This document shows, one piece after another, positions 1 through 64,000 of a DNA stretch of 64,000 nt. The first letter of the stretch is position 1, and each line of letters starts with the position of its first letter. This DNA comes from Phalacrocorax aristotelis (lineage: Eukaryota > Chordata > Aves > Suliformes > Phalacrocoracidae). Under the pieces are notes generated by a model. That model saw nothing but the letters and a program-made list of their open reading frames with translations, was not told where the DNA came from and did not search any database. The stretch spans positions 87,001 to 151,000 of the forward strand of contig NW_027441293.1 of assembly GCF_949628215.1 (NCBI RefSeq), given 5' to 3'. Made by a program: the position numbers and the translations under genes.

Positions 1-1418
1 TTTGCAACATCAAACAGAACCAAAACGACCTCTCAAAGAGAACAACTCCGCTACAAACACCACCAAAATGCTTTGCAGAAATACACGTTCTTAGCACAGC
101 ACAGGTTTAACCAGCTTCCAGGGGCATGAACACGGGGACCACCCTACTGCGACGTTAGACAGTGTCACAGATTTTAAGATTAAGACGCAGTGACAGTGCT
201 TCCTCCCCCGTAACTGCAGGCGCTGGCCAGTTCGGTTGCATTGCCACTCACACTTGTGCGCGTGGTTTCTCTTGTTCACTGCTCGGTCAGTCCAATTCAT
301 TCCATACTTACGCAGGAAGAGCTGGCATCGCATATTTCCCACTGCTTGTCAGCACAGCACCCTTTGGGTTGGGATCTTTCACCTCCACCATGGAACTCCA
401 CGGAATTCCTGTGCTCTTTCTATCTCTGGGAACAGGCTCAAAGGTTTTGTCCTGCTAAGAAAAGAGGTGCAGACTTATCTCGTCTGAAGAACCACGTTTA
501 AAATGACATTTCCATGAGTATTTGAAGCAGCAAAAGCCTCTCATCCTCTCATTTTACCCAGCATAAGTGTTGCTCAACTAAAATACTCCTTTGCCTCAGT
601 GAATAGAGCCGGGATATTCCAAAGGCTTGGGCAGGGTTTTGAACTCACTCGACATTCTTTGGCTTAACTTCAGGTTCCCTAAGGGCGAAACACCCCTCAG
701 CTCACCATCCACTCAGAGAAGGGGCACAAACCCGCTCCTCCTCCAAAGCGCAGTGCAGAGTGAGAGCTTAATTCCCTGCTCTGGATCCGTCCCTGGGGAA
801 ACTCCTATTTGCCACCTGGGTACGAAGGTTGGATTCATGCCTCACGCACACACCTTCAGTGAGTAACGTTCAATGGCATGAATACTCAGCCAGAGGCTTG
901 GGCAATTAAAACACGCAACTATTCAATAGGTGGGGTCAGCAGCAACATCTTGGTTTTATACGAAATACTAAAAACCGTGAACCGTCATTAAAGGACTTGA
1001 AAACTGAAAAAATTTCCAGCAATATTGAAATACATAAAAATATGCAAGCAAGCTCTCAGAGAGCGATTGATGGACTTATTTAACGTCTATGACCTGGAAA
1101 AAAGAGCGTTTCACGTTTATAACTCCAGGTGTCCCTTGAATCCTGAAGGGCTTTGCAACACTGCCTTAGAACCTCTCGATTTCAGTTTTACTGAAATAAA
1201 CTCAGCAGTGTTTCTTGAGAGCTCAGGCTCAAGTGCAGCTTTACCACAAGGAAAAAGGGTAACTGTCCTCTTTCTCCTTTTCCAGCCTATTGAATTATAT
1301 CATGCCCCCAGCCCCAGGTAAGCTTACGCTAGGAAAACATTATCAGAGAGACACGTGACTCACTGCTTATCGTCTCCTCAGTTGTTCAAAAGCGCAGAAT
1401 CAAATCTCACAGTCGGCA

Positions 1419-1808
1419 CGGAGGGACGGACCGCGCGGAGGGACGGACCGCGGGGAGGGACGGACCGTGTGGAAGGACGGACCGCACGGATGGAGGGACC
1501 CCGTGGAAGGAGGGACCGCGCGAAGGGACGGACCGCAGAGAAGGACGGACCGCAGAGAAGAACGGACGGCACGGAGGGACGGACCCCGTGGAAGGAGGGA
1601 CCGCGCGGAGGGACGGACCGCAGAGAAGGACGGACCGCAGAGAAGAACGGACGGCACGGAGGGACGGACCCCGTGGAAGGACGGACCCCGTGGAAGGACG
1701 GACCCCGTGGAAGGACGGACCGTGTGGAAGGACGGACCGCACGGAGGGAGGGACCCCGTGGAAGGACGGACCGCGCGGAGGGACGGACCCCGCGGAAGGA
1801 CGGACCGC
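1419..1808. repeat. 17-bp minisatellite, long allele (about 23 units)
   Basis: Tandem array of a GC-rich 17-bp unit close to CGGAGGGACGGACCGCG, with variants such as GGAAGG and CCCCG. About 390 bases, 23 units. The unit length is not a multiple of three, yet units lack stops in several frames, which creates long but meaningless ORFs on both strands. The mirrored array in R1 has 7 units. Confidence 0.95.
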
Positions 1809-2145
1809 CCCAGACCCGCGGCGGTAGGTATTACAACACTCGGGTGTCGCTCTCGTTTTGTCTCTCCCCCCTTTCTCCCTTTTTTCTCTCTTTCTCTGCT
1901 TTTCTCTCGCGTCTCCATCGCTGGCCAAATGAAGGGACTTGGCACTTTGATTCCGTTTTGAGTCTTAGTTCTGTTCCCGAGAATGTAGAAGGAACGTGGC
2001 CACGGCAACACGTTGGAGTCAGTCAGAAGTTAAGCCCAGCCGCCCCCAACCTCCCAGAATTCCCTGAGGTCGGTTGGAAAGCAAGGGGGTTTAACCTCTG
2101 CCAAATTGTTCAGCCCGACAGTGGATCGTGACAGACTGGTAGGAG

Positions 2146-2474
2146 TGTTACCGAAAAACGCGGTAAAATCAGAAACAACTCTTTAACAGCAATTTAGTAT
2201 TAAAGAGCAGGCATTCTTTATTCACAGCGCCGGATGCACGCGGGATCGCTGCTCCTAACGTGCGTACCTTACGCACCTTTCCCGTACAATTTATAGATCA
2301 AAAATTTACATATTCATAGATATTCATTATTGTCCTTTCTACCAATCAGCACAAACTTGCTCGTTCCATATGTAAATTACTGCGCAGACTCAGTTATCCT
2401 CTTTGTTGTTCTCTTCTGAGTAGGTGGTATTACTTGGGTCGGTGGTGGTCCGTGAGTCGGTGGTCGCGATCTCC
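2146..2474 (-). mobile_element. ERV LTR fossil, left-arm copy
   Basis: Fossil long terminal repeat read on the minus strand. The proximal end falls at 2146, with the terminal CA of the LTR reading as TG on the plus strand. The family-typical TATA-like motif and polyadenylation signal (AATAAA) are present in the expected order. The distal end is uncertain; a polypurine-like tract lies near 2475, and 3-prime internal sequence may extend toward 2560. It occupies the mirrored position to the right-arm LTR, so a single insertion was duplicated with the arm. It appears solo, or the last LTR of a lost provirus. Class-II-like avian ERV is a guess from general layout. Confidence 0.75.
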
Positions 2475-3409
2475 CCCTGTCGGAATTACCTTTTACCTAC
2501 TTGGCTCTTAATCTTGGCAGTCCTGGCCAGTTTTCTCAGTCCGCTACACGAAACCACATTTTGTCATCCTTTTCTGACAGAAGCACATTGTCTATTGTTT
2601 CGTTCACATTAATGATTGCCGAGGGACTAAAATGCAGATCAAAGAATACACTGATTGGTATACTCCATGTCCCCAGACTTAACGTCCAGTTGGATAAGGC
2701 TGTACAAGGAGTATAGCAACATCTATGGTTGGTTAATTCGATCGCTCTGGTTACAGGAGCAGCAACAAAGAGGTGGTTTTAGCAGTTTTTCTCCAGCAGG
2801 TATGCCCTGCTGCAAGGTCTGGCCTATCGGCCCAAGGACTGGACTAGAAGCAAATAAAGAGGAAGCCGTCAGCTGCTTCCGTTTGCAAGAAATACCAAGT
2901 CAACAATTGCTAAGTTCTTCCTGTTCATATCTCAGGGTCCTTTAGAGAGCTTGACATCTCCGCATGATTCCCGCGAGGCTTTGGCTACCACACGTGCTGT
3001 GCCCCACAGCCTCGCAGTTAAATTCCCCTTCCTGCGCTGCAGCTGCTTCGTGCAGTGGCCATAAGCTGCTCTGTTCCTCCTGCGTTTTGCTGGCGAGACG
3101 GCTGTACGAGGGCGATGCTGGCGGCACACACCGGCTACGGGGCTGCTCCAGTCCTCCTCTACACCCTTCCCTGTTCCCTCTTGCTCCTTCTAGCAAGAGG
3201 TTGTAAAAGTAGCAAGTCACTTGAGCAACTCTTCTCTAGCATGCAAGTCCTGTCAAACCAGTAACATGATACACCTTAAAGTCTCTGTTCCTTTATGGAT
3301 TATAGAGGTGTGACAGAACACCAGCAACACCACCATCACCACCCCCAGCCACGGCAAAAAAGATGACATTTCTTTACAGCCAGCCACCAGATGAGCCGGT
3401 AACAGGAGT

Positions 3410-3661
3410 GTGTGCCACTGGGTCGCTGAGGCCAGCAGGGACTGGGGTCCATTTCTGAGCAACGCTGTCCTGTATAGAAACAAACCCGTTCCTGCTTTTC
3501 AAAAGCTTTCAATATTAGACATGAATGAACTGGTCAGTAAGATACCTAAAAAAGAGGTTTTCAAAAAAGAGGATTTCAAAAACATTATTTTAGCAAATGG
3601 ATTCATGAGCAGAGGGACCACAGAGACCTTTCACGCTTCTACAAAAGCAGGTCTTATATAA
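3410..3661 (+). other. Short mirrored ORF, unknown
   Basis: An 83-codon ORF whose middle is rich in Lys, Phe and Ile in a plausible protein-like pattern. The mirrored ORF at 42570-42821 (minus) stays open with two replacement differences. No family is recognised and no clear splice sites frame it. It may be a chance ORF preserved only because the arms are so similar. Confidence 0.2.
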
Positions 3662-3991
3662 AAATCACAAGCAAAACAAGCTGAAATTAAAATGGAAAAA
3701 AAAATGAAATAAGAGAAAGAAAATGGATTGGGGGGCAGTGAAGACAAAGTATTGTCTAATCCTTTTGTTATTTAGCTGTATAAATATTGATTGTGCTGAC
3801 AGGTTGCTGACAGTTTTTGGGGGGTGTGCCTGGGTCTGCTGGTTGCTGCCAATTTTGGGGGAAACTTGAGGATTTGGGGGTGTTGCTGTGTCAGGTGCAT
3901 GCTGCTAGGTCTGGTGGGAGCAGCCAGGTGTGGGGTGCGTCTGGATTTAGGGTTTGTTCCTGGACTGGGGCAATGCTACCAGGTCTAAGGG

Positions 3992-4678
3992 TTATTTTGG
4001 GTTTGGCGGCTGCCGCTGGGTTGACGGCAGCCTCTGTTCCAGTGGACACAAACCCTGTCCCTGCAGCAGTGCCAGCAGTGCGTCTCGTAAGGCGCTGGGC
4101 ACTGCTGTGGTCACGCTGCGCTCTCTGGCTGGTTGTTTCAGCAGGTCGGCTGCACGGCTGGCCTCCCTTGAGAGGCGCTGGGGTGCCACCCTCAGGTGGA
4201 TTTCACTTGCTGTGTTTGAGGTGAAACTGTGTCCCTCATGTTCAGAGTGCTTTAGGATAGCACACACCATGCCGGCTGCTCCGCCTTGGTAGTAAACAGT
4301 GTGTTTCTGTTTGTGGATTTGTTGCGCCGTTCCTTCTTTTGAATCTCTGATGCGGATCACTCGGGGCCATTGGTGGAGGCTGATTTTTGCACCGTGCCTG
4401 CTGTGTTGCTTGTCAGTGGTGCAGGAGGGGAGCCAGGCAGCGCTGCTCCACTGCTGCCCCACTGCTGCCCCACTGCTGCTTGCTGGGGTAGCCGTGGAGG
4501 AAAGAGGCTTTAGGAAGTCCCTTCCTAAGTCCAGCGGAAGCTGAAGAGGTTTTCTGCCAGTGGAGTTCCTGCTCTGTATGAGGTTGCTGCCAGGCACTGA
4601 CTTTGTGCAGCCTGCGCTCCTGTTGACTTGCTGCTCTGTGTCACAAAGGGGTTTGTCAGGCAACTGTCTGGTGAACAA
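3992..4678 (-). CDS. Conserved 228-codon ORF, left arm, unknown
   Basis: An uninterrupted 228-codon ORF on the minus strand, basic, with a serine/alanine-rich middle and a leucine-rich C-terminal third ending in a proline-rich tail. The right-arm counterpart (41551-42237, plus) has the same length and start and differs at roughly ten residues. I see no signal peptide, membrane segment or known motif. A neighbouring acceptor-like stretch and a short ORF (left 4933-5199; right 41066-41296) lie on the same strand upstream, so it could be the end of a spliced gene. It could also be chance: with arms this similar, frame retention is weak evidence. Confidence 0.3.
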   Translation of the reverse strand: MFTRQLPDKPLCDTEQQVNRSAGCTKSVPGSNLIQSRNSTGRKPLQLPLDLGRDFLKPLSSTATPASSSGAAVGQQWSSAAWLPSCTTDKQHSRHGAKISLHQWPRVIRIRDSKEGTAQQIHKQKHTVYYQGGAAGMVCAILKHSEHEGHSFTSNTASEIHLRVAPQRLSREASRAADLLKQPARERSVTTAVPSALRDALLALLQGQGLCPLEQRLPSTQRQPPNPK

Positions 4679-5133
4679 GGCTTCCGTGGTGCTTCGCTGT
4701 CTGGATATTCCAAAATAGGAGAGGGGCGCAGGTTAACATTTTTGAGGTGAGTTGAGCTTTTTAAGTTTTGGAGCTGACCGATCCAACAGAGTTGTGCTTA
4801 GGAAACCACAAATCTGGTATTTGAGGGCTTGTTGCACCCAGAAATCAAGCAGGCTGCATCAGTGTGACTCTAGGGATTGTTCAGCACAACGAAAGCTAAA
4901 GCGAGGCATACGTCACTAAAGGCGGCTGTGGGTTAGGCTAGATGAGCCACATCTACAAGCCTTCCCACCTCAGCATCTTCTGTGGTGTGCTTAGGAGATG
5001 AAGCTGTGCCTTGCTGTTGAACTTGGTCTAAACCCAGACGAAACCATGAGTTATTAGTGAAAGCCTGATTGCTGGTAGTTTGACGCTGCAATTGTAATGT
5101 TAATAGGCAGGGAGAGAAGGATGCGGGAAGCAG

Positions 5134-5299
5134 GTGTGTGACTTCTGTGAACAGCGGCAGCACAGGCGTGTGTGACCCTAGGAATCCAGGGCACAGCAAA
5201 GCCTTTGCTTCTGATCCAGCCTATTGGTCTCAGAGGAGCTTCCTAAAGGACGAGAACAACATGCTCATCTCCGCAGGATCCAGCAGTTCCGTGGTCCAG
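5134..5299 (+). other. Exon-like ORF with splice signals, left arm
   Basis: An open stretch of about 55 codons preceded by AAGCAG and followed by a strong donor, GTCCAG/GTAAGC, at 5299/5300. The peptide has ordinary composition (Ser, Asn and Lys rich, one Tyr-Trp pair) and looks like a real internal exon. The right-arm counterpart (about 40930-41095, minus) keeps the frame and donor with a few replacements. No family recognised, and neighbouring exons were not found with confidence. Confidence 0.3.
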
Positions 5300-6185
5300 G
5301 TAAGCCTTGAGTCAAAGAACCAGCTGGAAGCAGCTGTCACTAATACGCAGCTGGAGGCCGGTCAGTTCCTTTATCTCCCGTTATTAACATCCATGTCAGC
5401 GTAACGCAAAAGACCGGCATTTATCACTTTCCTGGTGTGAAGCAGTGGCTAGATTTTATCTACGTGTCTTGTCACCCTGGAACTGAGTGTTGCTGTCAAG
5501 TGTGCTTGCCAGTCTTGATTGCTAATTTAAACTGCTAGTGAGGGCTCTCTTGGCAGAGAGCAGTGCTTGTGTGTGCATTTGGTGGCTCGCTTATGAAGAG
5601 GAGGCACTTGATGGTTTGTTAGAGAGAGGTCTCTGGTGATCATGGTCAGGGAGTGCTGGAGAGCGCCTGGCAAGGTTATAATGCCACGCTGCTGGCGTAC
5701 GGTCAGAGGGGCTCAGGGAAGAGCCCATGAGCGACGATCGGATACGGTGCAGCAGTTCCTGGGCAGTGATCAGGAAATGGGGCAGTTGCCCAGAACTGCT
5801 ACTTTTACTCTCTTCCCATCTCCCATCACTGGTTTTTTCTTTCTTTCTCTGTCTGACTCCCTGCCTGTATTTTCTAACTCCTCCCTGTCTGTCCTACAGC
5901 CTGTTGCTATGGTCTCCTTTCTGTGTGGGACCCGTGTGAGCTGTGAGGCACCCGTGGGTTCCCTGAGGTGGAAGGCAGTCGAGTGAGCGGGGCTGCAGCA
6001 CAGGGAGGGAGGGAGGGAGGGACAGACAGACACAGAGAGAGAGACAGAAGTGCCTGAGCTGTGCCATGTGCCTGGCAGTGCAGAGAGCAGGAACTGCGGT
6101 GAGTCCTGGGCCCCTGGGGTCATGTCACCCCTCTCCTGCATCCCAGTCCCTCCTGACACCCCCTTCCCTTTCCCTCTGAGGATTT

Positions 6186-6345
6186 GTGGTAGGATACATA
6201 GGTACATATCTATGTATGTGTGTATATGTTTATGATATTATACCTAGACATATACATAATACAAATATTATAATTTCAAAATATTTATTTGTAAAAAAAT
6301 AAATCTATTCTTTATAAAAATAGAATCATATTATCTTAAACATAA
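6186..6345. repeat. AT-rich and TA/TG low-complexity tract
   Basis: A long AT-rich stretch with alternating TAT and TGTATG tracts follows a GGGA/GAGA simple repeat at 6003-6050. It is mirrored in R1 at about 39885-40045. No coding or regulatory content is seen. Confidence 0.8.
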
Positions 6346-7999
6346 AAAATACCTGTTTGTGGACGTAAGCCATCCCCAGCCCAGCTCAGCCACCCGTGGG
6401 GTGGGCAGGGGATGGGTTAACCCCCCACCCTCCCTCCCACTGAGCAAATGCCCGCAGGCAGAGAGAGGTGCTGCAAAGCCAACACCCAACTCTCTTAAGG
6501 AATTCAAGAAGAAACAGGGATGTGGGAGAGGGCTGGGGCTGGAGCAGCTGGGTGCTGGTCTCTGCCTCTGCATCTCTTCTGCATGTGGAAAGGAAAAGTC
6601 TTTTTCTATTCCCTGCCGGTGCTGGATTATGTGAGGTCTCCTGAGCTTATTCTTGACGTGGGAGCACCAAGAAACAGAAAAACAAAAGTTGTGGGGGAAG
6701 GAACCAAAGATGCTGGTGAGCGTTGCCTTTCCCCTTTCCTTTGCTCCTCGAAGCTTTCTTCTCCTGCCTTCCTGCATGGACCTGCTCGCCTCCTGTCTCT
6801 CCCTGCTGAGTATTTTCTCCCCCGGAGTGCCCCAGGTCCTCTGGATGAGCTTCTAACGGGGTCGCTTGGTCCTGCAGTCTTTGTCTTCCCAGTCATCGTG
6901 AAAACTGTCAGCATGGCATGGAAGCAGAGTGGAAAAGGTGCCTGCAGAGGTCTCGGGCGTGAGCTCACGGGGGCTCTTAGTGAGCACAAGCGGGTGCTGA
7001 GAGCCTGCCCTGCTGGAGGGCCTCACGCTGCGTTTGCAAGCTGTCCTGGCACTGCCCCTGAGCTGCCTGCACAAGTTGAAGAGTTGGCTGGTGCCAGTGG
7101 GAGGAGGTGGGACTGAATGGGGGGAGCAATGGCTTCTCCTTACAGGAAAGGCTTGTCCAGGTGGGACCCTAGTTGCCACCTGCTCTGGGCCGGTGCCTTT
7201 CAGCTGCACCATCCCTTGCTTGTTCTTGGCGAGTTGCTGCACACCGAGAGAGGCCAGAGAGCTTCTTCAAGCAGCGCACCCAGCTCGCTGCCATGCAAGT
7301 GCTTCTCCACTGACGTGCTCTTGTGACCCGTGAATTCTCACGGCTGCTTCTCTGTTTGGTACCCGCAGGGTCCGACCGAAGGCACCGTCTGCGGTTCAGA
7401 GCCGAGCTGCTTGGCCAAATCAGTTCTTAACCCTGTGATGGTCATAGCAGGAATGAGAGCCAGGGCACCCTTCTCCATGTGAACGTAGTTTCTTCTTCTC
7501 CTTCCAGCCTGAAAACCATGCGGGAAAGTGCTGGCCCTTGCTGGGAAGTCGGGGACAAGCCTTCATCAAGCTGTCTGTGCCAATCCTTCCCAGAGCAGTC
7601 ACCATGGACCACGTTTCAGGACAACGTTCCCTGGAGACAGTATCGGCAGAGCTCCAAAGGACATGGCTGTCTACGTGAGTGGTTTCTCCAGAGTGGGGGG
7701 CTGGGTGTTGCACAGCGTTTCTAAGCCGGGGGTGAGTATGGGTCAAAGAGTCCAGCGGCCTCTGGCCTCCTCCTGGCTCGCAGAAGCAGCAAGCTCCTTG
7801 GAGCTGTATTGCGCTTCTGTCCAATATACTGTTCGAAAGGAAGGTTCTGGGGCATGATGGAACTCGGGGAGCCACAGGGAAGAGGAGGTGGCACAGCGCA
7901 CTGTCCTAGCCCTTCTGGCTTTCAATCCCCGTGGGCATTTGTGACCCTCAGGTTACCCCCCTCCCCCTGGGAACATCTGCTCCTTCTCTGAGTGGCAGC

Positions 8000-8275
8000 C
8001 TAGACTCGCTGAGTAGGCAAGCGTGGCGTGCTACCTAGGTGCAGCTTCTTGTCTGCTCCTTGCGCTCGTCTTGCTTTGACTGCGTAGCTGAAATAAACCC
8101 GTGCTTCACCGACTGAAGTTAAGTCTTCCCACAGTGTGTGAGGCGCTCTGGTTTCTCCACCCCCGTGTTTCTCTTGGGCCTGAAGTAGGAACCTGAGGAG
8201 CAGGGAAGGCTCCTGGGACAGTTCACTTTCCAGGCAGTGCTGAATCACAGTCAGGCCTTGCAGCTGAAGGTACGG
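8000..8275 (-). other. Leucine-rich exon-like ORF in both arms
   Basis: On the minus strand an open frame begins after an acceptor-like stretch near 8275 and encodes a Leu/Gln/Glu-rich segment followed by about 50 basic residues to a stop at 8000. The R1 counterpart at about 37954-38227 is also open. It has protein-like composition, but no family is recognised. Confidence 0.25.
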
Positions 8276-8969
8276 GGACAGAGAGGGAGGAGAACTGTAG
8301 GAGAGGAGGAGAAATGCGCTTGGCTGGGGAGAAGCTTCCCTGCCAAAGGGCTATAGGCAGCCCTGTCCTTGAGCGTGTGCCACGCTGGCCTTTCTTCTGC
8401 TTTAACTTCCGAACAGCGTGTGCCTGGAGAGCTGTTCTTTTTCTCTTTCCTTTTGGGTTTAAGCTTCAGTGCCTACAACCACCGCAGCTGAAGCTAAAAC
8501 CACCTTGAGTGTCTGGACTGCAAGTGGCTACAAGTGGCCACATCCCGTAGAACGCACTACTCCTGGCCTGCTGGTGAAAGACTCGAAATCCTGGCCTTTC
8601 TGAGGCCTCTGTTGCTGCTGGTAGCGAGCAGTGACAGGGAGGCCATTCTGCTTCAGTGCCTTTCTAGAGAAGGCAATGAGACATTATACTAACAGCACTG
8701 GGTCTTGTGACTGTGGAAGCAGGCTAGAAGACCTTGCCAAACTGTTTGCTGAAGCTTCTGGGAGCTGCTTCTTCCTTTACTCTTCTTGCAGCCAAATGAG
8801 GTAGAGCAGGATCACACTGTCTTGACCACGAGAGGTGCAAAGACCTCGCAGGGCAGCCGGAAGGAAGGTGTTGACCGAGGCCGTCACCGCGGCACTGCTC
8901 TGTCCTTAGTCAAATGCTAGAGAGGAAAAGGCAGCTCCGAAGAGGGGGGGACGGTTCTGGGCCGGTGGG

Positions 8970-9976
8970 TTATGGGTAGCCGTAGTCGTTGGCTATGTCC
9001 ATGCTGGCCTCCTTCTGCACACAAACGTGCAGCTGCCCGGTGACACCTGCAGGGCCGCCCGCTCCCGCTCCTCCTGGGCCAGCGCCTTCACACGCTCCCG
9101 CTGGGGCCGCTGCTTGGGTGTGATGGGCACCGACTGCTCCTGCTCCTCCAGCGGGGTGGGCGCAGCCGTGAGCCCCCCCAGGGCCCGAAGGACAGCGGGG
9201 AGTCGTTGGGAGGTTGTGGCGGCATGTGCAGCTGCTGCGGCAGCCCCTCCCGTGGGGTTTGGCCTCCGTGGGCGACAAGCACAGCCCGCTCGGCTGCTGG
9301 GGTTTGGCGGCAGACCTGGTGCGTGCCTTGCTGCTCGATGGTGCCGCCGGTGCCGTGTCCTTCTTGCCGTCAGCGGGGGCTTGAGGCATCCAGTGCTGCG
9401 CTGGGTCTCGGGGCTGCCATCAAGGAATTGGGTTCCGGGTTGGGTGGTTGGGGCATCAGCCCCACCACCTTCACTGTGTGCCCCAGGAGGTGGAAACTGT
9501 GGCTGGAGTTGAGCAAGGGCACCCTCAGGATGATGCGGAGCGTCCTCAGCGCCGGGTGGGGATGCTGCTCCTGGGGATGCCGGTTCCAGGCTGCGGTGGG
9601 GATGCCGGCAGCAGCGCAGGGTCAAGGCGGTGGGATCAGAGGTGGCACCCAGTGGGCCTAGGACTGGCCCCATCAGGGCGGGCAGAGGGGACTCCCATGT
9701 CTCACTGGAGCGGTGAGCGTGTCTGCCCCGCCTTGCCCCTGCACCCACTGCTCCGCGGCTTCCTCCTGGGCCGGGGCCTCCTGGGGCCTCCCTGGGGTGC
9801 TGCAGGGGCGTGCGGCCCAGTGCTGCCGGGAGCTGCGGGGCCCGGCTGGGCCCTGACACCAGCTGTGCTGGCACCTGGCAATGCTGTGTGTTCCCTGGAA
9901 CGTATCGCAGCCCCCGGGCAGCGGGGGGCCGTAGCTTCCAGCATGGGTCTGTGGGACTGGAGCAGTTGAGGGTCAC
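8970..9976 (-). pseudogene. GC-rich gene remnant ending IANDYGYP, left arm
   Basis: Several overlapping minus-strand frames carry protein-like pieces. One gives a charged segment rich in Glu, Gln and Arg (PKQRPQRERVKALAQEERER, about 9070-9130). The next frame gives the last 20 or so residues, ending KEASMDIANDYGYP before a stop at 8970. The charged helix and this C terminus look like one protein broken by a short frame change, and a longer 327-codon frame (8993-9976) overlaps them. No known family was matched. The piece lies about 85 bases downstream of the gene at 10061-12816 on the same strand. I call it a probable pseudogene; a short unrecognised intron structure is the alternative. Confidence 0.35.
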
Positions 9977-10060
9977 AAGGCTGGGGTGGGGCGTGGGGTG
10001 GGAGTCCCAGAGCAGCAGTTCAAGGCCTCCATGCTGTGGTGTTTGAGTGGGACGGCTGCT

Positions 10061-12816
10061 TTAAATCTGTCCCCTCTGCTGCATGAAGGGCCTTTGCCCC
10101 TTGGTGTTGCCCTGGTTTCTAGGTTGCTTGGCGGGCACGCTGCTGATGTTGGACGCTCTGCGCTTGCTGCTTCCCGCCTGCAGCCCGCTGCTGCCTGCCC
10201 CGTGCCATCCCCATGCAGCTCTGCCTTTGTGGTTTGCCTGCTTGCTGCCCACCTCTCCCCACCTGGGCCCCACCCGGCAGGAGGTGACACCCGGCGGCAG
10301 CGGCAAGTGGGTCAAAACCACCCGGGGCTGCCTCCGCAGCGCCTCCTCCAGCAGCTGGGCCATGTGGGGCTGGTGACGCTGGGGGTGCACCTGGGCTCTG
10401 GCCAAGGGCGTCAGTAGTGGGGACTGCAGGACGCTGAGCAGGGGACTGTCCAGAGGAGCCTGCAGGGGATCGTTCTGGGGACTGTCCACAGGACTGTCCT
10501 CAGAAGTCTCCTCTGCCGTCTCCGGAGGAGCCTGCAGGGGATCGTTCTGGGGACTGTCCACAGGTCTGTCCTCAGAAGTCTCCTCTGCAGTCTCCGGAGG
10601 AGCCTGCAGGGGATCGTTCTGGGGACTGTCCACCGGACTGACCTCAGAAGTCTCCTCTGCAGTCTCCGGAGGAGCCTGCAGGGGATCGTTCTGGGGACTG
10701 TCCACAGGTCTGTCCTCAGAAGTCTCCTCTGCAGTCTCCGGAGAGCTCTCCTCGGAGATATCCAAGGGCAGCCAGGTGGGGAGGACTGCCGACACCCCGC
10801 CCTGGTTCCCCTTGGTGTCTTGCAAGGGGGAGGCCGGCACCCCCCAGAAGGGGTCGGCATCCCCCAGCATCCCCGATTGCAGGCGGCGTTTGCACAAGCC
10901 GCCCTCCGCCTCGTACTCCAGGAGGTCAGGGTCTTCGCTGCAAGGAGGCAGTGGTGTCCAGGCTGTCGGGGAGATCGGCGAGGATATTTTCACCATCCAC
11001 CAGCATCACTGCTGCCAACTTCTCCACCTCGCAGCCGCCCTCTGCCCTGTACTCCAAGAGGTGGGGGAGCTTGTTAAGTGAAGTTGTTAAGTCGAGGACA
11101 TTGGGGATGGTGTCCCCGCCATCCACCAGCCCCGCCGCCACCAGTGGCTCCTTGGGGCAGCCGCCGTCCGCCACGTACCCACAGAGGTCAGGGTGCTCAT
11201 CAAGGGCCTCGGCAGTCACGTTGGGGACACTGGTGGTCAGGGTGGTGTCCTCACTGTCCCCTAGCCCTGCCACCACCGCATGGTCCTGGGGGCAGGCGCT
11301 ATCTGCCGTGTACATGGAGAAGTCGTGGAGGTCATCGAGGAAATCGGCGCTGATGAGGCTGTTGGGGAAATGAAGGCCATTAGGGATGGTGTCCTCGCTG
11401 TCCCCCAGCCCTGCTGCCACCACTTGCTGATGGGGGCAGCCGCCCTCTGCCACGTACTCGGAGAAGTCAGGGACCCGGCTGAGGAAGCTGGTGAAGTCGT
11501 CGACGTCGTCGACAGAGACCTCGCCGACCCCCAGCCCCGCCGCCGCTGCTGGCTCCTTGGGGCAGCCGCCCTCCGCCACGTACTCGGAGAGGTCGGGGAG
11601 CTCGTGGAGGAAGGCGGCGAGGCTGGGGCTGTCAGGCCCATCGGGGAGGCTGTCCTCGCTCTCCAAGGTGTTGAGCCAGGAGAGCACCAAGCTGGCGATG
11701 GTGTCCTCTGCCAGCTCAGGACAGGCCTCAGCGAAGGCCTGTGGCCCCTGCTCGGGCAGGTCGACGGGCTTCTCTGGGGCTGCCGGGGTGGTCTCCACTG
11801 CTGAAAAAGCAAAGAGATCCAACCCAAGCGCGGGGTGATGCAAGCTTTCCTTGGCACAGGGCAGCTACCCGCGGGCTCTGCCACCCCCCAGAGCTCACCT
11901 TTAGGCTCCATCCTGGTTCTGCAGGTTGGCAGAGCCAGGGCGGTCTGGTGGGGGCTGGCAGCAGGGACACTGTCCTCGATGGCCACCACTTCCTTCTTGA
12001 AGCCCTCTGATAGATTCTGGGCGCTGCCGGGCAGGGTGTGGAGCACAGGGTGCTCCTGGACCCAAGGCTGAGCCGTGGGGCGGCACGGTGGTGCGTCGCC
12101 GGTGTGGGCAGGGGCACGCAGCAGGCAGGAGCCCGTGGGGTCCATGGGCTCTTGCTGGTCCAGGGTCCGTGGCCCCATCCCCCTCGGCTGGTGGGGCACC
12201 AGCGCCTGTGGCACCACCTGCTGTCCCCAGCCGTAGGCAGGGGGACAGGGAGCAGCCATGGTGGGGAGCGACACCCCATGGTTTAGCTGCACCCGGTGGG
12301 GGAGCTGCTCCCCATGGGGAAGCTGCACCCTACTGGGGAGCTGCACCCCACTGGGGAGCTGCAACCCAGCATGGAGCTGCATCCCATGGGGGAGAGGCAC
12401 CCCAGCTGGAGCTGCACCCCAGCAGGGAGCTGTACCCCCATGGGCATCCGCACCCCAGCGGGGAGCTGCACCCCAGTGGGGAGCTGCATGCCTTTCGGGT
12501 GCTGTACCCCACTGAGGGAGCTGCACCCCAGTGGGGAGCTGCACCCCGTGAGGGAGCTGTGCCACTGGGGGAGGTGGCACCCTGCTGGGGAGCTGCACCA
12601 CCTGCCCCGGGGCCCCCAGGGGCCCTGGCACCGCCTGCCAGACGGTGGGCTGGGACAGCTGGTGGGTGACGGTGTGGAGCTGGGCAGGCTCACCAGACAC
12701 TGCCAGCCCCGGGACAGAGGGCAGCACGTGGGCACTGACCGGTGCTGGCATGGCTGGGGTGGTGAAGCTCATGCTGGGCACCTGCGATGCCGTGGGCAGC
12801 CGGAGAGGGAACCTCT
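10061..12816 (-). CDS. Proline-rich, repeat-bearing protein; unrecognised
   Basis: Two coding exons on the minus strand. Exon A is 12816-11899: acceptor CCCCCAACAG, then a proline-rich region with about 14 short G-V-Q-L-P type repeats, ending with donor AAAG/GTGAGC. Exon B runs from 11800 (acceptor TTTTTCAG) to a stop at 10061, and the phase across this intron is correct. Exon B encodes six degenerate repeats of about 45 residues (core near PDLSEYVAEGGCPKE), then four 24-residue repeats (core PETAEETSEDRPVDSPQND), then a basic C terminus (SSKRRAS). The frame breaks once near 10935, between repeats five and six, with the repeat motif continuing in the next frame. That suggests a pseudogene, a sequencing indel or an unusual splice. 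The first exon is not identified. The acidic repeats and basic tail suggest a nuclear protein; a NUT-family relation crossed my mind but I cannot support it. Confidence 0.55.
10457..10745 (-). repeat. Coding tandem repeat, 4 x 72 bp
   Basis: Four near-identical 72-bp units in frame, each encoding 24 residues with core PETAEETSE and VDSPQNDPLQAP. The units differ mainly at the DRP/VSP/DSP position. Near-identity of the units points to recent expansion. Confidence 0.9.
10880..11640 (-). repeat. Six degenerate about 45-residue coding repeats
   Basis: Each repeat carries a core like LPDLSEYVAEGGCPKE, then an Ala/Gly-rich turn (AAGLGDSED) and an acidic, Asp/Leu-rich stretch. Spacing is 42-48 residues. 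A Tyr two or three residues after Ser and a Cys-Pro pair are the most constant positions. Repeat six is in a different frame from repeats one to five. Confidence 0.8.
12270..12600 (-). repeat. Coding minisatellite, GGGGAGCTGCACCCC type
   Basis: Tandem variants of a 24-30 bp unit within exon A of the proline-rich gene. They encode V-Q-L-P and similar peptides on the minus strand. All frames stay open across part of the array, giving shadow ORFs on the plus strand. Confidence 0.85.
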
Positions 12817-13062
12817 CTGTTGGGGGAAGCAAAGAGGGGTGGTGGGGTGAGGTATTGGTGGGCAGAGCCCGTTGGGGGGTTACCTGGAGGGCAGGAGCAC
12901 CACGAGGAGCAGGAGCCTGATGCTGTACCTGCCTGGCGGTGGGTCAGTGTGGGGTTTGTTTGGGGCAAACACTGTTCTGGGGTTCTGTCCCCAGGGCGAT
13001 CATTCCGCCAGCACCTGCCTGAGCCAGCCTTGCCAGGGCTGGATTTGTCATGCCTCAGCAAC

Positions 13063-13255
13063 TGACCATCACCATGATTTCCCATCCTGCTGATGATTTT
13101 CTGTCCTCTGTGCTGATTTCTCATCCGGATGAGGGTTTCCCATCCCCGCCATGAATTCCCATCCCAACAATGATTTCTCAGCCCTGGGATGGTTTCCTAT
13201 CCCAATGGTTTCCCATGCCCACAATTTCCCTCCCAAGCATGATTTTTGTGGAGAG
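13063..13255. repeat. Degenerate minisatellite, ATGATTTCCCATCCC type
   Basis: About seven imperfect copies of a 22-30 bp unit containing GATTTCCCATCCC. It lies upstream (5-prime) of the proline-rich gene. Non-coding as far as I can see. Confidence 0.8.
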
Positions 13256-16200
13256 GTGAATTTCCTTCCAAAGGGGAAGGGATGCAGCCGGTACAGGCGG
13301 CCCTGCGGTGCTGCCATGGGTGAGCTGCCCCATCCCCACCACTGGGGCGGGATGGGGCCCTTTTGGGGGTTGTTTTTGTGCTGCCCCTCTCTGCCCCAGG
13401 GTGGGGACAATGCTGCTCCCAACCGTGGGGATACCTGGCGCTGGCGGTACCGGTACCTTGTGGCCATGCTGGGGAGCTCTCGGGCAAATCTGGCAACTGG
13501 CCTGTGCCAACCGAGGAGAGAGGCTGGGACGCAAAGTATAGCGGTACAGAGGCACCCTCACATTCGTGCCCTCGAGCTGTCCCGTTCAAACTGAGGCACC
13601 CCAGATGCAGTCTTACACGTGTTTTTAGACCGTTCAAGCATTCATCTCCAACGCTAGTTGACCGGTTGATACTTAACACACACGTGTGCACTGCTGTTTT
13701 GCAAAGCAACTCTAGTTCTGTGGTGTCGTCATCCGTCTGCTTGCTTTTTCTGAGAGCCGAGTTGCAGATCCTGCTTCCTGTACCTGGAGAGATTCCCTAT
13801 TCGATGTGTTTGCTTTTCTTGCTTTTAGACTAAAGGCAGATACGCACTGTAGTGTAAACTTCTAATTTGTTCCCATCCCAGAAGAGTCTGATTGTCAGTG
13901 TTTGACTATTTCTTGCATTTGGGGAGAGGGGGCAGGAGATGGCAGGTATTCTTCTGCCCCAAATCTGGGGTTTTTGCATACTAGCCATAGAGGAAAGAGC
14001 AAGGGTGCCAGCTGGCGAGCCATGCAAAAAAGCAGTTTCCTTCATAAGTGATTGCGACTAGTTTCCTAAAGACAATGTCCGTTTCAGGCAAGAGCAAAAG
14101 AACAATATCGCAAACAGTATTGTGTTTGTGCAGGTATTATGAAGGAAGCGTTAATCCTTTCCAAACTTGAAACGCAGTAATCAGTTTCGCATGTTAGCAA
14201 ATGTTAGTAGTTCTCTTTCTAAGATCTCTTTTCTGCCCTAAGCTGGTCTCTGTGCTCCAGGTTGTCATTCTGTATTCTGTGTTCCTCAGATTTACGGAGG
14301 AGAGAGAATCAGGTGCAGTGATTGAAATTACCGCTATTGAAATGCAATCCTGGCTACAGGATTGTTGCTGTCATTCATGTATTCATACAGCCCAGTAGTA
14401 TGTCAGCTCCGCCGGCCTTATTTGAACGGTCGTGTTTTCCAGCCTTCTTAAAGATTTGCCTCTCCACCACATAACAATGAGTAGCCATTGTTAGCTTGTG
14501 GTTTTGCCATGTCTTTCTGGTGTTGGCTCTGAATAAATGAAGTACACTGGTGAGTTACAGCGTCTCTTGCACAAACACTACAGCAGCCTCCTGGTGCCCA
14601 TGAAGCATCTGCAAGCAAAAAACCCTGAATTTATGTGGCTCTGCGTGCAAGCTTTGGGTGTATTGCTGCAGTAGTTGTTGCAGTGCTTTCAGGCCCTCCC
14701 CAGTAATTCTGGACACCACAGTGTTGCGCTTCTAAACGTGGCCTTGTTCTGGGGGTTAATTGAAATGGGTGTGCCTAGCGCTGTCTTGTCGATGCACGCT
14801 CCGTTTCTGGTTGGGCGGCACCCTCTCCTGGTATTGTAATGCTGCCCTAAATGAGAGGAGAGGTGCTGCTGTCGTCAAGGATCAGGTAAATAGCTGTATG
14901 CGGTTCAAGGCAAGAATGGCACTGCTGTTCTGACACGGAAAATGAACCAGGCAGATGAGCTTTCTGTTCCTTCAGCTGGAAACATTGCAGAAACCACTGT
15001 TTAGAGTGGCTCCTGTTTGGGAGCGAGGAATGGAGGCTGTAGTGGTGGAGAGGCCTTCCAAAATGCGTTACTGGCCTTGGAGTGTGTTCCTCAAGGTAAG
15101 TGGATGAAGCAACCCTTGTGTGGTGATGTAAAGTACGTCCTTGTCCTTCCTCCCCTTCGGGAGGTGCGTGGCTGTAAGTGCGAGCCCGGTGGTGTTCTAG
15201 CAGTGGCAGGCAGCATGAGCCTTCCTCTTTGCCCCTAAATTCCACAGCAGCCTCCGAATTGCCCTCTGCTCATGGGGCACTTTGGATGGTGTATGAGTTG
15301 TTTGTCAACAATATCCGTGGTTGTATGTCTGATTCATCACGAGTAGAGCGCAGCTACAGATCAATGAGTGTGTGAAATCTCAGCAAGTTTTCAAATGTAA
15401 TAACTACTCCCTAAAATACTGCAGCATTTTCCAGATTATCTTAAAGCAAATTCTGGCAATTGAGACCTTTCTGGGTTTTTTCACAGGGCTCCTAAATTGC
15501 GCCTAATCCTAGGAACTGCTTTCAGGTGACGTTTCCACTCCTATTTTCAGTCGATACAGCACACGTAACAGATTTAGTATTTTGGCGCTGTGATGGCTAA
15601 GTATGGCAGATATCTGAGCACAGGGCTTGGGCTTCCACAAAGAAACACTGTTCTAAAGGTGCTGCTGCTGACATTTCTGTGACTTCTTTGTCAGGTCACT
15701 GATGTTTGTCACTCAAGTAAACTTGCACCTCAGAGTGTCTGGGCTATGGCTGTTCTTTCTTAGAACTTGAAGTACTGCGTCTGGTAGCTGTCTGTAATCC
15801 TGGGGATATACAGCCTGGTTAAAGGTACCTTCGAATTTTGATGGTTGGTTATTTAAGAACCCAAAACGGTAGCACAGACTTTGTATTTTTGATACTTCCG
15901 CAGCAGAGACAAAATACCTGAAGTCCCTGAAGGGGGGGATCACTGTCTGTGTATCCTCTTTCCTGGGCTTTTAGGACAGGAGCAGAGGTGAGGTTTTGGA
16001 GATAAGCACCTCTTCTCTGCCCTGGGTTCAGCACTGAGATTCAGACATTTTCTGTCCCTATTTTACAAGTCATCAGGTCTGTTCTCTGGGTGATGTGAGG
16101 GAGGAGAGGGGCCCTGTATATGGGAGAGAAAAGGCCGTTGCCCTAACAAAGGCAATAGGTAAAAAGGGACCTGAGAGGGCTCTAAAAGGATATGCTCTGA

Positions 16201-18268
16201 GAACAGCTATCCTCAGCCTTGGGATATGGAACATAGACTGTGCAGCAGCAAATAGAAAACTCAGACCTGATAAAACACTAGCACGTACCTCCCGCAGCAG
16301 CCCAGTGATGTTGTCCCTCTCTGTGTCACAGCACCCTGTCGTCTCCTCTGTAACAGTGACAAAAGTGAGATGAGTTCGTATTTCTGTGGGTTTACCTGGC
16401 CAATACTGTCCCACCCTCATATTTTTTCCTGTGTTGTCCAAATAACCTTACTGCGTTGAGGAAAATAATGAGAAGTGTGGTTAGGGACTGGAAACGGATG
16501 GGATGGAGTAAGGGAGGAAAAGAAATACCCATTTTAAGTGTGTTGTGTTTATTTTTATAATCCTGATGTGAATGCAGTCCTCGTCCCAGGTAATGTGCGT
16601 CTCTGTGCGTGTGCTGGCCCTGGTGCTCGCTCTCCACTCCGGTGTGTGGGGAGGCTTTGCTGGGCCTCTTCTTGCTAAAGTAGAGGGTGTGCCTGGGGTA
16701 CCTGGAGCGGGAGGGCTGCCTGGGGAAGGCTGTGACACCCACAGATCACGCCTCTGGTCTTTTAAAATCAATCTGTGCCATTGCTGCTGTGCCCTGGAGC
16801 CGTTCCTGAAAGCTGCTGTGCGAGTTGCAGTTGGTGAATGCAGTCAGTCTGCGAATTTCAGTGGGTTTTCCCCTGTCAGCAGAGAGCCACGTGGAAAGGG
16901 GATGTCTCAGCCCACACTTGGTTTTCCTCGGGACTTTGGCAAGTAGTTATTTGTGTAAGAATTTGCCCCCAGAGTTGGGAGACGCGTGGAGGACAATATC
17001 CTCCTGCTAAGCAGAACTAGCTGTGCTGCAGGTGGCAGAAGGGCAGTGTTTCAAATCGCTCCTAAGCACGATGGCAGTCATTTGTGTTCAGCTCCTGAAC
17101 AGTGGCTCCTGCCCAGCAGCAGGATTACAACAGGTAAGAATTATTTTTGTGTGGTTCAGTAGCTCACTACTGGGAAGATGCCAGATGGGGATCTGTAGCT
17201 GAGCTGTGGGGAACTCAGGTGGAGGATGCTTCAGATTTGGTCCTCAGCTGTCACCCGACACTGAGAAGTTACCTGGGATTTGATTGCTGTGAAGTCAGCA
17301 TGGTCAGCAAATGTACTTCAGTGAAATTAAAAAGGGAGAAGAAAGTAGTCTTTGAGAAGAGACTCACAGTTTCTTCGGCAGTTCTGCCAGCTTTCAGGGA
17401 TGGCTCTTGAGATGGAGGTCTGACCCCCTCTCTGCACTGGCATAGTGGCCCCCTTCATAGCAATAGTTGTCTGGTCGTGTTTGATTCCCCTGGTTTTAGC
17501 GTTTGTTCAATTACGGACAAAGCACTTTTTTTCTGTGCTATTGCTTCCATAAGTCAAGTCAAGCTCTGCAAATTTGGGTTTCAGGGTTCCAACAATGAGT
17601 TGATTTCCTTATCCCTTGAGGACGAATATCCCCATGCACACCCCAATGCACACTTTAACCTGTTGCGAGCGATAAATAACAGACGAAATCTGATGTGCTA
17701 TAACTTGTTTACCCACAAAGCAAAGTGCAAGAGAGGCTCCAGCTAAAGGGAAGGTGAGGTATTAGGGACAGGGTAACAAGGCAGAGACCCCCCTCTCCCC
17801 CCGCTGCTGTGTTTGATTCTGGAGGACACGCTCCACATCCATGTGTTGTTTCAGAGGGTCTTCGTCTCTCTGTTGTTGTTTTATTTGTTGGTGTACCCTG
17901 CACTGTCTCCTGTTGTTGAAAATCCGACTGCTGGTGCTGCTTCTAAAGCAGAGTTGTGTCCTCTTCAATGAAACTTGCCAAGTCAGGTTGAACTGATGAA
18001 GCAATCGCTGGGTTGTTTTTTTTTCCCAGTAGTTTGCTGTTTGAAATGTCAGCAGTCTGTCTCAGAGGGCAAGTGTATTCCGATTCTCAAATCATCCTGC
18101 TGCAAATGCATGCACATCAAATACCGCTTCTTTGTGATGCCCGTAGGCCCAGTGCTCTTTCGCTGGCTTGAGAGCAGCAGGTAGCTCGGAAGCTCTGCAG
18201 CGCCAGGGAGGGATGGGGCCAGGCGGTGCTGGTAGGGGCACCCAGCCTGGCTGCCCACAAGCAAAGGC
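13256..18268. other. Five kb without recognised genes
   Basis: Ordinary mixed-composition DNA with short unrelated ORFs on both strands. No long frame, splice-framed exon, tRNA, LINE or LTR was recognised. An ORF at 16095-16373 (plus, 92 codons) and one at 17477-17746 (plus, 89 codons) have acceptable composition but no identified relatives. Possibly the 5-prime region and first exon of the proline-rich gene lie near 13300, where a minus-strand ATG opens a short basic peptide. Confidence 0.5.
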
Positions 18269-18905
18269 TGTTGGGGTTGAGCCGGCAACTGAGCCCCACA
18301 CAGCCGCTTGCTCAGCCCCCCACCGGCAGGATGGGGAGAGCATCAGAAGGGCAAAAGTGAGAAAGCTCGTGGGTTGAGATAAGAACAGTTTAATAATTAA
18401 AATAAAACCATAATAACAGCAGCAATAATGCAAAGAAAAGGAAAATAAGGAGAGAGAGGCGAAACCCGGGGCGGGGGGAAGGGGGAATGAACAACCAAGA
18501 CACACGGCACGTGACGCGGCCGCTCAGCACCCGCCGACCCGCCGATGCCGGTCCCTGAGCAGCAGCCGCCCCTCTGTGCGCCCACTGCCCCGGGTAATAG
18601 GCTGGTCGTGGCGTCACATGGTACGGAATGAGCACCCCATTGGCCAGTCAGGGTCAGCTGTCTTGGCTGTGGCTCCGCCCCCCCGGCCCCTTGCCCCCGG
18701 GGCGGAGCGTGGGAAGCTGGAAAGGTCCCTGGCTGCTTCGCCAGCTGCAGCGAAGAGGAGTGACCCTCTCCCAGCCAAAACCAGCGCAGTCGCCACCCCT
18801 TATTCCACACCGTTTTCGCCATGCCCAGGTCCCATACGATGCAACGCAACCTCACCAACCACCACCCCTCCCCTCCCCAGCCTTTGGCATCATACACAGA
18901 CATCA
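18269..18905 (-). mobile_element. Avian ERV LTR fossil with adjacent internal remnant
   Basis: Minus-strand LTR of the abundant avian family that begins TG-GCTGGTTTTGGCTGGGA. LTR limits are about 18788 (start) to 18269 (end, ACCCCAACA). It carries GC-boxes and a CCAAT-type motif in U3 and an A/T-rich polyadenylation region. Sequence at 18789-18905 is shared with the flank of the LTR at 27300-27518; read on the minus strand it ends in a purine-rich run, so both are probably 3-prime LTRs with a scrap of internal sequence. No coding capacity remains; old. Confidence 0.8.
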
Positions 18906-20561
18906 CTCCCTTCGTCTATGGCCCTTCCCTGTAAAATGTCCATAAAAACGTCCACTTGTGTTTCTCAGGGCAGCTGCGGTGCCGGGTCCGACCCTGGCAC
19001 AAGCAGAGGGACAGTCCCACGCGCTCCCATCATGTCACCCCCAGGAGCTCCCCGCAGGGGCAGGGAAGGATGCTCCGGGGGTTGGGAGCAGCTCCCAGGA
19101 CTTCGGACACCAGGCACGGCCACCCTGGTGCCACACGGGCGGTGTGTAAGCGTTGCCGCGCAGGTGGGGGTTTGTGCCTCGGTTTCCCCGTGGAGAATTG
19201 CTGTGTCGCTGCAGAGGGGGGTGATGGCACCCCCGTACCGGGGCTGGGTGTACAGCCAGGGCTGGGCTGCTGAGGTGTCCCCTACCCACAGGAGAGAGGG
19301 TCAGACAGAGCCCGGCGGTGCTGGAGGGAAACAAGGAGGCAGAAGGGGTTTTTTCTTCTCCATTTTTGTTTTTAATTTGTAAATAACTTTCCATGAAAAA
19401 CGTTAAATTGCACACGTGTATCTGCAGTTCTTCAGTATCATATAGAGGCCCCAAAACAGGAAAATATCACAAAAACAACAAATAAAAAGAAGCATCAGCA
19501 ATACAGATACCAACACCTACAGTGACCCCCCCCAAAACCCGCAAGAGGCATGACCCTTGCTCCCCAGCCCCGGGACACTGTCCCCAGCCTACGTCAGCTA
19601 GTGAAAGGCAGAGAGGGTTTATGGTGGTCTAGACCCTTTGGCAACGGCAGCGAGGGGTTTGGGTAGAAAAAATACCAAAGCCAGTTGTGGGAGCGACCCC
19701 GTCCCCGCTGCTCCTCTCCTGTCGCGGACAATTCCAGGACCCTTGATGAAACCTGTTGCTGCTGCTGCAGGATCCTCCCTTGCCTGGTCTTGGTTTACAG
19801 AACGATGAACACAAGCCTTTAAACAATGAAAATATAAACCAACTCCCAAACTGCATTTCCCCTAACCCCACTCTTAGGAAATTCTAGTGCTAAAAATACA
19901 GGTTCCTTTGAATATATAATCGATAATAGATTCTATAAAAACATCTAAAGAAGCAGACTTGCTGAATTTATAAACCTTTTGTTCTTCCCTAGGTAGAACC
20001 TCCCTAGGAGGGAGGTTGAACTCAGAGGATCTAGAAGGGACCTCTACGTACTTGCTAGCTAATTATCACACTATACCTATGACCTACCCTAGGCAGAAAA
20101 TAGGAAAAAGAGAGAGAGAAACAGAGGGACGAAGGGGTAAGAAAATTGCACTTAGTCTGTCGAGCCCTAAGCCACCAGGATCTCATGTCTTGGATGGGAT
20201 TTAGCGGGTGCTCTGTTAGCCCTGAAGGAACGTAGGCCGTGTCCTTTGCCACGGGGAAAAAGAAAAAGACAATTCACATGTATTCCTTTAAAAGCAAAAA
20301 AATAAGCAGTGTTGTATTTCTTCTCCTGAGGAAACTCATGGACTAGAGACTTCTGACGTGGCCTTTAAAGCTCTATCAAGCTGTTCCTGTGGTGTTGGTT
20401 TTTTCTCCCCGCAGTGTTTCTGTGAATAATCTTACAATGAAGCTGGTAAAAGTCCCTGTGAATGTCTCTGTCTCTAGAAACTCTTGTCCCTTGTAAGTCC
20501 CAGCAGCTCTGGGGGAGCATCCTACTAAAGCCTGTGCGGGCTTTGGAGAGTGACTGGCCCC
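18906..20561. other. 3-prime flank of the FOXJ1 gene; no gene seen
   Basis: Presumably holds the FOXJ1 3-prime untranslated region (minus strand, downstream of the stop at 20562) plus intergenic sequence. No clear repeats or further exons are recognised. Confidence 0.5.
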
Positions 20562-23757
<3,196 letters not shown>

Positions 23758-26700
23758 GCCTCGGCACTTCGGCAGCTCCTGCTTTCACGGGGTGCACGTG
23801 AAGGGAAGGGAGGGGATGGGGCAGATCCTGCAACAGCAACAGGGAGAGGGTTGAAGCTCCCTGAAGCGCAGCTGCTCTCCGGCACCCGGGCAGGGCTGGC
23901 CCTGGGTGCTCCGGGTGCCGCTGGGCGAGACCCATCCCCAGGGTGCTGCGCACCGGAGCCACAACACCTCCCCGGGGTGCTTGAGCAGCCCCAAACTCAG
24001 GGAAATTCCCTCAAACCCCTGTGCCACGGTGTCACCCAGACCCCAGCGGGCCAGTGCTGCCCAACAAGCCTTCAGCCAAAGTAAGAAAGAAAAAAACCAG
24101 CCAAACCCCCCTCAAACAGCCAAAATCCAGCCCTGCCATCCCGCAAAGGAAGAATGATTCTCCCACCTGCTGCTAGCAGGACAAAATCTCAGGCTACACC
24201 ACCTCGCCAAAATATCTTAACGTTCCCCTCCTGCTACCAGCTTCCCTTGGTTTCCTGCTCTTTCTGCCTCTCCCTTCACCTAGCGCCCCTAAAACAACCC
24301 GGGGAGGGGGCACAGGCCCAGCCCAAGCACACCCTTACTCAGCGAGAGCCGGTGGATCCAGGCGTCCGTTATTCCCGGGCTGGGGCTGTGGTGTCCGGCT
24401 TCGCTGCCGGGCTGTGAGCCCAAACTCGCGTGTCTTTGGGCGAGGAGAGGCCCCCGAGGCCGAGGAGCCCAGCACCGGCTGCACTGGGGCAGCTGGGGCC
24501 GAGGGTTCCGTCATTCGAATGATGCTGCGACCAACAGTCAGGGGGTGTGGGCGGAGCGGAATCACCCGCTCTGCTCCCGCAAAACAGGCTTTTCCCCCCA
24601 GAATAAGGCTCAGCGGGGCGACAGCTTGTTTGGATGCCTGATCCCCAGTGTCACCACCCAGCCCTTGCACATTCCTGTGCCCCCGGTAAGGGAGAGCCCA
24701 GAAACCCTCACGGCAGTGGTTGGGGGGAGCGGCGGAGGGAATGCAAATAACAACAAAAATAACAATAACACAGCTCCTGGCCCTGCTGTTGGTCCTCGCA
24801 TGGCCATGGGGAGGTGGAGGGGACCTGCCAGTTTGGGCTGAGACTCGGCTATTTGAGGGACGGAGCCCCGGGGTGGGGATGGGCAGGGTTGAGGTACGCG
24901 GGGAGGTGGCAGGGAGGATGCGGGATCCCACCGTACCCCACACCCAGTGCCAAATCCATCCCCAGCAATCCCAAACCCCACATCCTGGTGCCCCCGTGGG
25001 GCTGGTGCAGGGGCAGCCCCAGCCCTTCCCTCCTGCCTGGGACCCCCCTCCACTTGTGACCCTGAGGAGCCCACAGTGACCAGGGCAAAGCTGAAGGGGG
25101 GAGGGGGGCTGGTAGAGCCCCAGATTCAAGGATGGGGCCTGCCTTTATTTAATTAGAAGGATTACAGACACATGTCTCTCTAAGAACTCCCCAAGCCCCA
25201 CCACTGCCCGCCCAAGGGCTTTAACAGAGACCAGGGAGGGACCCCCAGTACCCCAACCGAGGGGGCCAAGAGCAGCCATGAAAGCCAAGGGAAGCCGTTT
25301 GCTTTCCCCTTACACTGTAAGGCCTGCCCTTTGCGGGGTGGGGGGCTTCGGGGTGTCTCCGGGAAGGTTTAACCACCAGGCACTCCTCCTGCCCACTGCC
25401 CCACGGGGGAAGGACCCCTGAGAGCAAGGGGCAGGGGGGCGGCCAGACCCGCTCTCGGGGGCTGCTGCTGCCACCAGTGGTGCGGACAACAAGGGCTTTT
25501 CCTGCCAGGACCCCCGGGGGTTTGGGCCAGACGAGCTGGGAGGGTCAAACCCTCTCCCCAGCACACGGGCAGAGTCCCCTCTGCTCGCGCCCTTCCCCAG
25601 CGGCCGCAGGCTGGGAGCTGGCGGGTGCTGGGACCAGCCGTGGAGGAGGGAGGAGGCGACTCCCAGGGGAGCGGGAATCTCTATCTCCCTTTTCAGCAGA
25701 CCGACAGCCAGAAACCAACCCCAACCCTCAGTTTGCTGCCCTTCTAACAAGTCACCTCCCTCGGGAGCAGGGCCTGCCTCTGCAAAAACACACCTGAAGG
25801 CAGCAAGAGCTCGAGGGCTTTCCAGAGCAGCCTGCAGCAAAGCACTTCAGGCCTCAGCGCTCCCATCCCCACCCTCCCCCTGCGCAGGGTGGGGCTGTCT
25901 GCGAGCAACCCACTTGCCGCAAGGTGCTTCCCCCCACCACGCATCAGCCCCTCCATTAAAACCAAATTATAACCCCCCCTTACAGCCCTCCTCACCTTCA
26001 AGGCATCAGCTCCCAGCACGAGGTTTCTTCCCTGGCGCTGGAGGGATTTCTCTTCAGCGCTCCTCTTCTCCCCTTCCCCTCCAGGAAAGGTCCCCTCTGG
26101 GTGTCCTCATCCGTCCCCGCAGTGCCGGGGCCCCGGCGCCTGTGCCCACTGCCCGGCCACCCGCACCCCGCACCAGGAAGCTGCCGCTACCCCCGGCCAG
26201 GCTCTCCCTGCAGAGGTTTCGTTTGCATTTGCACCTTCTCCATCCTGGCAGGGCTCGGAGGAGGCAGGATTTAGGATGGGTCGGTAATGCGGGTTGAAAG
26301 GGACATTGGGAAGTGTTTAGGAGACTTGAAGCAGCTGGGCTGGTTTTGGGGAGGTGCAGGGGGACGGGTGGGTGGATGCTCCCAGCCAGAAAGGGTTTCC
26401 ACCCACCGAGCCCCCAAGACCCCGACTGCCCTCGCCTTGTAACCACAGAACGACTCTGGACACTTTGTTGACATAAGATACCCTTTATTAAACGCGCTCT
26501 TCAAATCCAAAACACGCTCAAAGCAAAGCCGTAAGCAGCAATCTGGTTTCCTTCCTTCAATCCCTGGCGGGTCGATCCCTGGAACAAGGGGCTGCCCTGC
26601 GAGGCAAGGGGCCGTTGCTTTTCACGCCACGCTGCCGGCACTGGCAGCTCCTGCCCACCCCTCGTCCCTGCTGGGTGGCCGAGGGCAGCGCTGGCATCAC

Positions 26701-27299
26701 CCACACCAAAATCCCGTCTCTCCTGAGCCACGGCGGAGGATGCTCGTGGCTTTGCTCGCAGCACGCTGCATGGGCACAGCCTCCTCCCGGCTCCTCTCCA
26801 TCGCCGTGCGCTCGCCGGCAGCCACGGCCCCTCTGAGCAAGCGTCAGGTGCCCGCACGCAGCCACCCCGCTCTGCAGCTGCCCCCTGAGCTTGCTGGGCC
26901 ACTCCTGCAGCCTTGGGGACACACAGCTCGGAGCGGCCAGAAAACCCTCCTGGTCGCCTCCCAGGACCTGCCTGTCCTGCCCCGACCCGCCCCGACCACA
27001 AGCACTGTTGCAGCCCTACACCGGGGGGCCTGGCCAGGCCTGGAGAGCTCTCCTTGTCCCCTTTGAAACCACGAGGAAGGTTGGGCTTTGGTAGACAAGC
27101 CACCGCTGGAGCATCAGACTGATGTTCCCTTCCCTGGACACCATCCAGCGACACCGTCCCCCCGCCCCGCTCTGCCCCACCGCCGGGCCCCATGGCCGCC
27201 TCCCTGGGGCTGCCCAGGTCCTGGAGCCCTGGTGGAGCTGGGAGGAGGAGGAGGAGGGGGAGAGAGGGACAGAGCGGCAGAGAGGGGTGGGACAGGGCA
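23758..27299. other. GC-rich FOXJ1 upstream region; no gene seen
   Basis: GC-rich sequence with many open frames on both strands, none with recognisable protein features. Two minus-strand AATAAA signals (near 25144-25149 and 26484-26489) may mark 3-prime ends of minus transcripts, but I found no exons upstream of them. Promoter and untranslated first exon of FOXJ1 are expected between 23758 and about 24700. Confidence 0.5.
24511..24522. promoter_or_regulatory. Perfect 12-bp palindrome TCATTCGAATGA upstream of FOXJ1
   Basis: Perfect inverted repeat about 755 bases upstream of the FOXJ1 ATG, within GC-rich, CpG-containing sequence that probably is the promoter region. It could be a dimeric factor site; no factor is named. 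Chance is possible. Confidence 0.25.
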
Positions 27300-27580
27300 G
27301 TGGGGGGGCCCCCACGCGCCAACTGCCCCCGTTAATATACCGGTCATGGTGTCACGTGGTATGGAATGATCATCCCATTGGCCAATCAGGGTCAGCTGCC
27401 CCGGCCGTGGCCCCGCCCCTCCCAGCCCCCTGCCCACACGGCAGAGCGCGGGAAGCTGGAAAGGTCCCTGACCACCGCAGTGAGGAGAATTAACCCCTTC
27501 TCACCCAAAACCAGCGCAGTCTCCAGCCCTTATTCCCTACCATTCACACCATGCCCAGGTCTACACCATGTCAGAGCCTA
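27300..27580 (-). mobile_element. Partial avian ERV LTR fossil
   Basis: Same family and orientation as 18269-18788. The LTR start is at about 27518, and the sequence matches inward to about 27300, where similarity stops, so only part of the LTR is present. It includes the ATTGGCCAAT box and GC-box region. The flank at 27519-27580 matches the internal remnant beside the first copy. Old and non-coding. Confidence 0.75.
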
Positions 27581-28038
27581 CATCAGGCTTGCAAAAGAGA
27601 CAGCCTATGGGCCAGGCCAACCTGCCAAGACGTTCATGTTAGCTACCACACTGTGCACAAGTGCTCTTTGCCCCAACACACCCCCACAGATCTGGTGAGG
27701 AATCCAGTAGAGAGGAAGATGAGGGCAGGGAGAGCCTGCTCTCCCCTTCCTACTAAGTGCTCCTCTGCCTGATGACTCGCTCGCTCAGCATTTCGCTTGG
27801 AGCCTGCCTGGGTGAAGATGGGTTCTTCATCACAAAGGCTGCATCTCTCAGGGAAATCCTTCAGAGGAGAGAGAAAGGTTGGTGCCCTGCAAATGGGAAA
27901 CCTCTGAAGGAGGGGGGTGAAGTCACTGCGGTGGGATAAAGCAGAGAGAAGGTGGTGGGTGTCACGAGCTAAAGGTGACTGAGCGTTGCAGCAACAAGAG
28001 GGCAGTCCCAGAGGAGTCAATTGGGCACCTGTAGCACA

Positions 28039-31000
28039 AGGCAAAGGCTACAGAGGTGAAGATCTGCTTTGAGAGGCTGCAGCAAAGCCGACCGATGAAG
28101 GGAAAATACAGGGAAGTGGTGAGGAAGTCATCAGGTAGAGCTGCCAACGGTAATTGTTTGCTGCAGCCCACGTCCTTGGAAGCAAATGATCACGTCGAGT
28201 GCAGCAAGCGGCTGTTGGCAACAGCTCGCATCCGAGTGAGACACCCCCATCGTCAGGTCCTGCACGGAACCTAATGCTTTGAGAGACTGACGGGGGGGGA
28301 AGGTTGTTCTGAGGGAACGATGCTTCCTTTTCTCCGTTCTGTCCTCTTTTCCAAGGTAATCAGGGATCAAAACCCGAACTCAGGACCATGCAGGCAGTTG
28401 CACTCATTGATGAGAGAGAAGGAACAGCTTTCCCCGACTTTCTCTTCCTGCTCCTAGAGCAGCGCTCTCTTCCCTTCTAGACATTCAGTCCCTGATCGTG
28501 CTTCAACAGGAGACAACGGTGGGTTTACAGTCCCAAGAGGAGACCTAAAACATCACCATTTGCATAAAACTGGCAGGATACAGTTGCAGTTACACGTGTG
28601 GATGGGCAGGAAGAGCATAAAATGGTCCCTGACACCAAAAGCAGCGCCATGGAAAGCTTAGGAAAGGTCCATCTCTTGACATTCTCAATAAAGACACAGT
28701 AAAAGCTCACCTCCTTCTGGAAGCCGCTGCACGTCACATGAACAACTCCAGAGCTCAGCAAGCACCTGCCATCTGCAGAGACAATGAACATTGGACAACA
28801 TTCCATACTCTCACCGTGATGGTGGCACCAGTTTACATTTTTTTCATCACAACCTCTGGAAAGGTACAACTGAGTACCCATTTTCTTCATCACATCACTT
28901 ACAACCTCTTTTAGAAAAACGATGACTGAGTGTAGAGATTTTCCCTCCGGGGCTATCGAGGTGCTGCGCTTTGAGCTTCAGCCCAGAGTCATTTCATTTG
29001 ATCACCAGCACCACCTCACGGGCTGCGTTACAGAAGCACCCAACCCCCAGACCCAGCCGCCTGTCAGGCAGGTGTCACAACAGCACACACTTGGTCAGTA
29101 CAACGTCACCAGAGTTGGGTGGGTGGGGGGTTGGGGTGTTTCGGTTTGGTTGGGTTTTTTGCGTGACAAACAGTGAACAGGAGAACCAATAAATGGCATT
29201 TGAGCTCGGTTTAAGCTTATCACTATTCAAAGCCGTGTAATACCTACCAAAATTATAGGTGCTTGGGTGAAAACACAGCTCAGGTTGTGGGTAAGAAGGA
29301 GGAACTCTCCAGCTTAGGCTGCGCTCCTGCACCACAACATCCAGAAGGAGGTTTGGAGCAGTCGTGCTTGTTACAGCGTCCAGTGACCACAGTGCAAAAT
29401 AGGGGCAGTCCTGAAGGGATTCTTCTGGCCTGAAAGAAAACAAGTGCAGAAGCTAAACGCCGACTTTCCAATGAATTATGGGGAGGGATACTGAAAACAG
29501 CTTCATAAAAACCTACCTTAGCGAGCCTGGCTTTTGAGCCTGATACCAGCAGTCAAAGTCAAATACACCCAAATAAGTAGATGGTTTTCCCTGGCCGCGT
29601 GTATTCACTTGCCAGCTGAAGACTGAGACACTGGTGCCAGGAGATATGACTGGAAAAGGCAAGACATTGTTTCTTATTGGTATAAAAACCAACATATCTG
29701 ATATTTTTAAAACACCACTTTCTATTTTGGCTTCATTCTGTTACACCACTCATGAAACACAACACTTTGCTAAGAATCATTTTAAACATTTACACCATAG
29801 CATCACCTCTGTGATAGGTTTCAGTCATGCTGCCCCCCTTTTCAAGTTCAGATTGTATCCATCCTAAGCCAAATGAAATACACAATTATTAGCTAATCAA
29901 GTTTTCTATAGAGTAAGAGTTGATCAAGAGGTTTAGGAAAAAAAGAAATAAAACAAGCCCAACAAGTTAGCCTACACAGATACTGAAGACTTTCAGGCTG
30001 TGGGTATGGAACAGCATTCATTGCTCAGATTCCAAAGCCATTTCGTTTAGAATCACCAAACACGGGCATCAGGAACAAACCTTCATCAACGCTGTCTTCT
30101 CTGTCAATGCAGTTGGGAAAGATTTCTACAGCCTGACAGCTGAGTAGTTTGGTCTTGCTGCCCTGCCCTCTCAAGGGAAAGGCTCCGCCCGTCAGATCCA
30201 ACCTGTACTTTTCAACACAGGATGCCAAACGCTGCAGAAAAAATCACAGGAGAGAGAAGGGTCATTCTGAGAGAAAAGCAGACATTATACCTCAGTAGGA
30301 AAGAATGTCTATGTCTACTAGAACCTGCATATTGTACTGTATCTCTCCCAGGCGCTTAATCTGACGGCAAAGAGAAACTACAGCTGACAAGCAAGAGAAC
30401 TGAGTGTCAAACCGTAACGGGTAAGTTTGGCCGTAAAAGCTTTGCACATTTTCAAAACTGAGCATTTCCCTCACAATATTGGTTCTAAATGTGTTTTGCA
30501 GAATTCCCTGCACCATCCCGGTTTCTTCACAAACCTACGTACTTAGCTACAAAGGGAGATCTGAAATAATGCCATACATAGGCATGCAAAGCGCTTTGTT
30601 CCATGACTTGATCACAGAACTGATGAAGTTAGAGGAGTCACGGCCTTCCAGCAGCCAAAGCTCTCTTGCGAGGCATTATCTATAGGCACACACCGCTAGA
30701 GTGAATGCCCATCCCTCGGGAGTAGCCATGAGAACTTCTTACTGAGTCACACTCTTCTCTCAAACCACGTCAGCTCCTGCCAGCTCCTCCTCTCACCTCC
30801 TCAGGGACTGATGGGTGAAATATGCCTCCCTTCCTTCACCAAGTGCAGCCAACAGCAAAACAACCCGGCGGACATGGCATGCACGTGGGCAAGGCGTTTA
30901 GGATCACAAATTCCTACAGAGTCAGCAAACTACTTTGAGACCTACAGAAACTCCAGCAGGATTGTGTGGAACCTCTGAGACCACCATTTGCTAAGCAAGC

Positions 31001-31066
31001 ATTGACTGAAATACTGTCTTTCCAAATACAGCACTTGGTCAAATGCTCTACCCTACGACACATGGG
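28039..31066. repeat. AHCTF1: Inverted repeat 2, left arm (L2)
   Basis: Reverse complement of 58980-64000, holding AHCTF1 intron 6 (part) through sequence past exon 10. Position sums are about 90046 at the inner end and 92039 at the outer end; the 2-kb difference is an extra segment in the right arm (60105-62112). Divergence is visibly higher than between L1 and R1. The pairing still holds at the last window base (64000 with 28039), so the true extent is unknown. Confidence 0.95.
28711..30231 (-). pseudogene. AHCTF1: AHCTF1 (ELYS) partial inverted copy, exons 7-10
   Basis: Four exons on the minus strand: 30231-30081, 29649-29517, 29429-29248 and 28772-28711. They correspond one to one with exons 7-10 of the plus-strand gene. 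All are open, all have AG/GT borders and matching phases; the exon 10 donor is the stronger form GTGAGC. Upstream exons 1-6 are absent because the arm stops at 31066 in intron 6, next to a satellite. Exon 7 differs from its partner at nine residues, exon 8 at none, exon 9 at none (three silent changes), exon 10 at two. Lacking a start region it is probably a truncated duplicate. It could still be the downstream half of another transcript if a promoter such as the one suggested near 31244 were read the other way, but nothing supports that. Confidence 0.85.
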
Positions 31067-31331
31067 TATTACTCAGCCCTCAGCCCCACCACCCTCCTCC
31101 TTCTCCCACATCTGGCCATCTCTGAGGCCACCGCCCCCCCGCGCCCAAACCCCCCATATTTGGCCACACGCGTCGCCCACAGGCACAATCAACACCACAA
31201 TGGGCTCCTGCTGCCAAGAGCCACCTCGCTGTTGCTCGGGACCTATAAAAGCAGGGCCCCTGCAGCTGGCCCACACCGCGCCGCGCTTTCAGGACGTCGC
31301 GTGCCCAGCGTGCTGGGGAGGAAGAGGAAGA
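31067..31331. other. Junction between L2 and satellite
   Basis: GC-rich 265-base junction, not shared with the right arm. It contains a TATA-like motif at 31244 and leads directly into the satellite. No ORF of note. Confidence 0.6.
31244..31250 (+). promoter_or_regulatory. TATA box facing the satellite
   Basis: TATAAAA in a GC-rich context (GGGACCTATAAAAGCAGGG), about 90 bases before the first satellite unit and pointing into it. The layout fits a core promoter that would start near 31275 and transcribe the satellite. No other core element was confirmed. Confidence 0.35.
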
Positions 31332-33341
31332 GGGGTTTAGAAGATGAACGTGAGGGTTTGGGTGTTAAAAATGATGCTTTCCTGTTAAAAAAGGGGTTTG
31401 GGTGCTTTAAAGTGAGTCTTTGGGACCTAAAAATGAGGCTTTGAGCCTTAAAAGTCGGATTAAGACCCTAAACATGAGGCTTTGTGACATACAAATGAGG
31501 TTTGATAGTAAAAGAGACAGGTTTGGACCCTAACAGTGAGGGTTTGGGACCTCTGAATGAGGCTTTGTACGTTAAAAGAGGGGTTTGGGCTCTAAAACTC
31601 ACAGTGTGGAAAGAGAAAATGACGGTTTGAGCATTCAAAGACCGCATTCAATGCCAATACTAAAGGTTTGGGATATAAAAGTGAGGCTTTGCGGGTGAAA
31701 AGAGGGGTTAGGGCATTAAAAATGAGGTCTTGGCACCTAAAAGTGACAGGTTGGGACTTTAAAGGAGACACTGAGCTTTAAAAAAGGGTCTGGTTGGCTG
31801 TTAAAAATGAGGCTTTGAGCCTTAAACAAGGGTTTTGGACTCAAATGCACGGTTTAGAACGAGAAAATGACGTTTTGAGCATTAATACAGTGGATTCGAT
31901 GCTAAAAGGGAGGGTTTGGGACCTAAAAAGGAGGCACTGAGCATTAAAAGAGGGGTTTGCAGCCTGAAAGTGAGGGTTTGAAACTAAAAGACAAGTTTGG
32001 ACCCCAAAAGCGAAGATTTGGGATCTCAAAATGAGGCTTTGCATGAGAAAATAGGGCTTTGGACATTAAAAATGAGATTTTAGTACCTAAAAGTGAGGAT
32101 TTGGCACATTAAAAGTAGGCACTGAGCATTAAGAGAGGGTTTGGACCCTGAAAGTGAGGCTTTGGGTAGTGAAAGTGAGGCTTTGGGTAGTAAAAATGAG
32201 GCTTTGAGCCTTAAAACTGGGGTTTGAACCCTAAAAGTGAGGGCTTGGGACCTAAGAATGAGGGTTTCACCCTAAAAAAGACAGGTTTGGACCTGAAAAG
32301 TGAGAGTTTGGCACCTAAAAATGAGGTTTTATTCTTTAATAGAGGGGTTTGGACCCTGAAAGTGAGGGTTTGGCACCTAAAAGGGGAAGCTTTTAGCCTT
32401 AAAACGGGTTTGGAACCCCCAAAATGAGGGTTTGGGACTTAAAATAAGGATTTCAGCATTAGAAGAGGGGTTTGGCACCTGAAAGTGAGGGTTTGGGACC
32501 TAAAACTGAGGCTTTGAACTTAAAAGACAGGTTTGGACTGTGAAAGTGAGGGTTTGGCTGTTAAAAATGAGGCTTTGAGCTTAAACAAGGGCTTTGGACT
32601 CTAAAACGCATGGTTTGTAATGAGAAAATGATGGTTTGAGCATTAAGAGACTGGATTTGATGCTAAAAGGGCACGGTTTGGGGCCTAAAAAGGAGGCACT
32701 GAGCATTAAAAGAGGGGTTTGGACCCTGAAGGTGAGGCTGTGAGACCTAAAGCTGAGGCTTTGAACCTAAAAGACAGGTTTGGACCCTAAAAGTGTGGGT
32801 TTGGGACCTAAAACTGAGGCTTTGCGGGTGAAAGGAGGGTTTTGATCATTAAAAATGAGGTTTTGGCACCTGAAAGTGAGGGTTTGGATGCTAAAAGTGA
32901 GGGTTTGGGGCTTTAAAAGTAGGCACTGAGCATTAAAAGAGGGGTTTCGACCCTAAAAATGAGGCCTTGGGTGGTAAAACTGAGGCTGTGAGCTTTAAAA
33001 CAGGGGTTTGGACCCTGCAAGTGAGGCTTTGGGTGGTAAAACTGAGGCTTTGAGCTTTAAAACTGGGGTTTGAACCCTAAAAGGGAGGGCTTAGGACCTA
33101 AGAATGAGGGTTTGACCCTAAAAAAGACAGGTTTGGACCTGAAAAGTGAGGGTTTGGCACCTAAAAATGAGGCTTTATTCCTTAATAGAGGGGTTTGGAC
33201 CCTGAAAATGAGGGTGTGGCACATAAAAATGAGGCTTTGAGCCTTAAACAAGGGCTTTGGACTCTAAAATGCACGGTTTGGAACTAAAAAATGAAGGTTT
33301 GAGCATTAATATGCTGGATTCGATGCTAAAAGGGAGGGTTT
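31332..33341 (+). repeat. 21-bp bent satellite, forward half
   Basis: About 95 units of a 21-bp repeat close to GGTTTGGACCCTAAAAGTGAG. Each unit has one T-tract (3-4) and one A-tract (3-5) separated by 6-7 mostly G/C bases, so tracts recur in step with the DNA helix, which predicts strong curvature. Units alternate among about three variants (GGACCCTGAAAGTGAG, GGGACCTAAAAATGAG, GAGCCTTAAAAGAGG), giving a loose 63-bp higher-order period. This matches the described make-up of the chicken W XhoI/EcoRI and related galliform repeats; membership in one named family is not shown. Confidence 0.9.
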
Positions 33342-35636
33342 TATGTCCCAAGCCTGTCTTTCAACACTCAAAGCCTCAGCTTTCAGTCCCAAACCCTCAC
33401 TTTCAAGGTCGCAACCCCTCTTTTAAGGCTCAAAGCCTCATTTTTAACACCTAAACCCTCACTTTCAGGGTCCAAACCCCTCCTTTTTAGGGACAAACCA
33501 TCATTTTTAACAGCCAAACCCTCACTCTCAGGGCTCAAATCACTCTCTTGACTCTCAAAGTCTCAGTTTTCAGTTCCAAACCTTCACTTTCAGGGTCCAA
33601 ACCCCACTTTTAAAACACAAGGCTCATTCAGGGGTCCCAAACCTTCACTGTTAGGGTCCAATCCTGTCTTTTAGGCTCAAAGCCTCAGTTTTAGATCCCA
33701 AACCCTCACTTTGGGGATCCAAACCCCTCCATTTCATGGAGTAACCCTCATTTTTAAATACCAAACTCTCCCTTTCATTGTCCAAACCCTTCTTTTAATG
33801 CTCAAAGCCTCATTTTCAGGTCCCAAACACTCACTTTATAGCACCCAGACCCCTCTTTTAACCTCAAAGCTTTATAGTTAGGACCGCAAACCTCACTTTT
33901 AGGGTTCAAACCCCTGTTTTAAAGCTCAAAGCCTCATTTGTAAGAGCCAAACCCTCACTTTCAGGGTCCAAAGCCCCATTTTTACACTCAAAGCCTCAGT
34001 TTTAACACCCAAAGCCACACTTTCATCATCGAAACCCCTCTTTTAATGCTCAGTGCCTCCTCTTTCGGTCCCAAACCCTCACTTTTACATCAACTCTGGT
34101 CCTTTAAGGCACAAACCATCATTTTTTCTTTCCAAAGCCTCACGTTTTAGAGTCCAAATCCCTCGTTTAAGGCTAAAAGCCTCATCTTCAGGTATGAAAC
34201 CCTCACTTTCAGGGTCCAAACCCCTCTGTTAAGGAACAAAGCCTCAGTTTTAAATTCCAGATCTTCAGTTTTAGGGTCCAAACACCTACTTTTAAGGGAC
34301 AAACCCTCATTTTTAGGTCCCAAACCCTCACTTCTAGCATCGAATCTGGTCTTCTAATGCTCAAACAGTCATTTTTTCGTTCCAAACCGTGAGTTTCAGA
34401 GTCCAAACCCCTGTTTTAAGGCTCAAAGCCTCATTCTTAACACTCAAATCCTCACTTTCAGGGTTCAAATCCCTCTTTTAACTCTCAAAGCCTCAGTTTT
34501 CAGTTCCAAACCTTCACTGTCAGGGTCCAAACCTGTCTTTTTTACTGTCAAAGCCTCATTTGTATGTTGCAAAGCCTCACGGTTAGGGTCTAAATCCATT
34601 GTTTAAGGCTCAAAGCATCATTTTTACGTCCCAAACCCTCCCTTTCAGGGTCCAAACCCCTTTATTAAGGCTCAAAGCCTCATTGTTAACACCGAAACCC
34701 TCACTTCTAGGAACCAAAGCCCTCATTTAACAGTCAAAGCCTCATTTGTAACACCCAAAGACTCACGTTCAGTGTCCAAACCCCTATTTTAATACTCATT
34801 GCCTCCTTTTTAGGTCCCAAACACTCACATTTTTTGCTCCAAACTGTGAGTTTCAGGGTTCAAACCCCTCTTTTAAGGCTAAAAGCCTCAGTTTTAGGTT
34901 CCAAACCTTCACTTTCAGGGTACAAACCCCTCCCTTAAGGTTCAAAGCCTCATTTTTAAATTCCAAACCTTCACTTTTAGGGTCAAAACCCCTACTTTTC
35001 AGGGAAAAACCCTCATTTTAGGTCCCAAACCCTCCCTTTAAAGCACCGAAAACTTCACCTGTAACGGCAAAGCCTTATAGTTAGGACCGCAAACCTCACT
35101 TTCAGGGTCCAAATCCCGCTTTTTAAGCTCAAAGCCTTATTTTTAGCAGCCAATGCTGCACTTTCAGGGTTCAAATCCCTCTTTTAGCTCTCAACGCCTC
35201 AGTTTTATGTTCCAAACCTTCACTTTCAAGGTGCAAACCCCACTTTTAAGGCACAAAGCCTCATTCAGAGGTCCCAAAGTCTCACTGTTAGGATCCAAAC
35301 CCCTCATTTTCATGGACTAAATCTCATTTTTAAATTCCAAACCCTCCCTTTGATTATTCAAACCCTTCTTTTAATGCTCAGAGCCTCATTTTAAGGTCCC
35401 AAAGACTCTCTTTATAGCACCCAAACCCCTCTTTTAGTCTCAAAGCCTTATAGTTAGGACTGCAAACCTCACTTTCAGGGTCCAAACCCTTGTTTTAAAG
35501 CTCAAAGCCTCATTCTTAACACCCAAATCCTCACTTCCAGGGCTCAAATCCCTCTTTTCATCCTCAAAGCCTCAGTTTTCAGTTCCAAACCTTCACTTTC
35601 AGGGTACAAGCCCCTCTTTTAAGGCACAAAGCCACA
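33342..35636 (-). repeat. 21-bp bent satellite, reversed half
   Basis: The same 21-bp family, now in opposite orientation (CTCACTTTCAGGGTCCAAACC). About 109 units, with similar variant units and similar decay. The switch occurs within one unit near 33342, with no spacer. Confidence 0.9.
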
Positions 35637-35637
35637 G

Positions 35638-35838
35638 AGCAAATGCTTGATATGGGAGAGGAGGAAACCTTGGGGCTCAGGGGTTGGGTCATTTTTGCCC
35701 ACCTCTGTGGGGAAAAAACAATGTATAAAGAAAAGGATACCTTGTGATGCTCACTCCTCTGTGTTCCTGTCCTGTGACACGTTGCTGTTGATGTAAAGCT
35801 CCCTGTTGTCACTGGGGTGCATTTTGCAAGGAGGCCAA
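35638..35838 (+). repeat. Dispersed 200-bp repeat, copy 1
   Basis: From GCAAATGCTTGATATGGGAG to GCAAGGAGGCCAAAGG. It matches 53110-53318 in direct orientation at roughly 80 percent by eye. It contains an AATGTATAAAG stretch. It sits between satellite and gene fragment. Family unknown; an old LTR piece is possible. Confidence 0.75.
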
Positions 35839-35849
35839 AGGATCGCCGG

Positions 35850-36169
35850 TATTCAACTTATGGGCTGCTCCGTCTGCACAAGCTGGCGGAGACGGCGCTG
35901 CGGAGGCAGCCTCGGATGGGTCTGACCCACCTGCTGCTGCCGCCGGGCGTTGTGTCCTGCCAAGAGGGGCCCCAATGGGGAGAAGCGGGCGGCAAGCAGG
36001 CCAAGGGAAAGCTGGACGGCAACAGGGCAGTGCAGGTGGCAGCGGGCTGCGGGTGGGAAGCAGCAAGCGCAGAGCATCCAATACCACCAACGTGCCTGCC
36101 AAGCGACGTAGGACCCGAGAGGAAGCCAGAAGGCAAAGGCTCTTCATGGGGCGGAGAAGAAAGGTTTAA
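35850..36169 (+). pseudogene. Truncated last exon of the proline-rich gene
   Basis: Homologous to the C-terminal 330 bases of the gene at 10061-12816. It starts at LRRQPRMGLTHL and ends SSKRRASNTTNVPAKRRR followed by a basic tail and a stop at 36169. The upstream part of the gene is missing, replaced by the 200-bp repeat and the satellite. The N-terminal and C-terminal parts lie in different frames, so this copy is broken at least once. Similarity to the left copy is clearly lower here than in the adjoining arm. Confidence 0.75.
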
Positions 36170-37259
36170 TGCAGCGGCCCACCCAGACACCACAGCACGG
36201 AGGCCTTGAACTGCTGCTCTGGGACTCCCACCCCACGCCCCACCCCAGCCTTGTGACCCCCAACTGCTCCAGTCCCACAGACCCATGCTGGAAGCTACGG
36301 CCCCCCGCTGCCCGGGGGCTGCGATACGTTCCAGGGAACACACAGCATTGCCAGGTGCCAGCACAGCTGGTGTCAGGGCCCAGCCGGGCCCCGCAGCTCC
36401 CGGCAGCACTGGGCCGCACGCCCCTGCAGCACCCCAGGGAGGCCCCAGGAGGCCCCGGCCCGGGAGGAAGCCGCGGAGCAGTGGGTGCAGGGGCAAGGCA
36501 GGGCAGACGCGCTCACCGCTCCAGTGAGACATGGGAGTCCCCTCTGCCCGCCCTGATGGTGCCAGTCCTAGGCCCACTGGGTGCCACCTCTGATCCCACC
36601 GCCTTGACCCTGCGCCGCTGCCGGCATCCCCACCGCAGCCTGGAACCAGAGTCCCCAGGAGCAGCATCCCCACCCGGCGCTGAGGACGCTCCGCATCGTC
36701 CTGAGGGTGCCCTTGCTCAACTCCAGCCACAGTTTCCACCTCCTGGGGCACACAGTGAAGGTGGTGGGGCTGATGCCCCAACCACCCAACCCGGAACCCA
36801 ATTCCTTGATGGCAGCCCCGAGACCCAGCGCAGCACTGGATGCCTCAAGCCCCCGCTGACGGCAAGAAGGACACGGCACCGGCGGCACCACCGAGCAGCA
36901 AGGCACGCACCAGGTCTGCTGCCAAACCCCAGCAGCCGAGCGGGCTGTGCTTGTCGCCCACGGAGGCCAAACCCCACAGGAGAGGCTGCCGCAGCAGCTG
37001 CACATGCCGCCACAACCTCCCAACGACTCCCCGCTGTCCTTTGGGCCCTGGAGGGGCTCACGGCTGCGCCCACCCCGCTGGAGGAGCAGGAGCAGTCGGT
37101 GCCCATCACACGCAAGCAGCGGCCCCAGCGGGAGCGTGTGAAGGCGCTGGCCCAGGAGGAGCGGGAGCGGGCGGCCCTGCAGGTGTCACCGGGCAGCTGC
37201 ACGTTTGTGTGCAGAAGGAGGCCAGCATGGACATAGCCAACGACTACGGCTACCCATAA
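36169..37259 (+). pseudogene. GC-rich gene remnant ending IANDYGYP, right arm
   Basis: Mirror of 8970-9976. The same charged segment and the same C terminus lie in different frames, so the frame change was present before the arms were copied or has been homogenised. A single 355-codon frame spans 36169-37236 but is proline, alanine and glycine rich and probably not the true product. Confidence 0.35.
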
Positions 37260-40200
37260 CCCACCGGCCCAGAACCGTCCCCCCCTCTTCGGAGCTGCCT
37301 TTTCCTCTCTAGCATTTGACTACCAACAGAGCAGTGCCGCGGTGACGGCCTCGGTCAACACCTTCCTTCCGGCTGCCCTGCGAGTTCCTTGCACCTCTCG
37401 TGGTCAAGACAGTCTGATCCTGCTCTACCTCATTTGGCTGCAAGAAGAGTAAAGGAAGAAGCAGCTCCCAGAAGCTTCAGCAAACAGTTTGGCAAGGTCT
37501 TCTCGCCTGCTTCCACAGTCACAAGACCCAGTGCTGTTAGTATAATGTCTCATTGCCTTCTCTAGAAAGGCACTGAAGCAGAATGGCCTCCCTGTCACTG
37601 CTCGCTACCAGCAGCAACAGAGGCCTCAGAAAGGCCAGGATTTCGAGTCTTTCACCAGCAGGCCAGGAGTAGTGCGTTCTACGGGATGTGGCCACTTGTA
37701 GCCACTTGCAGTCCAGACACTCAAGGTGGTTTTAGCTTCAGCTGCGGTGGTTGTAGGCACTGAAGCTTAAACCCAAAAGGAAAGAGAAAAAGAACAGCTC
37801 TCCAGGCACACGCTGTTCGGAAGTTAAAGCAGAAGAAAGGCCAGCGTGGCACACGCTCAAGGACAGGGCTGCCTATAGCCCTTTGGCAGGGAAGCTTCTC
37901 CCCAGCCAAGCTCATTTCTCCTCCTCTCCTACAGTTCTCCTCCCTCTCTGTCCCCGTACCTTCAGCTGCAAGGTCTGACTGCGATTCAGCACTGCCTGGA
38001 AAGTGAACTGTCCCAGGAGCCTTCCCTGCTCCTCAGGTTCCTACTTCAGGCCCAAGAGAAACACGGGGGTGGAGAAACCAGAGCGCCTCACACACTGTGG
38101 GAAGACTTAACTTCAGTCGGTGAAGCACGGGTTTATTTCAGCTACGCAGTCAAAGCAAGACGAGCGCAAGGAGCAGACAAGAAGCTGCACCTAGGTAGCA
38201 CGCCACGCTTGCCTACTCAGCGAGTCTAGGCTGCCACCCAGAGAAGGAGCAGATGTTCCCAGGGGGAGGGGGGTAACCTGAGGGTCACAAATGCCCACGG
38301 GGATTGAAAGCCAGAAGGGCTAGGACAGTGCGCTGTGCCACCTCCTCTTCCCTGTGGCTCCCCGAGTTCCATCATGCCCCAGAACCTTCCTTTCGAACAG
38401 TATATTGGACAGAAGCGCAATACAGCTCCAAGGAGCTTGCTGCTTCTGCGAGCCAGGAGGAGGCCAGAGGCCGCTGGACTCTTTGACCCATACTCACCCC
38501 CGGCTTAGAAACGCTGTGCAGCACCCAGCCCCCTACTCTGGAGAAACCACTCACGTAGACAGCCATGTCCTTTGGAGCTCTGCCGATACTGTCTCCAGGG
38601 AACGTTGTCCTGAAACGTGGTCCATGGTGACTGCTCTGGGAAGGATTGGCACAGACAGCTTGATGAAGGCTTGTCCCCGACTTCCCAGCAAGGGCCAGCA
38701 CTTTCCCGCATGGTTTTCAGGCTGGAAGGAGAAGAAGAAACTACGTTCACATGGAGAAGGGTGCCCTGGCTCTCATTCCTGCTATGACCATCACAGGGTT
38801 AAGAACTGATTTGGCCAAGCAGCTCGGCTCTGAACCGCAGACGGTGCCTTCGGTCGGACCCTGCGGGTACCAAACAGAGAAGCAGCCGTGAGAATTCACA
38901 GGTCACAAGAGCACGTCAGTGGAGAAGCACTTGCATGGCAGCGAGCTGGGTGCGCTGCTTGAAGCAGCTCTCTGGCCTCTCTCGGTGTGCAGCAACTCGC
39001 CAAGAACAAGCAAGGGATGGTGCAGCTGAAAGGCACCGGCCCAGAGCAGGTGGCAACTAGGGTCCCACCTGGACAAGCCTTTCCTGTAAGGAGAAGCCAT
39101 TGCTCCCCCCATTCAGTCCCACCTCCTCCCACTGGCACCAGCCAACTCTTCAACTTGTGCAGGCAGCTCAGGGGCAGTGCCAGGACAGCTTGCAAACGCA
39201 GCGTGAGGCCCTCCAGCAGGGCAGGCTCTCAGCACCCGCTTGTGCTCACTAAGAGCCCCCGTGAGCTCACGCCCGAGACCTCTGCAGGCACCTTTTCCAC
39301 TCTGCTTCCACGCCATGCTGACAGTTTTCACGATGACTGGGAAGACAAAGACTGCAGGACCAAGCGACCCCGTTAGAAGCTCATCCAGAGGACCTGGGGC
39401 ACTCCGGGGGAGAAAATACTCAGCAGGGAGAGACAGGAGGCGAGCAGGTCCATGCAGGAAGGCAGGAGAAGAAAGCTTCGAGGAGCAAAGGAAAGGGGAA
39501 AGGCAACGCTCACCAGCATCTTTGGTTCCTTCCCCCACAACTTTTGTTTTTCTGTTTCTTGGTGCTCCCACGTCAAGAATAAGCTCAGGAGACCTCACAT
39601 AATCCAGCACCGGCAGGGAATAGAAAAAGACTTTTCCTTTCCACATGCAGAAGAGATGCAGAGGCAGAGACCAGCACCCAGCTGCTCCAGCCCCAGCCCT
39701 CTCCCACATCCCTGTTTCTTCTTGAATTCCTTAAGAGAGTTGGGTGTTGGCTTTGCAGCGCCTCTCTCTGCCTGCGGGCATTTGCTCAGTGGGAGGGAGG
39801 GTGGGGGGTTAACCCATCCCCTGCCCACCCCGCGGGTGGCTGAGCTGGGCTGGGGATGGCTTACGTCCACAAACAGGTATTTTTTATGTTTAAGATAATA
39901 TGATTCTATTTTTATAAAGAATAGATTTATTTTTTTACAAATAAATATTTTGAAATTATAATATTTGTATTATGTATATGTCTAGGTATAATATCATAAA
40001 CATATACACACATACATAGATATGTACCTACGTATCCCACCACAAATCCTCAGAGGGAAAGGGAAGGGGGTGTCAGGAGGGACTGGGATGCAGGAGAGGG
40101 GTGACATGACCCCAGGGGCCCAGGACTCACCGCAGTTCCTGCTCTCTGCACTGCCAGGCACATGGCACAGCTCAGGCACTTCTGTCTCTCTCTCTGTGTC

Positions 40201-41550
40201 TGTCTGTCCCTCCCTCCCTCCCTCCCTGTGCTGCAGCCCCGCTCACTCGACTGCCTTCCACCTCAGGGAACCCACAGGTGCCTCACAGCTCACACGGGTC
40301 CCTCACAGAAAGGAGACCATAGCAACAGGCTGTAGGACAGACAGGGAGGAGTTAGAAAATACAGGCAGGGAGTCAGACAGAGATAGAAAGAAAAAACCAG
40401 TGATGGGAGATGGGAAGAGAGTAAAAGTAGCAGTTCTGGGCAACTGCCCCATTTCCTGATCACTGCCCAGGAACTGCTGCACCGTATCCGATCGTCGCTC
40501 ATGGGCTCTTCCCTGAGCCCCTCTGACCGTACGCCAGCAGCGTGGCATTATAACCTTGCCAGGCGCTCTCCAGCACTCCCTGACCATGATCACCAGAGAC
40601 CTCTCTCTAACAAACCATCAAGTGCCTCCTCTTCATAAGCGAGCCACCAAATGCACACACAAGCACTGCTCTCTGCCAGGAGAGCCCTCACTAGCAGTTT
40701 AAATTAGCAATCAAGACTGGCAAGCACACTTGACAGCAACACTCAGTTCCAGGGTGACAAGACACATAGATAAAATCTAGCCACTGCTTCACACCAGGAA
40801 AGTGATAAATGCCGGTCTTTTGCGTTACGCTGACATGGATGTTAATAACGGGAGATAAAGGAACTGACCGGCCTCCAGCTGCGTATTAGTGACAGCTGCT
40901 TCCAGCTGGTTCTTTGACTCAAGGCTTACCTGGCCCACGGAACTGCTGGATCCTGCAGAGATGAGCATGCCGTTCTCGTCCTTTCGGAAGCTCCTCTGAG
41001 ACCAATAGGCTGGATCAGAAGCAAAGGCTTTCCTGTGCCCTGGATTCCTAGGGTCACACACGCCTGTGCTGCCGCTGTTCACAGAAGTCACACACCTGCT
41101 TCCCGCATCCTTCTCTCCCTGCCTATTAACATTACAATTGCAGCGTCAAACTACCAGCAATCAGGCTTTCACTAATAACTCATGGTTTCGTCTGGGTTTA
41201 GACCAAGTTCAACAGCAAGGCACAGCTTCATCTCCTAAGCACACCACAGAAGATGCTGAGGTGGGAAGGCTTGTAGATGTGGCTCATCTAGCCTAACCCA
41301 CAGCCGCCTTTAGTGACGTATGCCTCGCTTTAGCTTTCGTTGTGCAGAACAATCCCTAGAGTCACACTGATGCAGCCTGCTTGATTTCTGGGTGCAACAA
41401 GCCCTCAAATACCAGATTTGTGGTTTCCTAAGCACAACTCTGTTGGATCGGTCAGCTCCAAAACTTAAAAAGCTCAACTCACCTCAAAAATGTTAACTTG
41501 CGCCCCTCTCCTATTTTGGAATATCCAGACAGCGAAGCACCACGGAAGCC

Positions 41551-42237
41551 TTGTTCACCAGACAGTTGCCTGACAAACCCCTTTGTGACACAGAGCAGCA
41601 AGTCAACAGGAGCGCAGGCTGCACAAATTCAGTGCCTGGCAGCAACCTCATACAGAGCAGGAACTCCACTGGCAGAAAACCTCTTCAGCTTCCGCTGGAC
41701 TTAGGAAGGGACTTCCTAAAGCCTCTTTCCTCCACGGCTACCCCAGCAAGCAGCAGTGGGGCAGCAGTGGGGCAGCAGTGGAGCAGCGCTGCCCGGCTCC
41801 CCTCCTGCACCACTGACAAGCAACACAGCAGGCACGGTGCAAAAATCAGCCTCCACCAATGGCCCCGAGTGATCCGCATCAGAGATTCAAACGAAGGAAC
41901 AGGGCAACGAAACCACAAACAGAAACACACTGTTTACTACCAAGGCGGAGCAGCCGGCATGGTGTGTGCTATCCTAAAGCGCTCTGAACATGAGGGACGC
42001 AGTTTCACCTCAAACACAGCAAGTGAAATCCACCTGAGGGTGGCACCCCAGCGCCTCTCAAGGGAGGCCAGCCGTGCAGCCGACCTGCTGAAACAACCAG
42101 CCAGAGAGCGCAGCGTGACCACAGCAGTGCCCAGCGCCTTACGAGACGCACTGCTGGTGCTGCTGCAGGGACAGGGTTTGTGTCCACTGGAACAGAGGCT
42201 GCCGTCAACCCAGCGGCAGCCACCAAACCCAAAATAA
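41551..42237 (+). CDS. Conserved 228-codon ORF, right arm, unknown
   Basis: Right-arm version of the ORF at 3992-4678. Start and stop are retained and there are no frameshifts. About ten residues differ, mostly single-base replacements such as Leu to Val and Lys to Asn. No recognised domain. An acceptor-like pyrimidine tract ending in TTGCAG near 41138 opens a short exon-like ORF upstream on the same strand. Confidence 0.3.
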   Translation: MFTRQLPDKPLCDTEQQVNRSAGCTNSVPGSNLIQSRNSTGRKPLQLPLDLGRDFLKPLSSTATPASSSGAAVGQQWSSAARLPSCTTDKQHSRHGAKISLHQWPRVIRIRDSNEGTGQRNHKQKHTVYYQGGAAGMVCAILKRSEHEGRSFTSNTASEIHLRVAPQRLSREASRAADLLKQPARERSVTTAVPSALRDALLVLLQGQGLCPLEQRLPSTQRQPPNPK

Positions 42238-43756
42238 CCCTTAGACCTGGTAGCATTGCCCCAGTCCAGGAACAAACCCTAAATCCAGACGCACCCCACA
42301 CCTGGCTGCTCCCACCAGACCTAGCAGCATGCACCTGACACAGCAACACCCCCAAATCCTCAAGTTTCCCCCAAAATTGGCAGCAACCAGCAGACCCAGG
42401 CACACCCCCCAAAAACTGTCAGCGACCTGTCAGCACAATCAATAATTATACAGCTAAATAACAAAAGGATTAGACAATACTTTGTCTTCACTGCCCCCCA
42501 ATCCATTTTCTTTCCCTTATTTCTTTTTTTTTTTGCATTTTTAATTTCAGCTCGTTTTGCTTGTGATCTTTATATAAGACCTGCTTTTGTAGAAGCGTGA
42601 AAGGTCTCTGTGGTCCCTCTGCTCATGAATCCATTTGCTAAAATAATGTTTTTGAAATCCTCTTTTTTGAAAACCTCTGTTTTAGGTATCTTACTGACCA
42701 GTTCATTCATGTCTAATATTGAAAGCTTTTGAAAAGCAGGAACGGGTTCGGTTCTATACAGGACAGCGTTGCTCAGAAATGGACCCCAGTCCCTGCTGGC
42801 CTCAGCGACCCAGTGGCACACACTCCTGTTACCGGCTCATCTGGTGGCTGGCTGTAAAGAAATGTCATCTTTTTTGCTGTGGCTGGGGGTGGTGATGGTG
42901 GTGTTGCTGGTGTTCTGTCACACCTCTATAATCCATAAAGGAACAGAGACTTTAAGGTGTATCATGTTACTGGTTTGACAGGACTTGCATGCTAGAGAAG
43001 AGTTGCTCAAGTGACTTGCTACTTTTACAACCTCTTGCTAGAAGGAGCAAGAGGGAACAGGGAAGGGTGTAGAGGAGGACTGGAGCAGCCCCGTAGCCGG
43101 TGTGTGCCGCCAGCATCGCCCTCGTACAGCCGTCTCGCCAGCAAAACGCAGGAGGAACAGAGCAGCTTATGGCCACTGCACAAAGCAGCTGCAGCGCAGG
43201 AAGGGGAATTTAACTGCGAGGCTGTGGGGCACAGCCCGCGTGGTAGCCAAAGCCTCGCGGGAATCACGCGGAGATGTCAAGCTCTCTAAAGGACCCTGAG
43301 ATATGAACAGGAAGAACTTAGCAATTGTTGACTTGGTATTTCTTGCAAACGGAAGCAGCTGATGGCTTCCTCTTTATTTGCTTCTAGTCCAGTCCTTGGG
43401 CCGATAGGCCAGACCTTGCAGCAGGGCATACCTGCTGGAGAAAAACTGCTAAAACCGCCTCTTTGTTGCTGCTCCTGTAACCAGAGCGATCGAATTAACC
43501 AACCATAGACGTTGCTATACTTCTTGTACAGCCTTATCCAACTGGACGTTAAGTCTGGGGACATGGAGTATACCAATCAGTGCATTCTTTGATCTGCGTT
43601 TTAGTCCCTCGGTAATCATTAATGTGAACGAAACAATAGACAATGTGCTTCTGTCAGAAAAGGATGACAAAATGTGGTTTCGTGTAGTGGACTGAGAAAA
43701 CTGGCCAGGACTGCCAAGATTAAGAGCCAAGTAGGTAAAAGGTAATTCCGACAGGG

Positions 43757-44085
43757 GGAGATCGCGACCACCGACTCACGGACCACCACCGGCCCAAGTA
43801 ATACCACCTACTCAAAAGAGAACAACAAAGAGGATAACTGAGTCTGCGCAGTAATTTACATACGGAACGAGCAAGTTTGTACCAATCGGTAGAAAGGACA
43901 ATAATGAATATCTATGAATATGTAAATTTTTGATCTATAAATTGTACGGGAAAGGTGCGTAAGGTACGCACGTTAGGAGCAGCGATCCCGCGTGCATCCG
44001 GCGCTGTGAATAAAGAATGCCTGCTCTTTAATACTAAATTGCTGTTAAAGAGTTGTTTCTGATTTTACCGCGTTTTTCGGTAACA
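43757..44085 (+). mobile_element. ERV LTR fossil, right-arm copy
   Basis: Plus-strand counterpart of the LTR at 2146-2474. A TATA-like box lies near 43934, an AATAAA signal near 44010, and the terminal CA at 44084-44085. A purine-rich tract just before 43757 resembles the polypurine tract that precedes a 3-prime LTR. No primer-binding site follows, so this is a solo or 3-prime LTR fossil. It shares its insertion with the left arm and therefore predates the arm duplication or was spread by conversion. Confidence 0.75.
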
Positions 44086-44423
44086 CTCCTACCAGTCTGT
44101 CACGATCCACTGTCGGGCTGAACAATTTGGCAGAGGTTAAACCCCCTTGCTTTCCAACCGACCTCAGGGAATTCTGGGAGGTTGGGGGCGGCTGGGCTTA
44201 ACTTCTGACTGACTCCAACGTGTTGCCGTGGCCACGTTCCTTCTACATTCTCGGGAACAGAACTAAGACTCAAAACGGAATCAAAGTGCCAAGTCCCTTC
44301 ATTTGGCCAGCGATGGAGACGCGAGAGAAAAGCAGAGAAAGAGAGAAAAAAGGGAGAAAGGGGGGAGAGACAAAACGAGAGCGACACCAGAGTGTTGCAA
44401 TAGCTACCGCCGCGGGTCTGGGG

Positions 44424-44542
44424 CGGTCCGTCCTTCCGCGCGGTCCCTCCTTCCACGGGGTCCCTCCCTCCGCGCGGTCCCTCCTTCCACGGGGTCCGTC
44501 CCTCCCCGCGGTCCGTCCCTCCGCGCGGTCCGTCCCTCCGTG
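44424..44542. repeat. 17-bp minisatellite, short allele (7 units)
   Basis: Reverse-complement counterpart of 1419-1808, contracted to 119 bases or 7 units. The difference, about 272 bases, is exactly 16 units and equals the shift in arm pairing before and after the array. Confidence 0.95.
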
Positions 44543-45958
44543 CCGACTGTGAGATTTGATTCTGCGCTTTTGAACAACTGAGGAGACGATAAGCAGTGAG
44601 TCACGTGTCTCTCTGATAATGTTTTCCTAGCGTAAGCTTACCTGGGGCTGGGGGCATGATATAATTCAATAGGCTGGAAAAGGAGAAAGAGGACAGTTAC
44701 CCTTTTTCCTTGTGGTAAAGCTGCACTTGAGCCTGAGCTCTCAAGAAACACTGCTGAGTTTATTTCAGTAAAACTGAAATCGAGAGGTTCTAAGGCAGTG
44801 TTGCAAAGCCCTTCAGGATTCAAGGGACACCTGGAGTTATAAACGTGAAACGCTCTTTTTTCCAGGTCATAGACGTTAAATAAGTCCATCAATCGCTCTC
44901 TGAGAGCTTGCTTGCATATTTTTATGTATTTCAATATTGCTGGAAATTTTTTCAGTTTTCAAGTCCTTTAATGACGGTTCACGGTTTTTAGTATTTCGTA
45001 TAAAACCAAGATGTTGCTGCTGACCCCACCTATTGAATAGTTGCGTGTTTTAATTGCCCAAGCCTCTGGCTGAGTATTCATGCCATTGAACGTTACTCAC
45101 TGAAGGTGTGTGCGTGAGGCATGAATCCAACCTTCGTACCCAGGTGGCGAATAGGAGTTTCCCCAGGGACGGATCCAGAGCAGGGAATTAAGCTCTCACT
45201 CTGCACTGCGCTTTGGAGGAGGAGCGGGTTTGTGCCCCTTCTCTGAGTGGATGGTGAGCTGAGGGGTGTTTCGCCCTTAGGGAACCTGAAGTTAAGCCAA
45301 AGAATGTCGAGTGAGTTCAAAACCCTGCCCAAGCCTTTGGAACATCCCGGCTCTATTCACTGAGGCAAAGGAGTATTTTAGTTGAGCAACACTTACGCTG
45401 GGTAAAATGAGAGGATGAGAGGCTTTTGCTGCTTCAAATACTCATGGAAATGTCATTTTAAACGTGGTTCTTCAGACGAGATAAGTCTGCACCTCTTTTC
45501 TTAGCAGGACAAAACTTCTGAGCCTGTTCCCAGAGATAGAAAGAGCACAGGAATTCCGTGGAGTTCCATGGTGGAGGTGAAAGATCCCAACCCAAAGGGT
45601 GCCGTGCTGACAAGCAGTGGGAAATATGCGATGCCAGCTCTTCCTGCGTAAGTATGGAATGAATTGGACTGACCGAGCAGTGAACAAGAGAAACCACGCG
45701 CACAAGTGTGAGTGGCAATGCAACGGAACTGGCCAGCGCCTGCAGTTACGGGGGAGGAAGCACTGTCACTGCGTCTTAATCTTAAAATCTGTGACACTGT
45801 CTAACGTCGCAGTAGGGTGGTCCCCGTGTTCATGCCCCTGGAAGCTGGTTAAACCTGTGCTGTGCTAAGAACGTGTATTTCTGCAAAGCATTTTGGTGGT
45901 GTTTGTAGCGGAGTTGTTCTCTTTGAGAGGTCGTTTTGGTTCTGTTTGATGTTGCAAA

Positions 45959-46576
45959 GGCTCCTTGCAAAACGTAAGAAATTGCCGCTGGACTGAGATG
46001 TCCTCCCCCTCTGACTTCTATGAACTCCCGTGTGTGGAAGAGACAGAACTTTTCCTGTTGCTGTAAATTAAGAAAACACTCCTGTGTGCTGAGAGGAGCG
46101 GCTGTTTTAAACTGCACTTGGTAGCACTTCTGTTTTGCTGCCATGGATCTCCTTCTGGAGAAGCTGTAACACAGGCTCCTTCCCTTTCTAAAATGTAATC
46201 ACTCAGAGACTAACTTGATCGGAGACTAACTTGGTGCTGCGCCTGCAATGTACATTTGCCGTCTGGCAAAGGAGAGGTGGGATTCATTTCACCTGATTTC
46301 TCGCTGTCAAAAAGTTATTTTTCTGGTCTGAGCTAATTTCTTGCTTGATCAAAGGAAAGGGAGAGTTCTGCAGCAGGAAAATTGTTCCCCCCTCCCTCTT
46401 CTGGTGTTGTGGCTCTAGAAGAGTAGTTTAATCTGAAGGCCTATGTTTTAGGAGGCGAATGTGGAGTGAGAAGAATTCCACCTGTTCTCTTCCTTTGATA
46501 AAATCCAAAGCTTGGAAGAGTTTTCTTTGACCCATCTTTAAACTTTTCTCTCCCACCAGGCCCTCTCCCCCTCCAG
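45959..46576. other. Junction after R1; nothing recognised
   Basis: About 600 bases between the visible end of R1 and the RBBP6-like exon. Only short ORFs. It may be further R1 sequence whose partner lies before the window. Confidence 0.4.
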
Positions 46577-46761
46577 GGAAGCTTCTGTGCGAGGAAAGAA
46601 GGAAAAGCCTCCCTTTTTGCCAGAGGAGCCATCGCCCTCTTCTTCCTCCTCATCCTGCTCTGGTGATCCTAGTCCAGATGAGTTGTTGTGTCTCATTTGT
46701 GAAGATACAATGTCCGATGCCGCTGTTAGTGCCTGCTGTGGAAGCAGTTCCTGTGACGGAT
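46577..46761 (+). pseudogene. RBBP6: Isolated RBBP6-like RING exon
   Basis: One exon of 185 bases with an acceptor (CCCCCTCCAG at 46576) and a donor (GACGGAT/GTAAGT at 46761). It encodes GKKEKPPFLPEEPS, a serine run, then PDELLCLICEDTMSDAAV and ACCGSSSCDGC. RBBP6 has the same order: GKKEKPPFLPEEPSSSS, PDELLCLICKDIMTDAVV, PCCGNSYCDEC. RBBP6 is an E3 ubiquitin ligase and pre-mRNA 3-prime processing factor. The RING cysteines in this exon are kept. Neighbouring RBBP6 exons (zinc knuckle before; TCPTCHQ half of the RING after) were searched for by eye within about 1 kb and not seen. It is thus a duplicated exon without its gene; whether it is spliced into another transcript is unknown. Confidence 0.85.
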
Positions 46762-47174
46762 GTAAGTGCAGCTCCCGTGGTTGTTACTTCAAAACATCAC
46801 ATCTGATCTTCTGAAAGCAGAAAGAGGAGATCAGGGAATTACTTTGTCACCAGTTCTATTTAAGACTTAAGCAGAGCCTGAATAGGAAAGGACTTGTCTC
46901 ACTTAAAGGGAAAAAAGGCAGGAAGCTTTTTTCCTTTTTTACGTATGTAGTTAAATCCTCTTGACAGGTGGAAGGAGGAGTTTGAGAAGAGAGCCTAACT
47001 GCGCAGGTGATTACAGTATTAGATATCAAACGCGTTTGGTTTGTCCGCAGCCCTTTCCCTCACACAAAATTATAGAGCCATCTCTGGTGCCTTCCTGTGG
47101 TCTGCAGCCAACGGGGAGCTGGGCATTTCATCCACACTCTTCTCCACGGGAGAGGTGGTTAAAAACTTCAGAGC

Positions 47175-47340
47175 TGTGCTGGTTGTAGCTGGGATAGAGT
47201 TAATGTCCTTCAGCGTCGCTGGCATAGTGCTGAGGGCACACTGATGTTTCAGCTGCTGTTAAGCAGCGGCTCCGTGTCGCTAAGTAGCGCCTCTACTAGT
47301 CAGGGGCCTCTCCAGCTTCCCGAGCTCTGCCCGACAGGTA
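47175..47340 (+). mobile_element. Avian ERV LTR fossil, 5-prime part
   Basis: Starts TGTGCTGGTTGTAGCTGGG followed by ATAGAGTTAAT, the usual start of the same LTR family seen at 18269-18788, here on the plus strand. Recognisable for about 165 bases, then lost. Old partial fossil. Confidence 0.7.
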
Positions 47341-48029
47341 TGAGTGGCAGCACCAGGGACCCCTCTGCCCGCCCAGCTCCATCAGGGGTGATGCCCAGGT
47401 GCGAGGGCAGAAGGAGGACCCGAGCCGTGCGTCAGTTGGCCAGAGTGAGTCGGCCAGCATCAGTCGGCCAGCATCACCTGCCCGGACTCAGCTGGCTGGC
47501 GCCAGTCAGCGTCAGCATCTGTTGTCGGGAGTCAGTCAGGACTTAATCCTGTCGGCACCGCTGACCCCCCGTCTGGGGTGTGGGGCTGAGCGCGGTGGTT
47601 CAAGTGCCGCCTTAGGCCCGTCAGTCAGGGTGGCTGTGTCAGCCTTGGCTGGCAGCTGTCACCTGCGTTTGGGCACACGGTGCCGTGTCCTGCTCTGCTG
47701 AGGGCGGCTCCTCATTCCCTGCCTGCTTCAGCTCGTTTTCCTGCATCCACATGCCTGGGGTTTGCTGGTTTAAGGCAGTGAAACGAACTTAATCAGGCTT
47801 CCCTTAACTTTGTGTCTTCTGCCTAGTGAGCCGTCGGACGGAGCTTTGGAGGAAGAATGGTGACAAGCCCCTGCTGGTGTGGTGGTGTTTTACTGGTGTG
47901 GAGGAGAGGATACTTCAGTTGGTCGGAGCGAGTCCCCAAACCCCTGGGCCTGTCGCGTGGGCTGCCAACGTTTCCGCAGTTCCCCTCGTCGGGCGGCTGT
48001 TTGCAAGGGGTGTGTTTGAGCACTGGGGG

Positions 48030-48170
48030 TTCAGCAGCCGCCGGGCCCTGGCCCTGGGCAGCCTGCTCTGGGTGACCCTGCCTGCGCAGGGGCTGGACCA
48101 GCTGCCCCCAGGGATTCCGGAAGGCCTTTCTCTCCCTTGTGACTCCGTGACTCTGGAACCGGTGCTGCGA
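48030..48170 (+). mobile_element. CR1 LINE 3-prime end fragment
   Basis: Contains the typical GGGCAGCCTGCTCTGGGTGA block, then a GCAGGGGCTGGACCAG block and a degenerate GTGACTCCGTGACTCTG terminal repeat, as in CR1 3-prime untranslated ends. Open frames across it are accidental. Confidence 0.75.
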
Positions 48171-48318
48171 GGGGCCAGCGCTGTGGGAGCACTGGGAACG
48201 TTGTCTTCGCTGGGCTCTGCCTCTGTCAGGACGGCTGCGTGTGTGCTCTGCCCTGAGACACTCGGCGCCTGCGCCCGTCTGTCCAGGTACGCCAAGCAGT
48301 GTGCAACAGAGCACACTT

Positions 48319-48710
48319 TCAGGAGTGACCTGAGGAGCTTTTGCTAGCTTGGCCGCGTTGGAGAGGGACTGCAGCTCCTGCATGCAGGAATAGTCGTGTT
48401 GGAGAATAACCATAGGAGGCAGCTGGGTAAAGTGGCTCTAGTGTCAAACGCTGATGTGTCTCAGGTTTGGGTTTTTTCATGTAAAGGGAAATGAAATCTG
48501 TGGTCTGCATCAGATACGGGATCGGGGCTGTTGGGGGCTGTATTTCTGGGGAAAATGTCACTGAACCAGTCATTAATAGTGATTCAGAAAGCTCTATAAT
48601 TGTGATCTTTCCCTGCTGTTCAACAAAGCGGATGCTGTTTTTTCTCAACAGAGCATAGTTTTTCTTCCATTTCTTCTTCTTTGGCTTCTTCCCACTCTTT
48701 GTCCTCTTTC
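48319..48710 (-). CDS. Lysine-rich to hydrophobic exon-like ORF, unknown
   Basis: An open frame of 129 codons from an acceptor-like TCTAAG (48711) to a stop at 48319. It opens with a very basic run (KKPKKKKWKKN), then a normal-looking segment with alternating hydrophobic and polar residues (RFVEQQGKITIIELSESLL) and several Pro-rich turns. Composition is more protein-like than surrounding shadows. It points away from AHCTF1, whose ATG is 1.15 kb away. No family recognised; it could be a terminal exon of an unknown gene or a fortuitous ORF. Confidence 0.35.
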
Positions 48711-49853
48711 CTTAGACAATGTGACCCGAGCAGTGTCAGGCAATGGTGTCCCTTCTCTGACCACCAAGTAACTAACGCTTCCCTGAGATCACTTTAGCTT
48801 CCACATCTGGCTGAGTGAAAGAATGACGCCCGTCAGCCTCAGCCTCCCTCCGTGCGAGAGTGAGCCTCTACGTGCACGAGGGAGTCCAGAGTTGACTGAG
48901 AGTGCCTTGGGTGCTGCCCTTTCTAAAAGCAAAGGGGTTTCTTGCAGCTCTCCTTGCAAAGTGAGTGTGTGGTTTCACACGTGCATGAGCTAGCAGGACG
49001 GCTTACGGCCACAGAATGGAGATGGGCAAATCCCCTCTCCTTCTCCCCGGTGCAGTGTCCTGCCTCCTTCCTTGTGCCAGCTTTTATGCTTGCTGGCTCT
49101 CTCTGCAACCCCGTTTCACTCTCTAAGCTGGTGGGAAACTCTCTGCTCTTGTGGGTGCGTTCCCTGTCTGCTTGGGGAGTTAATGTGGCTCCTAAGGAGC
49201 TCTAAAACGTGTGCAGGTCAGGGCAAGGGAAGGCACAGGGATACAGGAGCAGAAGGAAGGAGCAGATGGAGAGAGGGGGGCAGCAGCAAGGCCTCTCTTT
49301 TGGTGGCACTGAAGTGAACCTGGTTTGTGATATCACGTCTTCAGCTGCGACTGACCGTATCTTTAGCTTTTCCTTCAGTAAGCCCGTAACATTGTTGGCC
49401 TTTGAATCTGACTTTCATGTACTACATGTCAGTCAACGGTGACATCCCAGAACACTGACTTGGCTGGATGTGATTCTGCTCAAACATGTAATTTCTCAAC
49501 TTGTTCTTTTTTGTTTATTTTCTGGAGCTTTTTAATGCAAAACTCGGTCTCTGACTCGTGCCGCCTTGCTTGACTTGACTCCAGTGTCTTGGGCTTTTTC
49601 CCCGTGTTGTTTATCCTGTCAATACCCCTGCGTCCCTTTTTGTTGGTGATCTCGTAGGCATCAGAAAAGCAAAGGATTCTCCTTTTGCTCTGCTGTGAGA
49701 TCCAAACCTGTCCTGAGTGCCCTTTTGTTAAGGAAAAGAGCCGCAGGAGGTGGACGGGAGATTTTTCACGGCAAAGGGATGAAAGTTCTGTCAATCTCAA
49801 AAATGTCGATGGCTGTCAGGAGCCTCTTTTTGCATTTTTTTCTCTATTCACAG

Positions 49854-49980
49854 TGAAGAATGCGAGACCTCGCGGCTCAGGTAACGAGCAGCCTGCTGCA
49901 GTTTCCCGAGGTGACCATTCAGGCTCTTGGGGAAGATGAGCTCACCCGAGGTTCTGTGCTGCGTGGGCGGTTTTCCAGAG
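49854..49980 (+). CDS. AHCTF1: AHCTF1 exon 1 (start codon)
   Basis: Acceptor TTCACAG at 49853, so an upstream untranslated exon exists. ATG at 49860. It encodes [20 protein letters not shown] to RGRFSR and ends AGAG/GTGAGC in phase 1. Confidence 0.95.
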
Positions 49981-52900
49981 GTGAGCCTTTTCCTTGAAAT
50001 TGGGTCTTGCTGTGAAGTTGTTACTGCCTGGAGGTGACCTGAGGCACGGGGTCACAGTATCAGCTGTGTCAGGTTGGTGCTGCTCAGGTGCGTCAGGTTT
50101 TGAGAGAACAGAAAGGATGAACTATGACAAAATGATGAAAAATGTTAACATTAAAACCTTAGTAGAGTTAAACTTTGAAAGGACAACAGCCTGCGCCAGT
50201 CTTGAGCTATTAAAATAACACGGGCAAGTCAGTGAGCCCTCCTCAACTTCTAATTGAAGGAAAGGCAGTTTTCAAAAAAGTCCTGGTGTGGTTTTGGGCT
50301 GTATTTATTTGTACCATCATAACATCCCGTGCAGAACTAGTTCTTCCACAGTGTTAGAGAGGCAACCCCCCCTGCTTTTTCTTTCCTAGCCTGACTAAAA
50401 ACAGAAGGAAGAGGAAAGCCCTGTTAGGCGCTGCAGCCAGGTTTGCAGAGTATTTAATGGGACGCAGAGGAGTGTCCCGGGAGAGCTGCTGAGAGCGGCT
50501 GAGCAGATGAGGTAGCTGACTTTGTCGGTGATCTGAAGGTAGCGCTGGGGGCCTGCCTGGGTGTCCGGGCGCCTGTGAAGACCATGTAGGATCTCTCTGT
50601 GTGACTGTAAGTGCAGTAGTTGAGTTAATACTCCCTTTGTGTTGGAAGTAGTTCAGTGAAACTAAATGTGCTAACTTCTCTCTGTGATCAGCGTGTGTAA
50701 AAGTTGAAATTGGCTCCCGCAGTGCCCATTTTAAGGTAATTCCTTGTTGAAGTCCAAATCCCTGCCCAAAGTAGGCGTGTGTCGAGCAAAGTTAGTAAAC
50801 TAGAAAAGAATTGGCTGAGATTTTGCCATATTTGAAGTATATGCTTTAGGAGTTGTATTCTCCTATGTATTTAGATGATTTCTAGCAAAACCAAGCTGAA
50901 TATGGTATAAAGACTAGAGACCAATCTATTGTAATCTTTATCCCAAACAACCAGAATTCTTCAGTGCAGGAATGACAAGTCCAAATGCAAAATAATAAGG
51001 TGGTTCATTTTACGATGCATTGGTTGAGGATTCAGTGGGTGATTTTCAATAATCGACCGGAATTGGGTAAGCCTCTCTTGCTCTGTGAGGTACTTCTGTT
51101 GAAGCAAAGGGGCAGTGATTGTGATTTTCCTGTTGTTTTCAACCCTCTCTTGGGAGTTTGCTTTAGCCAGCCTTTTCTCTTCTTCCAGGGAGAGATGGGC
51201 TGGCCTGGCTGGCGTGTGGCCCTCAGCTGGAGGTCGTGAGCGCTGTGACGGGAGAGCGGCTCTCTGCACACCGTTTCAGTGGAGCCCGTGAGCAGCCTCC
51301 CACCATCCGCGTGGTGAAGGAGGTTTCCTGGCAGACGGGAACGGGGCTGCTGGTTGGCTTGAGAGAAGCAGAGGGAAGTGTTCTCTGCCTGTACGACCTT
51401 GGAACATCAAGCGTGGTTACAGCAGTAGTTCTGCCAGGAAGGGTAGGTCCTTTTTAATGGGGGAAACGTTGTCAGGTGCTGCATAACGCTGTTTCAGGAG
51501 CAGCTTTGGAGCGTCTCTTTGCTAGGACGTCCATTTTCTCTATTGTGTCATCATACTGTCACTGCAGAGTGTCCAGTCGAGAGCACCTTGATGTGAAATC
51601 GTGGGGTTAACGGTACCGTTATCCTTTGAGTTTGCTGAGAGAGTCAAACAAGTTTTCTGGTTTTACAGTAGAGCACGTAGTTACCTAATTCTCCACTTTG
51701 ACAAAAAGGCCTTGAAAACTACCTTTTTTTTTTAGCCAGAGTGACAAAGACCTCGTCCTCACCCTGCCTTTCAAGTGTTGGTAACATACATGTCCTGAAT
51801 GGTTCATTATGTCAGAAATACTGTCTTTAAAATATCTCAGACTTCCATGGCTGTGCTGTAGCTGACTTCGGCACATTCCCAGGAGTCTGGGACTAGCAAG
51901 CAGGTGACTTTAGAGCAAAGCACATTTTTCTGTTGACTTAGGATGGGAAAAAACAGGCTTCACTGCGTTACCTGGCAGGTGGTTACAGACCGACTTTCAG
52001 CCTGAAGCCCTTGAACCTCTGCTTATTGCATATGGTGCTTGTGCCGTTGGGATACTCTGGTGTAATGTTGCTAATTTTCCCTGCCTTCTCTAACCCATAA
52101 ACTCAAATGACGTCCTTTCCCCTCGGCTCCTTATCTGAATGTAGACAAGAGTCACCTTAAGGTAATGGGACATCAAGATTCACTCTATCTTTACCACCTT
52201 AGAATCTGCGACAGATAAATACTTCTGTATTACTCAGCTTTCCAGAGCGTGATTGGGTTTGACTTGCTAGAATCCAGGCGGGGTTTGTTTGTCTGTAGCG
52301 CTACAGTGTGATTGCTGGCAGCGAGCGTTTGTGTGGTGGTGATTTCTAACGAGCTGAGCTGGGTTGGTGCTCCGCTGTGTGGGTTTGCCGATCGTCCTGG
52401 TAAATCTCAGCGTTTGAGATGGAAAGGCAAGCTGTGTGCTGACATAGACGTGCAGCCATTCAGACTTGTAAAAGCAAACCCGAATTGAAAATATTAATGG
52501 TATTAAATTGGTTTATAACGGTTGCATGTTTCAGAGCTCTGGAATGGTATTTTCCCCACTCTTCCTGGTTTGTGTGAGGCAGAAGGGCAGCTTTCAGAGT
52601 GAGGGAGCTGAGACAGGATTTCTGCGTTCGTTCCCAGAATGAGCTGGCAGCAGTGTAGGAGAGTGTGCAAAGCCAGTGCCTGGTGCCGTGGGAAAATAGG
52701 CAGTTCCAGGAGCTTCTACAGGGAAAACTGAAGCGTTAAAACTGGGAACCTGTATGCAAAGGTGGAAAAGGTGGATTTGGGGCCAGTTGTACAACAACAA
52801 AACGAGACCTTAAAAGAAAAAAAGTTAACAGCAACACGGGAACTTAGGCTGATTCTGCAGCACGATATGTGCAGTGTTTCTGCTTTCCTCCTGAGAGTCA

Positions 52901-55900
52901 TCAAGGCTTAGAGCAGCAAGAATTCGAATAATCAACGCACTTTTGGTGGTGCTTTGAGTAGCTGAGAAGATTGGAGATTTCATCTGATTTCCAGGAAGTG
53001 TGAAACAATATAAAGTTGTCTCAATTACTGCGGGCACTTCTAGGAGTAGAATTCTTGTGGCCCAAAGGAAAGGTAAATTCTGTAGCAGATTGCCAGGCAG
53101 CGCAGTCACAGCAAGTGCTTGATACGGGAGAGGAGAGAACTTTGGGGCTTGGAGGTTTGGTCAGTTTTTCCCCACCTCTGGGGAGAAAAACCAATATATA
53201 TAAAAAAAGGAATCCTTGTGGTGCTCACTGCTCTGTTCCATTGTCGTGTAACAGGTTGGTGTTGATGTAAAGCTCCCTGGTGTCACTGTGTGACATTATG
53301 CAAGGAGGCTGAAGGGCAGCCCGTGTTCTTTTGTTGTGGAGCCTTAGTGCAGGAGCCCTCACGTGCTGGTGTCTCTGCTGGAGCAGTCAGGGCTGTCCCG
53401 GGAGGGGCTGCAGGTGCTGAAAGGTCTGTCTTCATCAGGGCCTTGTACTAAAGCTGCTGGCAGGCGGCTCCGCGTGTTACAGAGCAGCGTGCGCTTCTCC
53501 TCAGCGGGAGCTGGCTTTTGGCGAACCAGCTGCTGGGCTTTTTGCCGCTGTTTCGGCACTGAAAACTTTTCTGCTTTCCCTGGTTGCTCTTTTGATTCTA
53601 AATGAGGACTGGTGTAACTTTCCCTAAGCTGGTATCTCCCTTCCACTATCTGTAACAATACTCCATTGCCGTGGCAGCGGTGTGTCTCCCCTGCAACTTG
53701 GCCGCTGCCGCGTCTGACTGAGAGCCGAGATTTGCCCTAATACCTGTTTGGCAAAGAAGGCGTGGGCTGTATCCCAGTGCTGACGGGCTGGGGGCCGTGG
53801 GAGAGCGAGAGTGAGTTTGGTCTTTCTTACTCCAGTCCCTTAAATACGGTCAAGTTTCTTGCATTTAACGGATTTTCTGTGTTGTCTTCGAGTTAATGGT
53901 TTCTAAGTAGAAAATGGAACTTGGTAAGCTGTGATAATAGACTGCACCATTGCAGTTGGAGTGAGCTCAGCGAAATCCCTGCAGGAAACCCAGTAAACGG
54001 AAGGCAGTAACGGATTTTTGTACCGGACATTTTTGGGGGTTGGTTTGTTTGTTTGTTTTGTCTGGATATAATTGGGATCAATGCTGTGTTTTTAAGTCTT
54101 ACAACCCTGTATTTACTTTCTTGCTTCTGATGGGCTGGTTCTGGCTTCACTTTTGAGTGATTTCTATTTAGCTTGTCAAAGAGCTTAAATACTAACTTGT
54201 AGTTTTCCTGTAGGTAACTGCTGTAGAGCCCATAACCAACCCCGGAGGAGCCAGCGTGAGGCCTTGGCACCTGCACCAGGCTCTGCAAGGGTTTTGTGGC
54301 GTGGCAGCGGTGGCGACAGATGTTGGTCATCTGCTTGTGGTGGACCTTGGTTTGGATGATCTCTCTTGCAGTCAGAGGGAGAATGAACCATCGGGTGAGC
54401 TTGCGGTTTCTAAACTTGAACGGAAAAGTAAGAAAACTTGAGTCTTTTAAATCACCAACACGCATCCCACTTTGAAGCTACTGCTGTGCAGACGTTTATG
54501 GCTGCTGATTACAGGTGGCGGTTTGACATCGTCTAGTCCTGAATGGATTAAAAATGGGAGTGGCTTCATACTCCTCCTAAGGTTACAAATACCCCCTCCC
54601 ACCAGGGTCCCTCTGTCACGGTGACTCTCGCCAGTGAGGGGTAGGAATTTGACCATCCGAGTCAGTGCAGCTGCCTGACAGGAAGGTGTGTCGGACGTGC
54701 CCTATTTCCTGGGAATGTTCTTCTGCTTCTGTTCATTGACTTGGGGCAAAGTTTAGGCTTGTTTTTTAAAGTAAATATGCCTTACCAAAATCCCTGCATT
54801 TGACCAAACGGAACCTGTACTTGGTGTACTCGGATTGCATACGCTGTTTTTGCTCTTACAAGAGTGGCCTCGGGAGCTGGTGTCACTTCAAGTAGCTTCA
54901 CGATGAGGCCCAAACTCCTGATGTGCAGAGCCCAGGAAGAATTTGTCTATGGAGGTTTCGCTTTCACCTGGTTTTGAAATAGGAGCGAGGATACCTGTCC
55001 AGTCAGAGAGTTCCTATGTGCTCTGAATGCGTACAAAATGGGAAGAGCAGACAAAGTATTGCATCAATGGGTATTTTGCCGGGGATGGTAGAATTAGATC
55101 ATACATGTTGTCACGTCAGTGTTTCAAATGCAACCTGAATGGCATAACGCATTCCTTTATTGTGTGGTTTTGTGCGTGCAGGTCTAACAGTTGTCACTAG
55201 AGCTGCTGCTGGCGTTTCACAAGGAAGAGCAACCGTGACCAGAGCAGGGAGACATCTCTGCCTTCAGTTACAGTGTTCTTCAGGAACAGCAGTATCGACC
55301 CTGTGCTACATCAGCAGAAGCAACCAGCTCGCTGTGGGTTTTTCCGACGGCTCCTTGTCACTGTGGAATATGAAAACTCTGCAGCGGGAGTAAGTCGGCC
55401 TTTGCACTTGGTCACGCCTGGAGGTGCAGGGCTCTCAAGGCTCTGCTTGAGGAGGAAGTCTGTTAATTTAAAGAGCCCTTTTTCAGGGAGGGAAATGTGG
55501 AGTGTAATCTTGGAGTGTTTAGGAATCCCCTTCTGAAGTAACCATTGAGCCATACCTGGATTCAGTGGGCCGCCTTCTCCCCAGCGGGCTGGGATTGTTC
55601 TCCTTATTGTGCCTGTGGGCTGAGGAACTGCGGAAAGCTCCCTTCTCTGGGTTCTGTCAAGCAGTTAGGGCGTGAGAGAGCTGCTTTCCATAAGGCAGTT
55701 TGTTCCACCAGCAGTATTCAGTGACAGCAGGAGTTGTGTGTGTTTCAATGAAAGAGATTGTAGACATTATTTCTCAGAACCAGCTCCTGCAATGAGGGCA
55801 CCCATTGAAAGGCTGAAGTATGTTAATGGTGGGATTGTGGTGATAATATTCTTTAAAGCGTCCAGGTTGAAAGGAGTGAGACATGAAAGCTCAAGAGCTG

Positions 55901-58900
55901 ATCTGTGGCTGAAAAGACATTCTCTCCCACATTTCAGCCTCGACCAAAAGAGGGGACTGACCCATTCCAAGGCAGCGATGCATGGGAATGAAAGTCTGCT
56001 TGGAACACTTGGAGGTGGAATAAGGGTCGTGTCAAGGGATAAGCAACAGAGAAATTAGGGAGATGATTTCAGCTCTGCCAAAGAGCAATCCCCCCTGGAA
56101 TATCTGACCCAATTCAGATCGGGATTCACTTAAGCAAATCTGCAGTGACTCACCGGGAACTATTGGCGGCATGAATAGAGAGTGGAGGGATAGTGAGGTG
56201 GCAAGAATAGATTGTGAAGGTGCAAAGAAGGTTCAGAAGTCTGGAGGAGAAACGCTTTAGATAGTCCAAGTAAAGAAACAAGACACTACTGGTGTTTGGC
56301 ACTGTTTTCAGCTTGTGCAGAAGAGAGGCTGCATTTTCAGTTCAATATTGAAGCAGGCGACAAGAGTAGGAAGAATCTTTTGCCTGGCAGCTGAAGGAAT
56401 CTTTCATGTTCCTGCTCCGCAGGCAGAGGAGGAGATAAAGCCAGGTTATTGCCCGTGAGGGACAGTAATTTCCTCACCTCGTGGCTGTTGCATCAAAAGC
56501 AGTCGCTCCCGTGACTCCCTTGTTTGAGATGGGAGTGTGACCTTCTGTGCCTTGAGGAGAAGCACGTCAGGGGCTCTTTGCTCAGAAGATGCTTCTCCCC
56601 TTCTACAAACAGGCAGGGCCACCAGGCTCACCTGCTTTCTTTGGTTTTTTTAACCCTGCAGGCACCACTGTCAGCTGGAAGGAGGAAGGATTCCTGTCTG
56701 CGCCGTTACTTTTCAAGAGCCTGAGCATGATCCTCGCAACTGTTGCTACTTGTGGGCTGTTCAGTCGACGCAAGAAAGGTGAATAAAAGCTTACTATCGG
56801 CCACTGATTTTTCTTTTTTTTTTGAGTATTTGTTCACCTAGAGTTGACCCACGTGTATTTGTTTTGTTGAATTAGCCGTGCAGGAGATTCTCTCCGGTAT
56901 GGAAGGAGCTGACGGTGCGATTTGTACAGGATGTAACAGGGATGAAGAGGGACCTACTAGTTCCTCCCTGCTGAAAGGCAGCAAAGCGACAGTGGCTCTA
57001 TTTCTGTGCTGGCATTCTTAAATGGCTTCCTTTGTTTCCTGATGACTGCTTCATGGTTTGCTTGATATTCACACCGTGGTATTAAGATACCATGGAGCGC
57101 AGTGGAGGCTGCAGCTCCAGAGCACTAAAGGTGCGGATCCACCAGCCTGCTGCCCCTAAAGGAGGAGGTGACAGCATGGCCGGTTCCCTGGTGCCAGCCT
57201 GAGCCTTGGTGAGCCAGCTCAGCTCGGCTGGCAGGGAAGGTGTTCAGCAGCCAAGTCGGTGGTTTCCTGCTGGGCTAATGACTGAAACGAGGGTGTGGAA
57301 GGTGCCGTGTGTGCAGGGGAGGGACTGGAGCTTTGGTGGGAAGGGAAGGGGAGAAAGATCTGCCCCCTTCAGCATCAGCAAGCTATTTACTCAGCTCGGC
57401 TGCTCATGGAGTGGCAATCTTTTTCAGTTTGACTGTAAAGCAGTTTTGATTGCGAGCTCTTCAATGCAAAGAACTGTTCCCAACCATTTTTATTCCATAG
57501 AACACCTTGAAGCTTCCAGATTGTATGGGTAGCCTTTGCCCCAGAAGCTGTTAGTGTCCAAATTTCCTCCTTTGTGGTTTGGTGGCTAAATGTGACCAAT
57601 TCTCAGGTTTTGGGAAGGGCTGTTTTTCTTTTGAGCCAGACAATGCTATTAAGGAAACCTCAGCCTAGATCTAAGGAAAGGGTAACGAGGACTATAAAGC
57701 AGCTTTGTAACCAAATGTCATCATTTATACCTTTTCCAGTGAAGGCGATGCCGTGAGTTTACATCTGTTGCAGTTAGCGTTCGCAGACAGGAGGCGCTTG
57801 GCTTCAGGACAAGTCATGTACGAGGTAAGACGTGCACGTCCGTGAAAGGCTGGAAAGAGTCCTTTTCCCTAAGGGAGCATCAGTGAAGTTGGCAGGGAGA
57901 ATATGGACCATGACAATTCAGAGATGACTTAAAAAGAAAGAATCTTTTGCTGAGTCTTCCTGGGCACGGCCTTTGTCCATACTTTTTGAAAAGAAGTCGT
58001 ACAATTTCATACCGCCGTGTCGTGTGTTCCAGCCAGGGCCGTCTGCAAAGAGCCCGTATAAATTCAGTTCCTGAAGAGGCAGCAGCTTTTACAAATAAAA
58101 TGATTCTTCATTTAAACACCAACTGAATGGCATGTAGGAAGAGAAGACAGGGCTTTGAGTAGCTCTGTTTAACCAAACTGCAGAGTTGAATAAGGTTCTG
58201 TCTGTCTCCCTTCCTTAAAACACGGGCGTACAGCTTTATTCTGTTCCGGTCTTCAGGTTTAAATTCTTGCTTTCCCTTTGAGCTCTGTCAGCAGGACTTC
58301 ACATGATGCTCACCTGCAGGGTCTCTTCGGTGCTGGTCCTGAAACTTAGTAGCTCTAAAGAGAACTCTTTCTACTTTTTGGCTGCGTTACCTATGAACTC
58401 TGCTCTTGAAGCCAGCAAAATACGCAAATACAGTAAAGAGTGGTCTGATTTGGTCAAAAAAGTATATGTAAATTTTTAGAAGTGGCTCCAAAGAGGTTGT
58501 GTTTAAAATAGAGATGAAGTAGCCTTACCTCTCTGTTATCTAACAGATAGAAGATGCGTTTTTAGAACGTATAATTTTATTCAGTGTTATGCCTGAAACC
58601 CTTGCAAAATCTTTTTGATGGGAAAGTAATCTTAATTCAGAGCATGTCTTTCCTGTTGAGGTGCAGTAGGAGAGGATCTGTGCTCTACAGCCTTGATATT
58701 TATTAGTAGTATTTCCTAGAATGGTTAAGAGAAAGCTTGCCTGTTCTCAGAGTAGGTGAGTTAAATGTAACGTATCAGGTCATACGAGAATGGATTGTCT
58801 CGTGCCAGCTCATGCCAGTTCCTTCTAGAGCTCTGAAACTTTAGGAAACTTGGGTAGAATGAGGTACAATCAATTTTTTTATTTTCTGGTAGGTTTTTGG

Positions 58901-61900
58901 AGACTTTTAGCTGCTTGGTTTTTGGTTTTGTTTGGTTGGTTTTTAATTGTAGAGCTGCTCTTTGTCCACAATCCACACGCCCATGTGTTGTAGGGTAGAT
59001 CATTTGACCAAGTGCTGTATTTGGAAAGACAGTATTTCAGTCAATGCTTGCTTAGCAAATGGTGGTCTCAGAGGTTCCACACAATCCTGCTGGAGTTTCT
59101 GTAGGTCTCAAAGTAGTTTGCTGACTCTGTAGGGATTTGTGATCCTAAACGCCTTGCCCACGTGCATGCCATGTCCGCCGGGTTGTTTTGCTGTTGGCTG
59201 CACTTGGTGAAGGCAGGGAGGCATATTTCACCCATCAGTCCCTGAGGAGGTGAGAGGAGGAGCTGGCAGGAGCTGACGTGGTTTGAGAGAAGAGTGTGAC
59301 TCAGTAAGAAGTTCTCATGGCTACTCCTGAGGGATGGGCTTTCACTCTAGCGGTGTGTGCCTATAGATAATGCCTTGCAAGAGAGCTTTGGCTGCTGGAA
59401 GGCCGTGACTCCTCTAACTTCATCAGTTCTGTGATCAAGTCATGGAACAAAGCGCTTTGCATGCCTATGTATGGCATTATTTCAGATCTCCCTTTGTAGC
59501 TAAATATGTAGGTTTGTGAAGAAACCGGGATGGTGCAGGGAATTCTGCAAAACACATTTAGAACCAATATTGTGAGGGAAATGCTCAGTTTTGAAAATGT
59601 GCAAAGCTTTTACGGCCAAACTTACCCGTTACGGTTTGACACTCAGTTCTCTTGCGTGTCAGCTGTAGTTTCTCTTTGCCATCAGATTAAGTGCCTGGGA
59701 GAGATACAGTACAATATGCAGGTTCTATTAGACATAGACATTCTTTCCTACTGAGGTATAATGTCTGCTTTTCTCTCAGAATGACCCTTCTCTCGCCTGT
59801 GATTTTTTCCGCAGCGTTTGGCATCCTGTGTTGAAAAGTACAGTTTGGATCTGGCGGGCGGAGCCTTTCCCTTGAGAGGGCAGGGCAGCAAGGCCAAACT
59901 ACTCAGCTGTCAGGCTATAGAAACCTTTCCCAACCGCGCAGCCAGAGAAGGCAGCGTTGATGAAGGTTTGTTCCTGATGTCCCTGTTTGGTTTTTCTAAA
60001 CTAAATGGTTTTGGCATCCAAGCAATGAATGCTGTTCCATACCCACAGCCTGAAAGTCTTAAGTCTCTGTATAAACTAACTTCTTGGGCTTATTTCAAAG
60101 GAAAAACTGGGTGCTGAAATTCTGTGGGACTTGTTAAAATAAACCCTATTTTTCCCTTCAATGCTTGCTGACATGCTGTAGCGATGTATGGTGGGGTCAC
60201 CTCTATAACGCCTGTCAGTCATTTTATTCCTCCAGCTCTCGTCTTTGAACAGTAAGATCATCCCCTCCATTGCTTAGGAATGTTCCCTCAACTTTCTTTT
60301 TTCCCCTCTTCCAACCTATGCCTGCACCTGCATCCAGCTGGCGGCCGGTCAGGAGTGCTGTTCCCCAGGGCTCGGTCCTGGGGCCAGATCTGTTTGATAC
60401 CTTCCCCAACCACCTGGATGAGCCGGCAGTGTGCCCGCGTGGCCAGGAAGGCCACCAGCATCCTGGCTTGTATGAGAGATAGTGTGGCCAGCAGGAGTAG
60501 GGCAGTGATCGTCCCCCTCTACTCGGCAGTGGTGAGGCTGCACCTCGAATCCTGTGTTCAGTTTTGGGCCCCTCACTACGAGAAAGACACTGAGGTGCTG
60601 AGTGTGTCCAAAGAAGGGCAGCGAAGCTGGTGAAGGGTCTAGAGCACAAGGTTTAGTTGGGATCTTAGGAAAAATTTCTTCACAGAAAGGGTTGCGAAGC
60701 AGTGGAACAGGCTGCCCAGGGAAGTGGTGGCGTCACCATCCCTGGAGGGAGTTAAAAGACGTGCAGACGTGGCGCTTTGGGACAGGGTTTAGTGGTGGAC
60801 TTGGCAGTATGAGGTTTACAGTTGGGCTCGATGATCTTAAGGGCCTTTTCCAACCTAAATGACTCTACGAGTCTATGATCTGCCTGTGCACTTTGCCCTC
60901 TCTGTGTCTAATAGGTTCCTACACCTACAAGCTCTTAAAGCAATAGCTTCTGGCTTCCCTCGTCCGGACCGACAGTTAAAACTCCTCTGGTGTCTTTCAT
61001 TACCTTGCAATAATGAGATGTGCATCTCTGGGTTTGCACATCCAGTGATGCTCTGAGCACATCTCTGAGCCGGCTGCAGTGATAACTTCCACAGCCTTTT
61101 GTTTGGGTGTGTGAATGCCCTTCCCTCTCTTCTTACTGGCCTTAACTTATGTCTGCTTGTTACAAAGACGACACTGGCATGACTTTCTAGGCTATTTGTG
61201 TTTATTAGCTTTGACTTAGTCCTGAAGAGGCAGCTTCCACCTCTTTTGGGGTGCCATCCTCTAACAACAGCGTGTCAAAATCTAATGAAAACCCCTTTGG
61301 ATTTTCTCCACTTGTGTCACGATTCTGAGGAGAGGGCCTTCTAAAACCTTGTCAAAAACAACCAACACACGCACCCACCAAAAAACCCAAACCAAAACCA
61401 ACAAAAAAGGCCCTTTCGGTCCCCTTTTCATGAAGTCTGAGGCATGGAAAAATGCTTGTCATTTTTCTGATGGCTCCTCATTAGCTTTTATCCAGAAACT
61501 ATTCAAGTTGTAGGCCCACATGAGCTTCTGTTGGATGTGGGTTGAGGTTAGAAATGCAGCTGGCTTCTGATTTATGAAACTAATTGACATCTTCAAAGGC
61601 AGTTTCAGCGGCTCACACAAGTGAAAGGGCACAGAAGCTCACGATGACACACAGTAAAGTGTGGGAGGCTCCCTGAGCAGCCCTGATGAACTCAGCAGAG
61701 AACAGAGACCCATTTTGCCAAATGACCTGTCTCCTGGTTCCCTGCTCTGTCAGGGTAAAGGATGCACCCCCCACTTTGCTCACATCTGGAGAATGCCTTC
61801 TCCCCAGAGGCGACAGACCATGCCACTTCTTGAGAGAACCCGAGTGTAACATGGTCAATGTTTGATGTTAAACTCTTTGTTCCAATCTCCTGTTTGTTGG

Positions 61901-63341
61901 GGTTGGGTTTTGGTGTTTGTTTTGTGTGATAATTGTGTTCTTTCATTCTGACTGTGCTGGAAAGGAGCTATTCGTAACACTCGTAATCGAGTCGAATCTG
62001 GAAATTAATCATGCCAGCTGAGTGATCAAGTGTATATGACAAGAATTTGTATGCTTTCTAAAAGCAGCAAAGTATGTTTTCCTAGGGTGGTGGGTTGGTT
62101 TTTGGTTTTTGTTTTTTTCTAACCATCTTGATGCACTCTTACTGTATGGGAAACTTGATTACCTGACAATTGTGAATTGGATTTGTCTTAGGACGGATAC
62201 AGGTTGAACTCGCAAAGGGGGCAGCATGACTGAAACCTATCACAGAGGTGATGCTATGGTGTACATTGTTAAAATTCTTCTTAGTCAAGTGTTGCGTTTC
62301 ATGAGTGACGTAACAGAATGAATCCAAAATAGAAAGTGATGTTTTGAAAATGTCAGATAGATTGTATTTTCTCCCACTAAGAAACAATGTCTTGCCTTTT
62401 CCAGTCATATCTCCTGGCACCAGTGTCTCAGTCTTCAGCTGGCAAGTGAATACACGCGGCCAGGGAAAACCATCTACTTATTTGGGTGTATTTGACTTTG
62501 ACTGCTGGTATCAGGCTCAAAAGCCAGGCTCGCTAAGGTAGGTTTTTATGAAGCTGGTTTCAGTATCCCTCCCCATAATTCATTGGAAAGTCGGCGTTTA
62601 GCTTCTGCACTTGTTTTCTTTCAGGCCAGAAGAATCCCTTCAGGACTGCCCCTATTTTGCACTGTGGTCACTGGATGCTGTAACAAGCACGACTGCTCCA
62701 AACCTCCTTCTGGATGTTGTGGTGCAGGAGCGCAGCCTAAGCTGGAGAGTTCCTCCTTCTTATCCACAACCTGAGCTGTGTTTTCATCCAAGCACCTATA
62801 ATTTTGGTAGGTATTACACGGCTTTGAATAGTGATAAGCTTAAACGAGCTCAAATGCCATTTATTGGTTCTCCTGTTCACTGTTTGTCACGCAAAAACCC
62901 AACCAAACCGAAACACCCCAACCCCCCACCCACCCAACTGTGATGACGTTGTACTGACCAAGTGTGTGCTGTTGTGACACCTGCCTGACAGGCGGCTGGG
63001 TCTGGGGGTTGGGTGCTTCTGTAACGCAGCCCGTGAGGTGGTGCTGGTGATCAAATGAAATGACTCTGGGCTGAAGCTCAAAGCGCAGCACCTCGATAGC
63101 CCCGGAGGGAAAATCTCTACACTCAGTCATCGTTTTTCTAAAAAAGGCTGTAAGTGATGTGATGAGAAGAACGGGTATTCAGTTGTACCTTTCCAGAGGT
63201 TGCTGTGACAAAAATGTAAACTGGTGCTACCATCACGGTGAGAGTATGGAATGTTGTCCAACGTTCATTGTCTCTGCAGATGGCACGTGCCTGCTGAGCT
63301 CTGGAGTTGTTCATGTGACGTGCAGCGGCTTCCGGAAGGAG
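49860..63341 (+). CDS. AHCTF1: AHCTF1 (ELYS) N-terminal region, ten coding exons
   Basis: ELYS is the nucleoporin that binds chromatin and seeds nuclear pore assembly on post-mitotic chromosomes and at kinetochores. Ten exons are seen: 49860-49980, 51189-51442, 54214-54394, 55182-55389, 56662-56778, 57740-57824, 59815-59965, 62405-62537, 62625-62806, 63280-63341. All borders are AG/GT, all phases agree, and the joined frame is 498 codons without a stop. Hallmarks: [132 protein letters not shown]. This covers the seven-bladed beta-propeller (about 490 residues in mammals). The helical middle and AT-hook tail would lie past 64000, if present. The exon 10 donor is GTGATC, weaker than in L2. Either a full gene running off the window or an N-terminal duplicate. 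Confidence 0.95.
51189..51442 (+). CDS. AHCTF1: AHCTF1 exon 2
   Basis: Acceptor TTCCAG/GGAGAG; donor AGG/GTAGGT. It encodes the segment from [16 protein letters not shown] to [10 protein letters not shown]. Phase 0 at its end. Confidence 0.95.
53110..53318 (+). repeat. Dispersed 200-bp repeat, copy 2
   Basis: Partner of 35638-35838, in AHCTF1 intron 2. Neither arm pair covers it, so it is an independent dispersed repeat and not part of the segmental duplications. Confidence 0.75.
54214..54394 (+). CDS. AHCTF1: AHCTF1 exon 3
   Basis: Acceptor CTGTAG/GTAACT; donor TCGG/GTGAGC. It encodes [12 protein letters not shown] to [10 protein letters not shown], containing [20 protein letters not shown]. 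Confidence 0.95.
55182..55389 (+). CDS. AHCTF1: AHCTF1 exon 4
   Basis: Acceptor GTGCAG/GTCTAA; donor GGGA/GTAAGT. It encodes GRHLCLQ and [20 protein letters not shown], a WD-like propeller strand. Confidence 0.95.
56662..56778 (+). CDS. AHCTF1: AHCTF1 exon 5
   Basis: Acceptor CTGCAG/GCACCA; donor AAAG/GTGAAT. It encodes [20 protein letters not shown] and [16 protein letters not shown]. Confidence 0.95.
57740..57824 (+). CDS. AHCTF1: AHCTF1 exon 6
   Basis: Acceptor TTCCAG/TGAAGG; donor GAG/GTAAGA. It encodes [14 protein letters not shown] and ASGQVMYE. It is the last exon not duplicated in L2. Confidence 0.95.
59815..59965 (+). CDS. AHCTF1: AHCTF1 exon 7
   Basis: Acceptor CCGCAG/CGTTTG; donor GAAG/GTTTGT. 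It encodes [20 protein letters not shown] and onward. The L2 partner is 30231-30081; all 11 base differences fall in nine codons and change the residue. Confidence 0.95.
60105..62112. other. 2-kb segment in AHCTF1 intron 7 present only in R2
   Basis: Left intron 7 is 431 bases, right intron 7 is 2439. Flanks align across the gap (TTGGGCTTATTTCAAAG before; TTTTTTTCTAACCATCTTGA after). The extra segment holds a CR1 element at 60336-60879 and about 1.2 kb of unidentified DNA with T/G- and A/C-rich patches. Either inserted in the right copy or deleted from the left. Confidence 0.8.
60336..60879 (+). mobile_element. CR1 LINE, internally deleted, with 3-prime end
   Basis: Begins in the reverse-transcriptase domain ([16 protein letters not shown]), then jumps to the C-terminal ORF2 region (GTGTGGCCAGCAGGAGTAGG and GTGTTCAGTTTTGGGCCCCT) and runs through the 3-prime untranslated region to the terminal repeat TCTACGAGTCTATGAT. 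The reading frame is broken and it cannot be active. It lies in AHCTF1 intron 7, sense orientation. Confidence 0.95.
62405..62537 (+). CDS. AHCTF1: AHCTF1 exon 8
   Basis: Acceptor TTCCAG/TCATAT; donor TAAG/GTAGGT. It encodes [20 protein letters not shown] and onward. Identical at every base to the L2 partner 29649-29517. Confidence 0.95.
62625..62806 (+). CDS. AHCTF1: AHCTF1 exon 9
   Basis: Acceptor TTTCAG/GCCAGA; donor TTTTG/GTAGGT. It encodes [19 protein letters not shown] to FHPSTYNF. Three base differences from L2 29429-29248, all silent. Confidence 0.95.
63280..63341 (+). CDS. AHCTF1: AHCTF1 exon 10
   Basis: Acceptor CTGCAG/ATGGCA; donor GAG/GTGATC. It encodes [20 protein letters not shown], the end of the propeller region. 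It differs from L2 28772-28711 at three bases, two of them replacements. Confidence 0.95.
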
Positions 63342-64000
63342 GTGATCTTTTACTGTATCTTTATTGAGAATGTCAAGAGATGGACCTTTCCTAAGCTTTC
63401 CATGGCGCTGCTTTCGGTGTCAGGGACCATTTAATGCTCCTCCTGCCCATCCACACGCGTAACTGCAATTGTACCCTACCAGTTTTATCAAATGTAATGT
63501 TTGAGGTCCCCTCTTGGGAGTGTAAACGCACCGTTGTCTCCTGTTGAAGCACGATCAGGGCCTGAATGTTTAGAAAGGAAGAGAGTGCTGCTCTAGGAGC
63601 AGGAAGAGAAAGTCGGGGAAAGCTGTTCCTTCTCTCTCATCAATGAGTGCAACTGCCTGCGTGGTCCTGAGTTCGGGTTTTGATCCCTGATTACCTTGGA
63701 AAAGAGGACAGAACGGAGAAAAGGAAGCATCGTTCCCTCAGAACAACCTTCCCCCCCCGTCAGTCTCTCAAAGCATTAGGTTCCGTGCAGGACCTGACGA
63801 TGGGGGTGTCTCACTCGGATGCGAGTGGCTGCGAACATCCGCTTGCGGGACTATACCTGATCGTTTGCTTCCAAGGCAGTGAGCTGCAGCAAACAATTGC
63901 TGTTGGCAGCTCTACCCGATGACTTCCCTGTATTTTCCCTTCATTGGTCGGCTTTGCTGCAGCCTCTCAAAGCAGATCTTCACCTCTGTAGCCTTTGCCT

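Follow-up and report, generated by a model that had tools for sequence, protein, structure and literature searches.

A FOXJ1-like gene in a probable palindromic amplicon array of the European shag

The window analysed here, a 64,000-base stretch of DNA, lies on a 189-kb contig (labelled C238) of the European shag (Phalacrocorax aristotelis), assembled from one female individual using DNA from blood. Positions that are negative or above 64000 extend the window numbering along C238, and the window edges cut both of the repeats described below. The window opens in the inner half of a left arm, A (1..10356, + strand), which continues outside the window to -9856, where the C238 copy departs from its paralogues. 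Next comes a centre segment, B (10357..27572, +), which holds a FOXJ1-like gene. FOXJ1 is the master switch for motile cilia and, through them, plausibly for sperm tails too. Coding exon 1 (23257..23757, -) encodes 167 aa from an ATG and ends at a GT donor, with 161/167 residues identical to the annotated shag protein P0001. Coding exon 2 (20565..21362, -) follows an AG acceptor and is open for 266 aa before a TAA. Among the best 120 of 621 protein matches listed, the closest was a P. aristotelis FOXJ1-like protein (98 per cent). Next to arm A, on its inner side, lies a putative open frame with internal repeats (10929..11864, -); fourteen relatives were found, at 43–62 per cent identity save for an unnamed one at 95 per cent, and the named ones are from birds.

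The remainder of the window begins with fragment C (27573..31066, -), which repeats part of the AHCTF1-like exons of segment C′ in inverted orientation. A satellite of 20/21-base units follows (31328..35637), arranged head-to-head, in one orientation to about 33341 and in the opposite one beyond. The right arm, A′ (35881..55815, -), contains AHCTF1 (ELYS)-like exons (51167..55390, +; frames 51167–51454, 54214–54438, and 55148–55390), with mirror copies in the left arm at -5207..-9430. Segment D (55816..58979, +) leads into segment C′ (58980..64000, with its true end at 64467, +), which carries further AHCTF1-like exons and a 2-kb insertion (60096..62107, +) that is absent from C in the window. 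We take this insertion to be LINE-like, judging by eye; its first 384 bases adjoin the C fragment in sampled loci L002–L005, which end there. At E 0.01, no Pfam match was obtained for the insertion frame at 60256, four repeat-rich frames close to where the arm ends on its inner side, two further frames (48322 and 53896), a RING-like frame at 46542, or an RNF213-like frame, the last of which strongly matched solved RNF213. A search of the sequence for RNA families returned none reaching its gathering score.

A preliminary description had read this window as two interlocked inverted duplications with arms in the order L1-L2-R1-R2, where L2 is fragment C, R1 the inner half of A′, and R2 segment C′. 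Self-BLASTN of the window and the rest of the contig confirmed the four arms, their order, and their inverted orientation. Within the window, 1–1536 aligns with 45958–44423 (99.1 per cent), 1675–10356 with 44539–35881 (97.6 per cent), 28039–29948 with 64000–62108 (93.8 per cent), and 29951–31066 with 60095–58980 (96.2 per cent), all inverted. The arm bounds first given (1, 45958, 28039, and 64000) proved to be window edges or images of edges rather than arm ends, and 45958 is no junction, as the arm continues across it to 55815. Over the whole contig, the first pair matches -9856..10356 with 35881..55815, and the second 27573..31066 with 58980..64467, with the 2-kb insertion in R2 only. The arms of the first pair are 20 kb long and 98.74 per cent identical (251 mismatches in 19,930 aligned bases; 1.26 per cent divergence overall), a length that excludes a chance origin. 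Directly after the second pair, a third one begins (64467–76303 vs 90636–102469, several pieces at 94–98 per cent) and reaches the contig end. The left flank of C238’s own left arm is not mirrored.

Searching the genome with FOXJ1-like exon 2 gave sixteen matches at 97–100 per cent, on C238, C147, C306, C157, C101, and C122; fifteen are without a stop. By number, none of these six contigs is a chromosome. Besides these array copies there is a single FOXJ1 on chromosome 16 (C16), an 85 per cent exon-2 match. Two of the sixteen matches are probably one locus: C101 and C122 are identical over 4,846 and 3,999 compared bases. In a tree, seven of the shag copies fall together with the protein from shag chromosome 16 (support 92/89, outside the tool’s starred branches). 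On this reading the chromosome 16 gene, intron included, would have been the source of a copy made within the shag’s own lineage, and the copy may then have been amplified together with its surroundings. The satellite is present at ten of the sixteen matches, 10.5 or 15.6 kb from the gene, and all four combinations of satellite type (99–100 or 77–78 per cent) and distance occur. Divergence from unit to unit was 0.4–2.4 per cent in the pieces compared.

We mapped the array from sampled points on the paralogous contigs, reading both sides at ten places. At eight of these (C306 203k, 442k, 704k, and 1009k; C157 160k and 263k; C101; and C122 29k), the flanks outside both arms are mirrored: D-C′ flanks each arm, and the sampled flanks map to positions 54975–70383 of the window numbering, those on one side running opposite to those on the other. 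If C101 and C122 are one locus, this count of 8/10 becomes 7/9. The left flank lies 11–490 bases from the mirrored position predicted from FOXJ1 at five of the eight places and is off by a common 3.1–3.3 kb at the other three (C306 704k, C101, and C122). At C306 829k (satellite or nothing) and 923k (a short 85 per cent repeat), mirrored flanks were not found at the sampled points, and no FOXJ1-like match lies nearby. A sample farther out from the C306 704k place, at 640001, gave no match. At the C306 285k unit, arm sequence was not found at 265001, which means that C238 is not the only unit with a changed left side. A further set of twenty samples included six without a match to C238, two of satellite, and one short weak match. 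In three left-flank samples, C and C′ matched equally at 654001 (97.2 per cent), C matched better at 392001 (96.7 vs 94.8 per cent), and the sample at 110001 was 98.8 per cent identical to C and 99.2 per cent to C′; since C and C′ match about equally, the mirrored reading of these three rests on position. Most of the sampled mirror-image blocks carry an extra FOXJ1-like copy.

These observations bear on whether the structure is a single switchable locus at which two separate inverted duplications interlock by coincidence. The order, orientation, and identity of the four arms fit such an origin, as does the unmirrored left flank of C238. It is nevertheless very improbable, given the flanks mirrored outside both arms at the paralogous places and the recurrence of the fragment C/satellite joint on C306 (twice), C122, and C101, which marks a many-copy unit. 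We instead consider it highly probable that the window represents one of the repeated units in a palindromic amplicon array. Because DNA outside both arms is mirrored, the basic object is one larger palindrome. The full unit would be rc(Q)-centre-Q, repeated along several scaffolds, where Q (A′-D-C′-E, about 35–40 kb) would include the 5′ part of the AHCTF1-like gene. The centre, of ~25–31 kb, would hold a predicted intact FOXJ1-like gene, the partial AHCTF1 fragment C, and, at some copies, the satellite. A further type of centre, with olfactory-receptor frames in C238 and differing elsewhere, may link the units. Exchange between units may keep the copies alike, a reading supported by the four combinations of satellite type and FOXJ1-satellite distance. 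On C306 the arms follow as rcQ (15–30k), Q (70–100k), rcQ (143–165k), Q (230–236k), Q (315–330k), rcQ (392–405k), and Q (469–475k), and at 52k, 188k, and 427k a FOXJ1-like copy sits between rcQ and Q; between sampled points, we infer the order of the units.

In such an array, R2 would be part of a longer arm and L2 a separate central fragment, as both arms share the mirrored flank. The second ‘interlocked’ pair would then exist because the partial AHCTF1 fragment adjoins the satellite in the palindrome centre. The C238 left arm appears to be cut at -9856 and joined to sequence with RNF213-like frames, and this cut, together with fragment C in the centre, would give the look of two interlocked inverted repeats. 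The case illustrates how an ‘interlocked’ pair can be what remains visible of a larger array once a window and a truncated arm have cut it. The arms, order, and orientation first described stand, while the locus is better described as a slice of a many-copy palindromic array.

Near-identical amplicon pieces could also have been wrongly joined during assembly, in which case the interlocking would be found in no real chromosome. HiFi fragments averaging 12–20 kb (PMC12605584) hardly span a 20-kb arm, C238 ends within a repeat, and no contig other than C238 showed the left junction at -9856; the complete identity of C101 and C122 in the compared pieces also suggests redundancy. We nonetheless regard a misjoined contig as improbable. 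With about one difference per 100 bases, the arms should be distinguishable by HiFi reads, and the C/satellite joint is found again at four places, spread over three other contigs. At 64467, too, a misjoin is unlikely, because three C306 places (L022, L023, and 330001) cross the C′/E joint there in continuous sequence.

The preliminary description had further proposed that recombination within one pair would reorient the other, and the geometry agrees: exchange within the first pair inverts 10357–35880, which holds L2, and L2 and R2 become direct repeats. By arithmetic, fragment C would then lie at 15171–18664 and the FOXJ1-like coding exons at 22480–25672. The predicted deletion-prone order also follows, as the inverted exons fall between fragment C and R2, so that a deletion could remove the gene. 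FOXJ1 and the satellite would change neighbours, as had been suggested; the AHCTF1-like exons at 51167–55390, contrary to that suggestion, lie inside the arms, with mirror copies, and would largely keep theirs.

Centres occur in both orientations along the array (C306 and C157), as inversion predicts, though this mixture could also come from inverted duplication or scaffold joins. On C306 the FOXJ1-like strands run - - - - + - + - (52k, 188k, 285k, 427k, 567k, 688k, 1020k, and 1157k), and the two C157 copies are on opposite strands. With long arms about 99 per cent alike, arm-to-arm recombination might flip centres often enough to vary between living birds. We find this possible but doubtful: both C122 copies share a strand, as do both C147 copies, the arms of one unit are not clearly more alike than separate units are, and the data come from one assembled individual, in which inverted duplications of old date, or scaffold joins, may account for how the centres are oriented.

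Ampliconic palindromes are a known class of repetitive structure; the shag array falls within it and parallels the ampliconic genes of sex chromosomes. Like the human Y palindromes, including AZFc, it has long inverted repeats (arms of at least 10 kb with a spacer: 20-kb arms and a 25.5-kb centre in C238, and longer mirrored arms at sampled paralogues), a multi-copy gene family (sixteen FOXJ1-like matches at 97–100 per cent), and interleaving, such that in the C238 arm order one inversion turns another pair direct and sets up deletion. It differs in its genes and in arm identity, which exceeds 99.9 per cent on the human Y (extract of PMC3723533), through gene conversion, and is 98.7 per cent here. 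In AZFc, a fixed r2/r3 inversion is reported to predispose to deletions (extract of PMC8009663). The songbird germline-restricted chromosome is also reported to consist of amplified and rearranged paralogues of genes from several autosomes, and we considered it for its mixed gene origins. We rejected it because shags lie outside the passerines and blood was the source of the DNA; that chromosome has been found in no bird order studied other than that of songbirds (extract of PMC10643108). A term search of the main text of papers on it found no mention of FOXJ1 or AHCTF1. In the chicken Z amplicon, too, amplified genes form a large array in a bird genome; the genes there are different.

Location on the W chromosome, as a female-limited ampliconic region, is a tentative possibility, somewhat short of even. 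The sampled bird is female, ampliconic palindromes are typical of sex-limited chromosomes (extract of PMC3403216), and, among the matches listed, no array copy lies on a chromosome-size contig except C25, which has satellite only. The same matches include none to a W and offer no positive tie to it, and the satellite near the start of C25 (chromosome 25 by contig number) points instead to a microchromosome.

Within the main texts searched, no report of this array was found. By protein-record name, extra FOXJ1-like genes also occur in cuckoos, a swift, a loon, a potoo, and a falcon (best 120 of 621 listed). Two cuckoo proteins group together in the tree and the shag copies group with shag FOXJ1, so at least these two expansions look independent; the swift, potoo, and loon rows of the tree stood by themselves or on long branches with uncertain placement. 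One speculative and rather unlikely scenario is that FOXJ1 has been repeatedly duplicated and amplified in separate bird lineages under genetic conflict, with the shag array as an extreme case: its copies would have evolved fast after duplication (dN ~ dS) and then been constrained, while arm-to-arm recombination would flip the FOXJ1-carrying centres and make copy number labile between birds. Here, a cilia regulator is present in a non-songbird in about fifteen near-identical extra copies, set in long palindromes and nearly all without stops in the searched exon. Should shags differ from one another in copy number or orientation, a monitored wild population would allow a test of how palindromic instability affects fertility genes.

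Comparing the window with itself reproduced the four arms of the preliminary description, which had read the locus as two interlocked inverted duplications in the order L1-L2-R1-R2, and confirmed their orientations. The window corresponds to positions 87001-151000 of contig C238. Once the arms were followed into the rest of this contig (189,469 bases, all compared; contig positions 17501-25000 are N), the outer arm coordinates of that description proved to reflect the window edges, and the real pairs extend beyond them. Comparison with the whole contig places the first inverted pair, arms A and A', at -9856 to 10356 and 35881 to 55815 (positions below 0 or above 64000 lie on C238 outside the window); their alignment of 19,930 bases contains 251 mismatches. 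The junction that ends arm A at -9856 was seen on this one contig. Divergence between A and A' is 0.3-1.9 per cent per kb across most of their length and 5-21 per cent in the innermost 1.2 kb. The same comparison sets the second inverted pair at 27573-31066 (fragment C) and 58980-64467 (segment C'), with a 2-kb insertion at 60096-62107 found only in C'. A third inverted pair (64467-76303 and 90636-102469) directly follows the second and reaches the contig end.

The FOXJ1-like gene lies on the minus strand, with coding exons at 23257-23757 and 20565-21362; it has a start codon, an intron bounded by a GT donor and an AG acceptor, and a stop. Pfam detected the two halves of the forkhead domain in these exons. 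Exon 2 is 98 per cent identical to 'forkhead box protein J1-like [Phalacrocorax aristotelis]', which belongs to a cluster of nineteen member sequences. The plus strand carries AHCTF1 (ELYS)-like exons that align with residues 44-497 of solved ELYS (4i0o), with a gap at about 271-326. Arm A' contains three such exon frames, whose mirror copies in the left arm are 98.8-100 per cent identical. Fragment C is also ELYS-like, with one strong frame (E 6.5e-20) and one weak (E 0.0013). The satellite is arranged head-to-head and turns at about 33341. Two other frames were noted. One at 10929-11864 is open and internally repetitive, with fourteen relatives (43-62 per cent identity, one unnamed at 95 per cent), the named ones being from birds. 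The other, at 46542-46811, resembles the RING region of RBBP6; a Pfam search of this frame gave no match.

We searched the whole European shag assembly (1,278,995,914 bases, 352 contigs), which its published description gives as 352 scaffolds and 1,279.1 Mb, from female blood DNA at 42-fold HiFi with fragments averaging 12-20 kb (PMC12605584). With all fifty-one candidates scored, FOXJ1-like exon 2 has thirty-five matches, sixteen of them at 97-100 per cent (eight on C306, two each on C147, C157 and C122, and one each on C238 and C101). Fifteen of the sixteen are stop-free, and one C147 copy has a TGA. A single 85 per cent match falls on C16 (14,992,538 bases, the length tabulated for chromosome 16 in PMC12605584), and the remaining eighteen (33-58 per cent) are matches to other forkhead genes or fragments. 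A 1-kb probe from the edge of C and the satellite has at least 186 matches, and among those listed nineteen are long: five at 99-100 per cent (C238, two on C306, C122, C101), seven nearly full-length at 77-78 per cent (four on C306, two on C157, C122) and seven at 89 per cent covering probe positions 378-1000 (C175, C240, two on C116, C274, C123, C25). The two features are paired at ten places, including C238, C101 and C122, at a spacing of 10.5 or 15.6 kb; the other six FOXJ1-like matches have no long partner among the satellite matches listed. Two stretches compared between C101 and C122, of 4,846 and 3,999 bases (loci L024/L025 and L004/L005), show no difference; the scaffolds may be redundant and represent one locus, or the duplication may be very recent. 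The same satellite family occupies C25:1542-10091, in roughly the first 10 kb of a contig that by its number is chromosome 25, perhaps a microchromosome end.

DNA outside both arms was sampled at ten paralogous places. In eight (C306 203k, 442k, 704k and 1009k; C157 160k and 263k; C101; C122 29k) the flanks are mirrored, both sides mapping to window 54975-70383 in opposite orientations. Three left samples match fragment C about equally well, so positions were compared with the mirrored prediction from FOXJ1: the left sample lies 11-490 bases from it in five of the eight places and is offset by a common 3.1-3.3 kb in three (C306 704k, C101, C122). At C306 203k the mirroring was traced as far as window 67964 on one flank and window 70383 on the opposite one. 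The other two places, C306 829k and 923k, lack a neighbouring FOXJ1-like match, and their far sides yielded satellite, a short repeat or no match. Of twenty additional 120-base samples from C306, eleven matched clearly, two were satellite, one matched weakly and six had no match; the clear ones within Q (A' through D, 55816-58979, and C' to E) are consistent with alternating Q orientations. Judged from these sequence comparisons, R1 and R2 both belong to one arm, about 35-40 kb long, of a larger palindrome, and it is the position of fragment C, in the centre beside the satellite, that makes the second pair interlocked.

On C238 the left flank is not mirrored: a GC-rich repeat lies there, with RNF213-like frames at a greater distance. 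The C306 285k unit has no arm sequence at sample 265001, so an altered left side is not unique to C238. A C fragment of about 92 per cent identity adjoins satellite on C175, C240 and C116 too, but at a different joint (30285 to 31444). The genome-wide exon-2 search found no FOXJ1-like match on these three contigs, and the combination of fragment and satellite therefore seems either to predate the FOXJ1 unit or to have arisen independently of it.

By arithmetic, recombination between A and A' would flip the segment 10357-35880, leaving C and C' as direct repeats on either side of the FOXJ1-like gene. This is reminiscent of AZFc, where an inversion is reported to predispose to deletions (PMC8009663). 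FOXJ1-like strands on C306 run - - - - + - + - (52k, 188k, 285k, 427k, 567k, 688k, 1020k, 1157k), and the two copies on C157 are on opposite strands, while the two on C122 share a strand, as do the two on C147. Such mixed orientation fits inversion, but is also expected from inverted duplication or scaffold joins. All four combinations of satellite type and FOXJ1-satellite distance occur: 99-100 per cent with 10.5 kb (C238) or 15.6 kb (C306 704k, C122 29k, C101), and 77-78 per cent with 10.5 kb (C306 1009k, C157 263k, C122 147k) or 15.6 kb (C306 203k and 442k, C157 160k). This mixture suggests that units have exchanged sequence. The two arms of C238 diverge by 1.26 per cent overall and by 0.9 per cent in the outermost kb, values not clearly below those between units (0.37-0.79 per cent among eight FOXJ1 loci, 0.7-2.4 per cent in other pieces). 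One C122 arm is 99.4 per cent identical to the C238 left arm over 838 bases, the sole directly comparable stretch. We saw no sign of arm-specific homogenisation in the limited material compared (C238 arms, unit pieces and this stretch).

In a protein tree of twenty-seven rows, seven shag copies cluster with the shag chromosome 16 protein at support 92/89, under the tool's mark for a strong branch. Rates were computed for seven full-length copies of the sixteen, an eighth (L031) being excluded for a match one base short. Exon 2 of these copies differs from the chromosome 16 gene by dN 0.067-0.076 and dS 0.070-0.091, and the twenty-one pairs among them average dN 0.0065 and dS 0.0176. On these small counts, this tentatively reads as rapid change after duplication and moderate constraint afterwards. 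Protein records from loon, potoo, cuckoos and swift also carry the name of FOXJ1-like paralogues (P0027, P0030, P0056, P0068, P0069, P0072, P0075, P0077, P0079, P0082, P0089), and one malkoha protein cluster has forty-eight member sequences. FOXJ1 duplication in birds looks recurrent and merits separate study.

Left of the truncated arm, C238:38555-42208 (window -48445 to -44792) is an open frame of 1,218 residues that matches RNF213; the 736 residues searched gave E 5e-198 against solved RNF213. At the centre of the third palindrome is a 972-base inverted repeat, 100 per cent identical (C238:163439-164410 and 170440-171411; window 76439-77410 and 83440-84411), whose left copy has a frame matching olfactory receptors (Pfam 7tm_4) and whose right copy carries the same frame.
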